Source of the DNA: Roseobacter weihaiensis
GTDB lineage: Bacteria > Pseudomonadota > Alphaproteobacteria > Rhodobacterales > Rhodobacteraceae
DNA: 64,000 bases
Assembly (NCBI RefSeq): GCF_020622345.1
Contig: NZ_JACNMO010000008.1
Span: 124,001-188,000, forward strand
Reading direction: 5' to 3'
How positions within the stretch are numbered: position 1 is the first letter of the stretch; each line of letters opens with the position of its first letter. The translations under genes were made by a program, and so were the position numbers. The notes under the pieces are model-generated. The model worked only from the letters and a program-made list of their open reading frames with translations. It was not told the origin of the DNA and did not search any database. Positions 1-64,000 of the stretch are shown here, piece by piece.

Positions 1-764
1 TTGACGACCTGCACCAGCAAGATCTGCCGGACCTTGATGACTTCCTGAATCTTGTAGCGCCGCGGCCGCGGCTTGCGCGCGGGGCGGATATCCTCCTGAT
101 CATCGTCATCAGCCACGGATTCGATGCTGTCATCCTTGGCAGAGGCATCGGGCTTGCGCGGCGCGGCCTCATCGTCCTCATCGGTCTCTGCATCAGTGGC
201 CTCAGCGGCCTCGCCATCGGATGCCTCCGCCTGAGTGGGCGGCTCATCGTCTTCGGGCTCTTCGACCGGCGTCTCGGCGACCCGCTCCATCGGAGAGGAG
301 CCTTCCTCATCCTCCAGATCAATGGTCTGCATGCCTTCGATCTGATCGGATTCGACATCCCTGGTTGCCACTGCATCGTCCGATGCGGTCTCTTCGGCCT
401 TGGCCTTGGGCCGGCTGCGCGAGCGACGGCGCTTGGGCTTTTCGTCCTCGTCTTCCTTGGCCTTCTGCGCTTCGGCATAGGCACGTTCTTCCTCCATCAG
501 GGCCTGACGGTCGGCGACGGGGATCTGGTAGTAGTCGGGGTGTATCTCGGAAAACGCCAGAAACCCATGCCGGTTTCCGCCATAATCCACGAAGGCCGCC
601 TGAAGCGACGGCTCGACCCGCGTTACTTTTGCAAGATAGATGTTGCCAGCAAGCTGGCGTTTGTTCTCGGATTCAAAGTCGAACTCCTCGACCTTGTTTC
701 CGTCCACCACCACGACGCGGGTTTCCTCCGCGTGGGTGGCATCGATAAGCATTTTCTTAGCCAT
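1..764 (-). CDS. rne: Ribonuclease E/G, N-terminal part (cut by window edge)
   Basis: Endoribonuclease of the RNA degradosome, acting on mRNA decay and rRNA/tRNA processing at the inner membrane. The protein starts MAKKMLIDATHAEETRVV and runs into an S1 RNA-binding domain (AFVDYGGNRHGFL at about residues 58-70). The S1 fold is then interrupted from about residue 95 to 240 by a long acidic, Pro/Ala/Lys/Arg-rich insert, after which S1-like sequence resumes (YKIQEVIKVRQ). Such an insert is known in alphaproteobacterial RNase E. The catalytic part lies beyond position 1. The gene follows dctD on the same strand, but a gap of about 470 bases with a hairpin separates them, so it probably has its own promoter and leader. 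Confidence 0.92.
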   Translation of the reverse strand, partial: MAKKMLIDATHAEETRVVVVDGNKVEEFDFESENKRQLAGNIYLAKVTRVEPSLQAAFVDYGGNRHGFLAFSEIHPDYYQIPVADRQALMEEERAYAEAQKAKEDEDEKPKRRRSRSRPKAKAEETASDDAVATRDVESDQIEGMQTIDLEDEEGSSPMERVAETPVEEPEDDEPPTQAEASDGEAAEATDAETDEDDEAAPRKPDASAKDDSIESVADDDDQEDIRPARKPRPRRYKIQEVIKVRQILLVQVV

Positions 765-1188
765 ATTTCCAAATTGCACAGCCGCGATCCAAGGGCCCCC
801 GGGGGAGCCACACGATGCGGGATATGTCTTGTCAGGGCGATTTGTGACACAGGCACTGGCCGGGCCGCGGGGGCCCTTGCCATTCTGCTCGATGCATTTG
901 CGCGCGTCATCGCGGTTCTTCTCCGACACGGGCGCACCTCGGTGGCTCCGTATCCATTTTTACTGCGCATCCCGGACCATCAGCCCATTGATACGTCAGC
1001 GGTTCTATTGCCGTTTCCGGCTCAATCGGTCTGCCTGAAAGATGCGTTTACGTCTCACATCGCTTCCAAAGCAGCGAATCTCACAAGGGAGTGCAGGCAA
1101 AGTCGCAATGCCTCCCATCTGTCTAGATAATGCGACCTTGGGCCAAATGACAATGGGCAATCTGTTATCCACAGGTTAATCCATGCTC
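765..1188 (-). promoter_or_regulatory. Long rne leader region with a distant 10-bp inverted repeat
   Basis: About 420 bases with no convincing gene between rne and the hairpin after dctD. AAGGGCCCCC at 791-800 is the exact reverse complement of GGGGGCCCTT at 869-878, and CCCCCGGGGG at 796-805 is itself a palindrome. In a transcript running to rne these could form a stem just upstream of the start. RNase E leaders are autoregulatory in enterobacteria; whether that applies here is inference. Confidence 0.4.
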
Positions 1189-1225
1189 AATCCATGCCGG
1201 ATCGGTCCAAAAACCGGCATGGATT
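1189..1225 (-). terminator. Hairpin after dctD
   Basis: AATCCATGCCGG (1189-1200) and CCGGCATGGATT (1214-1225) form a perfect 12-bp stem with a 13-base loop. It starts 9 bases beyond the dctD stop. There is no strong T run, so it may be a processing or Rho-assisted end rather than a classic intrinsic terminator. Confidence 0.6.
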
Positions 1226-1233
1226 GACTTCAA

Positions 1234-2568
1234 CTACAGGTAGTCGGACCGCTGCAGCCCGTATTTGGCCATTTTCTCGTTCAGTGTCCGGCGTGGCAGG
1301 CAAAGCTCTTCCATCACACTGGCAATCGAACCGCGGTGGCGCCGCATCGTGTTATCGATCAGCATCCGTTCGAACGCCTCGACATATTCTTTCAGCGGCT
1401 TGCCTTCCGTGGTCATCACCGGCTGCATGTCTTCGTGATCGTTCATCAGCAGCGAGGCAATGGTGCCTGCCCCGCGACGCGACTGCAGCACCGCGCGCTC
1501 TGCCAGATTGATGAGCTGGCGCACGTTGCCGGGCCAGGGAGCCTGAAGCAACTGGGCGGCTTCCTGTGCGGTGACCTGCGGGCTGTCACAGCCGTATTCT
1601 TCGGCAAACTGCTCACTCAGGCGGGTAAAGAGCGTCAGGATATCCTCGCCGCGCATCCGCAAGGGTGGCACGGTGATCCGTAATGCTGCCAGCCGGTAGA
1701 AAAGATCCGACCGCAAGGCGTCTTCAGAGGTGCGTCCCGCCTCCTGCAGATTCGAGATGGCGACAATGCGGGTCTCTGCCGGGGTGCCCTGTTCGTTTAT
1801 CACGCTGAGCAGACGCGCCTGCAGGGTCTCTGACAGCGCCTCGATATCTTCGAGCACCAGCGTGCCGCCGCGCGCCTCTTCCATCGCGGGCAGTTGCGCA
1901 TCCTCGGGCATCATCGGCCCAAAGAGCCGCTTGACCAGCGCGTCCTCTTCATAGGCACTGCAGCTGACCAGCACGAACTTCTTGCCCGCGCGCGAGCCCA
2001 CCGCGTGCAGCGCATGGGCCACCAGCGTCTTGCCGGTCCCCGTCTCGCCATCGATCAGAACATGGCCGTCGGCCTGCCCCAGATCGAGGATGTCCTCACG
2101 CAGACGCTCCATCACCGGGCTTTGGCCAATGAGTTTCTTCATAAGCTGCGTGCCGTCCGACAGCTCGCGCCGCAGCGCGCGGTTGTCCATCACCAGACGC
2201 CGCGCGCCGGTTGCTTTCTTGGCCAGATCCGACATGCGGTCCGGGTTGAAGGGTTTCTCAAGGAAGTCGAACGCGCCCACGCGCATCGCCTCCACCGCCA
2301 TCGGCACGTCGCCGTGGCCGGTGATCATGATGACCGGCAGGGCGCTGTCATTGCCCATCAGTTTTTTGAGAAACTGCATCCCGTCCATGCCCGGCATGCG
2401 GATGTCAGAGATCACAATACCGGGGTATTCAGGCCCCAGCACCTTGAGCGCGTCCTCGGCACTGCCAAATGTTTCGGTGTCATATCCCGACAGGGCCAGC
2501 CATTGGCTGATCGACTGCCGCATATCCTGTTCATCGTCCACGATCGCAATTTTCATGGCTTGTGTCAT
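1234..2568 (-). CDS. dctD: C4-dicarboxylate response regulator DctD (NtrC family, GAFTGA missing)
   Basis: Response regulator partner of the adjacent DctB kinase, expected to control C4-dicarboxylate uptake genes. Order: receiver domain with phospho-acceptor Asp55 (VISDIRMPG), AAA+ domain with Walker A GETGTGKT (about 174-181), and a FIS-type helix-turn-helix at the C-terminus (about 408-440). The L1 loop that should read GAFTGA and contacts sigma-54 is absent: after LFGP at about residue 216 the sequence goes straight to MMPEDAQLPAMEEARGG. Family knowledge: activators lacking this motif, such as Rhodobacter NtrC, work with sigma-70-type polymerase. It starts 3 bases after the dctB stop, so the two are one operon. 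Confidence 0.9.
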   Translation of the reverse strand: MTQAMKIAIVDDEQDMRQSISQWLALSGYDTETFGSAEDALKVLGPEYPGIVISDIRMPGMDGMQFLKKLMGNDSALPVIMITGHGDVPMAVEAMRVGAFDFLEKPFNPDRMSDLAKKATGARRLVMDNRALRRELSDGTQLMKKLIGQSPVMERLREDILDLGQADGHVLIDGETGTGKTLVAHALHAVGSRAGKKFVLVSCSAYEEDALVKRLFGPMMPEDAQLPAMEEARGGTLVLEDIEALSETLQARLLSVINEQGTPAETRIVAISNLQEAGRTSEDALRSDLFYRLAALRITVPPLRMRGEDILTLFTRLSEQFAEEYGCDSPQVTAQEAAQLLQAPWPGNVRQLINLAERAVLQSRRGAGTIASLLMNDHEDMQPVMTTEGKPLKEYVEAFERMLIDNTMRRHRGSIASVMEELCLPRRTLNEKMAKYGLQRSDYL

Positions 2569-2571
2569 GGT

Positions 2572-4332
2572 CTACTCCGCTGCTTGTGTCGTCGTTTCGC
2601 TGCCCAATATTGGCAACTGCATTTCAAATACTGCGCCACCAATCTGGCCGTTACGCGCTGTGAGGCGTCCTCCGAGATCGGAAACGATCTGAGAAGAGAT
2701 CGCAAGCCCCAGCCCGACACCGTCTCCAGGCTGCTTGGTGGTGTAGAAGGGTTCAAAGAGTGCATCGAGGTCTTCGATCCCGGGCCCGTTGTCCCGCACG
2801 GTCAGGGTCGCGGTCTCGCCCGCCGAGAGGATGATCTCGACCTTCGGGTCACGCTCGGACTTGGTGGCATCAATGGCGTTGCGCAACAGGTTCACCATCA
2901 CCTGTTCGATCCGCAGCCTGTCGCCCATCACCTCGACCGGGTTTTCGGGCACGATCCGGTTGATCTGGACCTGCCGCTGACGCAATTGCGGCTCCATCAT
3001 GGCGAGGCTTGAAGCGAGCGCATCGCCCATGTCCACTGGCGAAAACGCCTCTTGCCCCTTGCGGGCGTAGGATTTGAGCTGCCGGGTAATCCCGCCCATC
3101 CGTTCGATCAGATCGTCGATCCGGCCAAAGGACGACAGCGCCTCATCATGGCGGTTGCGACGCAGCAAAAGCCGCGCGCCGGCCAGATAGGTTTTCATCG
3201 CGGCAAGCGGTTGATTGAGCTCGTGGCTGACCGCCGCAGACATCTCGCCCAGGGCCGCAAGCTTGCTGGACTGTTCCAGCGTCTGTTCGGCCACGGCAAG
3301 CGTTTCCTGAACCCGTTTGCGTTCGGCAATTTCTCGCTGCAAGGCAGCATTAAGAGAGCGTAATTCGGCAGATTCCCGCTGAAACAGGGCCATGCGCAGC
3401 GCTGTCCTGCGGTTCAAAGCATAGAAAGTCAGCGCCAGAAGAATCGCAAATCCCATGATCTCGAGCGCCAGCACGCCGTTTACCCGCTCACGCACCGACG
3501 CATAGGTTGTAAAGCTGGCCATGCGCCATCCCCTGAAGGGAATACGGTTTTCCAGACGCATCACCGCCTCGCCCTGCAGATAAGCATCGGGGGGCAAAGC
3601 GGTCCAATCCGCCGTCGCCTGAATGGCGCGCTGAATCGCGTTCTGAGGGGTTTGCCGTGCCAGCGCCTCTTCTTCTGTCCGCCCCCGCCAGCGCGGCTCC
3701 GTGGTCAGGATGATCGTGCCGGTGCTATCCGTCACGATCACCGCATCCGAAATGCCCGCCCAGGCGCGCCCGAATTTCTGCAGATCCACTTCGACGGCGA
3801 TGACACCCAGCACCTCGGAGCCCGATTGCACGCGCCGCGAGTAAAAGAACCCGTAGCCGCCCGTTTCACGCTCCGCGATGGTGAAAATCGTGCCGTTTGA
3901 GCGTATCGCATCGACAAAAAAGGCGTCGGCCCGGTGGTTGGCCCCCAGCCGGCTGCGGTCGGTGGCCGCAACCGTGCGCCCGTCAATATCCATCAGCACC
4001 AGCGACGCGGCCCCGATCTCCTCAACAAAAGAGATCAGGCGCCGGGTGGAGGCGGTATAATCCGCAGAATTCAGCGCCCCGATAAGCTCGGGGTCGCGGG
4101 CGAGCAGCTGCGGTACGATGGCGTTTTGCCGCAATTCCGCTAGCAAGTTCCCGCTGTAGAGCGCCAGCCGCAATTCCGCGCGGTTGCGCGTGCTTTCCGT
4201 AAAGCGGTCGGTGAGCATTTTGTTGGTAACCGATACCGTAATGAACGCCAGAACAAGTATAACGCCCACGGCCATACGAATGCGCCATGTGCTGGCGGCT
4301 GTGTCGGGTTCTGACGAGGTATCGCGCTCCAT
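2572..4332 (-). CDS. dctB: C4-dicarboxylate sensor histidine kinase DctB
   Basis: Membrane histidine kinase, 586 residues, sensing C4-dicarboxylates in the periplasm and phosphorylating DctD. Visible order: N-terminal membrane helix (about 17-38), a periplasmic PDC/Cache-like sensor region to about residue 290, a second membrane helix (ALEIMGFAILLALTFYALN), a coiled linker, the HisKA box SHELNQPLAAMKTY with the phospho-His at about 369, then N box (NLLRNAIDA) and G boxes (DNGPGIEDL, GVGLGLAIS). SHELNQPLAA is typical of DctB. No dctPQM transporter genes lie nearby. Confidence 0.92.
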   Translation of the reverse strand: MERDTSSEPDTAASTWRIRMAVGVILVLAFITVSVTNKMLTDRFTESTRNRAELRLALYSGNLLAELRQNAIVPQLLARDPELIGALNSADYTASTRRLISFVEEIGAASLVLMDIDGRTVAATDRSRLGANHRADAFFVDAIRSNGTIFTIAERETGGYGFFYSRRVQSGSEVLGVIAVEVDLQKFGRAWAGISDAVIVTDSTGTIILTTEPRWRGRTEEEALARQTPQNAIQRAIQATADWTALPPDAYLQGEAVMRLENRIPFRGWRMASFTTYASVRERVNGVLALEIMGFAILLALTFYALNRRTALRMALFQRESAELRSLNAALQREIAERKRVQETLAVAEQTLEQSSKLAALGEMSAAVSHELNQPLAAMKTYLAGARLLLRRNRHDEALSSFGRIDDLIERMGGITRQLKSYARKGQEAFSPVDMGDALASSLAMMEPQLRQRQVQINRIVPENPVEVMGDRLRIEQVMVNLLRNAIDATKSERDPKVEIILSAGETATLTVRDNGPGIEDLDALFEPFYTTKQPGDGVGLGLAISSQIVSDLGGRLTARNGQIGGAVFEMQLPILGSETTTQAAE

Positions 4333-4365
4333 GCAGTAGAGACTACGCTGATTGCGCGGCCCGGC

Positions 4366-5040
4366 TCAAGTCACAGGCGCGCTGAGCGCCCCGGTCAATG
4401 CGCGAAACAGCGCCTGCCCGTCGGTGCCACCGTGGTCGGCATCCGCTGCGCGTTCGGGATGCGGCATCAGGCCCAGCACCCGGCGATTGTCCGACAGAAT
4501 GCCCGCGATATCCGCTTTGGCGCCATTCGGAGTTTCCGTATAGGTAAAGGCCACCCGGTCCTCGCCCTGGAGCCGCGCGATGGTCTCGTCATCGGCAAAG
4601 TAATTGCCGTCATGATGGGCAATCGGGATGTTGACCGTATCGCCGGCGTTGTAGCCTTCGGTATAGGCCGAGGCCGAGGTCTCGACCTTGAGGCCGACGG
4701 TCTTACAGATGTACTTCAGACCCGCATTGCGCAGCAAGACCCCCGGCAGCAGGCCGGTTTCCGTCAGCACTTGAAAGCCGTTGCAGATGCCAAGGACATA
4801 TCCGCCCCGCTGCGCATGGGCCGCCACGGACCCGCAAATCGGGGATTTGGCCGCGATGGCCCCGCAGCGCAGATAATCGCCAAAGGAAAAGCCGCCCGGA
4901 ATGCCGATGATGTCCACACCCTGCGGGATTTCCGTGTCCTTGTGCCAGACCTTGGAGACCTTGGCCCCTGCCGCCTCGAAGGCTACCGCGAGGTCCCTGT
5001 CGCAGTTCGACCCCGGAAAGACAACAACCGCAGCGTGCAT
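4366..5040 (-). CDS. purQ: Phosphoribosylformylglycinamidine synthase, glutaminase subunit
   Basis: Class I glutaminase that feeds ammonia to PurL in step 4 of purine synthesis. 224 residues; begins [17 protein letters not shown] with the PurQ hallmark FPGSNCD, has the nucleophile Cys in GICNGFQ (about residue 87) and the His/Glu pair in MPHPERAAD. The start overlaps the purS stop by one base (TGATG), which implies translational coupling of the PurQ and PurS subunits. PurL is outside the window. Confidence 0.96.
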
Positions 5041-5270
5041 CAGCCCATCTCCACCGTGTAGGATTCGATCACCGTGTTGGCCAGAAGCTTTTCACACATC
5101 GCGGTCACATCCGCTTCGGTCGCGCCCTCGGCCAGATCAAGTTCAATCACCTTGCCCTGCCGCACGCCGTTGACGCCCTCGAACCCCATCGCCCCCAGCG
5201 CGTGGCGCACCGCCTCGCCCTGCGGGTCAAGAACCCCGTTTTTCAACATTACATGCACACGTGCTTTCAT
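5040..5270 (-). CDS. purS: Phosphoribosylformylglycinamidine synthase subunit PurS
   Basis: Small 76-residue bridging subunit that joins PurQ and small PurL. The sequence [18 protein letters not shown], then [14 protein letters not shown], is the standard PurS pattern, and the length is normal. It lies between purC (37-base spacing) and purQ (1-base overlap) in a purC-purS-purQ operon. Confidence 0.95.
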
Positions 5271-5306
5271 GTTTATGTCCTTTGTCAGTCTCGACCGCGC
5301 CGGCGC

Positions 5307-6068
5307 TCAGTTGATAAGCGTCGGTTTGGTGATCGGTGTGGCATTTTTCGGCATCACGCCCAACCGCTCTGCCACTTCGGTATAGGCATCGGCGAGGCTG
5401 CCCAGATCACGCCGGAACACATCCTTGTCCAGTTTCTGGCCGGTCTCGATGTCCCAGAACCGGCAACTGTCGGGGCTGATTTCATCCGCAATCACCAGCC
5501 GCTGGAAATCGCCATCATAAACGCGCCCGATCTCGATCTTGAAATCCACCAGCCGGATGCCAACGCCCAGCATGAGGCCGGACATGAAATCATTGACCCG
5601 CAGCGCGAGGCTGAGGATATCGTCCATGTCCTGCTGACTGGCCCATCCGAAGGCCGCGATATGCTCTTCGGTGACCAGCGGGTCGCCAAGGCTGTCGTCC
5701 TTATAGCAGTATTCCACAATCGGGCGCGGCAATTGCATGCCTTCTTCCAGCCCCAGCCGTTTGGCCATGGTGCCTGCCGCGTAATTGCGTACGATGATCT
5801 CAAGCGGGATAATATCCACGCTGCGCACCAATTGTTCGCGCATGTTCAACCGCTTGATGAAATGCGTCGGCACACCGATCTGTCCAAGACCGGTCATGAA
5901 AAACTCTGACAGCCGGTTGTTGAGAACCCCCTTGCCTTCGATCACGGCCTTCTTTTCGGCGTTGAACGCGGTGGCGTCATCCTTGAAATACTGAACGATG
6001 GTGCCCGGTTCGGGGCCTTCATAAAGAATCTTTGCCTTGCCTTCGTAGATTTTCTTGCGCCGGGCCAT
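5307..6068 (-). CDS. purC: SAICAR synthetase
   Basis: Phosphoribosylaminoimidazole-succinocarboxamide synthase, 253 residues, joining aspartate to CAIR with ATP. N-terminus [17 protein letters not shown] is the PurC nucleotide-binding start; further signatures are the SAICAR signature [11 protein letters not shown] and [10 protein letters not shown]. The start is preceded by AAGGA at a good distance. First gene of the purC-purS-purQ operon; dctB-dctD follow 33 bases after purQ and might be read from the same transcript. Confidence 0.96.
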
Positions 6069-6087
6069 GGGCGTCCTTTCGCGAGGG

Positions 6088-6106
6088 GGTCCTGAGGTTC
6101 AGGACC
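6088..6106 (-). promoter_or_regulatory. Perfect inverted repeat in the purC leader
   Basis: GGTCCTGA and TCAGGACC with a 3-base spacer form an 8-bp inverted repeat 20-38 bases upstream of the purC start. It could be an operator or a short RNA hairpin controlling the pur operon. The regulator is unknown; function is inference. Confidence 0.35.
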
Positions 6107-6224
6107 TGCTATGGGCCTCTCTTAGTGCAAGCCCTGCGCTGCTGCAAGCCAGCGGACCTTGCGCAATCGTGCGCAAACTCGCATATCTACATCAACAGCA
6201 GATTTATGTTCAGGAGAAAGCCCG

Positions 6225-6539
6225 ATGTCCACCTTCGATGATCGCGAAAACGCCTTTGAAAACAAATACGCCCATGATGCGGAAATGCAATTCAAGGCGG
6301 AGGCACGGCGCAACAAGCTGCTGGGGCTTTGGGCAGCAGAGCTTTTGGGTAAGACCGGCACCGATGCTGAGGATTACGCAAAGGAAGTGGTGAAATCGGA
6401 TTTTGAAGAAGCCGGCGAAGAAGACGTCTACCGCAAGGTTTCCGGCGATCTCGGCGCGAAGGCGGATGAGACAACGATCCGGGCACAGATGGCGGCCCTG
6501 ATGATCGAGGCCAAACGCCAGTTGATGGCCAACGAATAA
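6225..6539 (+). CDS. F1-ATPase inhibitor subunit zeta (DUF1476)
   Basis: 104-residue protein of the DUF1476 family, shown in Paracoccus to be the zeta subunit that blocks ATP hydrolysis by the F1Fo-ATP synthase. The sequence STFDDRENAFENKYAHDAE then KLLGLWAAELLGKTG matches the family along its length. The start at 6225 follows AGGAGA and gives the family N-terminus; upstream in-frame starts would add a non-homologous tail. It is monocistronic, with a terminator directly after. The inhibitory N-terminal segment is present. Confidence 0.93.
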   Translation: MSTFDDRENAFENKYAHDAEMQFKAEARRNKLLGLWAAELLGKTGTDAEDYAKEVVKSDFEEAGEEDVYRKVSGDLGAKADETTIRAQMAALMIEAKRQLMANE

Positions 6540-6562
6540 AACAAAAAAAGTCGGAGAATAGG

Positions 6563-6593
6563 ACCGCGCATCCCGGAAGCTGCGCGGTTTTTT
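6563..6593 (+). terminator. Rho-independent terminator of the zeta gene
   Basis: CCGCGCA (6564-6570) pairs with TGCGCGG (6581-6587), followed at once by six T residues. It starts 25 bases after the stop codon. Confidence 0.85.
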
Positions 6594-6728
6594 GTATTCC
6601 GCGTCCTGCCACTTTTGGGCTTAACGCGGCTTTAAGATGGCGCACCTCATAACAAAGATGAAAATAATGAATTTGCCTCATGCACAAAGGCGTGAGATGA
6701 GGGCAATTGATAATCCCGGAGCCTGCGC

Positions 6729-7754
6729 ATGTCCAACCCGATGATTGACCTTCTCAACGCCAAAGGCACGCTGCTGGCGGATGGGGCAACTGGCACAAAC
6801 CTCTTTAACATGGGGCTGATGTCCGGTGATGCGCCCGAACTTTGGAATACCGACGAGCCTGGGAAGATCAAGACGCTCTACACAGGCGCGGTTGAGGCGG
6901 GCAGCGATCTTTTTCTGACCAATTCCTTTGGCGCGAATGCCTCGCGGTTGAAGCTGCATGGCGCGGAGAAACGCGTCCGCGAGCTCAGCCGTGTCGCAGC
7001 CGAGATCGGCCGCGATGTTGCAGATACCGCGGGGCGCAGGGTAATTGTGGCGGGATCGGTCGGCCCCACCGGCGACATCATGGAACCCGTGGGCACGCTC
7101 AGTCACGCACTGGCGGTGGAGATGTTTCATGAAACGGCGGACGGGCTGAAGGAGGGCGGCGCGGACATCGGCTGGCTGGAGACGATCAGCGCCCCCGAGG
7201 AATACCGCGCCGCCGCCGAAGGGTTTACGCTCGCGGGTCTTGCCTGGTGCGGCACCATGAGCTTTGACACCGCCGGGCGCACCATGATGGGTCTGACCAG
7301 CGCCGATATGGTCAAGATGGTCGAGGATCTGGGGGATCACGCCCCGCTGGGCTTTGGGGCCAACTGCGGTACCGGCGCCTCCGATCTGCTGCGCACGATC
7401 CTTGGGTTCGCAGCCCAGGGCGCTGAGCGTCCGATCATCGCCAAGGGCAATGCGGGCATTCCGAAATACGTCGACGGGCATATTCACTACGATGGCACGC
7501 CGGAGCTGATGGCCGATTACGCCGTGATGGCGCGGGCCTGCGGGGCGCGGATCATCGGGGGATGCTGCGGTACCATGCCGGAGCATTTGCGCCATATGCG
7601 CGAAGCTCTCGATACCCGGACGATGGATCACCCCCCCAGCCTGGAGGAGATCGTCGACAGGCTGGGGGCTTTTTCCTCCGCCGCCGATGGCACCGAAGCA
7701 GACGCGGCCCCTGCCCGCCGCACGTCACGCCGCAAGCGCCGTGCAGCAGGATAA
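6729..7754 (+). CDS. bmt: Homocysteine S-methyltransferase domain protein (usually annotated as BHMT)
   Basis: Zinc-dependent methyltransferase of the Pfam S-methyl_trans family, 341 residues. Zn ligands are visible in FGANCGTG and GGCCGTMPEH; the N-terminus has DGATGTNLF. These proteins are usually annotated as betaine-homocysteine methyltransferases. Because a corrinoid protein and a DUF1638 gene follow, I infer it is the homocysteine-binding piece of a split cobalamin-dependent methionine synthase, as reported from mutant fitness work in Phaeobacter. The last 40 residues are a low-complexity tail ending in a basic run (RRTSRRKRRAAG). The start at 6729 has GGAG upstream. Confidence 0.85.
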   Translation: MSNPMIDLLNAKGTLLADGATGTNLFNMGLMSGDAPELWNTDEPGKIKTLYTGAVEAGSDLFLTNSFGANASRLKLHGAEKRVRELSRVAAEIGRDVADTAGRRVIVAGSVGPTGDIMEPVGTLSHALAVEMFHETADGLKEGGADIGWLETISAPEEYRAAAEGFTLAGLAWCGTMSFDTAGRTMMGLTSADMVKMVEDLGDHAPLGFGANCGTGASDLLRTILGFAAQGAERPIIAKGNAGIPKYVDGHIHYDGTPELMADYAVMARACGARIIGGCCGTMPEHLRHMREALDTRTMDHPPSLEEIVDRLGAFSSAADGTEADAAPARRTSRRKRRAAG

Positions 7755-7983
7755 CCGGGGATATGGTCCGCCTTTTTCAAAACCAAGACGTGACATTGCC
7801 CGCGGCGCGCGGCCGGGAGACAGATTTAACCGACGCTTGATTGGCTCAATTCCACCATAGTTTTGCGTCATCGCGTCGCACAGCGCTTTCGCCGTGTCGC
7901 AATTCAGACAGTCGGAAACCACCGATCAGGCGAATGATGCATAAAATAGGACGCCATCTTGAGCGTTAAGCGAAGGGAATTCC

Positions 7984-8682
7984 ATGTCAGACGAAGACGA
8001 TATCATTCTCGCGGAACTGGACGATGAAGAGCTTGTCCAGCAGATGTTTGACGACCTCTACGATGGCCTGAAGGAAGAGATCGAAGAGGCGGTTCAGATT
8101 CTTCTTGAACGGGGATGGCAGCCTTATGACATCCTGACCAAGGCGCTTGTGGGCGGGATGACCATCGTCGGAGCGGATTTCCGCGACGGTATCCTCTTTG
8201 TGCCCGAGGTTCTGCTGGCCGCGAATGCGATGAAAGGCGGCATGGCGATCCTCAAACCGCTGCTGGTCGAAACAGGCGCGCCGCGGGTCGGCAAGATGGT
8301 CATCGGCACCGTCAAAGGCGACATCCACGACATTGGCAAGAACCTCGTGGGCATGATGATGGAAGGCGCGGGCTTTGAGGTCGTCGATCTCGGCATCAAC
8401 AACCCGGTCGAGAGCTATATGGAAGCGCTGGAAAAGGAGCAGCCGGAAATCCTCGGGATGTCCGCCCTGCTGACCACCACGATGCCCTATATGAAGGTTG
8501 TGATTGACACGATGGTCGAACAGGGCGTGCGCGACAACTACATCGTGCTGGTGGGCGGCGCGCCCCTGAACGAGGAATTCGGCAAGGCGATTGGCGCGGA
8601 CGCCTACTGCCGCGATGCCGCCGTGGCCGTGGAAACCGCCAAGGAATGGGTTGGCCGCATGCACAACCGGAAATCAGCCTGA
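7984..8682 (+). CDS. Corrinoid (B12-binding) protein of a split methionine synthase
   Basis: 232-residue cobalamin carrier with an N-terminal helical cap domain (about 1-90) and a Rossmann B12 domain. The axial-ligand motif DIHDIGKN lies at about residue 112, and SALLTTTMPYM and VLVGGAP are the other B12-domain signatures. It presumably shuttles methyl groups between a methyl donor and the methyltransferase encoded upstream. AAGGGA precedes the start. The gap of 229 bases after bmt suggests a separate promoter. It could also be annotated MtbC-like, but no methylamine methyltransferase is present here. Confidence 0.9.
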   Translation: MSDEDDIILAELDDEELVQQMFDDLYDGLKEEIEEAVQILLERGWQPYDILTKALVGGMTIVGADFRDGILFVPEVLLAANAMKGGMAILKPLLVETGAPRVGKMVIGTVKGDIHDIGKNLVGMMMEGAGFEVVDLGINNPVESYMEALEKEQPEILGMSALLTTTMPYMKVVIDTMVEQGVRDNYIVLVGGAPLNEEFGKAIGADAYCRDAAVAVETAKEWVGRMHNRKSA

Positions 8683-8706
8683 AACCGAGGCCGGACCGGT
8701 TTGGAG

Positions 8707-8738
8707 GCCTGTTTCGGGACACCGAAACGGGCTTTTTT
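8707..8738 (+). terminator. Intrinsic terminator or attenuator before the DUF1638 gene
   Basis: GCCTGTTTCG pairs with CGAAACGGGC (one G-T pair) followed by six T residues. It stands 24 bases after the corrinoid gene stop and only 16 bases before the next start, so it probably lowers, rather than abolishes, expression of the DUF1638 gene. Confidence 0.75.
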
Positions 8739-8754
8739 ATCCCGCAGAGAGACG

Positions 8755-9393
8755 ATGAACCAGATCAATGACGCAGAGCTGACCGACAAAGGACTGCCGC
8801 TCGAGCCGGCCTCGGGCAGAGTGCTGGTGATTGCCTGCGGCGCGCTGGCGCGCGAGATCATCGACCTCAAAACAGTCAACGGCTGGCACCACATCGATCT
8901 GACCTGCCTGCCCGCCAACCTGCATCTCTACCCTGAAAAGATCACGCAGGCGGTCCGGGACGCGGTGGCCCGGTACCGCCCGGAATATGCGACCATTTTC
9001 GTGGCCTACGCCGATTGCGGGACCGGCGGGCTGTTGCAGGCCGCCTGTGCCGAGATGGGCGTCGAGATGATTGCCGGTCCCCATTGTTACAGCTTTTTTG
9101 AAGGCAACGACCGGTTTGCCGCAAAGGCGGATCAGGAGATCACGACCTTCTACCTGACCGATTTTCTGGTTCGCCAGTTCGACGCTTTCGTGATCCGCCC
9201 GATGGGGCTTGATCGCCACCCCGAACTGCGTGACATGTATTTCGCGCATTACGAAAAGCTGGTCTATCAGGCGCAAACGGATGATCCGGCACTGACGGAA
9301 AAAGCCCGCGCCTGCGCGGACCGTCTGGGCCTGAAATTCGAGCGGCGCTTTACCGGCTGCGGCGACCTCGGCGCGGCGCTCAAGACCCTCTAG
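8755..9393 (+). CDS. DUF1638 protein, likely methionine-synthase accessory
   Basis: 212 residues of the DUF1638 family (VLVIACGALAREI, then YADCGTGGLL and PHCYSFFEGN). Biochemistry is unknown. Genetic data from a roseobacter linked a DUF1638 protein to function of the split methionine synthase, and its place here right after the corrinoid gene agrees. Conserved Cys (about 28, 91, 115) could bind metal or corrinoid, which is inference. I chose the ATG at 8755 because the longer upstream reading would run through the terminator hairpin. The stop abuts the stop of the convergent sufE. Confidence 0.85.
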   Translation: MNQINDAELTDKGLPLEPASGRVLVIACGALAREIIDLKTVNGWHHIDLTCLPANLHLYPEKITQAVRDAVARYRPEYATIFVAYADCGTGGLLQAACAEMGVEMIAGPHCYSFFEGNDRFAAKADQEITTFYLTDFLVRQFDAFVIRPMGLDRHPELRDMYFAHYEKLVYQAQTDDPALTEKARACADRLGLKFERRFTGCGDLGAALKTL

Positions 9394-9804
9394 TCAGACG
9401 CTGCGGGCAGCGACCTCGCGGATCCGGTCGATCATCGCCCGCAATCCGTTGGAGCGTTGCGCCGACAGATGATCGTTGAGCCCCAGACGGCCCATTTCAG
9501 CGCGCGCATCGATGGCCAGCACATCCTGCAGCGCCACCCCGTTATAGAGTTTGCGCAGCAAGGCGATCAGCCCGTTTACAATCATCGCATCGCTTTCGCC
9601 TTCGAACTGCATCACACCGCCCTCGGGCGTCATGTGCAGCCAGACCTGACTGGCACAACCGTCCACTTTCGTGGCAGGCACCTTCAAGGCCTCCGCCAAA
9701 GGGGTCATTGCCTTGCCTTCTTCGATCACCATCCGGTAGCGGTCTTCCCAATCCTCGAGAAACGCGAAATCCTCGACCAGCTCTTCAAATGCATCCTGCG
9801 CCAT
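9394..9804 (-). CDS. sufE: SufE family sulfur-acceptor protein
   Basis: Accepts persulfide sulfur from the SufS cysteine desulfurase for Fe-S cluster assembly. 136 residues, normal for SufE. The catalytic Cys is in KVDGCASQVWL (about residue 50), and the N-terminal FAFLEDWEDRY is the family start. No suf operon lies nearby, so this is a stand-alone copy. It converges on the DUF1638 gene with no bases between the two stop codons. Confidence 0.93.
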   Translation of the reverse strand: MAQDAFEELVEDFAFLEDWEDRYRMVIEEGKAMTPLAEALKVPATKVDGCASQVWLHMTPEGGVMQFEGESDAMIVNGLIALLRKLYNGVALQDVLAIDARAEMGRLGLNDHLSAQRSNGLRAMIDRIREVAARSV

Positions 9805-9933
9805 GCCATGTCCTCATTCTACGGGTCAGAGGTAAGTTGCCCTGCCCCAAAGGTCCAGCCTTTCTGATGGACACTTTTCAACGGCAGCCAGATAGGCTAG
9901 TCGTGAGCATAAAACAGTTGGATAACAGACCCG

Positions 9934-10440
9934 ATGCGCAGCACAGTTCCCGCCCTTCTTCTTTCTTTTCTGGTGATGTCGGGCTGCGGCACCGCTGCCA
10001 ACCCGATGAACTGGTTCGGTAATGACGACCCGGACGCGGCCGCGCCGGAACCGGTCGAGGCGGACAACCCGCTGATCCCCGAAACAACCGGTCTTTTTGC
10101 GGCCGCACGCGAAGAGCGGGCCCGCTACAGGGGCACGCCGATCGAGGCGGTTACGGATCTGACAATCGAGCAGGTGCCGGGCGGGATTCTTGTACGGGCA
10201 ACGGGGCTGGCGGCCACACAAGGCATCTATGACGCGCGTTTGACCCCAGGCAATGAAGACGAATTGCCCGAAGATGGCGTGCTGACATTCCGTCTGGAAG
10301 CGCAGAATGCCCAGCTTGGCGCGGGTGCACCGCAGACCCGCGAAGTGATCGTCGCCCGGAAACTCACCGAACAGCAGCTTGGCGGTGCCCGCACAATCCG
10401 GGTTGAAGGGGTTCAGAACGCCCTGGAACGCCGCCGCTGA
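9934..10440 (+). CDS. Small lipoprotein of unknown function
   Basis: 168 residues. The N-terminus is a lipoprotein signal: Arg2, a hydrophobic run, then VMSGC with the lipid-anchored Cys at 18. The mature part has an acidic, Pro/Ala-rich linker (about 30-50) and a compact domain with no motif I can name. It is probably anchored in the cell envelope. It stands divergent from sufE, with 129 bases between them for both promoters, and convergent with rnd. Confidence 0.8.
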   Translation: MRSTVPALLLSFLVMSGCGTAANPMNWFGNDDPDAAAPEPVEADNPLIPETTGLFAAAREERARYRGTPIEAVTDLTIEQVPGGILVRATGLAATQGIYDARLTPGNEDELPEDGVLTFRLEAQNAQLGAGAPQTREVIVARKLTEQQLGGARTIRVEGVQNALERRR

Positions 10441-10456
10441 CGCGAAAGGCGCGTCA
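10438..10456. terminator. Hairpin spanning both stop codons of convergent genes
   Basis: TGACGCG-AAAGG-CGCGTCA is a perfect 7-bp stem that includes the TGA of the lipoprotein gene and the TGA of rnd on the other strand. It may end transcription from both sides, though there is no T run. Confidence 0.45.
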
Positions 10457-11614
10457 GTCCAGTGATGCAACCTGAACGGTAGAGCCGTCCGCGTAAAGGG
10501 CTATCTTGCCCTCGCAAAGCAGCAGCGCATCCTCGCCAAAGACCTCTTTGCGCCAGCCTTTCAAAGCCGGAACATCGCGAATGCCTGCCGCAATCGCGTC
10601 CAGATCCGCGGCGGGTGCGATCAGCTTGGCCGCAACCCCCGCGCTTTCGGTCTTGGCCTTCAGCAACACGCGCAACAGATCGGCAAGGGCGGGGTTCACC
10701 TGAAGCTTGTCCCGCGACCGGTCAGGTGCCGGCATCTCTTCGGGCGGGCAGGCCACACCGGAGGCCACAGCCTCCAGAATACCGTCCGCGATATCCCCGC
10801 GCCGCGCCTCGCGCAGCAGCAACCGCGCGCGGCCCAGTTCTTCGGCGTTTTTCGGTTTGTTCGAGGCCAGTTCAACCAGTGCATCATCCTTGAAGACCCG
10901 GTTGCGCGGGATATTGCGGTCCTGCGCATAGCGCTCGCGAAAGGCGGCCAGTTCGCGCACCACAGCCAGAAACCGGGGCGATGTTGTCCGGGTCTTGACC
11001 CGGCGCCACGCCTCCGTCGGTGCGACGATATAGGTCTCGGGGCTGGTGAGCACCGCAAGCTCTTCTTTCAGCCAGCGGCTGCGCCCGGTTTCTTCCAGCT
11101 TGTCCGCCAGAAACTCATAGACCTCGCGCAGATGCGTGACATCGGCAATGGCGTAGGTTTTTTGGGCCTCGGTCAGAGGGCGGCGCGACCAATCGGTAAA
11201 CCGAGACGTCTTGTCGAGCGGCTTCTTGGCGATCTTGCGCACCAGCGTCTCGTATCCCACCTGCTCACCAAACCCGCAGACCATGGCGGCCACCTGCGTG
11301 TCAAACAGCGGTTCGGGAAAGACCTGCGCGTCGACGTAAAAGATTTCCAGATCCTGACGGGCCGCGTGAAATACTTTTACGACAGAGGTATCTCGGAAGA
11401 GATCATAAAGCGGCTCCAGCGATATCCCACTGGCCAGCGGGTCCACCAGGCAGGCGGTGCTGTCATCCGCCCCCGGCATGGCCAGCTGGATCAGGCAGAG
11501 TTTGGAATAATACGTCCGCTCACGCAGGAACTCTGTATCAACGGTCACGTAGTCGTGCTGGGCTGCCTTTTCGCAGAATTCGCTCAGCTTTTTCGTCGTT
11601 GTGATGGTGTCCAT
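10454..11614 (-). CDS. rnd: Ribonuclease D
   Basis: 3'-5' exoribonuclease for tRNA 3'-end trimming, 386 residues. The DEDD exonuclease domain comes first: VTVDTEFLRERTY carries the first Asp/Glu pair, VKVFHAARQDLEIF the next Asp, and YAIADVTHLREVYEFL the last with the DEDDy Tyr nearby. An HRDC domain follows (about 205-290; VRELAAFRERYAQDRNIPRN), then a second, poorer HRDC-like region. The length is typical. It is a single gene. Confidence 0.94.
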   Translation of the reverse strand: MDTITTTKKLSEFCEKAAQHDYVTVDTEFLRERTYYSKLCLIQLAMPGADDSTACLVDPLASGISLEPLYDLFRDTSVVKVFHAARQDLEIFYVDAQVFPEPLFDTQVAAMVCGFGEQVGYETLVRKIAKKPLDKTSRFTDWSRRPLTEAQKTYAIADVTHLREVYEFLADKLEETGRSRWLKEELAVLTSPETYIVAPTEAWRRVKTRTTSPRFLAVVRELAAFRERYAQDRNIPRNRVFKDDALVELASNKPKNAEELGRARLLLREARRGDIADGILEAVASGVACPPEEMPAPDRSRDKLQVNPALADLLRVLLKAKTESAGVAAKLIAPAADLDAIAAGIRDVPALKGWRKEVFGEDALLLCEGKIALYADGSTVQVASLD

Positions 11615-11700
11615 TCGGGCATTTCTTTTAAATTATCTCACCCAGCGCTGAAACTGTTACACGAACCGGTGTGGATTGACCAGAACCACCGGGAAACACG

Positions 11701-12297
11701 TCAGGTTTTCAGGTAAAGCGGGGTGTGATCGCCCCCGGCAAAGCGGCGCAATACCTGCGGGTAGAGGAGATGCTCCTGCCTCAGCACGCGCGCCGCGAGG
11801 CTGGCGGCTGTATCCTGCGGCAACACCGGCACGCGCGCCTGTCCGAGGATCGGGCCATCGTCAAGGCGCGGCGTCACCTCATGCACGGTACATCCGTGCT
11901 CGGTATCGCCTGCCGCCAGTACCCTTTCATGGGTATGCAGCCCTTTGTATTTGGGCAGCAGCGACGGGTGAATATTCAGCATTCGACCGCGCCAGAGATC
12001 AACGAAGTCGGCCGTCAGCTTGCGCATGAAGCCTGCCAGACAGATCAGATCGGGCGCATGCGGGGCCAGCGCCCCGAGGATCGCATGTTCAAACGCCGTC
12101 CGGTCCCCGTCAAAGGGCTGGTGCCGCACGATTTCCGTGGGGACACCGCGGTCCTCGGCCAAAGCGAGCCCCCCTGCCCTTGGATTATTGGACAGCACAA
12201 CGCAGGCCCGCGCCGGATGATCCCCCGTCATGCTGTCGAGCAGCTTGACCATATTCGACCCCCCCCCGGAGATGAAGACGGCCACGCGTTTGGTCAC
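11701..12297 (-). CDS. purN: Phosphoribosylglycinamide formyltransferase
   Basis: Transfers formyl from 10-formyl-THF to GAR, the third purine step. 198 residues from a GTG start that overlaps the purM stop as GTGA. That start gives the family N-terminus [15 protein letters not shown]. Catalytic features are the Asn/His pair in [19 protein letters not shown] and the later Asp in [13 protein letters not shown] longer upstream reading would overlap purM extensively and is not homologous. Second gene of purM-purN. Confidence 0.95.
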
Positions 12298-13340
12298 AGC
12301 AGACGGCCTGAATACTGCACGCCTTCTGTCTCGGAGATCTGGCCGATCCGGCTGACGTCCTCGCCCATGTCGGACAAAAGGGCCGTCAGCGTGTCCGCCG
12401 CCTCGGCCTCCACCACAAGGATCATGCCCAGCCCGCAGTTGAAGGTCTTGAGCAACTCGGCTTCGGCAATGCCGCCGGTCTCTGCCATCCAGCGAAAGAC
12501 CGGTGGCAGGTCCCATGTGCTCAGATCGATATGCCCCCCCAGGTGCTCGGGCAGGACGCGCGGCAGGTTCTCCGTCAACCCGCCGCCGGTGATATGCGCC
12601 AGCGCATGCACGCCGCCGGCCCGGATCGCCGACAAGGCCTGTTTGACATAAAGCCGCGTGGGTGTGAGCAAAGCCGCACCCAGCGTCTCGTCGGCCCAGG
12701 GGCAGGCGTCGTCCCAACCCAGACCGGAGATGTCGACCAGCTTGCGCACAAGGCTGTAGCCGTTGGAATGCACCCCGTCGGAGGCAAGCCCCAGCAGCAC
12801 ATCGCCCGCCCCCACGCCCCGGGGCAGCTCCTGCCCGCGCTCCATCGCACCAACCGAAAAGCCCGCCAGATCGAAATCTCCCGCCGGATACATGCCCGGC
12901 ATCTCGGCAGTCTCCCCGCCGATCAGCGCACAGCCCGCCCGCGCGCAGCCCAAAGCGATGCCTTCGATGATCCGCGCCGCCTTGTCGGTCTCCAGGGTAC
13001 CGGTGGCAAAGTAGTCGAGGAAAAACAGCGGCTCCGCCCCCTGGCAGACCAGATCGTTGACACACATGGCCACCAGATCGACGCCCACGCCATCCACATG
13101 ACCGGTATCGATGGCAATGCGCAGCTTGGTGCCCACACCGTCCGTGGCGGCCACCAGCACCGGATCGGTATAGCCCGCCGCCTTGAGATCAAAGAGCGCG
13201 CCAAAGCCGCCCAGACCAGCCATCACGCCGGGCCTGTTGGTTCTTTTGGCCGCGGGTTTGATCCTGTCGACCAAGGCGTTGCCCGCATCAATATCCACCC
13301 CGGCATCTGCATAGGTGATCCCGTTTCTGGGCAACGTCAT
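12294..13340 (-). CDS. purM: Phosphoribosylformylglycinamidine cyclo-ligase (AIR synthetase)
   Basis: 348 residues; ATP-dependent ring closure giving AIR. The start at 13340 ([16 protein letters not shown]) has AGGAGA upstream and fits the family. Signatures are [35 protein letters not shown] and [13 protein letters not shown]. It forms an operon with purN through a 4-base overlap, physically separate from purCSQ. Confidence 0.96.
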
Positions 13341-13468
13341 GGTGCTGTCTCCTGCCTGCGCCTTCGGTTGCCTGCGGGTTAGAGCATTCGCCCGGCAACT
13401 GCAATCCAAAGCCACCCCAAGCGGGGCCTTGACGAGACGCGCAAGGCGGCTTACCCAGCCTGCATGGC

Positions 13469-13545
13469 GGGCCTGTAGCTCAATTGGTTAGAGCAGAGCG
13501 CTCATAACGCTTTGGTTGCGGGTTCAAGTCCTGCCGGGCCTACCA
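13469..13545 (+). tRNA. tRNA with CAT anticodon (Met elongator or lysidine-type Ile2)
   Basis: 77-base cloverleaf with encoded CCA. Acceptor stem GGGCCTG/CGGGCCT (G1-T72 wobble), D arm GCTC/GAGC, anticodon stem GAGCG/CGCTT around loop CTCATAA, T arm GCGGG/CCTGC. The anticodon stem lacks the three G-C pairs of initiator tRNA, so this is elongator Met or the Ile2 isoacceptor that needs TilS. I cannot separate these two with certainty. Confidence 0.88.
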
Positions 13546-13582
13546 TACCCGCTTTCTACAGCGTGAATGCCCCCTCGGCAGG

Positions 13583-14908
13583 TTACCGCGCGATCACGAT
13601 GTCGGCCTGCAGCCCGCCCAACCGCGCCGAGGTCCCAAGCCGCAGAATGCCGCCGTGCGCCCGGGCGATGTCAGTGGCAATCGCAAGGCCCAGGCCGACG
13701 CCACCGCCCTTGTCCTGATTGCGCGCGGAGTCCAGCCGGGTAAAGGGGCGCTTCGCATCCGCGCGGCGATCCTCCGGGATACCGGGCCCGTCATCTTCCA
13801 CCCGGATGCGCAGCGACTTGTCGCTCAGCGTGACTGAAACCTCGGCGCGCGCCCCATAGCGGACCGCGTTGGAAATCAGGTTGTCGAGGGCCCGGCGAAT
13901 GGCAAGGACATTCAGTTGCACGGTGCCCTCCCCGTCCCCGTCATGCGCAAAAAGGGTGACGTTCTGACCGGCCCGTTTGGCTTCCGCCACCACGGTTTCA
14001 ACCAGCGCACGCGGGTCGACAGGTTCCGGTTCGCCCTCGCCCGCGCCTTTGACAAAGTTCAAGAAGGCGTCAAGCATCCGCTGCATCTCCTCGACCTCTC
14101 TCTCAAGGGGGCCGCGCTCCTCATCCTCCAACATCGACAACCCCAGCCGCATCCGGGTCAGCGGGGTGCGCAAGTCATGACTGACGCCTGACAGCATGAG
14201 TGTCCGCTGTTCGATCTGCCGTTCGATCCGCGAGCGCATGTCCACAAAAGCATTGCCTGCCGCGCGCACCTCGATCGCCCCCGCCGGGGTGTAGGGTTCA
14301 TGCCGGCCCCGCCCGAAGGCCTCCGCCGCATGGGCCAGCCGCTTGATCGGTCGCAGCTGATTGCGCAGATACAGGATCGCGATCACCGTGACCAGGCCGC
14401 CAAAAAAGACCATGTTCACAAAAAGCTGATGCGGATTGGAGGCCGAAATCCGATCCCGATCGAAGCTCAGTTTGACAGGTCCATGACGCGATGTGGCAAA
14501 CACATGAACGCGCTGATCGTCCCACAAATCAATCAGAAAGAGGGCTGGCACCCGCTGGGACAACCGGTCGATGATAACTCTGCCGGAAAAGTCATACCAC
14601 CGGCGCAGGTTTTCGGTGGGCATCTCCTGCTTCGAAACAGGAACGGCTGTCAGGGCCAGTTGACTGGCCTGCGCCACAACCTCCGTGGCGACAGAGCCGC
14701 GATCCGGGGCGGCATCAACGATATCCAGCACCAGCAGGATTTCACGCGAAACCGCAGCGGCCATCTGGTGTGTAACATCTTCGAAGTGGCGGGTCAGAAA
14801 CAAAACCGTCACTACCAGTTGCAGAAAAACAACCGGCAGCAGCAGGATCAGCACGGCCCGGCCATAGAGGCTGCGCGGCATATAATGTTTGAGCAAGTTG
14901 AAGATCAT
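13583..14908 (-). CDS. EnvZ-like membrane sensor histidine kinase
   Basis: 441 residues: membrane helix at about 16-38, a periplasmic sensor of about 120 residues, a second helix (FVNMVFFGGLVTVIAILYL), HAMP (about 185-240), HisKA with SHDLRTPLTRMRLGLSML (His at about 245), then N box DNLISNAVRYG and G boxes DDGPGIPED and GVGLGLAIA. It resembles OmpR-partner kinases. No response regulator is adjacent; the neighbour is a divergent hydrolase gene, so the partner must lie elsewhere. The signal is unknown. Confidence 0.88.
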   Translation of the reverse strand: MIFNLLKHYMPRSLYGRAVLILLLPVVFLQLVVTVLFLTRHFEDVTHQMAAAVSREILLVLDIVDAAPDRGSVATEVVAQASQLALTAVPVSKQEMPTENLRRWYDFSGRVIIDRLSQRVPALFLIDLWDDQRVHVFATSRHGPVKLSFDRDRISASNPHQLFVNMVFFGGLVTVIAILYLRNQLRPIKRLAHAAEAFGRGRHEPYTPAGAIEVRAAGNAFVDMRSRIERQIEQRTLMLSGVSHDLRTPLTRMRLGLSMLEDEERGPLEREVEEMQRMLDAFLNFVKGAGEGEPEPVDPRALVETVVAEAKRAGQNVTLFAHDGDGEGTVQLNVLAIRRALDNLISNAVRYGARAEVSVTLSDKSLRIRVEDDGPGIPEDRRADAKRPFTRLDSARNQDKGGGVGLGLAIATDIARAHGGILRLGTSARLGGLQADIVIAR

Positions 14909-14956
14909 AGGCTAGACTCTAGTCGCGCCCCTGCCCTTTAGAAAGACCCAAAGACC

Positions 14957-15877
14957 ATGGTCCCGCCTGACGATTTCAACCCGCCGATTGGGGCAGCAGA
15001 ACAAATTGCGCCGGGCCTGCGCCGGATCGTAGCCCCCAACCCCTCGCCGATGACCTATCGCGGCACGAATACCTACCTTTTGGGCACGACGGAGATCGCC
15101 GTGATCGATCCTGGCCCCTCGGATCAGACACACCTCGCAGCAATTCTGGCTGCCGTCACGCCAGCGCAGAAGATCACCCACATCCTTGTCAGCCACACCC
15201 ATCTTGACCACTCCCCGCTTGCCGCACCACTTTCTGCTGCAACCGGTGCGCCTGTTCTGGCATTTGGGACAGCGACCGCCGGGCGCTCCGCGATCATGCG
15301 CGATCTTGTGCGCCAGGGACTCACCAGCGGTGGCGAAGGCATCGACACCGGGTTCGTGCCGCATATCACCCTCGCAGATGGGGAGCGTCTGAGGTCGGCT
15401 GATTGGACGCTAGAGGTTCTTCATACCCCTGGCCATCTGGGCAATCACATCTGTCTGGCGTGGGAAGACGCCTGTTTTACCGCCGATCATGTCATGGGCT
15501 GGGCCAGCTCGCTGGTGTCCCCGCCGGATGGCGACCTCACGGATTTCATGGCGGCCTGCAGGCGGCTGCAGGCGCGACGCTGGGGTGTCTTTTATCCCGG
15601 TCACGGGGCGCCAATCGACAGCCCTCATACGCGGTTGGACTGGTTGATCGCGCACCGTTTGAAGCGTGAGAGCGCCATTCTTGAAACACTTTCCAAAGGC
15701 CCTGGCACAGCCGCTGATCTGACCTCTTGTATCTACCTCGATATCCCCAAGGGCCTGTTGCCCGCTGCGACCCGGAATGTTCTGGCGCATCTCATTGATC
15801 TACACGGTAAATCCATGGTGCAGACCACGGCAGGGATTGAGATCGACGCGGTTTTTGGCTTGAGGGAGCACTGTTGA
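14957..15877 (+). CDS. Metallo-beta-lactamase-fold hydrolase (LACTB2-like)
   Basis: 306 residues. The metal-binding motif HTHLDH lies at about 79-84, followed by HTPGHLGNHICL, DHVMGW and YPGHGAP, completing the two-zinc site. A short C-terminal winged-helix domain follows (KRESAILETLSKGPGTA). This layout matches the LACTB2/YobT-like group, which includes an RNase in animals; the bacterial substrate is unknown. It diverges from the kinase gene with 48 bases between them and is the last host gene before the tRNA-Asn element array. Confidence 0.86.
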   Translation: MVPPDDFNPPIGAAEQIAPGLRRIVAPNPSPMTYRGTNTYLLGTTEIAVIDPGPSDQTHLAAILAAVTPAQKITHILVSHTHLDHSPLAAPLSAATGAPVLAFGTATAGRSAIMRDLVRQGLTSGGEGIDTGFVPHITLADGERLRSADWTLEVLHTPGHLGNHICLAWEDACFTADHVMGWASSLVSPPDGDLTDFMAACRRLQARRWGVFYPGHGAPIDSPHTRLDWLIAHRLKRESAILETLSKGPGTAADLTSCIYLDIPKGLLPAATRNVLAHLIDLHGKSMVQTTAGIEIDAVFGLREHC

Positions 15878-15947
15878 AATAAATTCGTGAAAGCGCTCAA
15901 AACCCACTGGACGAGTGAATCTCTCACTGCTATATCGCCCAAACCGT

Positions 15948-16022
15948 TCCGGCGTAGCTCAGCGGTAGAGCAGTTGACTGTTAATCAATTGGTCGTAGGT
16001 TCGATCCCTACCGCCGGAGCCA
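15948..16022 (+). tRNA. tRNA-Asn (GTT), integration site
   Basis: Cloverleaf of 75 bases: acceptor TCCGGCG/CGCCGGA, D arm GCTC/GAGC, anticodon stem GTTGA/TCAAT around CTGTTAA (anticodon GTT), T arm GTAGG/CCTAC, then GCCA. Its 3' part, from the anticodon loop on, recurs at 30,557 and, more briefly, at 36,786, so it is the attachment site of the elements to its right. The intact gene stays on the left side. Confidence 0.97.
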
Positions 16023-16024
16023 AA
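15978..16024 (+). repeat. attL: 47-bp repeat within tRNA-Asn
   Basis: Starts CTGTTAATCAATTGG in the anticodon loop and ends GGAGCCAAA. The same 47 bases occur at 30557-30603. A direct repeat of a tRNA 3' end flanking an integrase-bearing segment is the classic mark of site-specific integration. Confidence 0.95.
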
Positions 16025-16048
16025 TTTTCACATAGAGAACAATGACTT

Positions 16049-16085
16049 AAAGGCCGCTCTGATGAGCGGCCTTTGTCTTTTTCGC
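16049..16085 (+). terminator. Terminator just inside attL
   Basis: AAAGGCCGCT (16049-16058) and AGCGGCCTTT (16065-16074) pair perfectly with a 6-base loop, then a T-rich run. It would end the tRNA-Asn transcript. A different hairpin sits at the same relative place after the second tRNA-Asn 3' copy. Confidence 0.85.
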
Positions 16086-16088
16086 AGG

Positions 16089-16110
16089 CTCTGCAACAAC
16101 TCTGCAACAA
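16089..16110. repeat. Tandem 11-bp repeat CTCTGCAACAA x2 (left arm-type sites)
   Basis: Two exact copies in a row with an 11-base period, 65 bases inside attL. Near-identical pairs occur at 30415-30437 by the integrase start and, inverted, at 25337-25357 in the candidate origin. The placement fits arm-type binding sites for the integrase or its accessory factor. Confidence 0.75.
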
Positions 16111-16292
16111 TCGCCGCTTTGCAATGAAAACGGGCGGCACCAAAGCACCGCCCGAATTGGATCACAGATCAGGTGAAGCCCACCACCGCCCTTCCATGAA
16201 GATGTACGTCCGACCGTAGAGAGTAAGTCGAACATGACAGTTGCGGTCGAGACCACGGCTGATTGTGCGCAGCCGTTCGCGAACACTCGGGC

Positions 16293-16586
16293 TCATGCTG
16301 CCATCCTCGCTTCGGGCTGTTCGAAGCGAAGAAGGGCTGTCCTCCCTCCGTGACGCAGACGCTCGAATGCGCTCCAGAGTGGCGTTCCCAGCGCAGTGTT
16401 TTGATAGGCAAGACGGAGCAACTCGATGAATTGAGGATCATTGACGACAGAAGTTGCCTCCTCGACCGTCATCTCCTCCGGCGCTGGGAAATCCCCGAAC
16501 AGCGTCACGATTACCTCGCCGTCGTCGTTCGCTTCGAACTCGACATACTCGCACTGGTAGGTCTTTGCATTGAAAGTCATTGGCAT
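16293..16586 (-). CDS. Small acidic protein of unknown function
   Basis: 97 residues (MPMTFNAKTYQCEYVEF...), acidic N-terminal half, no motif I recognise. The reading has normal protein composition, and it diverges from the HTH-bearing gene at 16657 with 70 bases between the starts. GGAAT just upstream is a weak ribosome site. It may be a control gene of element 1. Confidence 0.6.
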   Translation of the reverse strand: MPMTFNAKTYQCEYVEFEANDDGEVIVTLFGDFPAPEEMTVEEATSVVNDPQFIELLRLAYQNTALGTPLWSAFERLRHGGRTALLRFEQPEARMAA

Positions 16587-16656
16587 TTGGTATTCCTTTC
16601 AGGAACTTTGGGTTACGCCTTGTTGGCAAGAACACCATCAACCGGAAGGCACACCC

Positions 16657-17298
16657 ATGGCTAAGCACCTACTTCCAACTACCTGCTTTGAGACTGCCTT
16701 CATCGAATACCTTCGCCTACGATTCGAGTTTGAACCGCTGATGCACTACGCCATGGCGGCACTTCATGTGTGCGATCAGACCAGCCGTGAATACCCGGAC
16801 TTTGTGAAAGGGTTTCTCGCTTGGTTCGCTCCCAGCTTCTTGTTCGACCACAAAGGTGGCTTCCCGGCGCAAGGCCATGCAGCCAACCCTGCGAGCGCAA
16901 GGTGGAGCCGATACGAGGATTGTCATGATCTGCTTGAAGGGTGGCTCAACGACGACCTAGATGCCGCCTTGGTGCGTCAGGAGACGACCTTGATCATAGT
17001 AGAGGAAGTCGAGATCAAAATGACTGAGGATCGAGAAGACGAAAGCGCCGAAGGAAGGAAGCGTGCAATGAGAAAGAAGCCCAAAGGGGTGATATACGGT
17101 GAGATTGCCGACGACTTGGGAATATCGCCCGACACAGTGAAACGCCGGTACGAACGGGCGACGAAGATGCCGGAAGATTTTCTTTCGCACATCCAACCTG
17201 TGGCGCTTTTGAGAACTGACGGTCAGTACACCATAGAGACCCGGGAAGTTGGCAGACCCGGTGAGATAAGGTTTCGACCGGGCAAGAAACTCCGCTAG
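16657..17298 (+). CDS. Unknown element protein with a predicted helix-turn-helix
   Basis: 213 residues from the ATG at 16657, preceded by GGAAGG. The N-terminal 110 residues are rich in aromatics and His (FEPLMHYAMAALHVC) with no known domain. A charged stretch follows, then IADDLGISPDTVKRRY at about 150-165, which reads as a sigma- or resolvase-type helix-turn-helix. Probably DNA-binding. An in-frame start further upstream has no ribosome site. It points into the element from the left end. Confidence 0.68.
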   Translation: MAKHLLPTTCFETAFIEYLRLRFEFEPLMHYAMAALHVCDQTSREYPDFVKGFLAWFAPSFLFDHKGGFPAQGHAANPASARWSRYEDCHDLLEGWLNDDLDAALVRQETTLIIVEEVEIKMTEDREDESAEGRKRAMRKKPKGVIYGEIADDLGISPDTVKRRYERATKMPEDFLSHIQPVALLRTDGQYTIETREVGRPGEIRFRPGKKLR

Positions 17299-17405
17299 TG
17301 AACGAAGCCGCGTAAGCGATTGCCTAGCGCCCCCTTCATGATTGCAATGTGAGGTTGAGGTGTGCCTATCTGGCAAGACCTATAACGCGCAACGGATGAT
17401 CAAAG

Positions 17406-18341
17406 ATGATAAACGAGCAGCCTGTCACGATTTACTTTGATCTAAGAGCCGACGCTCGACCAACCATTGGGTCGATAGGACGCGCTATGGTCGAGTTCGA
17501 GAAAATGGCTGGCGAAGCGATATACTTGCTCGAACCGGGCATTGAGTTTTCACTGGTTTATGAGGCATCGGGTGAAGGTAGCCTAAGGATCATCACAATG
17601 CTCCGAGGTGTGGTCACGCGCGAACGACTGATCACGCTTGCTATTGTTCTGACAACAACCCTATTCAATAATGCCGTGGGTCATTTTCAAGGAAAGGCGA
17701 TGGATGAGGTCATTCAAGCTTTGACCGATGAAAACACCACTTTGACGGACGAGGACATTGCCCGAATTGCAGAAGCCGTTGCAAATGTTGAGCGCTCTGA
17801 GACTGTAAAAGCGCCACGCCGGGAGTTTTACCATGCGGTAGAACAAGATGAGGCGATTACAGGTGTTGCGGCTGTTCCAAATGACAAAGCGGAAAGACCT
17901 TCTGTTATTGTTCCTCGTGAGGAATTTACAGAACGTGCAACCCGCTACACACCTATTGAACCAGATAACACTCCGGAGCCTCGTGTTGTGCCAGAACGGC
18001 TAGAGGTCGTGCTGGTGCAGCCTCCGCTAATTGATAGCAATCGGCAATGGCGACTGTTTGCCAATGGGCATGAATTTGGCGCAAAAATGCTCGATGAACA
18101 TTTCAAGCGGCAGGTCTTAGAAGGCACAACTGACCTTCGATTGGCCGGCGGTGTGATACTGGATATCACGCTTGAAACTACGCAAGTCAATGAAGGCGGT
18201 CTATGGCAAAATAAGTCCTACAGCGTGTCTGAAGTTCATGGCTGGCGGCAAAACCCACAGCAGGCGGATTTGCTACTTTCGCATCGCAGCGATGGCGATG
18301 ATCAGGGCGATCAGAATGACGACGAGAATGGGCCACGCTGA
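17406..18341 (+). CDS. Unknown protein with one possible membrane segment
   Basis: 311 residues. About 1-70 is a mixed domain (TIYFDLRADARPTIGSIGRA), then LITLAIVLTTTLFNNAV at about 80-96 could be a membrane helix. A linker with several Pro and Glu follows (about 130-200), and the C-terminal 100 residues look folded (WRLFANGHEFGAKMLDEHF) with a very acidic tail. No family recognised. Base composition is richer in A+T than the host genes, as expected for element cargo. Its 3' end overlaps a small gene on the other strand. Confidence 0.65.
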   Translation: MINEQPVTIYFDLRADARPTIGSIGRAMVEFEKMAGEAIYLLEPGIEFSLVYEASGEGSLRIITMLRGVVTRERLITLAIVLTTTLFNNAVGHFQGKAMDEVIQALTDENTTLTDEDIARIAEAVANVERSETVKAPRREFYHAVEQDEAITGVAAVPNDKAERPSVIVPREEFTERATRYTPIEPDNTPEPRVVPERLEVVLVQPPLIDSNRQWRLFANGHEFGAKMLDEHFKRQVLEGTTDLRLAGGVILDITLETTQVNEGGLWQNKSYSVSEVHGWRQNPQQADLLLSHRSDGDDQGDQNDDENGPR

Positions 18342-18449
18342 ACCAAAACCAACCCAGTTGATAAGTAGTTGAAGCAACACCACGGCCAGGGCAATCGCGG
18401 AAATTTCCGCGACTAGCTTGATCAGCCGTTTGATGTACTTGTCGTCCAA
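18273..18449 (-). CDS. Small two-helix membrane protein (holin-like)
   Basis: 58 residues from a TTG start, with AGAGG 7 bases upstream. It begins with a charged stretch (DDKYIKRLIKL), then two hydrophobic helices: ISAIALAVVLLQLLI (about 16-30) and WPILVVILIALIIAIAAM (about 39-56), ending RK. That is the size and shape of a small holin or phage inner-membrane peptide. The last 69 bases lie antisense to the end of the 17406 gene. It sits directly downstream of the terminase genes on the same strand. The TTG start and small size keep confidence moderate. Confidence 0.5.
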   Translation of the reverse strand: MDDKYIKRLIKLVAEISAIALAVVLLQLLINWVGFGSAWPILVVILIALIIAIAAMRK

Positions 18450-18522
18450 GGTTGGTTGCCTCTCGCGGTTTTTCGCCAGCCTATGCCAAATTCACTGATA
18501 AATGGTAAGGCTTCTTGTGACG

Positions 18523-19236
18523 TCACCAAAAGCCCCTGAGCGGGGCCTCCCCGATATGTGCGCCGACGCCGCGGTGATCGGACAGCCATAGGGCAAGCGC
18601 GCCAGACACGGCCAAGTCAGCATGGCCGAACTTCGTGCCGCCCTCGATCCGCACACGCCCGGTCGATCCCACATCGGCCTCGAAGCTCTCAAGCTCTTGG
18701 CGCAGGAGGTCGCGGGCCTCGAAGTTGCCGATGGACAGGTCGCCCGTGTGGATCGCCGAGTTCAGCGCCGATAGAAGCCGGGTGCGGCCCACGTTGTTGA
18801 AGGTGCGCCCGCGCTCTTTCGATTCCGTTTCGTTTTCACCAGCCACCATCTGAACGCGGGTGTGCTGGACCGACTTCGAGTCGAGCAAATCACAAAACGC
18901 ACGGCCCACCCCGGAGGAATCCACGACGAGGTAGGCGCGGCTTGCGATAGCCGGATCAATCATCAGGTTCCGGGTCACGATGGCGAGGTCTGCATAGGAC
19001 ATGGCGGGCAAATGATCCGCCCGCACAATCTCGCGGCGGCGCTTGGTCAGTTCCTGCCGCCCATTCGCATCGTAAAAAGGCACGCGCTCGTCGAGCAGGA
19101 TCGAATAGGCGTTGCGGTCCTGAGCCTGTGCAATGTCGAGGCCCACGAGGAAGCGGCGATAGCCTTTGACGATCTCGACCGCCGGGTCCGCGTTCGGCAG
19201 GATCAAGTCCTCGCCCTTTTCAACCAAGGCCTGCAT
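18523..19236 (-). CDS. Terminase large subunit, nuclease part
   Basis: 237 residues resembling the RNase H-like nuclease domain of TerL: FLVGLDIAQAQDRNAYSIL carries the first metal Asp, AYLVVDSSGVGRAFCDLL the second, and FGHADLAVSGALALWL the late Asp region. It would cut phage DNA during packaging. It begins 17 bases inside the ATPase gene, in another frame, and has its own ribosome site (AGGAG). Either TerL is split into two coupled polypeptides or a frameshift joins them. GCCCC/GGGGC with four T residues at the end may terminate the operon. Confidence 0.82.
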   Translation of the reverse strand: MQALVEKGEDLILPNADPAVEIVKGYRRFLVGLDIAQAQDRNAYSILLDERVPFYDANGRQELTKRRREIVRADHLPAMSYADLAIVTRNLMIDPAIASRAYLVVDSSGVGRAFCDLLDSKSVQHTRVQMVAGENETESKERGRTFNNVGRTRLLSALNSAIHTGDLSIGNFEARDLLRQELESFEADVGSTGRVRIEGGTKFGHADLAVSGALALWLSDHRGVGAHIGEAPLRGFW

Positions 19237-20014
19237 AGAGGTCTCCTAATCTGAGTTGGGGTGTGTCGGTGAACGCGGCGGCAATTGCTGCCGAGTCGAA
19301 AAACTGCTGGCCGCGGCCCATCCAGTTCAGGCCGTGTTCTACGTCGAACTCGAACTTGGACAGCACCTTTCGCTGACGCGCGACCAGCTTCGCCATGCGG
19401 GGCAGATCGAGGGAGCAGGCGCGGATGCGTTCGACTTCGGGATACATCTCCCAGTCGCTCCACATCTCATAGGCCTTGCCCGACTTTCCGCCCGGTGTGG
19501 TGATCAGGATTGTCTTCGCGTTGTCTTCGGCAATCGAAAGGGTCGAGCCGAAAACGTCATCGGGGATGAACGCGGCCTCGTCATAGATCAGCAGCCCGTT
19601 TTTGACGCCGTAGCCACGGGCCTGTTCACCGTTTTGGCCCGCCGGAACGCAGACCACGGACGAGCCGTTCTTGAGGTGCAACTCGGTCATGGTGCGCCGC
19701 TTGGTTTCGATGGGCAGCGCCATCCGTTCCCAAGTGAAGGCGATCTTGGCGAACAGCAATTGAGACTGCGGCAACGTCTTTGAAAGGATGATCACCTGAT
19801 GGTCGGGCTTGGACAGTTCCTGGCCTGCCATCACGCCGACGGTGGTCGATTTGCCGATCCGCCGCGACGCCAACACCATGATGATGTCTGAGGCGGAATT
19901 CATCAGCTTGCGCTGCCATTCATCGGGCGGGCCACCGACAACCCGCTCAAGCAGCAGCTCCGGCTTTACCCGCTCGTTGAGCGTGCGGAGGAACAGGCCG
20001 AGATCATTCGACAT
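19220..20014 (-). CDS. Terminase large subunit, ATPase part
   Basis: 264 residues with the packaging-motor ATPase: an adenine-binding DEWQRKLMNS, Walker A-like VLASRRIGKSTTVG at about 47-60, Walker B NGLLIYDEAAFIPDD at about 137-151 and coupling motif LITTPGGKSGKAY. It ends soon after GLNWMGRGQQFFDSAAIAAAF, just where a full-length TerL would pass into its nuclease domain, which is encoded next. It overlaps the upstream gene by 11 bases. Confidence 0.87.
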   Translation of the reverse strand: MSNDLGLFLRTLNERVKPELLLERVVGGPPDEWQRKLMNSASDIIMVLASRRIGKSTTVGVMAGQELSKPDHQVIILSKTLPQSQLLFAKIAFTWERMALPIETKRRTMTELHLKNGSSVVCVPAGQNGEQARGYGVKNGLLIYDEAAFIPDDVFGSTLSIAEDNAKTILITTPGGKSGKAYEMWSDWEMYPEVERIRACSLDLPRMAKLVARQRKVLSKFEFDVEHGLNWMGRGQQFFDSAAIAAAFTDTPQLRLGDLYAGLG

Positions 20015-20615
20015 CGAGCGGAATCCGCCGGTCTGTCACCACCTGATGGAAGGTCTCGAACGCCTCCGGGTGCGCGTTGAACACCACCCAAAGCACATCC
20101 ATCAGCTTTTGGACGTCCGGGTGTTCGTTCAGTCCAAGCACGATGGTCGTCTTGTCGCGCAGATTGGAATAGACCTTGAGCAGGTTCTCATAGGATTTGT
20201 TCTGATCCCGGAGCAACTGCATCATCGGGGACAGCACATCGAGCAGGTTCTCGCCTTCCACCATATCGTTGAGGGTCCGATACAGCCGCTTCTGCTCCTT
20301 GAGGATTCCTTCAATGCCGCCTTCGATCTTGTCTTGGGCGCTGTTCACTTCCTGATCGAGCGAGGTGGCATCCAGCTTGTTCGCCTCCACCAGCACGATC
20401 TTCTCGACCTCTGGCGTGATGAACCGCTTGCGAAACCTAGTCAGGCTTTCGAGATCGACGCAGCACCTTTGGGCGATCTCCTTGAACTGGCGGCGGCGCA
20501 GCACGCAGTCGAGAACAACCTCAACCACGTCTGACCGGGCGCGGATGGTAGAGCGGCGACCGTTGCCCGATTCCACGGGCAAGGCCTCCTTGATGCGGTC
20601 ATAGTTGATGGTCAT
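20004..20615 (-). CDS. Small-terminase-like DNA-binding protein
   Basis: 203 residues starting MTINYDRIKEALP. A helix-turn-helix-like stretch (RRRQFKEIAQRCCVDLESL) lies at about 38-56, followed by long helices with coiled-coil character (about 75-150). Position directly before the large terminase and the HTH-plus-helical layout fit a terminase small subunit, which recognises DNA to be packaged. I infer this from context; sequence similarity to a named TerS is not evident. The start at 20615 overlaps the previous stop as ATGA. Confidence 0.6.
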   Translation of the reverse strand: MTINYDRIKEALPVESGNGRRSTIRARSDVVEVVLDCVLRRRQFKEIAQRCCVDLESLTRFRKRFITPEVEKIVLVEANKLDATSLDQEVNSAQDKIEGGIEGILKEQKRLYRTLNDMVEGENLLDVLSPMMQLLRDQNKSYENLLKVYSNLRDKTTIVLGLNEHPDVQKLMDVLWVVFNAHPEAFETFHQVVTDRRIPLDVE

Positions 20616-20875
20616 GCGGCAGCCCGCCAGCCTGTCGCCGTGCGCCCGGCCAGTTCGACCATGTGCGGGGCCATCCGGCCAATGACACGCCGCGCGTCCG
20701 GCCCATAGATCGGGTGATCCGCAACGTCGCGGATGAAGTCGGGTTCTTCCGCCGAGAACAGGCAATCGAGAATGGCGTTGCGGGCGAGGGTCACGTCGAA
20801 CTCACGCACGGTGCGATAGGTGCCCGCCAAAAACTCGCGGGCCGTTGCGTCTGCGGCCTTGGCGAGATCATTCAT
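20612..20875 (-). CDS. Unknown small protein in the packaging operon
   Basis: 87 residues (MNDLAKAADATAREFLAGTY...). Largely helical, with ARNAILDCLFSAEEPDFIRDV in the middle. No family recognised. It overlaps its neighbours by 4 and 8 bases, so it is translated as part of the same operon. Confidence 0.68.
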   Translation of the reverse strand: MNDLAKAADATAREFLAGTYRTVREFDVTLARNAILDCLFSAEEPDFIRDVADHPIYGPDARRVIGRMAPHMVELAGRTATGWRAAA

Positions 20876-21248
20876 CGGACACGATCTCCAAGGTTGTGCC
20901 CGTCTTCTCGGCCTGTGCCTTGGCGCGGCGATAGAGGGCGGCGTCACGGGCCTGCACACGGGTCAGGCGTATCGGTTCCGGGTTGAGGGCATCCTTGATC
21001 GACGCTGGGTCGCCTTTGCGTTCGAGCAGGGTCTTGAGTTGGCCGGCCTCGGCCTGTTCCTTCGCGGCGACTTCCGCTGCCGCCCGCTTCTGATCCTTGA
21101 TCTCGTCGAGCATTTTTTCGGCATTGGTTTTCAGCCCGCCGATCTGATCTTCGATCTGCTTCGAGACCTGTTCCGTCAGCGCCTCAAGCAGCTTGGGCGT
21201 CGCCTTCTCGATGAATTGCTCCATCAGGCGGTCGTTGTCCTCAGACAT
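20868..21248 (-). CDS. Coiled-coil protein, scaffold-like
   Basis: 126 residues from the ATG at 21248, which has AAGGAG at the right distance; another ATG 6 bases upstream is too close to that site. The first 85 residues are a charged coiled coil (LLEALTEQVSKQIEDQIG, then KDQKRAAAEVAAKEQAEA), followed by a short basic segment. It could be a scaffold, a head-size redirecting factor or a packaging accessory protein. No family assigned. First gene after a hairpin, so it may start its own transcript segment. Confidence 0.62.
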   Translation of the reverse strand: MSEDNDRLMEQFIEKATPKLLEALTEQVSKQIEDQIGGLKTNAEKMLDEIKDQKRAAAEVAAKEQAEAGQLKTLLERKGDPASIKDALNPEPIRLTRVQARDAALYRRAKAQAEKTGTTLEIVSDE

Positions 21249-21257
21249 GTGCATCTC

Positions 21258-21318
21258 CTTCACGTTCGCACAAAAAGAAAGGCAGACCCGGAAGCCCGCC
21301 TTTCTCCTGAACGTGAAG
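21258..21318 (-). promoter_or_regulatory. Nested hairpin with terminator core upstream of the packaging operon
   Basis: Outer arms CTTCACGTTC (21258-21267) and GAACGTGAAG (21309-21318) enclose an inner stem AGAAAGGC/GCCTTTCT. On the minus strand the inner stem is followed by TTTTTG, a terminator. The outer stem ends inside the AAGGAG ribosome site of the next gene, so folding could also hide that site. It separates the portal segment from the terminase segment. Confidence 0.65.
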
Positions 21319-21415
21319 ATCTGCGCGACGCCCGGTCTGCACGATCACAATAAGTTCCTGCAATTGCTCAATAAAGAACAGTATCAGGTGCTATGGGAGA
21401 AAGACCTAAAGTAGG

Positions 21416-22036
21416 TCAGGCCGCCGCCAGAACGTAGGTATGGTTTTCTGCGTTTCTGACGATCTCGCCCTTGTTGATGGCATTCGCGAGAACCTTGCGG
21501 ATAGCAGCATCACCAAATTCACCATCGGTGGCGTGGATCAAATCTCGGAACTGGCGCGGTTCAGCCAGCAGGGGCAAGACGGCTGAACGGATCGTGGAAT
21601 AACTCGCTTTTACATTCCGGCGCGGCGCGGCCAGTTTCGCGGCCTTCTGCCTGAGCCTTTGCTTCTGCGCCCGTGCGGGTGCCGCTTCTTCCGCTGCCCA
21701 CAACTCGCGCGCCGCGTCGATGCCGCCAAAGGTGCTGCGATGATCGGCACCGATGATCTCACGTCCAGCCAGCACGCGCAGGATGTTCGACCGGAGATCG
21801 TCTGGATCGAGGCCCGCCGCGTCACACAGGCTGCGCCGTGACTCCGCCCATGCGCCTCGTTCGCGGGTCAGGAAATAGAGCGCCTCGCGCCGTGCAAGCT
21901 GTGCCTCATCCTGTTCGGAGGCTGGGATCACCTTGCCGAACAGGTCAAGTACCGACCGCGCGACGACCGCGCGGTAGAGTGATTGTGCGCCGTTGGGCTG
22001 TGAGTCGTTCAGGCCGAAGTCGGGGTCTATGATCAT
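21416..22036 (-). CDS. Unknown phage-type protein downstream of portal
   Basis: 206 residues. The N-terminal part (ALYFLTRERGAWAESRRSL, then CDAAGLDPDDLR at about 70-82) resembles a conserved helical region I associate with prophage proteins of alphaproteobacteria; the middle is basic and Ala-rich (about 115-145) and the C-terminus may be a winged helix (AIRKVLANAINKGEIVRN). It could bind DNA. It overlaps the portal stop by 1 base and precedes the terminator hairpin. Confidence 0.65.
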   Translation of the reverse strand: MIIDPDFGLNDSQPNGAQSLYRAVVARSVLDLFGKVIPASEQDEAQLARREALYFLTRERGAWAESRRSLCDAAGLDPDDLRSNILRVLAGREIIGADHRSTFGGIDAARELWAAEEAAPARAQKQRLRQKAAKLAAPRRNVKASYSTIRSAVLPLLAEPRQFRDLIHATDGEFGDAAIRKVLANAINKGEIVRNAENHTYVLAAA

Positions 22037-23382
22037 CAGACATCCCGCGTGCCGACGATGGGAGAAATGTCGCCCCCGTCCTCGTCGATCATGTCCTTCT
22101 CATCTTCCCACGAGCGATCCGCGCGGACGATCTCGCCCTTTTGCAGGTTCTCATGTAGCGAGGCGCGGCTGATGATCCCAGACAGATACAGCTTCATTTG
22201 CTGCTCGATCATCTTCGGCTCCATCGCGCTTTCGATGAAGTCCCGCGACAGGGTCACGGAGGCCTCATCAGGATCATCACCTACCCATTCAGCAGCAAGG
22301 CGCAGAAGGCGGTTAAGACCGGCCTCGACGGACACAACGACACCATGCAGGAGCGCAAGCTCTGACCGCGTGCGCTGCGTCGCTGTGCCGAGCGTCTCGT
22401 TGCGGTTCACGGTCGAAGACAGCATCCGCGCGCCCAGCGAGATCATCGTTTCGGATTTCTCCTCCATGATCTCCTTCATTGCCGCGACACCGGCTCCCGT
22501 GAATTCCAGCATCCCGACTTCCGTGCCTTCGGGCAGCGTCCAGACAGCGCCTGATCCGATTTGCGTTGGCACCTTGTTCGCCGGGATCGACCCAGCCACC
22601 CACGGCGTCGGGCTGGCCGTCAGGAAGATGGCGTGTTCCCGATCCGCGCTGTTCTTGAAGTGCGAGATCGCGACCTTGCAGAGCGACAGGAACGGCGGGC
22701 TGACATGCTCCGGGCGCAAGCCTTCGTGGCTGACCATCAGAAACGGGATATAGTCGAGCGGCTTGCCGTTGATCGTCGGGATATGGTTCTCGCCCACATC
22801 GACACGGGTTTTGTGCTGGTCCCGGATGAAGCGCCGGAACTGATAGACACCGGCCTCAAGGATCAATTCGTAGGTGACGTCTGACCCCTCCCAATCCTCG
22901 TCCGAGGCCAGATGCACGCGGGTCAGCACCTTCCGCCCGTCAACGAAGCCCGTGGAGAAGTCTTCGATGGTTTCGGCTTGGAAGGTCGAGATATGAGGCA
23001 CGGCATTCGCACGCGCGCCATCTGCCGGAAAGTCGAGCAGGATGCCGAAGCGCCCCATCGTTGCGACCTCGCGCACCATGTCCTCGACAAGCACCTGCAT
23101 CGGAGCGTTCTCATAGGTCGCGTTCAGACGCATCGGTTCGAGGCGCGGCGGCAGCTTGATCACGGGGTCTTTGCGCAGGGCCAGACCGACAAGCGCGCGC
23201 AAGGTCATCTCGGGCGCACCGTAGAAGCAGGCCCGGTCGAGATAGTGAGTGTAGTTTTGCGCCGACATGCCTTCGGGTTTCGGGACATACAGTTGCCCCT
23301 GATTCTTCACTGCATCCTCGCCGTCGAGGCAGTCACGGATAAGATGATACTGGCCTTGCAGGCGGTCCCAGTGCTTGCTCAT
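22036..23382 (-). CDS. Phage portal protein, DUF4055 family
   Basis: 448 residues; the portal ring sits at the head vertex and is the channel for DNA packaging by the terminase. The sequence follows the DUF4055 pattern: an N-terminal YLDRACFYGAPEMTLRALVG, MGRFGILLDFP, then the long helix ISLGARMLSSTVNRNETLGTA. Ring-building regions look complete and the frame is open. Finding a portal without any capsid gene nearby is unusual. It overlaps the upstream small gene as ATGA. Confidence 0.85.
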   Translation of the reverse strand: MSKHWDRLQGQYHLIRDCLDGEDAVKNQGQLYVPKPEGMSAQNYTHYLDRACFYGAPEMTLRALVGLALRKDPVIKLPPRLEPMRLNATYENAPMQVLVEDMVREVATMGRFGILLDFPADGARANAVPHISTFQAETIEDFSTGFVDGRKVLTRVHLASDEDWEGSDVTYELILEAGVYQFRRFIRDQHKTRVDVGENHIPTINGKPLDYIPFLMVSHEGLRPEHVSPPFLSLCKVAISHFKNSADREHAIFLTASPTPWVAGSIPANKVPTQIGSGAVWTLPEGTEVGMLEFTGAGVAAMKEIMEEKSETMISLGARMLSSTVNRNETLGTATQRTRSELALLHGVVVSVEAGLNRLLRLAAEWVGDDPDEASVTLSRDFIESAMEPKMIEQQMKLYLSGIISRASLHENLQKGEIVRADRSWEDEKDMIDEDGGDISPIVGTRDV

Positions 23383-23651
23383 TCCGCTGCCTCCAATACC
23401 AGCCCAAGCAGGTGGCGATAAGGCAGTTCGAAACGACCGCCGCCTGCCTGAACGCGCAGCCCATCGCGGCTGCGGTCGATCATGACGGCATCGACCGTCA
23501 CGTCGCGCTGTTCCGGGTTGAGCAGCAGTTCACGCAGGCCGGATTGCAGGGCCTGCTTCGAGATCGGGATGGAAAAGGCTGTCGATGAAGAAACGGTTTT
23601 CTGGGCGAGCGTGCAGGCCGCGTCACCATCCGCAGTGAAAGTGATTTGCAT
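23379..23651 (-). CDS. Unknown small protein before portal
   Basis: 90 residues starting MQITFTADGDAACTLAQ. It looks like a small beta-rich domain (VDAVMIDRSRDGLRVQAGG). First gene of the packaging run. The ribosome site is weak (AAAGAAAG). A longer upstream reading has poor composition and would run into the divergent SIR2 promoter region. Confidence 0.6.
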   Translation of the reverse strand: MQITFTADGDAACTLAQKTVSSSTAFSIPISKQALQSGLRELLLNPEQRDVTVDAVMIDRSRDGLRVQAGGGRFELPYRHLLGLVLEAAE

Positions 23652-23929
23652 GGGTTGATGCTTTCTTTGTGGGTGAACGGCCATCCGAAAGGAACGTCGC
23701 GCGAAAGATGGCCGTTCAGGAGAGCCAAGCCGCGCATGTCGAATGTGGGCGGACGCCGCCGGGGCACTCAACTCATGTTTAAGGTGCAGGACGTTGTTCG
23801 CGCTGGGTAAATCAGGTGCCACCCATCAATGTGGAAACCGCTGTTGCAACTACCAGTAGTTTCGTCGTTCCATGTGTTCAGCCGACCTTCCACACTAGGA
23901 CCACCAAATCAGAAAGTGAGTGCATTAAG

Positions 23930-25231
23930 TTGAGCGAGTATTTTGAGATTGCATACGCCGCCGCTGCCAAGCGTCTATGCATTTTTACCGGGACGGGCTT
24001 TTCGAAAGCTCTGAGCGAAAACAACGCCCCAGGCTGGCAGGAATTGCTCGAAGCAATCTGTGATGAACACGTAGAAAACGATGAGTTCAAGGAAGCGCTT
24101 TTTCCAGCGGATGGCCTGCCGTCACTACAACTAGACGAAGCAGCGCAAGTTATAGGTATCGAACTCTCCAAGAATGGAAAGTCAATACACGACGAAATCG
24201 CCAAGCTAATATCAGATATCGAACTTTCTGGCTCCTACCCTGAGACCGAGAAGTTTTTAAAAGAGCGGTCTTATCGAATTGTAACTACAAACTATGATAA
24301 ATTGGCCGAGACCTTGGCAGAGGATGACTGCCAATCTCTCTCTCCGGGCCGCCCAATTCCACGCTCAAACAGCCGAGTAAAGACTTTCCATGTGCACGGT
24401 TCGATTGAGGTACCTCGTCGGATGGTCGTCACTGCTGATGACTATTTCAATTTTATGAATTCCGAAGCGTACTTTTCCCGAAAGCTAAGTACTGTCCTGC
24501 ATGAGAATACCGTGGTCATTCTCGGTTACTCTCTAGGGGACACTAATCTCAAGGCAATCTTAAGCGATTATCGAGGTTTCGTTCGAAGTCACACCGTCAG
24601 TAATAGCATCTTTCTAATTTCAAGGGGATCGGTCGATCAGAGGATCGTTGATTACTATTCAAACTGTTATGGCATCAGAGTTATTCAGGAGACAGAAGTA
24701 GAGGAGTTTTTTGCCAACACAAACGCCAAGATCGAGGAAGCCGAAGACTGTTTGGAAAAATCAGTCAGAAACATCACCAAAGTCCTATACGACAAGCACC
24801 ACTTCAAAGAGAAATACCTACAGGCCGAGAGCTCTTTTTACCAAATTGTATCGGCAATCGGCGCTATTGGGGCAAGTCTTGAAGAGGATGCTGTTGTCGA
24901 TACCTTTGCAGATATCATTTCTAAGAAGAAGGAGATGACCAGTAAAACGGGGGCATGGCCACAGTATGTCCAACTCGCCTCATGGCTCACTTACTTGGGT
25001 AGCTTAATAGACGTTCGAGATACTTCCGTTGAGAAAATCTATTTGGACGCTGTCAAATTTTCGATGGAGAAAATGAGTAAAGGCATGGTTTTGGGCTACT
25101 CATGGCACGCGTATAAGGTTTGGGATGCGCGGTGGTCTAGCCTGACAGCGGACAATCGCTCCCTTGTAGCAAAGCACATTAAGGAGAAATCTAGTGATCC
25201 TGATGCAGCTGAGATCGTTGCGCGCGCCTAG
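23930..25231 (+). CDS. SIR2-domain protein, probable anti-phage cargo
   Basis: 433 residues from the TTG at 23930; in-frame GTG starts at 23816 and 23831 are possible. The N-terminal half is a SIR2 (NAD-binding) domain: IFTGTGFS at about 18-25, VTTNYDKL at about 117, HVHGS at about 152 and ILGYSLGDTNLK at about 197. The C-terminal half is helical with no known domain. SIR2 proteins of this layout deplete NAD+ in several phage-defence systems (Thoeris, DSR, SIR2-HerA); no partner gene for those is here. Composition is clearly more A+T-rich than the adjacent packaging genes, and it is the only plus-strand gene in this part, so it is probably swappable cargo. Confidence 0.8.
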   Translation: MSEYFEIAYAAAAKRLCIFTGTGFSKALSENNAPGWQELLEAICDEHVENDEFKEALFPADGLPSLQLDEAAQVIGIELSKNGKSIHDEIAKLISDIELSGSYPETEKFLKERSYRIVTTNYDKLAETLAEDDCQSLSPGRPIPRSNSRVKTFHVHGSIEVPRRMVVTADDYFNFMNSEAYFSRKLSTVLHENTVVILGYSLGDTNLKAILSDYRGFVRSHTVSNSIFLISRGSVDQRIVDYYSNCYGIRVIQETEVEEFFANTNAKIEEAEDCLEKSVRNITKVLYDKHHFKEKYLQAESSFYQIVSAIGAIGASLEEDAVVDTFADIISKKKEMTSKTGAWPQYVQLASWLTYLGSLIDVRDTSVEKIYLDAVKFSMEKMSKGMVLGYSWHAYKVWDARWSSLTADNRSLVAKHIKEKSSDPDAAEIVARA

Positions 25232-25602
25232 CTGCAATCTAACTAAGAGATTTCCGAGTGTGGGGCCGGGTTTCCACGTTAGCAGCAGGGGGTTCCAAAA
25301 GGTGCCGGTGTGTGCCTGCGACTTGGTCGCAACTGGATGTTGCAGCGTTGTTGCAGAACCTGCCCAACCGCTTGATGCGCCTCGGCAATTCACCGGCGGA
25401 ATTGATCGGTGATCAATTGGTCGGGCGCAACTATGTCAGCATTGTTGACATATCACGGATAGACCGCTCCGAGTGACAGTCGCAGTACGCCCGCAGCGCG
25501 GCAGGCATCACGGGCAGCAGTTTATACCGTCACTGCCGTTAATAGAGATACATACTATTAAGACGAGTGACGGTATAACTGCGACCAAGTCGCAACTGCG
25601 TA
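25232..25602. promoter_or_regulatory. Inverted-repeat-rich zone, candidate replication origin
   Basis: 370 bases without a gene but dense in symmetry. TGCGACTTGGTCGCA (25317-25331) is the exact reverse complement of 25580-25594. A 13-bp inverted repeat (TTATACCGTCACT, 25522-25534, with 25566-25578) encloses another (TTAATAG/CTATTAA, 25539-25561). AATTGATC/GATCAATT lies at 25400-25418 and TATGTCA/TGACATA at 25432-25452. Two inverted copies of the end-repeat motif (GCTGCAACAT, TCTGCAACAA) lie at 25337-25357. It directly follows the PrimPol-helicase gene, as origins do in P4-like satellites. Confidence 0.55.
25337..25357 (-). repeat. Inverted copies of the CTGCAACA end repeat
   Basis: Read on the minus strand, TCTGCAACAA and GCTGCAACAT are 11 bases apart, the same spacing as the pair at the left end of the element. 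This links the candidate origin with the element ends through one shared binding motif. Confidence 0.65.
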
Positions 25603-28600
25603 TTACCGATACTGCGCGCCGTGCCACGGCCATACTGCTGGCTGTGTCTCTGCCGCCAGCGCATCAGCGTCGATCTCCCAGCCCTCAGCCGTTGTCACCG
25701 TTCCTGTAAACACCGTACCGTCCTCATCAAGCCAAGGCTCACGCTCGAATGCTTCACGCAACTCCCGCACTTCCTGCATGTGCCGCGACGCATCCTGCAT
25801 GGCAGTGAACCGCTCAGCATTGTCGTCTTTACGCCGCACAGGTTCCCGCCAATCGACGATCTCCAACCGATCACACAGATACCGCCAACCGCCTTCTGCG
25901 ATCCAAGCGCGCCGCCAATGATTGTCACCGCGCATCCTCACCTCAATGAACTCGGCCCGACGATCCATCGCCCAGCCGAACAGATCGCCCAGCCCCTGCT
26001 TGATCCCATTCGGTGACATGCCCGCAAACCTGCGGAACAACATCTGCGCCATCTTAGGCGTGCCGACGCGCACCGGCGCACGCGCATACTCCAACTCGTC
26101 TGGCAGCAGGTCATTGAACCGCTGCACCTCGTCCACCTTCACAGGCAACACCATGTTGGTGAATAACCTGATCTCGCAGCCCTGCCGCACATGCCGCGCG
26201 CGCGCCGCCGCTTGCATCATAGCACCTTCACAGACGACCCAGCGCACATCTTCAACGCGCGGATCGGTGTGGCGTTCGCACCATGCCATGCCAGCTCCCC
26301 CGACCATCGCAATCGGACGCTTCGGATACCATTGCACGACCGGCACAATCGGATCGCCGTCCTGATGGATAGCGCGGGCCATATCCTCAACGTCCTGAGG
26401 TGCAGGCAATGGCCGACCAACAATGTCGATCTTGCCACCGGCCCAGTCGTTCAGCCCCTCCACGGCATTGAACCAGCCCGCGAGCATCATGTTCTCGTCT
26501 ATAAGCGCCTTATAGGAGAACAGGTGCCGCCCCTCTGAAATACGCGCCACGTCTGCCCGGAACTGTTCTGCCCGCGCCTTGTCTTTCTTGTCCGTCTCGT
26601 CCCATTCCTCGACGCGGTCGCCGGTGCCATAGAGCAGGGATTTCTTCGACGTGTTGATGGGAACCTGAGTCACCTTCGCGTCTGCGTGCTTTTCAACCTC
26701 GATGGAAACCCATTCATCCACCGGCAACACGGCTTCAACCATCGACCGCTTTATGGTCGCAGACAGGATCAGCACAGGCACGCGCGGGCGGTTGGTTTCC
26801 TTGTCCCACGGGATGCCCGCAATCTTCTGCCTCCAGTTCAGAAAGACGCCCTTCTTGTTCGGCGTGACGCGGAGGCGATTGAGTGAGCCAGCCTCAAGCG
26901 CGTCGCGCAGGCGCCGCCAGAACGAGGCATACTTATACCACTGCCCATCGTAGTCGGTCGCCGCGTTCAGCGCCTCGCTGGCTGACATGTCGGGCGTGAT
27001 CTCGACCTCCGGCGCAAGTTCAGTCTCCGCCTTGATCAGTTCCTTGCAGACATCGACCGTGAACCCGGCCCCCTCAAGCCGTTCGATGGTCAGGCCGTCC
27101 TTGAACACTTTGGCCAGCCGGAGCAGCCATTCGCCCATGTCGTGGCGCATCACGTCGCACAGGTCTTTGATCTCGACATAGCCGTCCTTGATCAGCGCGC
27201 CGAGAAAGTTCTCGTCGATCACGACGAAGTTCGGCACGCGGCTTTGTCCGTGTTCCTTGGCGATCTGAATGGGCAGGTGGGCATGGGTGCGGATGCGCAG
27301 ATCATGGGTCAGCGAATTGTCGTGCAGTTCCCACCACAAGCAGCCAGGTCGGTCAGAACACTGCGCCACCTCGTTGCCGCAGAACGCTTTGCGGGTTTCC
27401 TTCACAATCCCCTGAACCTTCGAGATCGCTTCATGCTTCGTGCAGACCGATCGCCCGTGCAACTCTTGGCTGCGACCAAGCTCCGTGTAGGCGGTCATGC
27501 CGTGCGAGCGGGCGTCCGCTTCGATCTGTGCGGAAAGGTTGTGATTAGGCACATAGAGGTCGGTGAAGAAGATGCCGTTGGTGTGTTCGGCATATCGGGT
27601 TTCGACGCCGAGCCAGTGAAGCGCCCAATAGGTTTTGCCAAGACCGGCCTCAGCCTCGATAACCTTCACGCCCGGCTCCTGCGCTGCAACAAAGGTCTTG
27701 ATCTCGTCACTGAGCCGCTGCGTAGCTTGATCGAACGGCACTTCCTGCCGCGTCGTGGGGAACGCCTTACGCCTGCGCCGTGCGCCGCGTATCTTGTGGT
27801 AGCGGGCCTTGATGTATCGCTCATCGAAATCGTGCCTGTCTGCCGCGCGCACGCCTAGCCGCTCATACTCGCCGGACAATGCGGCCCAGCACTCGGTGAA
27901 GACGCTCTCGGGAAATGCGGTGCGATAGGCGATCATAAAATTCAGAATGCAATTGTGGCGCTGACTTGCATCCCAACGCAACGTGGGCATCTGCCCTAAA
28001 TTGACAGAAGGTGCTACTTCAACTTCGATCATGTCGGGCAGCTTAGGCACATCGACAGGCCCAGCGATGCCTTCGACCAAGTGTGCGCGCACAGGATGCG
28101 GATCATCTAGGCCGCGAAGTTCGGGTCTCGCCGTGAAGACAAAGCCGCCCGGCTTGTAGATTCCATAGTCGATCAGTTTCCGGTCGGACCCGATGCGCTG
28201 CGAAAGGTCAGCGTTCCAATGCTCCGCATGGATTTGCTGCTCGGTCAGGTCCATCGGTTCGACTTCGAACGCGACCCGGAGGCGATGGCCTGACTTAAAG
28301 CCCGACGACGGCGAGAACGCATAGACAAACCGACGACCGCGCAGGAATGGGAAGGCAAAGCGCACCGCTTCTTCGGCAGTCCCGTCATATTCCATTGAGT
28401 CGAGATCAACGACGAATAAGCTGGTGGCAGTGTCAGTGAAGTCGAGACCCGTTCGCCCGCCGCGTTCGATCAATGGTTCGCCAAGAACCAGTGATGCTGT
28501 AGGCACATCTGAAAGTCGGTTCAGGAGGTCACAAACACCGATGAGCGTACCAACGTCGTGCCGCTCATAAATGAAGTCCTTGGCATACCGATAGCCTTCG

Positions 28601-28689
28601 GAACGCTCATCCTGCTCCGGGCCATTGTCGCCCGCCCGCCAGACCTTTCGAAGGTCTGGGCCGGTACTTGTTGCTGTAAATATATGCAT
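25603..28689 (-). CDS. PrimPol-helicase fusion, replication protein of element 1
   Basis: 1028 residues. The N-terminal third looks like an archaeo-eukaryotic primase (PrimPol): catalytic DLD at 95-97 (FVVDLDSM) and SGH at 133-135. A helicase follows with Walker A EAGLGKTYW (about 347-355) and a DEAH-type box VVIDENF (about 489-495). Between them four Cys (416, 437, 444, 450) sit where XPD/DinG helicases hold a 4Fe-4S cluster, so an iron-sulfur helicase is likely. Later motifs include SATIKRSMVEA (about 650). It should prime and unwind DNA at the adjacent origin. The ribosome site is AAGAAG before ATG 28689. Confidence 0.78.
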   Translation of the reverse strand: MHIFTATSTGPDLRKVWRAGDNGPEQDERSEGYRYAKDFIYERHDVGTLIGVCDLLNRLSDVPTASLVLGEPLIERGGRTGLDFTDTATSLFVVDLDSMEYDGTAEEAVRFAFPFLRGRRFVYAFSPSSGFKSGHRLRVAFEVEPMDLTEQQIHAEHWNADLSQRIGSDRKLIDYGIYKPGGFVFTARPELRGLDDPHPVRAHLVEGIAGPVDVPKLPDMIEVEVAPSVNLGQMPTLRWDASQRHNCILNFMIAYRTAFPESVFTECWAALSGEYERLGVRAADRHDFDERYIKARYHKIRGARRRRKAFPTTRQEVPFDQATQRLSDEIKTFVAAQEPGVKVIEAEAGLGKTYWALHWLGVETRYAEHTNGIFFTDLYVPNHNLSAQIEADARSHGMTAYTELGRSQELHGRSVCTKHEAISKVQGIVKETRKAFCGNEVAQCSDRPGCLWWELHDNSLTHDLRIRTHAHLPIQIAKEHGQSRVPNFVVIDENFLGALIKDGYVEIKDLCDVMRHDMGEWLLRLAKVFKDGLTIERLEGAGFTVDVCKELIKAETELAPEVEITPDMSASEALNAATDYDGQWYKYASFWRRLRDALEAGSLNRLRVTPNKKGVFLNWRQKIAGIPWDKETNRPRVPVLILSATIKRSMVEAVLPVDEWVSIEVEKHADAKVTQVPINTSKKSLLYGTGDRVEEWDETDKKDKARAEQFRADVARISEGRHLFSYKALIDENMMLAGWFNAVEGLNDWAGGKIDIVGRPLPAPQDVEDMARAIHQDGDPIVPVVQWYPKRPIAMVGGAGMAWCERHTDPRVEDVRWVVCEGAMMQAAARARHVRQGCEIRLFTNMVLPVKVDEVQRFNDLLPDELEYARAPVRVGTPKMAQMLFRRFAGMSPNGIKQGLGDLFGWAMDRRAEFIEVRMRGDNHWRRAWIAEGGWRYLCDRLEIVDWREPVRRKDDNAERFTAMQDASRHMQEVRELREAFEREPWLDEDGTVFTGTVTTAEGWEIDADALAAETQPAVWPWHGAQYR

Positions 28690-28802
28690 CTGCTTCTTTC
28701 TTGCAGACGCTATTACCTTGTTTTTCAGTCGGATTCCATCAAAGCGTGATGTATAAGCGAGTTGTTGATGCGATGGGTTCGCTGCTTTGTTGAAAACGAC
28801 AG

Positions 28803-28835
28803 AGGGACGAGGTTCTAGCGGCTTCGTCCCTTTTT
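28803..28835 (+). terminator. Hairpin with T run between excisionase and PrimPol genes
   Basis: AGGGACGA (28803-28810) pairs with TCGTCCCT (28824-28831), followed by a T run on the plus strand. Both neighbours are on the minus strand, so the T run would stop an antisense transcript; the stem can still act weakly on the minus strand, downstream of the excisionase gene. Confidence 0.55.
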
Positions 28836-29095
28836 CAGTTCACGCGATGAGAACGCGCCCAATCGAGAACGTCCTCCCGATCATACAGGATTGTCCGGCT
28901 GGAAATGTGCAGGAACGGCGGGCCGCTTTGTGCGCCTGCGTTGCGCTCTTTGCGCCAGAGGTAAAGCACCTCCTCCGAGCGGTTCAGGTATTCCGCACAT
29001 TGCGCAGGCGTCATGAGTTCAGGCAGCTTTTGCTTGACCTGCAAGGTGCGCAACTCATCGCGCAGCGCACGGATTTCTTGTGTGATTTGGTCCAT
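28835..29095 (-). CDS. Excisionase/AlpA-like helix-turn-helix protein
   Basis: 86 residues. After a helical N-terminus (EIRALRDELRTLQVKQ), MTPAQCAEYLNRSEEVLYLWRK and later ILYDREDVLDWARSH give the winged helix of the excisionase/HTH_17 family (table-of-contents motif: AEYLNRS, then a W-containing recognition helix). Such proteins direct excision or activate satellite genes. GAAGGAG lies ahead of the start. It is 146 bases from the integrase gene on the same strand. Confidence 0.8.
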   Translation of the reverse strand: MDQITQEIRALRDELRTLQVKQKLPELMTPAQCAEYLNRSEEVLYLWRKERNAGAQSGPPFLHISSRTILYDREDVLDWARSHRVN

Positions 29096-29241
29096 CGACA
29101 GGCTCCTTCACGTTCAGAATAGACGCAGGCCTGTTGATATGCTGGCGGATGCCTTCATACGATCCGGCACCAGCCCCTGATGGATCGAATATGGTCACGC
29201 CGGTTTGTTCTGCCGCACAGCGACACCGACGCGCGGCCACA

Positions 29242-30450
29242 TTAGCGCCTGCCTCCGATCTGGACAACATTCGAAGAAGGTACTGACCCGCATTCCACCT
29301 CAATCTGTTTGGCGATGGCGTTCGCGTCCTTGTGGGACATGGACCCTTGGTCATAGAGATCCTGCACGCCCTTCTCCATGTCACCGCGCAACTGGTCGAT
29401 GATGTAGGACGGCAGGCGCAGGCGACGGGCGGCAGTCGTGAACAGGCGGCGGGCATCGTGCGGCGTCATGCGGACGCCATCCCCTTTCAACTGCTGCGGA
29501 TGGAAAATGTGCTTTTCCGTGTCGTGCTGTGGGAAGACCCACTCGCTATGCCGGGGCAGCGCCCGTAGCGCCGCGACAACGCGGTCAGCGATAGGGAATG
29601 CCCCTTCCGTCCCGTTCTTCAATTCAGCGACGCGCAGACGGGCGCTGTCGAGGTCAATGTCGGCCCAGCGTAGTTCGGTCACGTTCTTGGCGCGAAGGCC
29701 CGTGAACAGCATTACCTCCCAAGCCGTGCCGATAATCAGGTTGTGGGCCTTCTTTGCGTAGATCAGGTCAAGGGCGGGCCATGCTTCGTCCACGTCGAAC
29801 TTCACCTTGTTGTTCCGCGCCCGGTATTTCACCTTTTTGAGCGCGTCGGCTACGTTCGGGATGCGGCGAACAACAGACGCCCGTTTAAACGCCGTGCCGA
29901 TGATCTGGCGCAGGTGCTGCTGCGTCGAGGTCGGCTTGCCGTTGCCATCGACATAGGGCGCAAGGGCGCGTTCAAGGTCCGGCAGTGTCAATTCGTCAAT
30001 GGGTCGGTCGAACAGCTTGGCAAGGTGACGCTCGATCTGCTCGCGGTAATAGGTCTTCGTCCGCTCTGATGCGTCTGACTGTTCGATATGGGAATCCATC
30101 GCGTTGCGCAGCGTGTGGATGCCCGTCGAGCGGTCGTCTGTTCGGGTCGTGATAGCCTCCATCTTTTCCTTCGCCACATCGCGGGCGGCGTAGACGGTGG
30201 GCAGGTCGGGCCATGCGCCCAGCGTGACCGAGCGCACCTTGCCGTCGATGCGCTTCGATAGCACCCACGTCTTCTTAGTGGCTCCGACAGCAAGGCGGAT
30301 ACCGCGAGCGTCGGGATCGGGTTTCACCGATGGGTCAGAATACATGATAGTGTTGCCCGGTGCGTGCTTGATCTTCGCAATGGCCGGGCGTGTGGTCAGG
30401 TTTTGGTTAGGCATCTCTGCAACATCCTCTGCAACATTCAGTGAGGACAT
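29242..30450 (-). CDS. int: Tyrosine recombinase (integrase) of element 1
   Basis: 402 residues. Catalytic residues are visible: Arg in LFTGLRAKNVTELRW (about 255), His-x-x-Arg in MTPHDARRLF (about 342-345) and the Tyr nucleophile in GVQDLYDQGS (about 377). A core-binding SAM-like domain occupies about 110-190. The N-terminus resembles the arm-binding domain of P4-type integrases (VRSVTLGAWPDLP). An alternative start at 30414 (MPNQNL) would leave the CTCTGCAACAT repeats just upstream rather than inside the gene. It lies at the end distant from the intact tRNA-Asn. Confidence 0.93.
   Translation of the reverse strand: MSSLNVAEDVAEMPNQNLTTRPAIAKIKHAPGNTIMYSDPSVKPDPDARGIRLAVGATKKTWVLSKRIDGKVRSVTLGAWPDLPTVYAARDVAKEKMEAITTRTDDRSTGIHTLRNAMDSHIEQSDASERTKTYYREQIERHLAKLFDRPIDELTLPDLERALAPYVDGNGKPTSTQQHLRQIIGTAFKRASVVRRIPNVADALKKVKYRARNNKVKFDVDEAWPALDLIYAKKAHNLIIGTAWEVMLFTGLRAKNVTELRWADIDLDSARLRVAELKNGTEGAFPIADRVVAALRALPRHSEWVFPQHDTEKHIFHPQQLKGDGVRMTPHDARRLFTTAARRLRLPSYIIDQLRGDMEKGVQDLYDQGSMSHKDANAIAKQIEVECGSVPSSNVVQIGGRR
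30415..30437. repeat. CTCTGCAACAT x2 (right arm-type sites)
   Basis: Exact 11-base copies at 30415-30425 and 30427-30437, period 12, at the integrase start. A further inverted core (GTTGCAGA) lies at 30489-30496. Same motif as at 16089-16110. If the integrase starts at 30450 the repeats encode VAEDVAE and are read through; if at 30414, they form its upstream control site. Confidence 0.7.
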
Positions 30451-30556
30451 GTTCGGTTCTATACCGGTGGTTGCACAACTTGTTTTTCGTTGCAGAACAG
30501 TGCTTTACCTTATTTTACTGATCAAATACGGCGACCCACCCTTGGCGAGTCGTTCC

Positions 30557-30603
30557 CTGTTAATCAATTGGTCGTAGGTTCGATCCCTACCGCCGGAGCC
30601 AAA
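30557..30603 (+). repeat. attR: 47-bp tRNA-Asn 3' copy
   Basis: Exact copy of 15978-16024. It lacks the tRNA 5' half, so it is not a tRNA gene. It marks the right end of element 1 and the left end of element 2. Confidence 0.95.
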
Positions 30604-30609
30604 GAATTC

Positions 30610-30646
30610 AAGGACTTAGCGATGTCTCGCTAAGTCCTTTTTCTTT
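30610..30646 (+). terminator. Terminator just inside element 2
   Basis: AAGGACTTAGCG (30610-30621) pairs perfectly with CGCTAAGTCCTT (30628-30639), then a T-rich run. It occupies the same place relative to the tRNA-Asn 3' copy as the one at 16049 but has a different sequence, as expected if each element brings a terminator for the tRNA it restores. Confidence 0.85.
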
Positions 30647-30649
30647 TTG

Positions 30650-30669
30650 AGTACAGAATAAGTACAGAA
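30650..30669. repeat. AGTACAGAA x2, 11-base period
   Basis: Copies at 30650-30658 and 30661-30669. Position matches the CTCTGCAACAA pair of element 1 but the sequence differs, suggesting arm-type sites for a different, now absent, integrase. Confidence 0.5.
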
Positions 30670-30880
30670 AACACTGCCCGGATCGGTGTTTGCGGGCTGC
30701 CAACATCTCTGGTCTCTAGATCGAAGCAACACGGGCGCCTCAGAGCAACAGCATCAAGGGGCTTCAGCGATTTAGGTTCGGCGCCTCTTCCTAAGCTCGT
30801 CATAGTAGTCGATGCCTAGGTGGATGCGCTGCGTCTCCATCGCGAACAATTCCAAATCTGAAAATACGCTCATGTCAGCG

Positions 30881-33193
30881 TCAGCTGGGTACGGAACCCC
30901 TTGTCTTTTGCCATGACTTTTCAACCGTCCAGTCAGCGAACAGTTCAACGCCTGTCAGCATGATCACAGGTGCTCTCATACGCCCTTCGACCGATACCCA
31001 ACCCCAACGAACAAGCTTCTCCAACAGCCGCTTTTCTTTTTCCGAGAAGGCCTCTTTCAGAACTGATACGACCAAGACGGTCCCAGAGATTTCTTTTGCC
31101 ACCGCCTGAAGGGCTTCAAGATCACCCTTCTCGATCGCTTCCTCTGCAAAGCTCTTGGCTTCACCTACAACAAAGTGCGGTTCGCTCTTTTGATCGAACA
31201 TTCGTTCTTTACGGTACCAGAAAGCAAAGTCAATTTCCCGCTCGAATGCGTCGCACTTGAGGTTCAAACCCGTGGTCATGGTCATGCCTATGTCACCAAC
31301 TGGAGATAGGCTCTTCGCAAACGTCCTTAGCGTGAGCGTTACAGCGTAAGCACCTTCGGCGAAGTTTGGGACAGAAAATGGTCCGGTCACACGGTACTTC
31401 CAGCGTGGCTCCTTGCTGCCCTGCGGATAGGAAAACTCCTTAAGACAGCGTTCGCAGGTTACGCTGTAGTCGACTCCATCAAGTCCGTACCAGTTGCCGT
31501 GGCTACAGTGTGGGCAATTCAGCCCAAGACCTAGTTTTAAGATGCCTCGGTTGGTGAACGGCTCAAGCGAAACTCGAAAGCGAAGGGAGTTCTTCGCCCT
31601 CTTCTTTATTAGTTCGTGCCATCGTCCGGTATCTGCGGTCCGACCTTCAAATGTCTTGGTATTGGACACAGATTTCGAATTGCTTGTACGTTCCTGCATC
31701 GCCATCTTGTTCAAAAGCTGGATCGTATCCTTGTCCGCGATCAAGTCGGCGGCACGAAGGGATGCAAGCTTCTCAACCATTTGTGACGCGATACGACCGG
31801 CTGAAGAGGGCTTAGCCTCAATTCCTTTCTTTTTCAGCCAACGACAGATGGCATCTGTACCTGATTCTATTCGCAGATAGCCGCTGCTGTCCTGGTAGTG
31901 TTCAAGAAGAACCCAACCTTCACGTGAAACAATCGGACCCTGCTGCCCCATCGCGATGTGCGGAAAAGTGCGGTCCTCAATGTTTGAAGGGTAGCAGAGT
32001 GCCAAGTCACTCGGACCGTGTGTGCCGAGGTTAACGACATTTGCCCACCGATAACGTCCGCCGCCAAATCTCTCGGCAAATTTGGGATACGGCATAGGAA
32101 ACGAGACTGATCCTTCTTCGACTTCCAGCGACAAGCGGGCCTCATCTGACTTGACGCTGTGACGCTCACATCTCGGTCCATGCCAGTCATCGGAGTGTTT
32201 AGGGTGCGTGGAGCGACCAATGAAAAAAGAACTGTCGGGACAATCGGAAGAGAACGCTTCAACGGCAGCCTTCGCAACTTCCTCATTGAAGCTTCGAGCG
32301 AAAACCACCTGGCTTGTAAACATTGTCCCAAACCTGTTGTTCGGGATCGGACGATGATTGGATTTGATCGCTTTCGAGACAAAGCCTTTCAGTTCGTCCA
32401 ACCAGCACAGCGGAACCGGGAACACAGGCGTCTCAAAAAGCCGAGTATTCCAGTAGTCGATCAAGTCGCTCGTCTTGGTGTGATCAAATATAAAAAACGT
32501 CGCTTCTCTACGAGTCTTGGGGTCAATTTCCAAGTCCAAGAAAGTCGGATAAAATGGCGGCTTTGCCCTACCTTCAAAAACCGACAGCCAGGTATCTGGA
32601 CCCGCGGTTGCCAAATTCGGAGAGTAGGCGTTTTCGTAGAATTTCTTGAAATAGTCTGCATCCTCTTCTCTCGGAAATGCGCCGAATATTGCCTCTACAA
32701 GTGGCGCAAGTCGATCTTCCTTGAACAGAAGCGCTGGCACATCTTCACGCAGAACAAATTGATGCCGCGCCTCATAGTCGGCTTGATATATGTCGACCAC
32801 AGATTGACCAACGTACAGGTCCTTCCGATGGCCGCTCCATTTCTTCGAGTGAAGTTCATCAAGTGAGATAAGCTGCGATTCCAAACTTGAGTTGGAAACA
32901 GCATCGAAGCCAATTGACTCCGCTAAGCCTGACTCCGCCTCAACAATGATGTCTGGTTCAAGAAAGCGCATGTAGTCTCGTGCAGCTTCACGGTCTGGCT
33001 TGCGAAGAAACGGCTCGCTTGATCGCCAGTGCGCCGGGTAGCGACCTACCGGGATAATCGGGTTGCAACGCCCACCCCAAAGACATGTGGACCAGCGCAT
33101 GATGCGGCTAACGGACTTCTTGTCACTTGGGCGGACCAAGAAGCCAAAGCGTATGGGGCGCAGACTTGTAGTACCTGAAAGACGGGTTGTCAT
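30881..33193 (-). CDS. Large unknown protein with zinc ribbon and PD-(D/E)XK-like C-terminus
   Basis: 770 residues, family not recognised by name. The N-terminus has IRFGFLVRPSD and LWGGRCNPIIPVGR, a pattern I regard as a conserved unnamed domain. The middle (about 100-540) shows no known fold. A zinc ribbon CPHC...CERC lies at about 556-579. The last 125 residues resemble a PD-(D/E)XK nuclease: EIDFAFWYR (Asp at about 654) and HFVVGEAKSF (Glu-x-Lys at about 677-679). It starts 18 bases after the 33212 gene stop, so the two are one unit. Being large, A+T-rich and sited in a tRNA island, it is a defence candidate; that role is inference. Positions 30604-30880 hold only the terminator and repeats. 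Confidence 0.7.
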   Translation of the reverse strand: MTTRLSGTTSLRPIRFGFLVRPSDKKSVSRIMRWSTCLWGGRCNPIIPVGRYPAHWRSSEPFLRKPDREAARDYMRFLEPDIIVEAESGLAESIGFDAVSNSSLESQLISLDELHSKKWSGHRKDLYVGQSVVDIYQADYEARHQFVLREDVPALLFKEDRLAPLVEAIFGAFPREEDADYFKKFYENAYSPNLATAGPDTWLSVFEGRAKPPFYPTFLDLEIDPKTRREATFFIFDHTKTSDLIDYWNTRLFETPVFPVPLCWLDELKGFVSKAIKSNHRPIPNNRFGTMFTSQVVFARSFNEEVAKAAVEAFSSDCPDSSFFIGRSTHPKHSDDWHGPRCERHSVKSDEARLSLEVEEGSVSFPMPYPKFAERFGGGRYRWANVVNLGTHGPSDLALCYPSNIEDRTFPHIAMGQQGPIVSREGWVLLEHYQDSSGYLRIESGTDAICRWLKKKGIEAKPSSAGRIASQMVEKLASLRAADLIADKDTIQLLNKMAMQERTSNSKSVSNTKTFEGRTADTGRWHELIKKRAKNSLRFRVSLEPFTNRGILKLGLGLNCPHCSHGNWYGLDGVDYSVTCERCLKEFSYPQGSKEPRWKYRVTGPFSVPNFAEGAYAVTLTLRTFAKSLSPVGDIGMTMTTGLNLKCDAFEREIDFAFWYRKERMFDQKSEPHFVVGEAKSFAEEAIEKGDLEALQAVAKEISGTVLVVSVLKEAFSEKEKRLLEKLVRWGWVSVEGRMRAPVIMLTGVELFADWTVEKSWQKTRGSVPS

Positions 33194-33211
33194 CCTATTT
33201 TGGTGCCCCCG

Positions 33212-34531
33212 TTACCAATCGTAACGCCTTGGCGTTTTCGACATCAAATCAATTGAAAAACAAGAAGACATCTCAGATGGCCTGAGCGTTACCCAGTCGT
33301 GACTGTCTTCTTCTTGCTTTCCCTCAATCGGAACCTTCAGGCGATCAAAGCTCCCCGTCACCGTCTGAAAGTCTGCCTTGGAAAGATTCAACAGCTCGTA
33401 ACCGCCCCCAACAATAATGATTTGATCAATATGTTCCGCGATCTCTGCAGTACATTCAAAAAGGATCATGCAGCCATCCAGCTCTATCATCTTGCAGGTC
33501 GGCTGAAACCTATCGAGAAAGGGCGTAGAAAGCGCCTGAAAATTCAAGTGAGACTTGTCGACTTCCAATACACCGCTCGAAAACGATGTTCGAATGTACT
33601 CCAGCCGTTCGTCTTCTTTTGCGTTCTTTGGGTGTTCCAACTTCTCAGCACGGTCGACGTAGCGATGGTACATAGGTGTTTCCGGTAGCAACCAACTAAA
33701 ACCGAAACCATACTGGCTGTTTCTTGACAGACCTTTTCTTCTGGAATTCAACTCGTCAAACGATTCCGTAATCTCCTTCGTTCCGCCTCCATATGTAACT
33801 CCAATGAAACCTTGCGAGTGCACTCTGAGTGATAGCATCGTCTGGAAGAAAAACTCGCCACCGCAAGCATCCCAAAGGGAGGTGTCCAGCTTCACGATAG
33901 TCGCAAGACTGTTCAGTAGCATTTGAGATTCTAGTAAGAACTGAATCCTCTTGGTTGTTTGGTCGATTCCTTTCAACCCGGAGCCAATGGCTGAGTTGAT
34001 CTCGTCAGCCCAAGCACCGAAGAAGTCCTTTTGCTCAGCATCACTCAAGGGAATATCTAGGTATCGAAACCTGATCGCGTATCCGCGATTCGAGTCTAGA
34101 ACAATTCTCATTCTCTCGCGATCAAATATTTCGCAAAAGTCCATGCCACTTGTGTAGGCAAGCTTCTGAAGATCAGAAATAATTCCAGGCGTAAGGCCAA
34201 CATTTGTGAAAAAGGCAAATGCCTCCGGTCGGGTGGTCCCATCCTTCTTTGGCCTAATAGCATTTTCCAAGTCCTCTTCGAACTTGGCTCTAATCTGCTT
34301 TCGGTGTTGATCCAAATCAGTTGCGTCGTTCACGAACCCGACAGCACCAAAGAGCATGTTTTCTTTGTAGTAACCCTGAAGGTCGCGCCCACCGTCTGGT
34401 CCCCCCTTGGGCAGACGGGGGCGGATGTCGGTGTAATCGTCTTGAACCGACAGAATTTCCAAGCACATTCGCTCACGCTTGGCTTGGTTTGTGTTCAAAT
34501 GGTCTTTTAGACGTCGATCAGTTTCACTCAT
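33212..34531 (-). CDS. Unknown protein with Mrr-like N-terminus, partner of the 770-residue protein
   Basis: 439 residues from ATG 34531; an in-frame TTG lies 6 bases upstream. The N-terminal domain has LPKGGPDGGRDLQGYY at about 39-54, like the GxGGxDxGxD part of Mrr-type restriction endonuclease domains, then MLFGAVGFVNDATD where Mrr would have its Gln-x-Lys. That second motif is degenerate, so nuclease activity is uncertain. The rest (about 150-439) is mixed alpha/beta with no family assigned. Translated just ahead of the 770-residue protein; the pair probably acts together. Confidence 0.68.
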   Translation of the reverse strand: MSETDRRLKDHLNTNQAKRERMCLEILSVQDDYTDIRPRLPKGGPDGGRDLQGYYKENMLFGAVGFVNDATDLDQHRKQIRAKFEEDLENAIRPKKDGTTRPEAFAFFTNVGLTPGIISDLQKLAYTSGMDFCEIFDRERMRIVLDSNRGYAIRFRYLDIPLSDAEQKDFFGAWADEINSAIGSGLKGIDQTTKRIQFLLESQMLLNSLATIVKLDTSLWDACGGEFFFQTMLSLRVHSQGFIGVTYGGGTKEITESFDELNSRRKGLSRNSQYGFGFSWLLPETPMYHRYVDRAEKLEHPKNAKEDERLEYIRTSFSSGVLEVDKSHLNFQALSTPFLDRFQPTCKMIELDGCMILFECTAEIAEHIDQIIIVGGGYELLNLSKADFQTVTGSFDRLKVPIEGKQEEDSHDWVTLRPSEMSSCFSIDLMSKTPRRYDW

Positions 34532-34603
34532 GCACAACCGTTACCCGAATTGGAAAACGACAACAACTTGTGCAACCATGCAATTCAACGGGATTCTAGT
34601 AGG

Positions 34604-35098
34604 TTAGCGCCGCCTGGGCACCTCCACGCCCTCCTTTCGAAGTACCGCGGCCACTGAGGCCACCGAGCGAGTAGAGGTCTTGGCCTCAGGGAACTCAGCC
34701 ACGACCCGATCCACGATAGCGAGGTAGCCGAGGTCGGGGTCCATCAGCAGCTCTTGCACCAGCGAGCCGATGGTCCGCCTCAGCTCGGGCCCGTGCACCG
34801 TGGCCGCTGCGATCTTCTTGTCCACATTCTGCTCGTGCTCGGCCGCGTCATCAGCGTCCGGTGCGCTCGGTTCGGGGTTCTCGGTGACTTCCGCCTCGGG
34901 CGTGTCAGCCGCTCGGACACCGATGACTCCGCACTCGACCACGATCGATCCTGGGTGCTCTCCGCGCTTCTTCTCGGCCAGGTGGCGAAGTGCATGTGGA
35001 GACGGAACACCAGCCCTTTTTGGCTCTGCAACGTGGCCTGTGGCTGACCCCGGTGACGGCCAAAGCCAGGGCGACTTAAGAGGCTCGTCCTCCTTCAT
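34604..35098 (-). CDS. Unknown GC-rich gene, possible winged-helix C-terminus
   Basis: 164 residues from ATG 35098, preceded by GAAGG. The N-terminal half is Pro/Ala/Glu-rich and likely disordered. The C-terminus (LGYLAIVDRVVAEFPEAKTS, then RSVASVAAVLRKEGVEVP) reads like a small winged-helix domain. It overlaps the 35076 gene by 23 bases. G+C is far above that of the genes on either side, indicating a different source. Function unknown. Confidence 0.5.
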   Translation of the reverse strand: MKEDEPLKSPWLWPSPGSATGHVAEPKRAGVPSPHALRHLAEKKRGEHPGSIVVECGVIGVRAADTPEAEVTENPEPSAPDADDAAEHEQNVDKKIAAATVHGPELRRTIGSLVQELLMDPDLGYLAIVDRVVAEFPEAKTSTRSVASVAAVLRKEGVEVPRRR

Positions 35099-35393
35099 CC
35101 TGGCCTTCAAGTTTTCGGTCAACCAGCGGCCAGTTGGGAAGGTCAAGGTCGCCTAGCCCTTCCTCCGTCAGAACGTCCATGACGCTTCGTGCGGGGTCGT
35201 CCAGGGCGATTGTCAGCACGTCGGGCAGGTCTACCCCTAGCGTCGTGCGAATTGCTATGCGGAAGTCTTCAAGTAGCGCGTCTGCGTCGGGTGCAATCCT
35301 GACTTGGATAGTCGCGTCCTGTTGCATGAGTTGCAGCGCCCGCAGGCACAGGGCCGAAAGCTTGGCGGTCAGTTCGGCGGGCGGGCTGCACAT
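35076..35393 (-). CDS. Unknown small GC-rich gene
   Basis: 105 residues from ATG 35393 (MCSPPAELTAKLSAL). Mostly helical, acidic C-terminus; no family recognised. Overlaps the next gene, so they form a coupled pair. An upstream extension in the same frame has weak composition and no ribosome site. Confidence 0.5.
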   Translation of the reverse strand: MCSPPAELTAKLSALCLRALQLMQQDATIQVRIAPDADALLEDFRIAIRTTLGVDLPDVLTIALDDPARSVMDVLTEEGLGDLDLPNWPLVDRKLEGQDEGGRAS

Positions 35394-35456
35394 GGCGTTC
35401 CGGTTTAAGTCAGGACAACACCCGACTCTTTCCAGCACAAGGAAGCGCGGGAACAC

Positions 35457-35760
35457 GGTGCAGAGACAACATGGTCGTCACCCAATAGAACCTCAAGTCA
35501 TTGATTTAATTACACAAGTGCAGTATTCCCGCAGGTGGAGTCAATGGGAGACTGAAGGTGGGCCTACGGGGGGAAATCGCGGTCCTCTCTATATATCTTG
35601 GGGTCTCAAATTTCTGCGAGAAATTTGGTTGGCTTCTATAAACACGGTTCGACGCGGAAGAATTTAAGAGAGAAAAGAGTATAAAGTTACCTTCTAGCTT
35701 GCTCCGGTCGGCTTGGGATGACACTCTAACCCAAAAGCAAACGGGCAATTTTGCATTTTC
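35457..35760. other. A+T-rich gap without a gene
   Basis: About 300 bases between the GC-rich pair and the secreted-protein gene. I see short open frames only, without ribosome sites, and no clear hairpin. It may hold the promoter for the 35393 gene. Confidence 0.4.
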
Positions 35761-36384
35761 TCACTCGTTCACCCAGTCTAGTGGTAGGTTATCTAATAAC
35801 CTTTGGTGGAAATCTCTTCGAACGACCAGCATTTCTGGACTATACGACCAAATTTCTCCAAATACATGCGTGCCCAAATCAGCGGTTCGACTACCGTCTT
35901 TGACGCGAGTAACAGTTGACCAGAGCGGACCATTCTCCAGATAACTAAGAAACTCATAGCGAAGATACGCGTGTTGGTTCAGCATTCCGCTTTCAACGAA
36001 GAGTAACGTAACGCGATCTACGGGAACATTGAAACCAGTCGATAACTCTTCAATGAACTTACGCGCAACTTCTATTTCGTCGTTGGATTTCTCGCCCCAT
36101 GTCCTGCCTGCGAACACTCCTGCATCTGCGAAACCAACTCCTTTTAGTTCAACTTCTACTGGCGAAAGGCTCGCCTCTTCCGAAAACTCCGTTGCATGGT
36201 CTATGCAAGTATACTTCATAGGAAAGTCTGCGCACTTTACCTCCGAGTTTTTCACAAATCCCCAGCGACCATCGAAAAGCAGTGAGACCTCTTTACCGTC
36301 TTTTTCAAAAGACCCTACTACCGGTTGAGCGGAAGCTGTTGACGCGATCAAAGCGGTCAGCAACAGGATTAATGATCTAAGCAT
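35761..36384 (-). CDS. Secreted protein of unknown function
   Basis: 207 residues with a clear signal peptide (MLRSLILLLTALIASTASAQ, cleavage after about residue 19). The mature part has two Cys in VKCADFPMKYTCIDH that could form a disulfide. No domain recognised. AGGAG precedes the start. The A+T-rich composition matches the nuclease pair. It may be cargo unrelated to defence. Confidence 0.7.
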   Translation of the reverse strand: MLRSLILLLTALIASTASAQPVVGSFEKDGKEVSLLFDGRWGFVKNSEVKCADFPMKYTCIDHATEFSEEASLSPVEVELKGVGFADAGVFAGRTWGEKSNDEIEVARKFIEELSTGFNVPVDRVTLLFVESGMLNQHAYLRYEFLSYLENGPLWSTVTRVKDGSRTADLGTHVFGEIWSYSPEMLVVRRDFHQRLLDNLPLDWVNE

Positions 36385-36671
36385 TCGTCACTCCTGATAG
36401 TCTCAGTTACAATTATCGCTAGTGTGTTTTCTGATTGCAACTCAGACCCTGCCAGCCCTCGTCAGTCAAGTTTCTATTGCTCTGTCAAACGAGTTCGGGA
36501 GAAGGAAAATTCCTCATTTTTGGCGATTTGGCTCACTTTGTGCGCAAGGCTTCGTTCGCTTTGCAACTCAATGAGACGCAAGATGAACTCGCCCGCGAGG
36601 GTAAACAACCGCAAACATTAAGAATGTATCAAGGTGACGAACGCCAAAGTTCGTTCAAAAATCAGTTGACG
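36385..36671. other. Gap without a recognised gene
   Basis: About 290 bases upstream of the secreted-protein gene, including its likely promoter. Plus-strand open frames here lack ribosome sites and have unlikely composition. Confidence 0.35.
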
Positions 36672-36712
36672 TTCGGGGCGGGTTTGGGGATATATTCGGG
36701 ACACTTTCGGGG
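36672..36712. repeat. Four phased TTYGGGG repeats
   Basis: TTCGGGG at 36672, TTTGGGG at 36683, TTCGGGA at 36695 and TTCGGGG at 36706: periods of 11, 12 and 11 bases, one helical turn each. They stand 74 bases left of the third tRNA-Asn copy, where arm-type integrase sites would be expected. No integrase gene remains beside them. Confidence 0.6.
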
Positions 36713-36785
36713 ATACATGTACGACCACCCTTTCGATTTCTTTTTTTTCCAATAGGATAGAGAGCGACAGAATTTCTCCAGCACG

Positions 36786-36802
36786 CCTACCGCCGGAGCC
36801 AA
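36786..36802 (+). repeat. Third, partial tRNA-Asn 3' copy (17 bp)
   Basis: CCTACCGCCGGAGCCAA matches the last 17 bases around the tRNA-Asn 3' end. Shorter than the 47-bp copies, as expected for a site reached by an element with a shorter crossover identity or eroded since. It marks the right limit of element 2. Confidence 0.75.
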
Positions 36803-37257
36803 TTTCCAAGATAAACCCAATAAACTGGCAAAGGTCGCGTTTGCGACGTGTCTGCGAACGTTATTGTCAATTTTCTGGAAAATCGTCCCCTGTGTCGGGT
36901 GCCGACGCGAAATTATCAGAAACTGCTGTCGATACAGATTAATATTGATTCTCGCAGCGGCAGCCAAAAATCCATGTTTGATGATTAAGCTGTCATTTTC
37001 ATCATCCTGAGAACCCTCGGCGGTCGAAGCGATCTAATCTGTACCCCAAAATATTCAACTCACTTGAGTAAGAACTGCCCGCAATAGCTTGGTGCGCCCG
37101 TACAACACCAAAAGCTCGCTTCGACGGCTCCTGTCTTCGGGAAAGTCCGGCAATTAGATAAGATTTTCACGATCAATAAGTGCCCAGACCATCTTCGTTA
37201 AACCGGTCGTTTACCTAGTCACCCCATAAGTTGAGAGCATACTCCAACCAATTCCGG
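36803..37257. other. Gap right of the third att copy
   Basis: About 450 bases with no convincing gene, tRNA or strong hairpin. It should hold the promoter of the following two-gene unit. Confidence 0.35.
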
Positions 37258-37266
37258 GTGAATCCA

Positions 37267-37776
37267 GTGAAATCCATATTTTCCTTGGCATTAATTGCCT
37301 TTTTCAGCGCAGCACCTTTGATGGTGACTGCTGCGCCACAACCGGTGACCCTTGAGGCCATGCAGCACGTACCAGCAAAGGTTACTGTCGTGCGCCCGGA
37401 CGGGTCCGAAATGCACTATAGTTCAGCTCAGCTCGAAGATCTGCCAACCTACAGCCTGAAAACCACAACGCCATGGCGTCAGGAGCCTGCGATGTTTGAA
37501 GGCATTCTGCTCAAAGACCTTCTTGAAGCCAATGGGTTGGGCGATGTTGAGGCAATCAAAGTCACGGCAGAGAACGATTATCAGGTGATGATTCCACGAT
37601 CGATCTGGCAAGAGACGGATGTACTTGTCGCCACACGCGTGGATGGCAAACCACATTCCCGACGCGCGCGTGGTCCGATCCAGTTCGTGATCGACATGGA
37701 AGGCTACAAGGCATTGGAGGTTGCAAGCGAAGATCATCTTGTCTGGATGGTCTCCAAGATCGAAGCTGCGAACTAG
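37267..37776 (+). CDS. Periplasmic protein with molybdopterin-oxidoreductase-like fold
   Basis: 169 residues from GTG 37267 (alternative GTG 37258). A signal peptide (FSLALIAFFSAAPLMVTAA) is followed by a small domain like the oxidoreductase molybdopterin-binding fold: LKTTTPWRQEPAMFEGILL, then LLEANGLGDVEAIKVTAENDYQVMIP. It lacks an evident cofactor Cys, so it may be a ligand-sensing relative rather than an enzyme. The next gene, a membrane GGDEF/EAL protein, starts 9 bases later; I infer that this protein supplies its periplasmic signal. Confidence 0.75.
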   Translation: MKSIFSLALIAFFSAAPLMVTAAPQPVTLEAMQHVPAKVTVVRPDGSEMHYSSAQLEDLPTYSLKTTTPWRQEPAMFEGILLKDLLEANGLGDVEAIKVTAENDYQVMIPRSIWQETDVLVATRVDGKPHSRRARGPIQFVIDMEGYKALEVASEDHLVWMVSKIEAAN

Positions 37777-37785
37777 CACTTTCCC

Positions 37786-39807
37786 ATGGCACCCCAAGAG
37801 CGCTCGCGCCCTACGATCAATGGTATTCTCGACGCGCTGGCGACGCGCGTCGGTCTGACCCTGTCGCTGGTCGGGCTCGCGTTGATCTGTTTTCTGGCGG
37901 GGGTGAATGTTGAGCGGTCTGTCAAGAAACTGGACGATTATCAACACTCCTACAATGATCGGCTCATTCGAAATGGTTTCGTGTCGTTGAGCGACATCCA
38001 GAGGCTTCTCCTCAGCGCTCAAGAGGCTGTCGAAAAAGGAGAATTTACCGCTGAAGGCGAACAGGCGTTCATTCAGGCATCCGACTTTCTCTTTGTGCGG
38101 ACCAAGCATTTTCGGCGCACGTTGCTGTTGGGCGAACCCTTTGCGCCATCCGAGGATGCTGTGAGCGCCATGGAAGCCATGCTTGATGTCTCCGAACGCG
38201 CTGTCGCAACGGGGTTGGTTAACGTGCCGGGTCTATGGGACGAGTTGCTGGCGACCTCTGACGATACGCGTCGGAAACTGGTGATTTTTCTTGAAGAGAT
38301 GGCGCGCCTGCAGAATGCGTTGATGCTCGATCAGTCCCGTGCGGTCCGCGAACAACGCACGGTTGTCTTGGCGAGCCTTCTCGGATTGACCTTCGTCGGC
38401 ATCGCTGCCCTCCTTCTGCTAAGAAGAGAGGTTCTTGGTCGACAGGCCCGTGATCGCGCCGAACGTGACGTGGAATTTCTGGCATATTTCGACAAACTGA
38501 CCGAACTGCCCAATCGCGCCCAATTCCAATCTCGCCTTGACAAAAGTCTGACAAAGCACGAGCCCGTCGCATTGATCCTTGTCGATGTCGACGATTTCAA
38601 GACCATCAATGACACTTACGGCCACGCTGCCGGAGATACAGTGCTGCGCCATGTCGGCAAATTGTTGTCCGCACAAGTTGAAGCCTCGGATGGCTTTGCC
38701 GCACGTATCGGCGGTGACGAGTTTGCTATTGTTTTGCCGACAGATGATCTGGATGAGCTGACCCGGAAATGCAACAGACTTCTGCAGGAGGCGCGCAAGG
38801 GGCTTTCCTACGAAGGCGAGACGTTTCATGTCGGTCTCAGCATCGGCTTTGCGACCAGCACCCTGCTTGGCCAGGATCTCTCCCCCTCGGTGGACACGAT
38901 CTGCCGCGTGGCCGATTTCGCGCTCTATTCCTCAAAATCGAATGGTCGCGGGCGCTTCACCCAATACGATGAAACGCTTGAGAAGCGCTTTCTCGAGCGT
39001 CAGTCGATGGTTGATGATCTTCCGCACGCCATTGCGGAGGGTGAACTCGCCATCTACCTTCAGCCCAAAGTCTACCTGCCAAACGGCACCCCCTATGGCT
39101 TTGAAGCATTGGTACGCTGGAAACGGAATGGTCGCGTCGTTCCCCCCGACGAATTCATCAAGGTCGCTGAGGAATGCGGTCTGATCTACGAGATCGACCG
39201 ATATGTTCTCCGGTCCGCCACCCGTTTGTTGGCAGAGTACAATCACGCGCACCAGACTGCTTATTCGGTCAGCGTGAATCTATCGGCTTTGCATTTCAAC
39301 TCACGTCGGATCATCGGATGGGTAGAGGAAGCACTGAACACATCTGACTTGGCTCCAGGTCTGATCACTCTCGAGATAACTGAAACAGCAGAGCTGAGGG
39401 ATTGGCAGGAAGCCCAGAGTATCATGTCGGAATTGCGTGAGCTTGGCACGAAAATCTCCATCGACGATTTCGGCACGGGCTACTCATCGCTGGGATATCT
39501 GCGCTCAACGGTTGTCGATGAGGTCAAGATTGATCGGTCTATCATTGATCGGATAGAAACCTGCGATAAGGCCCGGTTTTTGCTTGATGGCGTATTGGAC
39601 ATGGCAAGCAACCTTGGGCTTGTTGTTGTTGTTGAGGGTGTGGAAAACTCCGCGCAGGCCAAGACGCTGGACCATATGGGAGCGGCCCGCGCCCAGGGCT
39701 TTTTATTCGGTCATCCGGTCCCGGCCGAACAGGCACTCGGCGGTTTGCCCCACGTTGCGGGTGACGCGGAAGTTGGTTACGATCGGCGCGCAAATGAGCG
39801 CGGATGA
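37786..39807 (+). CDS. Membrane GGDEF-EAL protein (c-di-GMP turnover)
   Basis: 673 residues. Membrane helix at about 22-44, a periplasmic helical sensor (about 45-200), a second helix (VLASLLGLTFVGIAALLLL), then GGDEF (about 235-395; intact RIGGDEFAIV) and EAL (about 410-655; FEALVRW, DDFGTGYSSLGYL and VVVEGVE). Both active-site motifs are complete, so it could make and break c-di-GMP, with direction set by the periplasmic partner encoded just before. The start ATG 37786 follows the partner stop by 9 bases. Confidence 0.92.
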   Translation: MAPQERSRPTINGILDALATRVGLTLSLVGLALICFLAGVNVERSVKKLDDYQHSYNDRLIRNGFVSLSDIQRLLLSAQEAVEKGEFTAEGEQAFIQASDFLFVRTKHFRRTLLLGEPFAPSEDAVSAMEAMLDVSERAVATGLVNVPGLWDELLATSDDTRRKLVIFLEEMARLQNALMLDQSRAVREQRTVVLASLLGLTFVGIAALLLLRREVLGRQARDRAERDVEFLAYFDKLTELPNRAQFQSRLDKSLTKHEPVALILVDVDDFKTINDTYGHAAGDTVLRHVGKLLSAQVEASDGFAARIGGDEFAIVLPTDDLDELTRKCNRLLQEARKGLSYEGETFHVGLSIGFATSTLLGQDLSPSVDTICRVADFALYSSKSNGRGRFTQYDETLEKRFLERQSMVDDLPHAIAEGELAIYLQPKVYLPNGTPYGFEALVRWKRNGRVVPPDEFIKVAEECGLIYEIDRYVLRSATRLLAEYNHAHQTAYSVSVNLSALHFNSRRIIGWVEEALNTSDLAPGLITLEITETAELRDWQEAQSIMSELRELGTKISIDDFGTGYSSLGYLRSTVVDEVKIDRSIIDRIETCDKARFLLDGVLDMASNLGLVVVVEGVENSAQAKTLDHMGAARAQGFLFGHPVPAEQALGGLPHVAGDAEVGYDRRANERG

Positions 39808-40502
39808 CCCTCCCGGTTTTACCGGAAACTGTCTGGTTGACCTCAAGCGGATTTATCGACGGCATTCATGTTAACGTAAAATGCCTCCCCACCGTCAACT
39901 GGCCAGATCTATCCACTTGGTTCGAGCAGGCGACGGTTGTTGAACCAGCCCCCTCATTTGAGGGCTTTCCCTTCAACCGCCTCTGTGAATTTCCAAGGAT
40001 CCGACCTGCGGGCCGCTTCTGCGTTGAAGAGGTTAATCCTCCTCTCAGCTCACGCGCCCGCAAGAGCCGCAGCAAGTTTTCCTCTGAGTGCCATGTCCGT
40101 GTTCTCTCTGCCGTCCCAAAACCCACAAGGCCTTGGCAACGTTTTGGAGGGCGAGACACCGGCTCCACTCTGGGGCCTTTGCTTGAACGACCCGAAGGAA
40201 GCAAAGCCCGGAAAGGGAAAGGAGCAGGAGGAGCTGGTCGAGAAATGGCTGGTGCGTTTGCATCAAATCGGCATTGCTATGCAGCTTTTCCCTGACCCGA
40301 AATACACGCCTCATGCATTTCAGTGCTGTGGCTTCTGAACGCCGGATCTGCCTGCAAGACACTTGCCAATCGCCTGTCCGCTTTATATCGCGTATTGAGC
40401 TAAATCCGTTTAAATGGTTTCCTTTGTCGGGTGCGACGGTTACCGTTTCACCGGACCGCCAGGTCTTGTCTTGGTCGTGGCGCGCAACATCAAAGATGGG
40501 TA
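39808..40502. other. Gap of about 700 bases without a confident gene
   Basis: Open frames on both strands (for example 39937-40338 plus and 40045-40596 minus) have no ribosome site and no recognisable motif. It may be relic sequence. The right end should contain the heme oxygenase promoter. Confidence 0.35.
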
Positions 40503-41126
40503 ATGTCTGAAAACGGCTTATTTCTTTCCAAGAAGCGGTCACAGATGAAAGCCGGTGCCCCCGGTTTCGCCCGTCGGGTGATCGCTGATGAGACATGTGC
40601 AGTACATCAGTCGCTGCACCAACATCCCTGGATATCTCGGTTAACGCTCAGCTCGCTAGAGATGCAAGATTATCGAACTTTGCTGGCGGCTTACTACCAG
40701 TTTTTTAGTTTGATCGAGCAGGCCCGGCAGCGAAACAATGCCTATGACACGCTGTCGGTCGAGGATTGCTTGGCGGCTTTGCATGCCGATCTGGTTGCAT
40801 TGGACGCATTGCCGCCCGCCAGTGAAGGCAAACTGGCCTTTCTGGACACAAAAGAGAAAGTGCTGGGCTCACTTTACGTGATGCATGGGTCAGGCTTTGG
40901 CGGGCGGCAGATGAACAGAAATATCGAGCAAGTCCTGCCAGATACACCCCGGAGCTTCTTTGGAAAATCGACAAATCCCGCGGTTTGGCGACAGCTAAAT
41001 CTAGAGCTCGACATTATCAGCACGGACAGGGAAGCTCTTGAGGACTTGATCGTGGCGTCAAAGCAGACGTTTGCGCGCTTTGGAGAGTTTATCACCTGCT
41101 ACTGCGAGCGGTTCGGTCGGACCTAA
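40503..41126 (+). CDS. bphO: Biliverdin-producing heme oxygenase (BphO type)
   Basis: 207 residues. Opens heme to biliverdin, the chromophore of the phytochrome encoded next door. The proximal His is in CAVHQSLHQHPW (about residue 35), and LGSLYVMHGSGFGGRQMNR (about 120-138) is the distal-helix Gly-rich signature. Length is normal. The stop overlaps the convergent response regulator gene by 4 bases. Confidence 0.87.
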   Translation: MSENGLFLSKKRSQMKAGAPGFARRVIADETCAVHQSLHQHPWISRLTLSSLEMQDYRTLLAAYYQFFSLIEQARQRNNAYDTLSVEDCLAALHADLVALDALPPASEGKLAFLDTKEKVLGSLYVMHGSGFGGRQMNRNIEQVLPDTPRSFFGKSTNPAVWRQLNLELDIISTDREALEDLIVASKQTFARFGEFITCYCERFGRT

Positions 41127-41578
41127 ACACGCGGTCTCCGGCCGGGGTGATCGCCCTCCATCTCTTGTTCCAGTCGTGCTATTTCGTCCAGTAGCTCCGG
41201 GATGACAACGGGTTTTTCCAGCCCGACATCCGCGCCAATCTGCTGAGCGGTTCTAAGGATACTGCCCATACCTGGGTATTTGGACGTACCGGACATCACA
41301 ATGATCGGCATTTTCCTGTGTTTTGGGGATCGGCGGATCCAGTTGATCAGAAGGATGCCCCCATCTGGAACAGCGCGTTGGTCCTTCATGACAATGATAT
41401 CCGAGATCAGCAGATCGTAACTCTCATGTGACAGTTCTTCGATGGCCTCCGAGGCAGAGGTTCGAACCACCACCGTGTATCCCGCTGTTTCGAGATCTTC
41501 TTTAAGTTTATAGCTCTGGACCAGATCATCTTCCATAAGCAGAATTTTGGACATATCAACTCTTTCTGCGGTTGGCAT
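41123..41578 (-). CDS. Single-domain response regulator
   Basis: 151 residues; the ATG at 41578 has AGAGGTG at good spacing, better than the later ATG at 41554. A lone receiver domain: KILLMEDDLVQSYKL (acidic pair), phospho-Asp in YDLLISDIIVM, Thr/Ser in IIVMSGTSK, and the conserved Lys in VGLEKPVV. No output domain. It faces the phytochrome gene head to head (143 bases between), so it may accept phosphate from it; that is inference. Confidence 0.88.
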   Translation of the reverse strand: MPTAERVDMSKILLMEDDLVQSYKLKEDLETAGYTVVVRTSASEAIEELSHESYDLLISDIIVMKDQRAVPDGGILLINWIRRSPKHRKMPIIVMSGTSKYPGMGSILRTAQQIGADVGLEKPVVIPELLDEIARLEQEMEGDHPGRRPRV

Positions 41579-41721
41579 CACTACACCTCTGGCGTGCATT
41601 TCAATAGTGCTGTAGCCTGTCAATAATACTAGACATATTGATGTACTATTTTTCGAACACACTTTTGCCGTGTGTTGCACCTGTATAATACGTGCGACCC
41701 ATCTACAAGGAAACCGCGCCC

Positions 41722-44256
41722 ATGAACCAGTATCTTACCGAAGATCAACTGAAAGAAGCGCTTGATACCTGCGCGTCCGAACCGGTGCATATTCCCGGAA
41801 CGGTTCAGCCTTTCGCTTGTCTCGTTGCCTGCACGGCGGATCTTGGCGCGATTACCCATGCCAGTGAGAATTGCGAACACCTGCTGGGCCTCAACCTGGG
41901 TCAATTGCTGGGAAAAGACGTAGAGGAGGTGTTTGGAAGCAAGGTTTGCCACCAGTTGCGAAATGCAGCGTCGCGGCCTGAGATCAAGACAAAGCGGGTT
42001 TCATTGGGGGTAGAGCAGATCGGTGAAGCCGCTTTTGAACTGAATTGTTTTCGCAGCGCCGAGTACTTGGTGCTCGAAATCGAACCCTCGCTGGACGACA
42101 CGTTTGGCGGCGGCGACGCATTGGAAACAATGGGTTTTTTGCTCCCCAAGCTCCAGAACTGCAAGACCCAAGAAAGCCTTTTTGATGTAACGGTCGATTT
42201 GATCCGCCATGTGACCGGTTTTGATCGCGTGATGATTTATCGCTTCGATTTGGATTTCAATGGCGAGGTGATTACGGAGAAGCGGCGCAGCTCGATGCAG
42301 TCGTTTCTGGGGCTGCGCTTCCCGAACTGGGACATACCGCGTCAGGCGCGCGATATCATGAAAAAGATCCCGTTGCGCTTGATCAGCGATGTCAACCAGA
42401 CCCCGCAACGGCTGATGTCGGCAATACCCAATCCTCCGGCCCTGGATATCACGCTGGCAGCATCGCGTGGCGTTTCCGAAGTGCATATCGAATATCTCAA
42501 GAACATGGGCATCCAGTCTACGATGACCTTGAACATCAGCGTCGATGACAGGCTCTGGGGCATTATATCATTGCATCACCGCAGGCCCAAAGTCCTGGCC
42601 CCCAAACTGCGCGAATTGCTGGAAAGCTTTGTTCCCCTGTTTGCGTCCAAGGTCCTGTCATTGCGGCAAAAGGAAACGCTTGAGCGCATCCGAAAACTGG
42701 ATGCGATCGTCGTCAACAGCAACGACCGGAATAGCGATGCGGAGATCAGTCTCGCCGAGATTGCCCCACGCATCCTCAACGATATCAGCGCCCACGGCAT
42801 TGCGTCGATCAGCGCCCACAAGACATCCACGTTCGGTGCGGTGCCGGATGCGGCCGTCTTGCAAGAAATACTGGATTGGGCCCAAAAGCAGGATGGCGAT
42901 GTTGTCGCAACCGAGGCCCTGGGCCAGACCTTTTCAGAACCCCAAGGTTCTCTCAGAGGCTGTGCGGGGGCCTTGGTGGCCAAGGTGTCCAGCACCAAGG
43001 TCATCTGCGTCTTTCGCAACGAGACTGCGCGCGAGGTTGCTTGGGCAGGGAGCCCGGAAAAGCGCGCGGAAGTTGTGAGCGGCGCGCTCCGATTGTCCCC
43101 GCGCGGGTCATTTTCGACCTACCTGGAAAAGGTGCGAGGCACGAGCCAGGCCTGGTCCGAGGATGACATCCACTTTGCAAGACATGTGCGAACGCTCCTG
43201 CATGCGTCCGAAACCCAATTGCTGTTGAACAAAATGAACCGCCAGCAATCGCTGATGATTGACGAATTGAACCACCGCGTGCGGAACATTCTGGCGCTGG
43301 TGCGCTCCGTCTCCCGACAGGCGCGCCGGCGCTATGGATCGCTGAACAGCTATGCTGCTGCCATGGAAAGCCGGATCAGAGCACTTGCCGCCTCGCATGA
43401 GCTAAGTGCCGGGTCCTTGGTTGATCCCGTGTCCGTGCACAACCTGATTGAGCGGGAGTTTGAACCCTATGGCAGCACCGCAGGACGTCAGACTTTTATA
43501 CGTGGTCCGGACAGAAACCTTCGGGCTGACATCGCGCCGATTTTCTCGTTGGTCATACACGAATTGTCGACCAATGCCGCCAAATACGGTGCCTTGTCTG
43601 TCGACGCCGGCAAAATCGATATCAGACTGGAAACCGACCCGGAGGGCATGCGCATCACGTGGAAGGAGACTGGGGGTCCAAGCGTAGCGGTTCCAAACGA
43701 CACCGGCTTCGGCACCGCGATGATTGAACAGGCCTTTCCCCATGAGTTCGGAGGCACCGCCCAGTTAACCTTTGCACCAGATGGGGTGCTTGCTGAGTTT
43801 TTGATCCCCCAAAGCCATTTTGACGATGTTTCGCCGCCCAGCAGTCAACCCTTGAAGCCCCCCCTGGTCACGACAAAGGTCAAAGCATTTTCCGGAGCCA
43901 AACTCTCCGCGCCGGTTCTGCTCCTGGAGGATAACTTCATCATCGCACGCGAGATGAAGGACCAGCTCGTTGAATTTGGCGCGGCCGAGGTGGAAGTCTT
44001 TTCCAATGCAGCAGACGCCCTCGACTTTCTGACCCACGATGAGGTGTCACTGGGGGTGCTGGATATCAATCTTGGCCGGCAGCAAACAAGTGCCGAGGTC
44101 GCTCAACAGCTCGAAGACCTGAAAATCCCATTCATATTCGTTTCCGGATATAGTGAGCATTCTGAGATGCCGTTGAATTTTCCGAATGTGCCGTTGCTTA
44201 CCAAGCCGGTTTCAAATGATGAGTTGCAGAATCTTCTGGCATCCCTTTTTGATTGA
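41722..44256 (+). CDS. bphP: Bacteriophytochrome hybrid kinase (PAS-GAF-PHY-HWE kinase-REC)
   Basis: 844 residues. Cys17 in TCASEPVHIPG is the biliverdin-binding Cys ahead of the PAS domain. GAF has FPNWDIPRQARDI (the PASDIP region), followed by PHY (about 320-500). The kinase is HWE type with the phospho-His in IDELNHRVRNILALV and N box LVIHELSTNAAKYGAL. A C-terminal receiver (about 730-844; VLLLEDNFIIAREM, LGVLDINLG, LLTKPVS) makes it a hybrid. It senses red/far-red light. A start 30 bases further upstream is possible, but ATG 41722 gives the usual N-terminus. Confidence 0.92.
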   Translation: MNQYLTEDQLKEALDTCASEPVHIPGTVQPFACLVACTADLGAITHASENCEHLLGLNLGQLLGKDVEEVFGSKVCHQLRNAASRPEIKTKRVSLGVEQIGEAAFELNCFRSAEYLVLEIEPSLDDTFGGGDALETMGFLLPKLQNCKTQESLFDVTVDLIRHVTGFDRVMIYRFDLDFNGEVITEKRRSSMQSFLGLRFPNWDIPRQARDIMKKIPLRLISDVNQTPQRLMSAIPNPPALDITLAASRGVSEVHIEYLKNMGIQSTMTLNISVDDRLWGIISLHHRRPKVLAPKLRELLESFVPLFASKVLSLRQKETLERIRKLDAIVVNSNDRNSDAEISLAEIAPRILNDISAHGIASISAHKTSTFGAVPDAAVLQEILDWAQKQDGDVVATEALGQTFSEPQGSLRGCAGALVAKVSSTKVICVFRNETAREVAWAGSPEKRAEVVSGALRLSPRGSFSTYLEKVRGTSQAWSEDDIHFARHVRTLLHASETQLLLNKMNRQQSLMIDELNHRVRNILALVRSVSRQARRRYGSLNSYAAAMESRIRALAASHELSAGSLVDPVSVHNLIEREFEPYGSTAGRQTFIRGPDRNLRADIAPIFSLVIHELSTNAAKYGALSVDAGKIDIRLETDPEGMRITWKETGGPSVAVPNDTGFGTAMIEQAFPHEFGGTAQLTFAPDGVLAEFLIPQSHFDDVSPPSSQPLKPPLVTTKVKAFSGAKLSAPVLLLEDNFIIAREMKDQLVEFGAAEVEVFSNAADALDFLTHDEVSLGVLDINLGRQQTSAEVAQQLEDLKIPFIFVSGYSEHSEMPLNFPNVPLLTKPVSNDELQNLLASLFD

Positions 44257-44560
44257 AGCGCGGGTCCAGCACCAGTTTGTGACGCTTTCAGTGCTGTTCT
44301 GAAGCATTTTTGACGGTCCTGGTTCTGGTCAGGACGATCCTGCGGTGCTCCTGCTCAACTCGATCACACTTGGCATTTGCATCTTACGGCTCAGAATTGA
44401 AACTGTTGAAGTATTTCTTTGAACGCCCTGACGGTCAAGCCATTGGCAATCGACTGCATTACCCTTCAAAAACAAATGCTTATCCCTCGGAAAACCATCT
44501 TATCTTCGGCCTTCAGAGAAGCCAAGACAACAGCACCACGTAGAAGCGGCCCGTTTTGAG
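44257..44560. other. Gap after bphP
   Basis: About 300 bases with no recognised gene. The open frame at 44310-44543 has no ribosome site and odd composition. It probably contains the promoter for the YbdK gene leader. Confidence 0.35.
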
Positions 44561-44564
44561 AAAC

Positions 44565-44656
44565 TGCCCCGCAGCGCCTGGTGGATCGGTCAAGGTCCGG
44601 TCTGCGCCGTCCTTACCGACGGCCGCGAGCCACCAGGTGAACTCCGATCCGGGGTA
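44565..44656 (+). ncRNA. Candidate structured leader RNA before the YbdK gene
   Basis: A nested fold can be drawn: outer TGCCCC (44565-44570) with GGGGTA (44651-44656), a 10-bp stem CGCCTGGTGG (44575-44584) with CCACCAGGTG (44630-44639), and inside it CCGTC/GACGG (44607-44622) with a CTTACC loop. It ends 154 bases before the chosen start. I do not recognise a known riboswitch class (guanidine, SAH, cobalamin and FMN cores are absent). It could be a regulatory leader or a chance fold. Confidence 0.35.
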
Positions 44657-44810
44657 AAACCATGCCCGGATGCCGCGCGATTATTCCTATGCCCTGTCCA
44701 AACCGGTCCGCCAATACTGGTGTTGCACCGCCAATGATCCTGCTTATCGTGAAAGCGAGAGACTGCAGGGCCTCTTGCCGGGCGCGCATCAACCTTTCGG
44801 AGACAGATTT

Positions 44811-45944
44811 ATGGAACATCGTGAGCCGTCATTTACCCTAGGGGTTGAGGAAGAATACCTTCTGGTAGATGCCGAAACGCTCGAACTTGTCGAGGTTCCT
44901 GAACCGCTGATGAAGGAATGTCTTGCGCATCTGGGCAAGAGTGTCAGCCCAGAGTTCTTGAGATGTCAGATCGAGGTCGGGACCGGTGTTTGCGATACTG
45001 TCGCGGACGCACGCGCAGATCTGTCGAACCTTCGGCGAACGGTCAAAGAGCTGTGCAACGGCTACGGCATGACGCCCATTGCGGCATCCACGCATCCGTT
45101 TTCAATGTGGCAAGAACAGGAATTTACCGACAAGGAACGGTACCGGGATTTGGAAAGGGATCTTGCTGGGGTCGCCCGTCGGATGTTGATCTGTGGAATG
45201 CATGTTCACGTCGGAATTGAGGATGATGAACTGCGCATCCAACTGATGAATCAATTCAGATATTTCCTGCCTCATCTGCTGGCACTATCTACATCCTCGC
45301 CGTTCTGGGAAGGGCGGGAAACCGGGCTGCATTCCTACCGGCTGACTGTCTTTGACAATCTGCCACGCACCGGGCTGCCGCCTTCCTTCACCAGCTTTGC
45401 CGAATACCAACGCGCCGTTCAGACCATCATAGATACCAAGGCAATCGAAGATTCGACGAAGATCTGGTGGGATCTGCGACCCTCCGCCCGGTTCCCGACG
45501 CTGGAATCACGCATATGCGACGTCATGCCAAAGCTGGACGAAGCGCTCGCAATCGTGGCCCTGACCCAAAGCCTGATGAAGATGCTCTATACGCTTCAGC
45601 AACAGAATAAGCAGTGGCGACATTTCGACAATTTCTTGATCGCCGAAAACAGATGGCGCGCGCAACGCTACGGCTTGCAAGGAGGCTTGATCGACTTTGG
45701 TACCGGCAAGGTTTCGCCCCCCGAAGAGATGCTGGTCGAGTTGATCACGCTGGCTGAACCGCATGCCAAAGACCTGAAGTGCGATGATGAGCTTGGTCGC
45801 CTGCGCAACATGTTGAGCAATGGTACAAGTTCCCAACGCCAAGTGGCTACCTACAACAATGCGATCAAGGTCGGCGAAAGCCAAGACATCGCTTTGAAAA
45901 AGGTCGTGGCGTCCCTGGTTTCGGAATTTGACGCAGATATTTAA
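44811..45944 (+). CDS. YbdK-type carboxylate-amine ligase (glutamate-cysteine ligase 2 family)
   Basis: 377 residues from ATG 44811, with GGAGA 8 bases upstream; YbdK proteins are about 370. SFTLGVEEEYLLVDAETLEL is the family start, with EVGTGVCDTVADAR, MHVHVGIED and STKIWWDLRPSARFPTLESRICD further on. Family members join glutamate and cysteine or related amine substrates with ATP; the substrate here is not predictable. An in-frame start at 44670 would translate part of the leader and is not homologous. Confidence 0.88.
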   Translation: MEHREPSFTLGVEEEYLLVDAETLELVEVPEPLMKECLAHLGKSVSPEFLRCQIEVGTGVCDTVADARADLSNLRRTVKELCNGYGMTPIAASTHPFSMWQEQEFTDKERYRDLERDLAGVARRMLICGMHVHVGIEDDELRIQLMNQFRYFLPHLLALSTSSPFWEGRETGLHSYRLTVFDNLPRTGLPPSFTSFAEYQRAVQTIIDTKAIEDSTKIWWDLRPSARFPTLESRICDVMPKLDEALAIVALTQSLMKMLYTLQQQNKQWRHFDNFLIAENRWRAQRYGLQGGLIDFGTGKVSPPEEMLVELITLAEPHAKDLKCDDELGRLRNMLSNGTSSQRQVATYNNAIKVGESQDIALKKVVASLVSEFDADI

Positions 45945-46245
45945 GCAAAATTCGTGGCAATCGGGAGCAGCTGGTCGGAAGCGCGAATGTCGAGGTGAGA
46001 GTCTTCCAGCTCGTCGCCTGCTCGGATGATCTCGGCCGCACGTATGAAGTCCGCTTCTGACGGCTCATAGCCTGCCGCTCTGATGGTCTGCTCTAAATCG
46101 GCATTCAATCTCAAGCTGTTTCGCTTGTCGATCAAGCGCTGCACAGTCGTTTTTTTTGAGCCAGTTCGGTGGTCAACTCAGAAATCTGCGTCTGAAGGTC
46201 CCCGAGTTCCGCTTTCTGTAGTGCCAGCTCCTCCTGATCCGAGGC
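45941..46245 (-). pseudogene. Remnant coding sequence, frame broken at an A8 tract
   Basis: On the minus strand a coiled-coil-like stretch (EELALQKAELGDLQTQISEL) is open to the run of eight A residues at 46150-46157, where the frame shifts. The continuation (VQRLIDKRNSLRLNADLEQT, then AAEIIRAGDELEDSH) lies in another frame and ends at 45941. One extra A would rejoin them. The sequence follows directly on the broken integrase, suggesting a deletion junction. Alternatively 45941-46144 is a small gene of 67 residues with a GTG start. Confidence 0.5.
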
Positions 46246-46931
46246 AACTCGGCATAGAATGCGGGAACATCCCTCCAGTGCATTGCCTTGTGGTGTTGTA
46301 CCTTTTGTTTGACCTGCGGCAGCACACGAGCATCGCGGATTGTTGTGACTGGGTTCTCGCCGTCGCGAAAGCCTTTAGACTTTGCAACATCCAGTACCGC
46401 CTTGCTCCGCTGCGCCAATCGTTTGGCGGTCTCATGCTTCTCCGTCCACACAGGGAGCAGCACCTGCAGCACCTCGGGTTGACCGACTTCTGAGACCGGC
46501 AAGCGACCTATTTTCGGGAAAGCATAATTGGCGAGCGTGTTGATCCAATGCTGGCCGTGCTTAGGGTTCTTCCACGTCGGCAAGCGTTCAATGTGGACCT
46601 GACGCGCGATCTCTTCGAAGCATGGAATTTCTTGCCGCGTGTTGTAACGTGGATTTACACCCTGCTTTGCCATGCGTCTGTACTCAAGCGCCCGGTCTCG
46701 AGCTTGGTTTAGTGTGACGATGTCAGCGCCGCCCAGACCAAAGTCGGTGCGAAGCGGCTTGTCTTGCCCGTTGCGCTGCCCCTTGACGGTCACCCGCACA
46801 ATCCAGCGTCTTGCGCCGGATGGATCGACAACAAGGTACAGACCATTGCCATCGCCGTGCCGTCCGAGACCGAGCGTTCGGACCAGATTTTTCGTTAGCT
46901 TTCCACTAGTGAAGAGCCATTGAAGTACCAC
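46246..46931 (-). pseudogene. Truncated tyrosine integrase at tRNA-Ser
   Basis: The N-terminal and core-binding parts of a P4-type integrase: KLTKNLVRTLGLGRHGDGNG, GLYLVVDPSGARRWIVRV, then FEEIARQVHIERLPTWKNP and HHKAMHWRDVPAFYAEL. It breaks off at about 46246, before any of the catalytic Arg, His and Tyr, and runs into an unrelated frame. GTG 46931 is the most likely original start. It begins 137 bases from the tRNA-Ser 3' end and points away, the usual arrangement for an integrase next to its attachment tRNA. No second copy of the tRNA-Ser 3' end was noticed in the window. Confidence 0.82.
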
Positions 46932-47011
46932 ATTTTCTACCACGCAATGAACACAACCAAGTGTAATCGAAGACAAACGGAAGGCAACATCGAAAGAAAA
47001 TATCTCATAGT

Positions 47012-47032
47012 AAACAACCCCGTAAGGGGTTG
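47012..47032 (-). terminator. Terminator after tRNA-Ser
   Basis: On the minus strand CAACCCC-TTAC-GGGGTTG followed by TTT, 36 bases beyond the tRNA 3' end. Confidence 0.75.
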
Positions 47033-47067
47033 AGTGTATACCAACAAAACTGAATGAAATTGGTGGG

Positions 47068-47157
47068 TGGCGGAGACGAAGGGATTCGAACCCTCGAGAC
47101 CCTTCCGGGCCTACTCCCTTAGCAGGGGAGCGCCTTCGACCACTCGGCCACGTCTCC
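47068..47157 (-). tRNA. tRNA-Ser (GCT)
   Basis: 90 bases with encoded CCA; acceptor GGAGACG/CGTCTCC, a long variable arm (AGGCCCGGAAGGGTCT) typical of serine tRNAs, and anticodon loop CTGCTAA (GCT). It is the likely integration site of the element whose integrase remnant lies just downstream. Confidence 0.96.
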
Positions 47158-47263
47158 ATCGGCGGGTCTACCGCCCGCCTTGTGCGATGACAAGCCCAAA
47201 TCACGGACCGCTCAAAATTCACAGTAGATTCCCAATTCCCAGGCGTGGCTGCCAAGGGGCGTC

Positions 47264-48181
47264 TCAATAGGTGAGCAACAAACGGTCATGCACCTGCTCA
47301 CCTTCAAGCGTCCGCCCCCCCATCTGGAACCGTCGCAGCATGGACTTGCCGGTATTCACCCTGATTTCGCGCGCAAAGAGGTTTTGCGGAATGTCCAAGG
47401 CGCAATGATACGCACCGGATTTCTTGGTGCCGTCGATGCTGAGCGCCACCTGCACACCGCGCGCCTTGCAGCGGGCGACCGTGTCGAAAAGCTCTGCCAG
47501 ATCGAATGACTGGGCCCCGTAGAGAATGGTCTGCGAGTCGGCATAAGGCGGGTCGCAGTAAATCAGGTCCCCGGCCCGTGCAGCGGCCATGGTCTGCTTG
47601 TAGTCGGCACAGTGAAACGCGGCCCCCTGCAGACGCCGGTGCCAGATATCGACCCGCTTTGCAAAAGACGCAGGGCTGATCGGATGATGCGCGCCGCATG
47701 GGGTGGACATGAATCCGTCTTTCCTGCGAAATCGGACCACACCACCGTAGCAGGCGCGGCTTAGAAACAGGAAATCAGCCCCGTTCGGTGAAGCGTTGTA
47801 CCGCGTTTTGATCTGTTCGTACTGGGAAACCCGATCCCCGTCAGAGTAGGCATGAAAACGTGTCTCGTACCAGCTTTTCAACAGATCGGGATCACTTCCA
47901 AGTGCTGTCCAGATATCAACGAGAGGGGCAAAGACATCTGCGCCAATAGCCTGTTTCGGTGCCAGCGTCGCCATGACGGCCCCCGAACCCAGAAACGGCT
48001 CGTAATAGGTCCCGAAATCTGCCGGAAAATACGCAATGATTTCATGGGCAAACTTTTGTTTGTTCCCGACCCATTTCAGAAGCTGCGTCTTGAACGGTGG
48101 AACGCTGATCCCAAAGCCTTCCGGCGCGCGACTTTCCGGGTCCGGAGGAACATCCGTTGGGAGCTCTGTATTTTGTTTCAC
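47264..48181 (-). CDS. Dam-family DNA adenine methyltransferase
   Basis: 305 residues from GTG 48181; upstream starts are possible and AGGAGG lies 13 bases before this one. AdoMet-binding motifs: FKTQLLKWVGNKQKF at the N-terminus and YYEPFLGSGAVMA; catalytic DPPYADSQ (about 195). The GNKxK and FxGxG layout is that of Dam/MboI-type N6-adenine methylases. No restriction enzyme is adjacent, so it is an orphan methylase, possibly part of the decayed tRNA-Ser island. The target (often GATC) is inferred from the family only. Confidence 0.87.
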   Translation of the reverse strand: MKQNTELPTDVPPDPESRAPEGFGISVPPFKTQLLKWVGNKQKFAHEIIAYFPADFGTYYEPFLGSGAVMATLAPKQAIGADVFAPLVDIWTALGSDPDLLKSWYETRFHAYSDGDRVSQYEQIKTRYNASPNGADFLFLSRACYGGVVRFRRKDGFMSTPCGAHHPISPASFAKRVDIWHRRLQGAAFHCADYKQTMAAARAGDLIYCDPPYADSQTILYGAQSFDLAELFDTVARCKARGVQVALSIDGTKKSGAYHCALDIPQNLFAREIRVNTGKSMLRRFQMGGRTLEGEQVHDRLLLTY

Positions 48182-48514
48182 ACGATGCGCTGTACCCTCC
48201 TGGACACCCAAGAACGGATGAGACGCGATAAACAGGCAATTGGCAATCTTGTTCCACACATTGTGGCGCTCTTTTTCGGCGCTGGTTCGGCATATGATGG
48301 AAGCGCGACAAACAGGTCCCCTGCTCGCCGGGATCGGACCGGCGGAAAACACGCCCTGCCGCAGAGCACTTGCACAGGGTTGCTCCTCAAGGTGACATGA
48401 TCGAAGAGGCCCGCAAGGCGATCATCTGCGCGGTATCTCTGTCACAGCTCCCGAGCTTACTGAAGCCCGCCCCCATGCCCAATGCGCCACACCGAACGGG
48501 CCCGGCTTTTGACA
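48182..48514. other. Gap between methylase and the two-gene unit
   Basis: About 330 bases. The right part ends at the stop of the 118-residue gene. A short plus-strand frame of about 48 codons starts near 48397 after AAGGTGA, but shows no recognisable protein feature. Confidence 0.35.
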
Positions 48515-48871
48515 TCATCCCTCAACGGGCGCGATGGCGCTGATGTCAACAAAACCATAAAGGGGCGTTCTCATGGCAACCGCGCTGTCTTCAGCCGCCA
48601 GCGGCGCGACTAGCTTACCTGTCACCATCACCCGCTGACCGTTCAGCCTGCGGCCTTCATCCACCGGGCGGTCGAAAAGGTCGACAACAGCCCCATCCTC
48701 CACCGCCAGCAGTACGACGCAGCCTGCGGGTACGGTATTGCCATGCTCATCAGTGACAAGCATCTTATGTGCGGGATTGAACTCTGCCTTATAGGTGCCT
48801 GACACACGCACGACGTCTCCTACGTACTTGGCAAGGTCCGACAGGGCAACGAGAGGTGGATCAACGCTCAT
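48515..48871 (-). CDS. Small protein, possible OB-fold, partner of the effector-like gene
   Basis: 118 residues. Beta-rich sequence (YVGDVVRVSGTYKAEF, then RRLNGQRVMVTGKLVAPL) suggestive of an OB-like barrel. No family named. The start overlaps the stop of the 419-residue gene as ATGA, so the two are translated together. In an effector operon this place is often taken by an immunity or chaperone gene; here that is only an inference. Confidence 0.65.
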   Translation of the reverse strand: MSVDPPLVALSDLAKYVGDVVRVSGTYKAEFNPAHKMLVTDEHGNTVPAGCVVLLAVEDGAVVDLFDRPVDEGRRLNGQRVMVTGKLVAPLAAEDSAVAMRTPLYGFVDISAIAPVEG

Positions 48872-50127
48872 GCCTTGGCGTGGAAAGTTGTGGCGCGGTT
48901 GCCATGGGTGCCACTCTCAAGATGCTCATCATGGAACGTCTGACCCTCGTCCTGACCATACATCTGGAACGTCCAATCCCGGTCGATGTACTCGCTCCCG
49001 TACTTCCTGAGCCTGGCGATTTCTTTTTTTCGTGCATTACCCTTGAGGTCTTTTCTCGCTTTTTGAATGGCCTTACTCATATCAACCGCGTATCCTTCAA
49101 GAGTGATGTTTTCATCGCCATCCTTGGCAACCACGCCGGCCCAGTGGAAATTCCACGTAAAACCGTTTGCCGTGTAACCGGGCATCTTGCTTTCGGTGAC
49201 CATCGTATAGGCATCCCCGATATCGGGGTTTGCAAAGCGATTGATCCCCACATGCTTGTCGAATGCGGCGCGCCCCTCTTCACTCAAGGCCATGTACATC
49301 CTACGCGCATGATCCGCGCTCCTGGGAGTGATGAAAACAGTTTTTCCGAAAAGTTTGTGTGGAAGCCAGTAGTAATGCACACCCCTTTTCATAAACCCTT
49401 CTTTTGCATCGCTCCCAAAGAAGGCTTTAATGGCTTTAGGGTAGAGGTCGTCAGAATAGTCTTTCGGGTTGGAAGAGGCTTTGCTGTCGCCAATCGCTGT
49501 CTTGGCTTTTGGAGCTTCCCCGGTGCCCTCTACCCCCATAACGGTGCGGGCGGCACGACCGCAATCGGTCCAGAGCGCCAAGAGATCACTGTCCGTGACA
49601 CCAGCATTATCAGCAAGCGTACCAGCGTTTATCCCTTTGATTTTTTTGGTTTGCTCGGGGTCAGCGTCCGTTACGGCTTGCTCGCGCAGGTATGGCACAG
49701 CATAAGCGACCGTGTGAGCGCCATACTCAAAACTGTCGCCGGACTGCCTCAGCCCAATCGCCGAGGATGCCGCGAGCAACTTGTCGTCCCCATCCTTGAT
49801 GATGTCAGGTGTCGCAAACAAATCCTTTCCGCCTTTGCCACTGTCCTGAAGCACCGCCGATTTCCAGGACCCGCTGACCCGCGCGACTTTACCATCCGAA
49901 TTCGGAGGCGAGATCCGGTAGGCCTGCAAGACCGGCCCGGATCTCATCGTGCTTTGAACGCTCTTGTCGGCGACGCGCTGCAACGCGCCCAGCCTGCCGA
50001 CCTGCGCGCTCGCGTCCGCGGCACGCTGCAGCGCAGTTGCGGGACGACCAACTGCCTGAGAGCCCGGCTGTGTCCGGCGGCCAACAATGAGATTGCGCGC
50101 GCGGCGCCTTTCGGATCTGCAACTCAT
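48868..50127 (-). CDS. Effector-like protein with LQR/ADxS repeats (eCIS-associated type)
   Basis: 419 residues from ATG 50127 (MSCRSERRRARNLIVG); further ATGs upstream are possible. After a basic N-terminus, ATALQRAADASAQVGRLGAL and LQRVADKS form two copies of a short repeat that I associate with proteins linked to extracellular contractile injection systems, ending in VLQAYRI. The rest (about 75-419) is a mixed domain (GVHYYWLPHKLFGKTVFITP, then YTANGFTWNFHWAGVVAKDG) that I cannot assign; it may be the toxic or enzymatic part. No sheath, tube or baseplate genes lie in this window. Confidence 0.65.
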   Translation of the reverse strand: MSCRSERRRARNLIVGRRTQPGSQAVGRPATALQRAADASAQVGRLGALQRVADKSVQSTMRSGPVLQAYRISPPNSDGKVARVSGSWKSAVLQDSGKGGKDLFATPDIIKDGDDKLLAASSAIGLRQSGDSFEYGAHTVAYAVPYLREQAVTDADPEQTKKIKGINAGTLADNAGVTDSDLLALWTDCGRAARTVMGVEGTGEAPKAKTAIGDSKASSNPKDYSDDLYPKAIKAFFGSDAKEGFMKRGVHYYWLPHKLFGKTVFITPRSADHARRMYMALSEEGRAAFDKHVGINRFANPDIGDAYTMVTESKMPGYTANGFTWNFHWAGVVAKDGDENITLEGYAVDMSKAIQKARKDLKGNARKKEIARLRKYGSEYIDRDWTFQMYGQDEGQTFHDEHLESGTHGNRATTFHAKA

Positions 50128-50304
50128 ACGAGTATCATAGCCATACCACCCCGATGCCAACAAGTATTCTTTCATCCGGTCACTGGGGCCCGGATGACCA
50201 AGCCGCCTTGTGTTCGTCGTAGACTGATCTTTGAGGCGATTGGGAGAAACGGATGCCCATTGAAGGCGATGCTGCCCTGATGGCCCCGATGTAATCCGGG
50301 GCAA

Positions 50305-50578
50305 TCGCGGTCAGGTTCTCAACCCTGCCGAGGGGCACCGATTGACGATCTGCTCACCATTCCACGACCTGTTTGACCGTTATTCAAATCCTCTCCCTGA
50401 AAGCCCTGCGCCAACAGCAAACCCACCCCTTCATTTGCGTTAATTTCTCCCAAAGCCCATTAAACGAAAGGAAGTGACCAAATTTTCTGCTTCAGAGACA
50501 TAAATTTTGCTACTTTGGGTGTTGACGCCCTTCTCTCCCCCCCATAATCTCCGCCGGGCATGAAGGAGCCAACGGGCC
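50305..50578 (+). promoter_or_regulatory. Promoter region of the ilv operon
   Basis: Noncoding stretch upstream of the leader peptide. It contains no long open frame with a ribosome site. The promoter should lie in the A+T-rich part near 50440-50520. Confidence 0.5.
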
Positions 50579-50626
50579 ATGACAGAACTAGTCGTCATTG
50601 TGGGAACCAAGCGCATGGGCCGGTAA
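50579..50626 (+). CDS. ilvB leader peptide
   Basis: Fifteen codons encoding MTELVVIVGTKRMGR, with five consecutive Leu/Val/Ile codons (LVVIV). AAGGAG lies 10 bases before the ATG. A ribosome stalled on these codons when branched-chain aminoacyl-tRNA is scarce would change folding of the following RNA, which includes an intrinsic terminator. Too short for normal gene finding. Confidence 0.88.
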   Translation: MTELVVIVGTKRMGR

Positions 50627-50653
50627 CGGTAGACCATAGTCTGACCCATGCGC
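50611..50653 (+). promoter_or_regulatory. Attenuator switch stem
   Basis: GCGCATGGG (50611-50619), inside the end of the leader peptide gene, pairs exactly with CCCATGCGC (50645-50653). The right arm shares two bases with the terminator stem, so the two structures compete at their edge. A ribosome waiting at LVVIV leaves 50611 onward free to form this stem. Confidence 0.6.
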
Positions 50654-50679
50654 CCCCGCCAAAGTCGGGGGCTTTTTTT
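50652..50679 (+). terminator. Attenuator terminator of the ilv operon
   Basis: GCCCCCG (50652-50658) with CGGGGGC (50666-50672), followed by seven T residues, 50 bases before ilvB. Confidence 0.9.
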
Positions 50680-50729
50680 ATGCGCAACTGACAACAGGTC
50701 CCGATGCGGACCTACACGGAGAGAACACT

Positions 50730-52481
50730 ATGACACGGCAAATGTCCGGCGCGAAAATGATTGTCCAGGCCCTGATCGATCAGGGTGTGGACACCGTCTT
50801 TGGCTATCCCGGCGGGGCCGTGCTACCGATTTACGACGAGGTATTTCAGCAAAACGCGATCCGCCACATCCTTGTGCGGCATGAACAAGGTGCGGTACAT
50901 GCCGCCGAAGGCTATGCGCGGTCCACCGGCAAGCCGGGTGTCGTGCTGGTGACCTCCGGCCCCGGCGCCACGAATGCGGTCACCGGGCTGACGGACGCCT
51001 TGATGGATTCCATTCCGCTGATCGTTTTGACCGGCCAGGTGCCGACCTTCATGATCGGCTCCGACGCGTTTCAGGAGGCCGACACCGTCGGCATCACGCG
51101 GCCCTGCACGAAACACAACTGGCTGGTCAAGGAGACCGACAAGCTGGCGGGCGTGATCCACGAGGCCTTTCACGTCGCCACAAGCGGCCGCCCCGGCCCC
51201 GTGCTGGTGGATATCCCAAAGGACGTCCAGTTTGCCACCGGCACCTATATGCCGCCCAAACCCTCGACCTCGCATTATCAGCCCAAGCTGAAAGGCGACA
51301 TGGACGCCATCACCGAACTGGTGGCGGCGATTGAAAAGGCCAAGCGCCCGATCTTCTACACCGGCGGCGGCGTCATCAACTCCGGCCCCGCGGCCAGCCA
51401 GCTTCTGCGCGAACTGGTGGCGGCCACCGGATTTCCCATCACCTCAACATTGATGGGGCTGGGCAGCTATCCGGCGTCGGGCGAGAAATGGATCGGCATG
51501 CTGGGCATGCACGGGCTCTACGAGGCCAATATGGCGATGCATGACTGCGACCTGATGATCAACATCGGCGCGCGGTTCGACGACCGGATTACCGGGCGGC
51601 TCGATGCCTTCAGCCCCAAGTCGATCAAGGCGCATATCGACATCGACCCCTCGTCGATCAACAAAGTGATCAAGACCGACATTCCGATTGTGGGCGATGT
51701 GGGCCATGTGCTCGAAGACATCCTGAAAGTGTGGAAATCACGCGGTCGCAAGACCAACGCGGAGGCCGTTGCCAAATGGTGGACGCAGATCGAGGAATGG
51801 AAAAAGGTCGATTGCCTGAAATTCACGCAAAAGGGCAAGACCATCAAGCCACAGCATGCCCTGGCCCGTCTTGAAGCGCTCACCAAGCAATACGACCGCT
51901 ACATCTGCACCGAAGTGGGTCAGCACCAGATGTGGGCTGCGCAGTATCTTGGGTTCGAGGACCCCAACCGCTGGATGACCTCCGGCGGTCTGGGCACCAT
52001 GGGCTACGGCTTCCCGGCCTCCATCGGGGTGCAGATCGGCCATCCGGACGCATTGGTCATCAACGTCGCGGGCGAAGCCTCCTGGCTGATGAACATGCAG
52101 GAAATGGGCACGGCGGTGCAGTACCGCCTGCCCGTCAAGCAGTTCATCCTCAACAACGAGCGTCTGGGCATGGTGCGCCAGTGGCAGGAGCTTTTGCACG
52201 GCGAGCGCTATTCGCACAGCTGGTCCGATGCCCTGCCCGATTTCGTGAAGCTGGCCGAGGCCTTTGGCGCCAAGGGCATCCTTTGCTCTGATCCTGCTGA
52301 TCTGGACGATGCGATCATGGAGATGATCAATCACGACGGCCCGGTGATCTTTGATTGCCTGGTGACAAAGCACGAGAACTGCTTCCCGATGATCCCCTCG
52401 GGCAAGGCGCATAACGAGATGCTGCTGGGCGAGGCGGAAACGCAAGGTGTGATCGACAGTAAGGGCTCAGTGCTTGTCTAG
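50730..52481 (+). CDS. ilvB: Acetolactate synthase, large (catalytic) subunit
   Basis: 583 residues; ThDP- and FAD-dependent first common step of Val, Leu and Ile synthesis. The catalytic Glu is in VRHEQGAVHAAEGYAR (about residue 56); the ThDP/Mg motif is seen around NVAGEASWLMNMQEMGTA (about 445-470), where Ala-Ser replaces the more usual Gly-Asp (NVAGEASW rather than DGDGSF-like). FAD region at DRITGRLDAF. GGAGAG precedes the start. Regulated by the upstream attenuator. Confidence 0.96.
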   Translation: MTRQMSGAKMIVQALIDQGVDTVFGYPGGAVLPIYDEVFQQNAIRHILVRHEQGAVHAAEGYARSTGKPGVVLVTSGPGATNAVTGLTDALMDSIPLIVLTGQVPTFMIGSDAFQEADTVGITRPCTKHNWLVKETDKLAGVIHEAFHVATSGRPGPVLVDIPKDVQFATGTYMPPKPSTSHYQPKLKGDMDAITELVAAIEKAKRPIFYTGGGVINSGPAASQLLRELVAATGFPITSTLMGLGSYPASGEKWIGMLGMHGLYEANMAMHDCDLMINIGARFDDRITGRLDAFSPKSIKAHIDIDPSSINKVIKTDIPIVGDVGHVLEDILKVWKSRGRKTNAEAVAKWWTQIEEWKKVDCLKFTQKGKTIKPQHALARLEALTKQYDRYICTEVGQHQMWAAQYLGFEDPNRWMTSGGLGTMGYGFPASIGVQIGHPDALVINVAGEASWLMNMQEMGTAVQYRLPVKQFILNNERLGMVRQWQELLHGERYSHSWSDALPDFVKLAEAFGAKGILCSDPADLDDAIMEMINHDGPVIFDCLVTKHENCFPMIPSGKAHNEMLLGEAETQGVIDSKGSVLV

Positions 52482-52561
52482 CCCATGTAGCATAATTTTT
52501 CGGAGCAGCAGTCTGTTCAGCGACCAAATTTCATCTGGCACTGGCTCTTGGCCCGCTTTCG

Positions 52562-52876
52562 ATGGGTAAGTTCTTGGCCGGTACACTGACAGCGTTAGGA
52601 GCAGTTGTGTTGTATCAAACTTTGTTTGTCGACGAGGTTCGTAATCTGATCCGCGTCGCAGCAAAACTTGAACTGGATTTTGCAAGTCCGGCGTCAGTCC
52701 TTATGCATCATTCTACATTCGGAGGCATCGCCGCTTCCGGTCCTACCATCATATTCTTTGGCTACCCCGATAATGAAGCGGCCTGCATAGAGGTCGCCGA
52801 CCTCTACGAAATGACGTCCGAAAACAGTATGTTTGTTTGTGAACCCGCATCAGATCTAAGAAACTGGAAAAATTGA
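52562..52876 (+). CDS. Unknown small membrane-anchored protein inside the ilvB-ilvN operon
   Basis: 104 residues with an N-terminal hydrophobic segment (FLAGTLTALGAVVLYQTLFV) and no recognisable domain after it. Its TGA overlaps the ilvN ATG by one base (TGATG), so ilvN translation may depend on it. There is no good ribosome site before ATG 52562. Composition is more A+T-rich than ilvB and ilvN, suggesting later insertion. ilvB and ilvN are usually adjacent. Confidence 0.6.
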   Translation: MGKFLAGTLTALGAVVLYQTLFVDEVRNLIRVAAKLELDFASPASVLMHHSTFGGIAASGPTIIFFGYPDNEAACIEVADLYEMTSENSMFVCEPASDLRNWKN

Positions 52877-53436
52877 TGTCCCCCCTAAAAATCAAAAAAG
52901 GCGCCACCAGCCACTCCGCTTACAACCTGCGGCCTACGTTTTCGGACGTGATCGAGCGACACACCCTGGCGGTGCTGGTGGAAAACGAACCGGGCGTGCT
53001 GGCGCGTGTCATCGGGCTCTTCTCGGGTCGGGGCTACAACATCGACAGCCTGACGGTCGCGGAAGTGGATCATACCGGGCACCTCAGCCGCATCACCATC
53101 GTCACTTCCGGCACGCCGCAGGTGATCGAACAGATCAAGGCGCAGCTTGGCCGGATCGTTTCCGTGCATGACGTGCATGACCTCACCGTCGAAGGGGCCA
53201 GCGTGGAACGTGAGCTTGCGATGTTCAAGGTTGTGGGGCAAGGTGACAAACGCGTCGAGGCGCTGCGGCTGGCCGATATCTTCCGGGCCAATGTGGTCGA
53301 CAGCACGCTGGAAAGCTTTGTGTTCGAAATCACAGGGGTGCCAGATAAAATCGATGCTTTTGCGGAGCTTATGCGCCCCCTGGGCCTGACAGAGGTTGCG
53401 CGCACCGGTGTCGCGGCCCTCTCGCGCGGGGAATAA
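52876..53436 (+). CDS. ilvN: Acetolactate synthase, small (regulatory) subunit
   Basis: 186 residues with an ACT domain (HTLAVLVENEPGVLARVIGLFSGRG is the valine-binding start, cited here in part: VENEPGVLARV at about 36-46; RGYNIDSLTV after it). Binds valine to inhibit IlvB. The second half is the ALS_ss_C domain (ELAMFKVV, then VVDSTLESFVFEITG). Starts at ATG 52876, coupled to the small gene before it. Confidence 0.95.
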   Translation: MSPLKIKKGATSHSAYNLRPTFSDVIERHTLAVLVENEPGVLARVIGLFSGRGYNIDSLTVAEVDHTGHLSRITIVTSGTPQVIEQIKAQLGRIVSVHDVHDLTVEGASVERELAMFKVVGQGDKRVEALRLADIFRANVVDSTLESFVFEITGVPDKIDAFAELMRPLGLTEVARTGVAALSRGE

Positions 53437-53438
53437 CC

Positions 53439-53819
53439 CTACCCGGCAGGAGCGCTTTTTGACAGCGCCGGAGATCGGGCAGTCTTGGGTGGTTTTGTAA
53501 TCGTGGCAGCTTTTTTCGGCGGTACGACAAAGGGGATGATTTCGGCGCTGATCTGAGGTTTTGACATCTCATTCAGCTCCTGCCGGAGCACATCCGGCAG
53601 CGCTGATCCCGCCTTTTCGATCACCAGGCGAGCATTGCTTGCCAACCGCATGGAATGGGACAGTTCCACGTCAAATTGAACGAGATCACCGGCGTCGAAA
53701 AAGTCATCTGTCCAGAGAACATCGTCTGACGCATTCACGTAAGCCAGATCGCCTTGATCCTCACACCAGATCACCGCTTTCCGATCCGAAGCGTCGCTCC
53801 AAAGCACTACGCCTAACAT
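53439..53819 (-). CDS. Unknown small protein
   Basis: 126 residues from ATG 53819 (MLGVVLWSDASDRKAVIWCEDQG cut here to its first part: MLGVVLWSDASDRKAV). The first 75 residues look like a compact beta-rich domain; the C-terminal third is Lys/Pro/Ala-rich and likely disordered. A TTG 12 bases upstream is an alternative start. No family named. Convergent with ilvN, 2 bases apart. Confidence 0.65.
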   Translation of the reverse strand: MLGVVLWSDASDRKAVIWCEDQGDLAYVNASDDVLWTDDFFDAGDLVQFDVELSHSMRLASNARLVIEKAGSALPDVLRQELNEMSKPQISAEIIPFVVPPKKAATITKPPKTARSPALSKSAPAG

Positions 53820-53831
53820 GATGTTATCCAA

Positions 53832-54053
53832 TCTTAAATTGTTAATTCAACCCTACCAAGAAATTAGATGTCTAGAATACAACAAAAAAGGCACCGTACG
53901 CTTGGAATTTGTGTCGCTATCCACTACTATTGACACAGTTATAACCATACATGACGCCAAATAGCATCAGAAAATGATTGGTTCGCGGCCATCCAAGCGT
54001 GTATTTTCAAGTCTGGTACAATTTGAGTGCGAATTTAGAGCTAAAGGACCGCC
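53832..54053. promoter_or_regulatory. Divergent promoter region
   Basis: About 220 A+T-rich bases between the unknown gene and the XRE regulator gene. It contains TTGACA at 53934-53939, but no well-spaced -10 box that I can point to. Confidence 0.35.
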
Positions 54054-54851
54054 ATGCCGATGCCTCTTCGGACACCCGCACAACTGCGAAACATGTTCGG
54101 CGCAAATCTACGCACCCTGTCGGAAAACTACCGCTCTATTTCGGCGCTCTCCAGAGAGCTCGGGATCAATCGCACGCAGTTCAACCGCTATCTCAGCGGT
54201 GAAAGCTTTCCACGACCGGATGTCCTGGCCCGGATTTGTGACTTCTTTGGTGTGGACGCGCGCGTTTTGCTGGAACCCGTGGATCAGATCACGCGGGATG
54301 AGGGGCCGGTCGCCAGCAAATTCCTGAAGGACTTCATGGGCGAAACGGTCCAGGTTGTTCCTGAGGAAGACTTTCCAACAGGGTTTTATCACTTTTCCCG
54401 GCGCAGCTTTGTAAGGGAAACCGATTTCGTGCGCGGCCTCGTGCATGTGACCCGGCAGGGCAACAGCACGTTCCTGCGCGGCTATGAGCCCCAAGCCGCG
54501 ATGGCAATGCAGGGCATTCCTCCCACCCCTGCCGCGCGCGAGTATCGCGGCTTTGTCCTGAAGGTCGAGGATGGTGTCACGGTGATGACGGCCCGGCGCG
54601 GCGGGATCACGGCATCGATCAATTACCTCAACCGCGTAACCTCCTTTGAAAACAATTACTGGGTCGGATTTGTCGCGCGAACGGTGCGCGAGAACTCCAC
54701 CGCGACCCGGATGACGCGGCTGGTGTATGAGCATCTGGGTCACGACCCGACCCGTATCCTGAAGGAAGCCCGCGCCGCCGGATTTTGCCGCTTTGACGCG
54801 TTGATCCCGTTTCATCAACGCCTGCTGCAACCCAACGACCCCTTCCGCTGA
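54054..54851 (+). CDS. XRE-family transcriptional regulator
   Basis: 265 residues. N-terminal helix-turn-helix: ISALSRELGINRTQFNRYLSG (cited in part, SRELGINRTQFNRYL at about 33-47), with PRPDVLARICDFFGVD after it. The remaining 180 residues form an unassigned sensor domain (FYHFSRRSFVRETDFVRGLV). AAAGGA precedes the start. It may regulate the Rieske oxygenase gene 103 bases downstream on the same strand. Confidence 0.85.
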   Translation: MPMPLRTPAQLRNMFGANLRTLSENYRSISALSRELGINRTQFNRYLSGESFPRPDVLARICDFFGVDARVLLEPVDQITRDEGPVASKFLKDFMGETVQVVPEEDFPTGFYHFSRRSFVRETDFVRGLVHVTRQGNSTFLRGYEPQAAMAMQGIPPTPAAREYRGFVLKVEDGVTVMTARRGGITASINYLNRVTSFENNYWVGFVARTVRENSTATRMTRLVYEHLGHDPTRILKEARAAGFCRFDALIPFHQRLLQPNDPFR

Positions 54852-54954
54852 GCGGGGGTAAATGTCGCCATGAGGCTACTCTGGTCGCTCTGGTGACGGC
54901 AAAACTGCGAAGATCTCCTACTGTCGGTCCCGTCCAGCCCGAAGGAGTATCGCC

Positions 54955-56115
54955 ATGGATCACCCTGCTACCGATCTTTCGACTGTGCGCCGTCCGATCA
55001 ACGACGCCACGGGCCTGCCCAACGCGCATTACATTGACAGCGCGGTCTTTGAAGCGGAAAAACAGGCGCTTCTGTTTGAGGGATGGTCCGGGCTTGCTGT
55101 TGCGGCGGACGTGCCGGAGGTCGGCGACGCGGTTCCCCTGACCTTTCTGGGAATACCGCTGCTGCTGATCCGCGACCGCAGGGGCGTTGTCCGTGTCTTT
55201 CAGAACATCTGCAGGCATCGCGGCATGATCCTTGTCGACGCACCGCGCAAGATCGACGGCGCGATCCGGTGCCCCTATCACAGCTGGTGTTACTCCACCG
55301 AGGGTCAACTGGTCAGCACCCCGCACGTGGGCGGCCCCGGCCGGAACACCCATGACGGCATTGACCGGACCCTGTTGGGGTTGATCGAAGTCCGCAGCCA
55401 CATCTGGATGGATGTTATCTGGATCAACGTCTCGGGGACGGCCCCCGACTTTGAGGTTGCCAATGCCACTTTGCTGACCCGCTGGAAAGCATTCGACAAA
55501 CCGCTTTATCACGGCGGGGCGCAGAGCAGCTTTACCCTCGATGTAAACTGCAACTGGAAACTGGCGGTGGAAAACTATTGCGAGAGCTATCATCTCCCCT
55601 GGGTTCATCCGGGCCTCAATAGCTATTCCCGCCTTGAAGACCACTACCACATTGAAGAAAAACGGCTATTTTCCGGCCAGGGGACACGCGTCTACCGGCA
55701 GATCACGGCGGAAGATGGCACGGTCTTTCCAGATTTTGACGGCTTGGCGGCGAAATGGGCTACGGCGGCGGAGTACATTGCGGCTTTTCCCAACGTATTG
55801 CTGGGCGTGCACCGCGACCACACCTACGCCATTATCCTGCACCCTCTGGGGCCGGAACGCACGCTGGAGCATGTGCATCTTTACTATGCCCAGCCCGATA
55901 CCTGCCCCGCACTGCGAGAACGCAACGCGCTGCAATGGAAATCGGTCTTTGAAGAGGATGTCTTTGTCGTCGAAGGCATGCAACGCGGGCGCCATGCGGT
56001 CTCTTTTGACGGGGGGCGGTTTTCGCCTGCCATGGACAGCCCGACGCATTTGTTCCACGACTGGGTCGAGGGTCGGATTGAACACGCCCGCCGTGCCCGT
56101 CATGCCGCAGAATGA
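54955..56115 (+). CDS. Rieske-type ring-hydroxylating oxygenase, alpha subunit
   Basis: 386 residues. The Rieske 2Fe-2S ligands are CRHRG (about 86-90) and CPYHSW (about 106-111). The mononuclear iron site is in the C-terminal domain: NYCESYHLPWVHPGL (His at about 209 and 214). The layout resembles carnitine, choline and glycine-betaine oxygenases as well as aromatic dioxygenases, so the substrate is open. GAAGGAG precedes the start. No ferredoxin or reductase gene is adjacent. Confidence 0.88.
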   Translation: MDHPATDLSTVRRPINDATGLPNAHYIDSAVFEAEKQALLFEGWSGLAVAADVPEVGDAVPLTFLGIPLLLIRDRRGVVRVFQNICRHRGMILVDAPRKIDGAIRCPYHSWCYSTEGQLVSTPHVGGPGRNTHDGIDRTLLGLIEVRSHIWMDVIWINVSGTAPDFEVANATLLTRWKAFDKPLYHGGAQSSFTLDVNCNWKLAVENYCESYHLPWVHPGLNSYSRLEDHYHIEEKRLFSGQGTRVYRQITAEDGTVFPDFDGLAAKWATAAEYIAAFPNVLLGVHRDHTYAIILHPLGPERTLEHVHLYYAQPDTCPALRERNALQWKSVFEEDVFVVEGMQRGRHAVSFDGGRFSPAMDSPTHLFHDWVEGRIEHARRARHAAE

Positions 56116-56330
56116 GCGATCTGGATGACAGGTTGCTTCTGGCACATAACAGGGGCGATGCGCAGGACCTCAGCAGCCTTTATACGCAGGCAGCCGATCA
56201 GACGGCAGACACGGACGCAAAGGGGTTTTTCCTGACCCACGCCTATGTTTTTGCGCTGGAGGCCGGGCTGCCTCAGGCCCCTGCCCTCCGGCGGCAGCTG
56301 ATCGCCATGGGACGCGAGACGCCGCTTTAG
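56112..56330 (+). CDS. Small protein coupled to the Rieske oxygenase
   Basis: 72 residues ([19 protein letters not shown]...), helical, resembling half of a TPR-like helical pair. Starts within the oxygenase stop as ATGA. Function unknown, possibly an assembly factor. Its stop overlaps the convergent DUF2189 gene by 4 bases. Confidence 0.7.
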
Positions 56331-57115
56331 CTCTCCTCAATCACCAGTTGCCGGTAAAGATGCCAGGAGCTGTGTCCGAGCCAGGGCAACACGAGAAAGA
56401 GCCCCAAAAACCAAGGCAGCATGGCCGCAAACGTCATGACAGCGATGATGGCCGCCCAACTCAGCAGCACGATGGGCGATGCCTTGACCGCCTGAATGCT
56501 GGTGATCATCGCCGTGATGAAATCAATCTCACGGTCAAGCAAAAGCGGCAGGCCAATGACAGCGATCGAAAAGATCAAGACCGCGAAAGCCGCCCCCACA
56601 GCGGTGCCAAAGGCCAGCATCATCAACCCGTTCGGTGTGAGGAACACCTCAAAAGAGCTTGAAACATTGGTCATGGTCGACAGGCCGAGAAAGAGCGCAA
56701 AGATCATGTGGCCGAGAAAGAACCAGAACATGAAAATCACCACCATCATGGTGCATAAGGACGGCAATTGCCGATGGCGCTGCTGCCAGATGACGCCAAA
56801 GATGGCGTCGGCAGGCACTTTCAGTCCCGCTTCAAGGCGGCGGGACACTTCGTAGAGGCCAACCGCCAGAAAGGGCCCCAAAAGCGGAAAGCCGATCGCG
56901 GCCAGCACCAGCCAGAAGGTGTGCCCTGTCGCCGCCGTCACGGCGGTCATGACCCAACCGGCCAGCACGTAAATTCCAGCAAAAAGCAGCCCGTAGAGCG
57001 GCCGCGCCCTGAAATCGGCCATACCGCGCCTGAGCGCCTCCCGCACCATGGCAAATGCGGCTGGCCGCAACTCTGGCGCGCCCATTTTCATCTCGTCTGT
57101 GGCAACTGTGTCCAC
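56327..57115 (-). CDS. DUF2189 integral membrane protein
   Basis: 262 residues with about six membrane helices (for example [18 protein letters not shown] and [20 protein letters not shown]). The pattern [19 protein letters not shown] is the DUF2189 signature. Function is unknown; the gene is common in Rhodobacterales. It stands alone, 87 bases after prfB. Confidence 0.86.
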
Positions 57116-57202
57116 GGTATCCTCCCTGAAACCCTGGTGAAGGAAAGGTGCCGCAGTTCGCAGAGCTTGTCAAAACGCAAAATCGATCCCGCGACCTGCA
57201 GC

Positions 57203-58327
57203 CTAGCTTCCCTGCGCTTCGGCCCGCGTCTTGCCCGAGACGTCCAGCGCCAGGGTCGCCGCCATGAACCCATCAAGGTCACCGTCCAGAACGCCCTTGG
57301 TGTCGGAGGTCTCGAAATTGGTACGCAGGTCCTTGACCATCTGGTAGGGCTGCAGCACGTAAGACCGGATCTGGTTGCCCCAGCCTGCATCGCCCTTGCT
57401 CTCATGCGCCTCGTTGATGGCCGCGTTCCGGCGATCCAGCTCGAGCTGGTAGAGGCGTGATTTCAACGCTTTCATCGCGATATCGCGGTTCTGGTGCTGG
57501 GACTTTTCCGAGCTGGTCACAACGATGCCCGTCGGGTGGTGGGTGATCCGCACGGCGGAATCGGTGGTGTTGACGTGCTGCCCGCCCGCCCCGGAGGAGC
57601 GATAGGTGTCAATGCGAATATCGGCTGGGTTCACCTCGATCTCGATGTTGTCATCCACGACCGGGTAGACCCAGACCGAACTGAAGGAAGTGTGCCGCTT
57701 GGCGGCACTGTCAAAGGGGGAAATCCGCACCAGCCGGTGCACACCGCTTTCCGACTTGAGCCATCCATAGGCATTCACACCGCTGATCTTGTAGACCGCC
57801 GATTTGATGCCCGCCTCCTCGCCCGCGCTTTCGGCCTGCAGCTCGACCTTGTAGCCCTTCTTTTCCGCCCATCGCACATACATACGGGCCAGCATCGACG
57901 CCCAGTCGCAGCTTTCGGTCCCCCCGGCCCCGGCGTTGACCTCCAGAAAGGTATCATTGCCGTCCGCCTCGCCGTCGAGCAGCGCCTCCAGCTCCTTCTG
58001 CGCGGCCTTCACTTCGAGCTGTTTCAAAGCGGCTTCCGCCTCGGCAATGACCTCTTCGTCCTCTTCCATCTCGCCCAGTTCGATAAGCTCGATGTTGTCC
58101 GACATCTCCTGCTTGATGCCATCATGGGTGGCCATCGCATCCACCAGCATCTGGCGGTCGCGCATCAGCTTTTGCGCCGCCTCCGGGTCATCCCACAGGG
58201 TCGGGTCCTCGACACGGGCGTTGAACTCCTCAAGCCGGAACGGCGCGGTTTCCACGTCCATCCGCTGGGCCAGGAGCTCCAGAGACTTTTGAATTTTATC
58301 AACGGTGTTCTGGACGTCTGCGCGCAT
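57203..58327 (-). CDS. prfB: Peptide chain release factor 2
   Basis: 374 residues. Recognises UGA and UAA stop codons and triggers peptide release. SPF codon-recognition motif in [12 protein letters not shown] (about residue 205) and the GGQ loop in [11 protein letters not shown] (about 250). The whole protein is read from ATG 58327 in one frame, so the in-frame TGA and +1 frameshift that control RF2 in many bacteria are not needed here. It follows mrcA on the same strand. Confidence 0.96.
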
Positions 58328-58417
58328 GAAGGGCCTCGGAAAACTGCTTGGGCTTTCGTGATAGACCAGCGTCCGGGCCGCGGCAAGCCACCCCGGACCG
58401 CCGGTCGGGCGACCGGG

Positions 58418-61000
58418 TCAGTAAAGCCCGCCCGAGCTCAGCGTCCCGAAGTTTGCATTAGGCCCAACCTCAATGGTCTCGCCGGTCGAGGTCGTGACCT
58501 GCCTGCGTTGGCCGGACTGCGCCTCCTGGACCAGCGGCAGATTCTGACCCATCGCAAAGCCACCATCGAACATCACCCCAAAGAGCGGCTCCTCGCCGTT
58601 GCGGAAGTACTCGGCGACCACGGCCTCCCCTGTGGCATCATCGTTCAGACGCGCACCGGTAAACCGGTCGATCTTGATGAAGCGGCCACCGGGCGGGATC
58701 TCAAACGGACCCCCGCCGTATTTCTCGACGGCCTGTTCCATGAACCGCTGAAAGACAGGCCCGCACATCCCACCGCCCGAGGCACCGCGCCCCAGAGACC
58801 GTGGCTGATCGTATCCGATGTAGCAGCCGGCCACGATGTTGCTGGTAAAGCCGACGAACCACACATCTTTCGCGTCATTGGTGGTGCCGGTCTTGCCCGC
58901 GGTGGGTACCGGCAGGTTCACGGTGCGCGCCGCGGTGCCCCGATCCACCACGCCCCGCATCATGGAGGTCAGCTGATAGGCGGTGACCGGATCCATCACC
59001 CGTTCCCGGTTCGAGATCACCTTGGGCGCCACGCCTTCTTCCAGGCTGGCCAGTTCGCAGTCAAAGCAATAGCGCTCGTCATGGCGGTAGATCGTCTTGC
59101 CATAACGGTCTTGCACCCGGTCCACGAGGGTGGGCTGCACCCGCTCGCCGCCATTGGCAAACATCGCATAGGCCGCCACCATCCGGTAAAGCGTCGTCTC
59201 CTCCGATCCCAGCGCGTTGGCCAGGAAAGTCCCCATATTGTCATAGACCCCGAACCGCTCGGCATAATCGGCGACGACATTCATGCCGACCTCTTGGGCC
59301 AGACGGATCGTCATCAGGTTCCGTGAGCGTTCGATGCCGGTGCGCAGCGGGGTCGGCCCGTAGAATTCGCGGGAGGAATTGCGCGGGCGCCAGAGGCCCT
59401 GCGGCGTGTTGATCTCAATCGGGGCGTCCACCACGATGGTCGCCGGCGAATAGCCGCTGTTCAGGGCGGAGGCATAGACAAAGGGTTTGAAGCTCGACCC
59501 CGGCTGGCGGCGCGCCTGCGTGGCCCGGTTGAAGACGCTCGACTGGTAGGAAAAGCCACCCTGCATGGCAATCACGCGCCCATTGTTCACGTCCATGGCG
59601 ACAAAACCACCCTGCACCTCAGGCACCTGCCGCAGGGTCCAGCGGATAAAACTACCGTCCTCATCAGACGTCATCGCGCGCACATGCACCACATCCCCGA
59701 CCGAGAGCAGATCACCCGCGACCTGTGCCGTGCGCCCGAGCGTGCCATCCAGGCTGCGTTTGCGCGCCCATGTGACATCCTGCGCCGTGATGAAATGGCC
59801 ATCCTCGTCTTCCTCGACCCCTTCGATCCCGATGCGGGCATCGGAACTGCCGACCGACAGCACAACCGCCGGATACCAGGGGCCATCCAGTTCGATGTCG
59901 CGGGCCATATCGGTCAGACCAAGGGCCGCACGCCAGATGCCTTCTTCCTCCAGCTGTGCCGGATCGATCTTGACCCTCGTCTCGCGCCAGATGCCCTGAC
60001 GACGGTCATAGGCCTCCAACTCGCGGCGCAGCGATTCTGCGGCCAACGGTTGCAATTCAGGGTCGATTGTCGCGCGCACGCTCAGCCCGCCGGTAAAGAA
60101 CTCCCCCTCACCGAAATCCTGGCTCAGCTGACGGCGGATCTCATCGGTAAAGTAATCGCGGCTCGGCAATTCCCGTCTGAAGTTTTCGAAATCCCCGTTC
60201 TGCACGGACCTGAGCGGGGCTGCAACCTCGGCATCATAGGTGGCTTTGGTGATATAGCCGTTTTCCATCATCTCCTTGAGCACGAAGTTGCGCCGGCCCA
60301 CGGCCTGGCCCTTGTCCCGGACCGGGTGCAGGTCTGCGGGCTTTTTCGGCAGGGCGGCAAGATAGGCGGCCTCATGCGGCTCAAGCGCATCAAGCGGTTT
60401 GTTGAAATAGGTCTGGGCTGCCGCCGCCACCCCGTAGGAATTCGCCCCAAGATAAATCTCGTTGAGATAGAGCTCGAGGATTTTTTCCTTTGACAGCGCC
60501 TCTTCGACCCGGGCCGCCAGAATGATTTCCTTGATCTTGCGTTCCGCCCTGCGGGACCCATCCAGCAGGAAGTTCTTCATCACCTGCTGCGTGATGGTCG
60601 AGGCCCCGCGCACCTCCTGCCCCCGCGACAAGGCCGCGTCCCAGGCCGCCGCTGCGATACTGCGCAAGTCGTACCCGTCGTGCGTGTAGAAATTCTTGTC
60701 TTCGGCAGAGATAAACGCCTGCTTGACCAGATCGGGGATCGCGTCCGCGGGTGTGAAAAGCCTGCGTTCCTTGGCAAATTCGTCTATGATCCGCCCCTCG
60801 CCGGAATAAATCCGGCTGATTGTCGGCGGCGCGTATTGCGCCAGTGAGCCGTGGCTCGGCAGATCCTGCCCGTACACCCAGAAGATGGCCCCAATGGTCA
60901 GAACAACCATGCCAACGCCCAGGGTGATGGTGGTGAAAATGCCACCCAAGAATGACAGAAGGAATCGAAACACGGAGATCACTGACCTTTTTTTGCGCAA
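58418..61000 (-). CDS. mrcA: Penicillin-binding protein 1A
   Basis: 860 residues; bifunctional peptidoglycan synthase in the inner membrane. N-terminal anchor (IFTTITLGVGMVVLTIGAIF), glycosyltransferase domain with SAEDKNFYTHDG (catalytic Glu at about 95) and STITQQVMKN, an OB-like insert, then the transpeptidase: SSFKPFVYAS with the acyl-Ser at about 502, SRN in ERSRNLMTI (SxN) and KTGTTNDAKD (about 701). Lies between an amidase gene and prfB. Confidence 0.95.
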   Translation of the reverse strand: MRKKRSVISVFRFLLSFLGGIFTTITLGVGMVVLTIGAIFWVYGQDLPSHGSLAQYAPPTISRIYSGEGRIIDEFAKERRLFTPADAIPDLVKQAFISAEDKNFYTHDGYDLRSIAAAAWDAALSRGQEVRGASTITQQVMKNFLLDGSRRAERKIKEIILAARVEEALSKEKILELYLNEIYLGANSYGVAAAAQTYFNKPLDALEPHEAAYLAALPKKPADLHPVRDKGQAVGRRNFVLKEMMENGYITKATYDAEVAAPLRSVQNGDFENFRRELPSRDYFTDEIRRQLSQDFGEGEFFTGGLSVRATIDPELQPLAAESLRRELEAYDRRQGIWRETRVKIDPAQLEEEGIWRAALGLTDMARDIELDGPWYPAVVLSVGSSDARIGIEGVEEDEDGHFITAQDVTWARKRSLDGTLGRTAQVAGDLLSVGDVVHVRAMTSDEDGSFIRWTLRQVPEVQGGFVAMDVNNGRVIAMQGGFSYQSSVFNRATQARRQPGSSFKPFVYASALNSGYSPATIVVDAPIEINTPQGLWRPRNSSREFYGPTPLRTGIERSRNLMTIRLAQEVGMNVVADYAERFGVYDNMGTFLANALGSEETTLYRMVAAYAMFANGGERVQPTLVDRVQDRYGKTIYRHDERYCFDCELASLEEGVAPKVISNRERVMDPVTAYQLTSMMRGVVDRGTAARTVNLPVPTAGKTGTTNDAKDVWFVGFTSNIVAGCYIGYDQPRSLGRGASGGGMCGPVFQRFMEQAVEKYGGGPFEIPPGGRFIKIDRFTGARLNDDATGEAVVAEYFRNGEEPLFGVMFDGGFAMGQNLPLVQEAQSGQRRQVTTSTGETIEVGPNANFGTLSSGGLY

Positions 61001-61068
61001 GTGCCCTCATGATATAGGCGGTTTGGCCGGGATCGTCAAAACGCAACACGACAGTAAGCGCGGCCTTG

Positions 61069-62301
61069 CTACTGCCGCACCAGCTCTCGCTGCGCCTGAT
61101 CCGACAACCGCCACGCCGCGATGGAGCGCGCCATCCCCGCCACGATCTTGCGGCGCCACGCAGGGTTTCGGATGTTCTCCAGATCGCGTTTGCTCGAGAG
61201 GAAACCAACCTCGACCAGTACCGACGGGATATCGGCGGATTTCAGCACCGAGAACCCGGCCTGGCGCAGGGGCCGGTTGTTCATCGGCCCGCCCGCGTCA
61301 GCCATGCCCTGGACCAGCGCCTGCGCCAGCGCCATTGAGCGCGGCTCAGTCTCTTGCCGAGCGAGGTCCAGAAGCACGCCGGTCACCTCATCATCCGAAC
61401 CTGTCAGATCCGCCCCGGCAATAATATCGGCGCGGTTGTGGCGCGCGGCCAGATGCGCGGTTGCGGTATCGCTGGCCTCATCCGACAGGGTGTAGATCGT
61501 GGCACCCTCGGCACCACCCTGGCTCAGGGCATCCGCATGCAGTGATACAAACAGGTCCGCCCCGGCCCGGTGCGCCTGCGCCACCCGGCTTTGCAGCGAG
61601 ACAAAGACGTCGCTTTCGCGGGTCAGCACCACATCCATGTCGCCGGCGCGGATCAGAGCCTCGCGCAGCTCAAACGCGATCTCGAGCATCAGGAGTTTTT
61701 CCGATAGCCCCTCCCGCTCGGCCCCCGGATCAACGCCGCCGTGACCTGGATCGATCACCACCACGAAGCGATCATCGGCTACGGGAGCCTGGGGCATATC
61801 GGGCTGCGGCTGGGGCCAAAGCGTGTCTTCCGGCACGCCCGAAGCTGCGGCAAAGGCCTGCGGATCAGCCGCTTCAAGCGACAGCGTCAGGATGGCATCC
61901 CCCGTTGCATCATCCAGCGCCATGCCGATGTCGCCGGGCAGCATCGGTCGTGTCAGATCCGCCACCAGCCGCGACCAGCCGGGCTGAAAGGTGCCAAAGC
62001 GTATGCCGTCGATCCCTGTTTCCTCGGCCAGCAAATCCGCCGCGCGGACGCCCGACCAGTCCACTTCGCGAAAATCCAGCACCAGACGGGCCGGATCGTC
62101 CAGGGTAAAGACACGAAACGGCACCCCCTGCGACAGATGCAGCCGCAGGCTGGTGCGGCCCAGCCAGGTCTGCTCTATTCCGCTGCGCGCCGGATCGACG
62201 CGCGCCACACCGGAGAGCGCCACACCGGAGAGCGCTTGTGCGAAGACGGCGGGCGACAGCCCGGCCCAAAGGGCGATAAAGACGACAAAAATGCGGATCA
62301 T
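61069..62301 (-). CDS. amiC: N-acetylmuramoyl-L-alanine amidase with AMIN domain (AmiC-like)
   Basis: 410 residues: signal peptide (FVVFIALWAGLSPAVFAQ), an AMIN domain for envelope targeting (about 45-150; ARLVLDFREVDW), and an Amidase_3 zinc domain: VIDPGHGGVDPGAE (first His), EKLLMLEIAFELREAL (Glu), FVSLHADAL (His) and VLVEVGFLSSKRDL (catalytic Glu). Splits daughter cell walls. Runs into mrcA with a 68-base gap. Confidence 0.93.
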   Translation of the reverse strand: MIRIFVVFIALWAGLSPAVFAQALSGVALSGVARVDPARSGIEQTWLGRTSLRLHLSQGVPFRVFTLDDPARLVLDFREVDWSGVRAADLLAEETGIDGIRFGTFQPGWSRLVADLTRPMLPGDIGMALDDATGDAILTLSLEAADPQAFAAASGVPEDTLWPQPQPDMPQAPVADDRFVVVIDPGHGGVDPGAEREGLSEKLLMLEIAFELREALIRAGDMDVVLTRESDVFVSLQSRVAQAHRAGADLFVSLHADALSQGGAEGATIYTLSDEASDTATAHLAARHNRADIIAGADLTGSDDEVTGVLLDLARQETEPRSMALAQALVQGMADAGGPMNNRPLRQAGFSVLKSADIPSVLVEVGFLSSKRDLENIRNPAWRRKIVAGMARSIAAWRLSDQAQRELVRQ

Positions 62302-62362
62302 GGCCTGCTCTGCCTGATGGGTTTTGCGCCATGCTACCCCAGTCCGCAGGCTGAGGGAATCC

Positions 62363-63505
62363 CTAACGCGCCTGCATGAACGCTTTCAGCCGGGCGAGCC
62401 CCTCGGCGATATCAGCGGTACTGCGCGCATAGGAAAACCGCAGGGTCTGGTGGCCCCGCACCGGGTCGAAATCGAGCCCCGGCGTAACGGCAACACCGGC
62501 TTTCTCCAGGATCTCCGCGGCAAAGGCGCGGCTGTCCTGCGTCACGTCAGACACATCCGCATAAACGTAGAAAGCCCCGTCCGGGGGGGCAATACGGGTG
62601 AAACCCGCCTCTGGCAGCCCTTTCAGCATCAGCGCGCGATTGGCGCGGTAGACGGCCATGTTGGCCTCCAGCTCCTCGGAGGCCTCCATCGCGGCAAGGG
62701 CGGCCAGCTGACTGGCATGGGGCGCACAGATAAACATGTTCTGCGCGATCCGTTCGATCACCCTGACATGATCTTCGGGCACCACAAGCCATCCGACCCG
62801 CCAGCCGGTCATCGAGAAATACTTGGAAAACGAATTGATGACATAGGCGTCATCCGTCACCTGCAGCGCCGTGACCGCTTTGGCGTCATATTCGATACCG
62901 TGATATATTTCATCCGAGATAAACGCGGCATCATGGGCCGCCGCCGCCGCGATCAGCGTCTGCATTGCAGGGCGGTCCAGCATGGTCCCCGTTGGATTGG
63001 CGGGCGAGGCCACCATCAGCCCCTTCAGCGCCAGGCCCTCAAGATCAGCCGCCACCGGCTGGAGACGGTTTTCGGCGGCGGTCTGAATATCCACCGGTTC
63101 CAGATCGAGCGCGCGTAAAATCTGCCGGTAGCTGGGATAGCCCGGCGCCCCGATCCCGACCCTGTCGCCGGTATCGAAAAGAGCCGTAAAAGCGAGGATG
63201 AACCCGCCCGAGGACCCCGGCGTGATGACAACCCGGTTGGGGTCAAGATCGACATCATACCAGTCACCATAAAGCCAGGCGATGCGCGCGCGCAGGGCAG
63301 GCAGCCCCAGAGCCACCGTGTAGCCGAGGGATTCTTGCGCCATAGCGCGGGCCAAAGCCTCTGTCGCGGCCTTGGGCGCGCCGGTGCCCGGCTGGCCCAC
63401 TTCCATATGGATGATATGACGCCCTGACGCCTCGGCCCGGCGGGCAGCCTCCATCACATCCATCACAATGAAGGGATCGACCGAAGAACGCCTTGAAACC
63501 CGCAT
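62363..63505 (-). CDS. PLP-dependent aminotransferase, class I/II
   Basis: 380 residues. The PLP Lys is in SFSKYFSMTGWRVGWLV (about residue 230); other class I features are GQPGTGAPKAAT, ASPANPTGTM (Asn at about 165) and SDEIYHGIEYD. C-terminal Arg in LRFSYARS. It could act on aspartate or related amino acids; the exact substrate is not evident. It diverges from the M48 protease gene with 23 bases between the starts. Confidence 0.9.
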   Translation of the reverse strand: MRVSRRSSVDPFIVMDVMEAARRAEASGRHIIHMEVGQPGTGAPKAATEALARAMAQESLGYTVALGLPALRARIAWLYGDWYDVDLDPNRVVITPGSSGGFILAFTALFDTGDRVGIGAPGYPSYRQILRALDLEPVDIQTAAENRLQPVAADLEGLALKGLMVASPANPTGTMLDRPAMQTLIAAAAAHDAAFISDEIYHGIEYDAKAVTALQVTDDAYVINSFSKYFSMTGWRVGWLVVPEDHVRVIERIAQNMFICAPHASQLAALAAMEASEELEANMAVYRANRALMLKGLPEAGFTRIAPPDGAFYVYADVSDVTQDSRAFAAEILEKAGVAVTPGLDFDPVRGHQTLRFSYARSTADIAEGLARLKAFMQAR

Positions 63506-63528
63506 GGAAACCGCTCCTTAATGTGACC

Positions 63529-64000
63529 ATGAGGTTTCAACGTTTATTCAGGCTGACGTCAATCCCGGCGGTGCTGTTTTCGCTCATGGTGCAGATGGCC
63601 TCTGCCCAGGGGCTGCTGCGGGATGCCGATATTGAGCATGGGCTCGAACAACTGGCCTCCCCCGTTCTGACGGCGGCCGGCCTGAGCCCGTCGCGCGTGA
63701 AAGTGCTGGTTGTCAACGACAGTTCGATGAACGCTTTCGTGGTCAGCAACGATGCGATCTTTCTGAACTATGGCCTCATCAACAGGATGGAAACGGCCGC
63801 GATGTTGCAGGGCGTGATCGCCCATGAAGCCGCCCATATCGCCAACGGACACATCACGCGCCGCATGACCAACCTGGCAAGCGCGCGCACCGCGGCAGGC
63901 TTTGGTATCGCCCTGGCGGCAGTCGCCGCGGCGGCGGGGGGTGGGGGTGAGGCTGCAAGCGGCATCCTGTTGGGCACGCAAGGCTCCGCTTTGAATAGGT
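63529..64000 (+). CDS. M48 family periplasmic metalloprotease, N-terminal part (cut by window edge)
   Basis: 157 residues visible. Signal peptide (TSIPAVLFSLMVQMASAQ), then SSMNAFVVSNDAIFLNYGLI and the zinc motif HEAAH at about 105-109 within GVIAHEAAHIANGHI. This layout fits the BepA/YfgC group, which handles outer-membrane protein quality; those have a C-terminal TPR part, which would lie beyond the window. The start overlaps no other gene. Confidence 0.88.
   Translation, partial: MRFQRLFRLTSIPAVLFSLMVQMASAQGLLRDADIEHGLEQLASPVLTAAGLSPSRVKVLVVNDSSMNAFVVSNDAIFLNYGLINRMETAAMLQGVIAHEAAHIANGHITRRMTNLASARTAAGFGIALAAVAAAAGGGGEAASGILLGTQGSALNR

Follow-up and report, generated by a model that had tools for sequence, protein, structure and literature searches.

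An integrated phage-related element that carries a portal and a packaging motor, with no recognizable shell, raises the question of whose particles it would fill. Such an element occupies positions 15968 to 30603 (14.6 kb) of the chromosomal stretch of the marine bacterium Roseobacter weihaiensis analysed here (64,000 nucleotides; the window). Described satellites borrow the helper head or bring a whole head, as far as the available parts of the literature cited below describe them; here, a portal, a scaffold and a motor occur without a recognizable shell. Our main reading, at a probability of roughly 0.77, is that the element is a phage satellite that would build its particles from the shell and tail of a Nanhaivirus-like phage around its own portal and motor. 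The points that carry this reading, namely gene content, conservation, selection, the split large terminase (TerL), the scaffold tail homology with its tie to a coat type, and portal kinship, were established by sequence comparison.

An integrated element with a conserved gene order

The preliminary description had placed a satellite at tRNA-Asn. Both the tRNA call and a 57-nt direct repeat at the two ends (15968-16024 and 30547-30603; identity, 93%; spacing, 14,579) confirmed this placement. The integration site and the genes outside the packaging region are as follows.

15948..16022, plus strand: tRNA-Asn (gtt), integration target (ARAGORN and Rfam)
15968..16024, plus strand: attachment-site repeat within the tRNA gene, left end in the window (57-nt direct repeat)
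16293..16586, minus strand: 97-aa ORF at the end of the right arm (no family in scans)
16570..17298, plus strand: right-arm gene, weak helix-turn-helix (homolog in L003)
23816..25231, plus strand: SIR2-domain protein, first cargo bay (PF13289, 1e-22; PADLOC SIR2-type models)
25603..28689, minus strand: replication protein of 1028 aa, assigned as PrimPol-helicase from motifs only (DLD, residue 95; GLGKT, residue 349)
28835..29095, minus strand: AlpA/excisionase-like regulator (HTH_17, 2e-5, just under the curated cut-off; phrog_66, 4e-6)
29242..30450, minus strand: tyrosine integrase (PF00589, 3e-12; phrog_1, 4e-31)
30547..30603, plus strand: attachment-site repeat, right end (57-nt direct repeat)

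The full gene set comprises the integrase, AlpA, the large replication protein, the SIR2 cargo, a DUF4055 portal, a scaffold-like protein, a TerS-like protein and a split TerL. The integrase and excisionase-like protein named earlier were recovered by the PF00589 and HTH_17/phrog_66 matches. The PrimPol-helicase assignment held for the two motifs and went no further: the Pfam scan of the protein returned no family, and profile comparison with the recognized primases that relatives carry at this position gave a probability of only 0.1. AEP primases occupy this place in L005, L027, and L032, and the replication-protein family of the window was found in 7 of 17 element sequences searched. With integration genes, replication genes (by motif only) and an incomplete virion gene set, the element fits the general definition of a phage satellite. 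The cargo bays of the elements hold SIR2-type, restriction-type and other probable defence genes, and the SIR2 gene in its variable bay is, from its domain matches, probably antiphage defence cargo. The SIR2-type and restriction-type genes link these satellites with phage defence.

The preliminary description had proposed a search for the same gene order elsewhere in Rhodobacterales, and the operon proved common to 17 portal-bearing elements of that order (window element counted) at six kinds of tRNA gene (-Asn, -Gly, -Lys, -Thr, -Arg, and -Ala). The repeat core of the window element recurs in L002, L003, L004, and L008; L002 and L003 belong to strains of Tritonibacter horizontis and Sulfitobacter sabulilitoris. 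From att to att, 18 measured elements span 13,497 to 15,926 nt (CV, 4.4%), a near-uniform size even though both cargo bays vary in content; the portal-bearing ones among them measure 13.8-15.9 kb. L129, L131, and L134 are not in this set, the search for an att repeat was negative in L007, L027, L030, L126, and L128, and a weak 10.5-kb repeat in L031 was not used. The element counts leave out L031 and L036 (portals broken or cut), L034 and L035 (portal matches weak or partial, other genes absent), L138 to L140 (parts of the gene set only) and the duplicate contigs L023, L024, L025, L125, and L136 (of L003, L005, L008, L004, and L006, respectively). A sister group without the portal also exists. 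Counting the genome studied here and partial matches, the TerL nuclease half is present in ~7% of the bacterial family's genomes (26 of 394).

Portal and two-gene terminase

The portal and terminase genes, together with a small neighbour, are as follows.

18523..19236, minus strand: nuclease half of TerL, starting at ATG and overlapping the ATPase gene by 17 nt (phrog_27743, 1e-28)
19220..20014, minus strand: TerL ATPase half (phrog_7579, 6e-26)
20004..20606, minus strand: TerS-like protein, start set after the g7 overlap (place, size, HTH/coiled-coil look)
22036..23382, minus strand: portal protein, DUF4055 (PF13264, 2e-32; phrog_145, 2e-98)
23379..23822, minus strand: g11, small conserved protein whose gene overlaps that of the portal (detected in 15 of the 17 element sequences)

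The DUF4055 portal call was well founded. In addition to the family matches, a profile combining Nanhaivirus and satellite portals matched the solved portal 8xb5 at 1.6e-65. In the portal tree, one branch with support of 100/98 parts all 17 satellite portals from 25 phage portals; the midpoint root falls among the satellites, and calling them a clade depends on the root. The nearest phage portals are those of Nanhaivirus (44-47%). Against four relatives, dN/dS was 0.04-0.14 for the portal, 0.05-0.15 for the TerL ATPase and 0.07-0.12 for the TerL nuclease, all rough values with dS above 1 in several pairs.

These results bear on whether the element is a prophage that decayed after losing its head and tail genes. 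The portal, scaffold-like and terminase genes are indeed phage genes, and some copies are damaged: the portals of L031 and L036 are broken, the TerL of L029 is shortened, and a transposase lies inside the TerS-like gene of L132. However, the 17 portal-bearing elements, inserted at six kinds of tRNA gene, keep the reduced gene order, a single branch separates their portals from phage portals, dN/dS is low, size is uniform, the window frames are intact, and no relative has a recognized coat. Conservation, the portal tree, selection and size thus led us to reject decay, which we regard as very improbable, in keeping with the earlier argument against simple decay. Relatives were also examined for a full prophage at this place, and none was seen; they carry the same short gene order. 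Nor does the element look like a Nanhaivirus remnant, given the separate side of the branch on which its portals fall, the low dN/dS, and TerS and TerL profiles that miss the R5C and Pan1 terminases.

The split TerL was corroborated by phrog_7579 and phrog_27743 and by structure-profile matches: the ATPase family profile matched T4 gp17 and 4zni (2e-16 to 4e-17), and the nuclease family profile matched the TerL nuclease structures 5tge, 5m1q, and 5m1f (5-7e-6). In the nuclease half, D34, D106, and D207 are invariant in 13 aligned rows. At 13 TerL junctions, the earliest possible second start (12 ATG, 1 TTG) lies inside the first gene, with an overlap of 8-38 nt; the frame is +1 in 10 of the 13 and +2 in 3 (L004, L028, and L032), and in L004 the shift goes together with a changed terminus of the ATPase half. 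This count leaves out L029, L030, L127, and L137; in L029 a single 311-aa ORF spans parts of both halves, and L030 runs out at the edge of its contig. Because the second start lies inside the first gene at all 13 junctions and the frames differ, a programmed frameshift joining the two genes is unlikely. As for the TerS-like protein, its place, size and helix-turn-helix plus coiled-coil look agree with the earlier assignment, and the database scans gave no convincing family; its gene turned up in bacterial genomes only.

With satellite TerS and TerL profiles, neither of the phage terminases compared (those of R5C and Pan1) scored below an E value of 0.04, which leaves the idea that TerL was taken from the helper unsupported. 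The split TerL is not unique to satellites; it also occurs in six viral contigs (L044 to L049). By eye, portal-like and head-morphogenesis-like ORFs adjoin it in L044.

The scaffold tail and the search for a coat

Four further genes concern the shell and its assembly.

17406..18341, plus strand: 311-aa right-arm gene, LAPAL family (NF053583, 2.4e-25)
20612..20959, minus strand: g7, small protein overlapping the scaffold gene (in 9 of 17 element sequences searched)
20868..21263, minus strand: short scaffold-like protein whose C-terminal tail is of R5C type (E=3e-10 with the phage-only tail profile)
21416..22036, minus strand: g9, 206 aa (C-terminal half winged-helix-like, weak profile matches to wHTH regulators)

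The scaffold-like protein of the preliminary description gained a specific relationship. Its final ~30 residues match the C-terminus of the scaffolds of R5C-like (Nanhaivirus) phages, so this end is shared, by sequence, with R5C-type phages. The tail scored 36-42 bits in 3 Nanhaivirus scaffold ends and at most 3.1 bits in 11 other scaffold ends (R5C-scaffold relatives or other DUF4055 phages); the best of 5000 shuffles, 4878 of them reported, reached 10.8 bits. Over the full length, 4 of the 11 other scaffolds reached 17-23 bits within the coiled-coil part, and thus only the tail match is specific. A profile built from phages only picked the scaffold gene alone in 26 of 27 elements (3162 ORFs), with the weakest scaffold match at 1e-5 and the next other ORF at 0.15; L033 gave no tail match with this profile. 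In searches of phages by tblastn, the short scaffold gave one chance match at E=5 against all phages, the method being too insensitive, and one portal-less scaffold gave none. Tail homology thus supports a scaffold function.

The tail goes with a coat type. Tail and R5C-type coat gene occurred together in 18 of 59 phage loci and one without the other in 0 of 59. These loci include overlapping contigs, R5C twice (L037 and L052) and many that stop short of the head genes; 6 of the 18 were fetched with a motif from portal-less satellites, and among the 41 with neither tail nor coat, the informative ones are chiefly the 11 whose scaffold is known. The shell that the satellite probably wants can be read from its scaffold tail, and the pairing offers a sequence rule for predicting satellite-helper pairs. 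Scaffolds of the portal-less group carry the motif internally, ahead of an extension, so that it may work there without being a free end.

Scans of element genes against Pfam, PHROGs and NCBIfam (10 element genes in the last) recognized no coat, protease, neck, tail or lysis/lysin family, which bears out the reported lack of capsid, protease, tail and lysin, with the structural label of the LAPAL family as a caveat. A coat gene inside the element, sought by sequence profiles, was likewise not recognized: the R5C-type coat profile matched none of the conserved core genes without assignment, all of modest size with median lengths from 91 to 207 aa, and the R5C and RcTitan coat proteins found nothing at E<0.1 among the ORFs of 15 elements.

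Nevertheless, the element might form its own capsid from a coat that these scans failed to recognize, with g9, which has no family, and the 311-aa LAPAL gene, labelled 'LAPAL motif-containing putative phage structural protein' in NF053583, as candidates. Half of g9 is winged-helix-like (weak matches), L002 has no intact copy, and the protein misses the R5C-type coat profile; other coat families were covered by the Pfam, PHROGs and NCBIfam scans only. The N-terminal part of the g9 family matches small proteins in two phage contigs (1e-15 and 4e-14). The LAPAL gene occurs in the window only, among 17 element sequences; elsewhere, three of four contexts fetched were ordinary chromosomal genes and transposases, and the fourth (L177, no Pfam scan) had a satellite-type replication ORF ~8 kb off. 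We therefore read this gene as cargo despite its label. Moreover, a scaffold tail tied to a foreign coat type makes little sense beside a different coat of the element's own. A hidden coat is therefore improbable.

A probable helper group and a proposed assembly route

Since the portal and scaffold tail match Nanhaivirus-like phages and TerS/TerL do not, a probable helper group can be named. R5C is described as lytic, with a prolate head of 114 x 70 nm and, in the available part of its description, without integrase or repressor genes (PMC5454422). An R5C-type coat was found in 0 of 388 genomes of the bacterial family (a search without positive control), which is consistent with a virulent helper; in these genomes, helper and satellite were never seen together, and no record ties any Nanhaivirus to a satellite host. 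Pattern-based scans of viral contigs by portal, TerL nuclease, TerS-like protein and TerL ATPase returned no member of the satellite family and hence no virus-fraction sequence showing packaging. A resident gene transfer agent or HK97-coat prophage might instead be the helper, as two coat genes of HK97 type lie elsewhere in the genome; R5C-type phages are indicated both by portal kinship and by the scaffold tail, and we consider a resident helper extremely improbable.

For induction, head size, chimeric assembly, DNA specificity, transfer and particle formation, we infer the following course. Infection by a virulent Nanhaivirus-like siphophage (kin of R5C, R26L, and Pan1) would trigger excision of the satellite through Int/AlpA and replication by its own replication protein. 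The short scaffold, with a tail copied from the phage scaffold or shared with it, would bind the P22-like coat protein of the phage and, with the satellite portal, start a procapsid of helper coat that is probably smaller than the prolate helper head. The TerS-like protein and the two-polypeptide TerL would dock on this portal and pump in ~15 kb of satellite DNA, after which helper neck and tail proteins would join the portal. A precedent for the scaffold tail exists in SaPI1, whose CpmB shares a coat-binding C-terminal motif with the helper scaffold, according to the available text of PMC5644958. The earlier suggestion that foreign heads are redirected at the portal vertex is thereby refined to Nanhaivirus-like phages by the portal and tail matches, with particle formation as its conjectural part.

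The same binding of an invading coat by the scaffold tail would also suit an element that is mainly a defence island, in which portal, scaffold and TerL are decoys that poison helper heads and spread relies on the integrase or general transduction; the SIR2 gene and further likely defence genes carried in the bays fit this possibility. However, the element's own TerS-like gene, the conserved TerL active-site residues and the constant size near 15 kb argue for packaging of the element itself, and a mainly defensive role appears distinctly improbable. More broadly than the satellite reading preferred here, we lean towards a satellite class that captures head assembly of a virulent phage at its start: its own portal and a helper-tailed short scaffold would nucleate a chimeric head, its own two-polypeptide motor of different ancestry would fill it, the coat type of the helper could be read from the tail motif, and portal-bringing and portal-borrowing branches would have diverged within the lineage. 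The element family provides a named, testable helper group for marine bacteria and a natural split terminase.

PICIs carry an integrase and AlpA-type regulators, and SaPIs rely on the portal and TerL of the helper. The present element has its own genes for the portal and both TerL halves, unlike SaPIs, and thus falls outside the SaPI/PICI pattern of using those of the helper. It resembles SaPI1 (helper, 80-alpha) in having its own integrase and a small putative alternative scaffold, which in SaPI1 is CpmB with a helper coat-binding C-terminus (PMC5644958, available text). Its size is close to the approximately 15 kb given for SaPIs/PICIs (PMC4936722, in part), and some SaPIs carry TerS (PMC10690885, in part). 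Capsid-forming PICIs likewise have their own portal, TerS, and TerL and need helper tails, as the element probably does. As described in the available part of PMC10690885, they also encode coat, head protease and connectors, none of which was recognized in the element by family scans (the LAPAL label noted). The Streptomyces satellites Mulch and Flayer parasitize virulent phages and have their own terminase, portal and scaffold; unlike the element, they also encode a coat protein together with a head-tail adapter and, in the available text, have no obvious replicase (PMC10690885).

P4-like satellites share the integrase, an AlpA-like regulator, a primase (assigned by motifs in the element) and, as proposed here for the element, redirection of helper coat by a scaffold. 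Sid, the scaffold of P4, is external, and family scans named no Sid, Psu or Delta in the element. P4 also differs in being packaged by the P2 terminase and in using Sid (PMC10690885 and PMC4936722, in part). PICMIs of Vibrionaceae are marine satellites of virulent phages, as the element probably is, but, in the available text, have reduced gene content without capsid remodelling genes (PMC10803314). The 16.8-kb Pseudomonas satellite phiAH14b has integrase, AlpA-like and primase proteins; it differs in that terminase and structural genes were not identified, as far as the available part of PMC4936722 states, and it probably enters full-size heads of its helper, AH14a, as trimers. One AH14a protein is a relative of the R5C scaffold (38%).

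Layout and distribution of the element

The element is best explained as an integrated phage satellite with its own portal, scaffold and packaging motor that relies on the shell of an R5C-like helper, a reading to which we assign a probability of roughly three in four. It spans 14.6 kb of the window, and a 57-nt repeat corresponding to the 3' part of a tRNA-Asn gene flanks it on both sides.

Gene order in the element, from the integrase end
Integrase, AlpA-like regulator and 1028-aa replication protein, in this order, minus strand
23816-25231, SIR2 gene, after the replication protein and in the opposite orientation to it
After the SIR2 gene, a tight operon: g11, portal, g9, scaffold-like, g7, TerS-like, TerL ATPase, TerL nuclease
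Beyond the TerL nuclease gene, a variable right arm

In the congener L162, an exact search of the 17 kb read found the repeat core once only, which represents an empty site. Other insertions were observed at the same tRNA-Asn repeat. A ~14.1-kb element in another congener record (L161:1549-15654) carries an integrase, two AlpA-like genes and an 802-aa ORF, and the packaging profiles match nothing there; L160 holds a different 14.9-kb insertion.

When the window portal was used as the query, seven further loci were found in named records (Tritonibacter, Sulfitobacter, Pseudophaeobacter, Roseobacter, Roseovarius and two other Rhodobacterales records). Among 295 genomes of the bacterial family, 14 contained a portal match, counting the own genome; of these, G177 and G248 have only a weak or partial portal and lack the other genes, and G144 and G214 have broken or cut portals. 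The TerL nuclease half was matched in 26 of 394 family genomes (some matches partial) and, at class level, in 4 of 385, both counts including the own genome. The same gene order between att repeats elsewhere in Rhodobacterales, which the preliminary description had proposed to look for, was found, and seventeen portal-bearing elements were read (the window, L002-L008, L026-L030, L032, L033, L127 and L137). Among these, L030 is truncated by a contig edge, L002 lacks an intact g9, TerL is shortened in L029, and no g11 was found in L032, L033, L127 or L137. Beyond the seventeen, L031 and L036 are elements with broken or cut portals, and L166 is one more member of the family, seen on a Rhodobacteraceae megaplasmid. 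L032 and L033 lie 33 kb apart in one genome.

Integration targets across the family are tRNA-Asn, -Gly, -Lys, -Thr, -Arg and -Ala. The spacing of the att repeats was 13,497-15,926 bases (CV 4.4%) in 18 elements, 14 with and 4 without a portal, including L132 with its transposase insertion. Replication proteins and both cargo bays vary among elements while size hardly varies, as expected if packaging limits size. The probable defence genes in these bays differ between elements.

Probable defence genes in the cargo bays of the window and three related elements
Window, 23816-25231, SIR2
L005, 18107-19516, type II methyltransferase
L028, 14740-16623, restriction-helicase
L002, 15067-16503, candidate PDC-M36A

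Judging from sequence comparison, selection acts on the element. In comparisons with four relatives, the portal had a dN/dS of 0.04-0.14, the TerL ATPase 0.05-0.15 and the TerL nuclease 0.07-0.12; for the scaffold the values were 0.04-0.23 with three relatives and 0.73 with the most distant, L008, with which g9 reached 0.52. All are rough values, with dS >1 in many pairs. The GKS motif of the TerL ATPase and D34, D106 and D207 of the TerL nuclease were kept (13/13 aligned rows). In the portal tree, one branch (100/98) parted 17 satellite rows from 25 phage rows, the distant phage RcTitan included; the midpoint root falls among the satellites, clade status depends on the root, and the long rows L033 and RcTitan are placed unsurely.

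Coat genes and the LAPAL gene

The absence of a recognisable capsid, protease, tail or lysin, claimed from the sequence at the outset, held up: scans of the element with Pfam, PHROGs and NCBIfam turned up no family of coat, protease, neck, tail or lysis proteins. The unassigned conserved genes have median lengths of 91 (g11), 109 (g7), 129 (scaffold), 201 (g9) and 207 aa (TerS-like), and an R5C-type coat profile of 18 rows matched none of them. A caveat is the right-arm gene at 17406-18341, which belongs to the NCBIfam family "LAPAL motif-containing putative phage structural protein". This family occurs in 9 of 198 family genomes, own genome counted, and no phage record matched the window gene. 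Of four contexts fetched elsewhere, three were scanned with Pfam, and the neighbours scanned there included transposases, transporters and metabolic genes, some neighbours having no family; in the fourth, L177, there is an ORF ~8 kb away that belongs to the satellite replication-protein family. We read the LAPAL gene as probable cargo. That the element has its own, unrecognised coat gene is improbable; since one of the four contexts is not plainly chromosomal, its probability was raised slightly and that of the helper-shell reading lowered slightly, to 0.77.

The scaffold tail and a probable helper shell

The phage portals nearest to the satellite portal are those of Nanhaivirus (Pan1 47%, R5C 45%, R26L 44%). 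In the searched stretches of these three phages, the satellite scaffold profile picked only scaffold proteins, of which that of R5C is a scaffold by PHROGs (phrog_206, 8e-51). The significant part of the match is the last ~31 residues, which scored 38.8 bits against at best 10.8 bits for the same residues shuffled. The three Nanhaivirus scaffold ends scored 36-42 bits, whereas the ends of eleven other scaffolds, related to that of R5C or from other DUF4055 phages, scored ≤3.1 bits; at full length, 4 of the 11 scored 17-23 bits in a coiled-coil part, and the coiled-coil match was not counted as evidence.

A tail-bearing scaffold and an R5C-type coat gene occurred together in 18 of 59 phage loci, some from overlapping contigs, and never one alone, with the coat gene 16-99 bases downstream. 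The other 41 had neither feature in the stretch read, many being short or ending before the head genes. The 18 positive loci comprise nine fetched by portal, six fetched by a motif from portal-less satellites and the three reference phages; none was fetched by coat. A tail profile built from the 18 phage proteins alone matched the scaffold-like gene in 26 of 27 elements (3162 ORFs scanned), all except L033, with E=3e-10 for the window, 1e-5 for the weakest element match and 0.15 for the sole other ORF listed. Thus, the satellites carry, without the coat, a scaffold end that is paired with one coat type in phages.

In SaPI1, the scaffold CpmB binds the coat of 80-alpha through a C-terminal helix-and-hook, in a manner close to that of the helper scaffold (PMC5644958). 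By analogy, the satellite scaffold would compete for R5C-type coat and, together with the satellite portal, would start procapsids. R5C is described as having a prolate head (114 x 70 nm) and as lacking integrase and repressor genes, and its authors also raise a possible temperate strategy from base composition (PMC5454422). The shorter satellite scaffold may yield small round heads. Alternatively, several element copies could be packaged per full-size head, as one R5C genome is about as long as five 15-kb copies; such packaging was inferred for phiAH14b (PMC4936722). The R5C-type coat was found in 0 of 388 family genomes in a search run without a positive control, which fits a virulent helper.

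In the open-access literature searched, as far as its text was available, we found no described satellite with portal, scaffold and terminase but without coat. No open-access paper was found on phage satellites together with Rhodobacterales.

Packaging motor and portal-less sister elements

With the TerS-like and TerL profiles, the terminases of R5C and Pan1 were not found below E=0.04, that of R26L lying outside the stretch searched. Relatives of the split TerL exist in other phages, and viral contigs L044-L049 (12.6-43.8 kb) show the same ATPase/nuclease split, which thus extends beyond this satellite family. The window TerS-like protein had no match in phage and plasmid collections (tblastn) or viral contigs (pattern scan); to judge from the megaplasmid element L166, such searches may miss divergent copies.

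Small plasmids also carry terminase genes related to the split TerL. Two from other phyla, L163 (pSR11, 11.2 kb) and L164 (a Streptomyces virginiae plasmid, 16.3 kb), have an annotated terminase gene and, after it on the same strand, a separate ORF (231 and 299 aa, respectively), as well as primase genes; portal and coat are absent from their annotation. They are possible plasmid-form satellites with their own motor.

Nine loci (L126 and L128-L135), some on cut contigs, have scaffold, TerS-like and split-TerL genes, but the portal profile matched nothing in them at E 1e-3, and Pfam found no portal family in nine other ORFs of seven of them. These sister satellites may use the helper's portal. 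In their scaffolds, the tail motif is internal and followed by a C-terminal extension often ending around DDLP. One portal-less element, L126, adjoins the portal-bearing L125 in one genome. In the portal-bearing element L028, the scaffold (11363-11944) has the tail motif and then a second region ending DLPEG, resembling a bridge between the two scaffold types.
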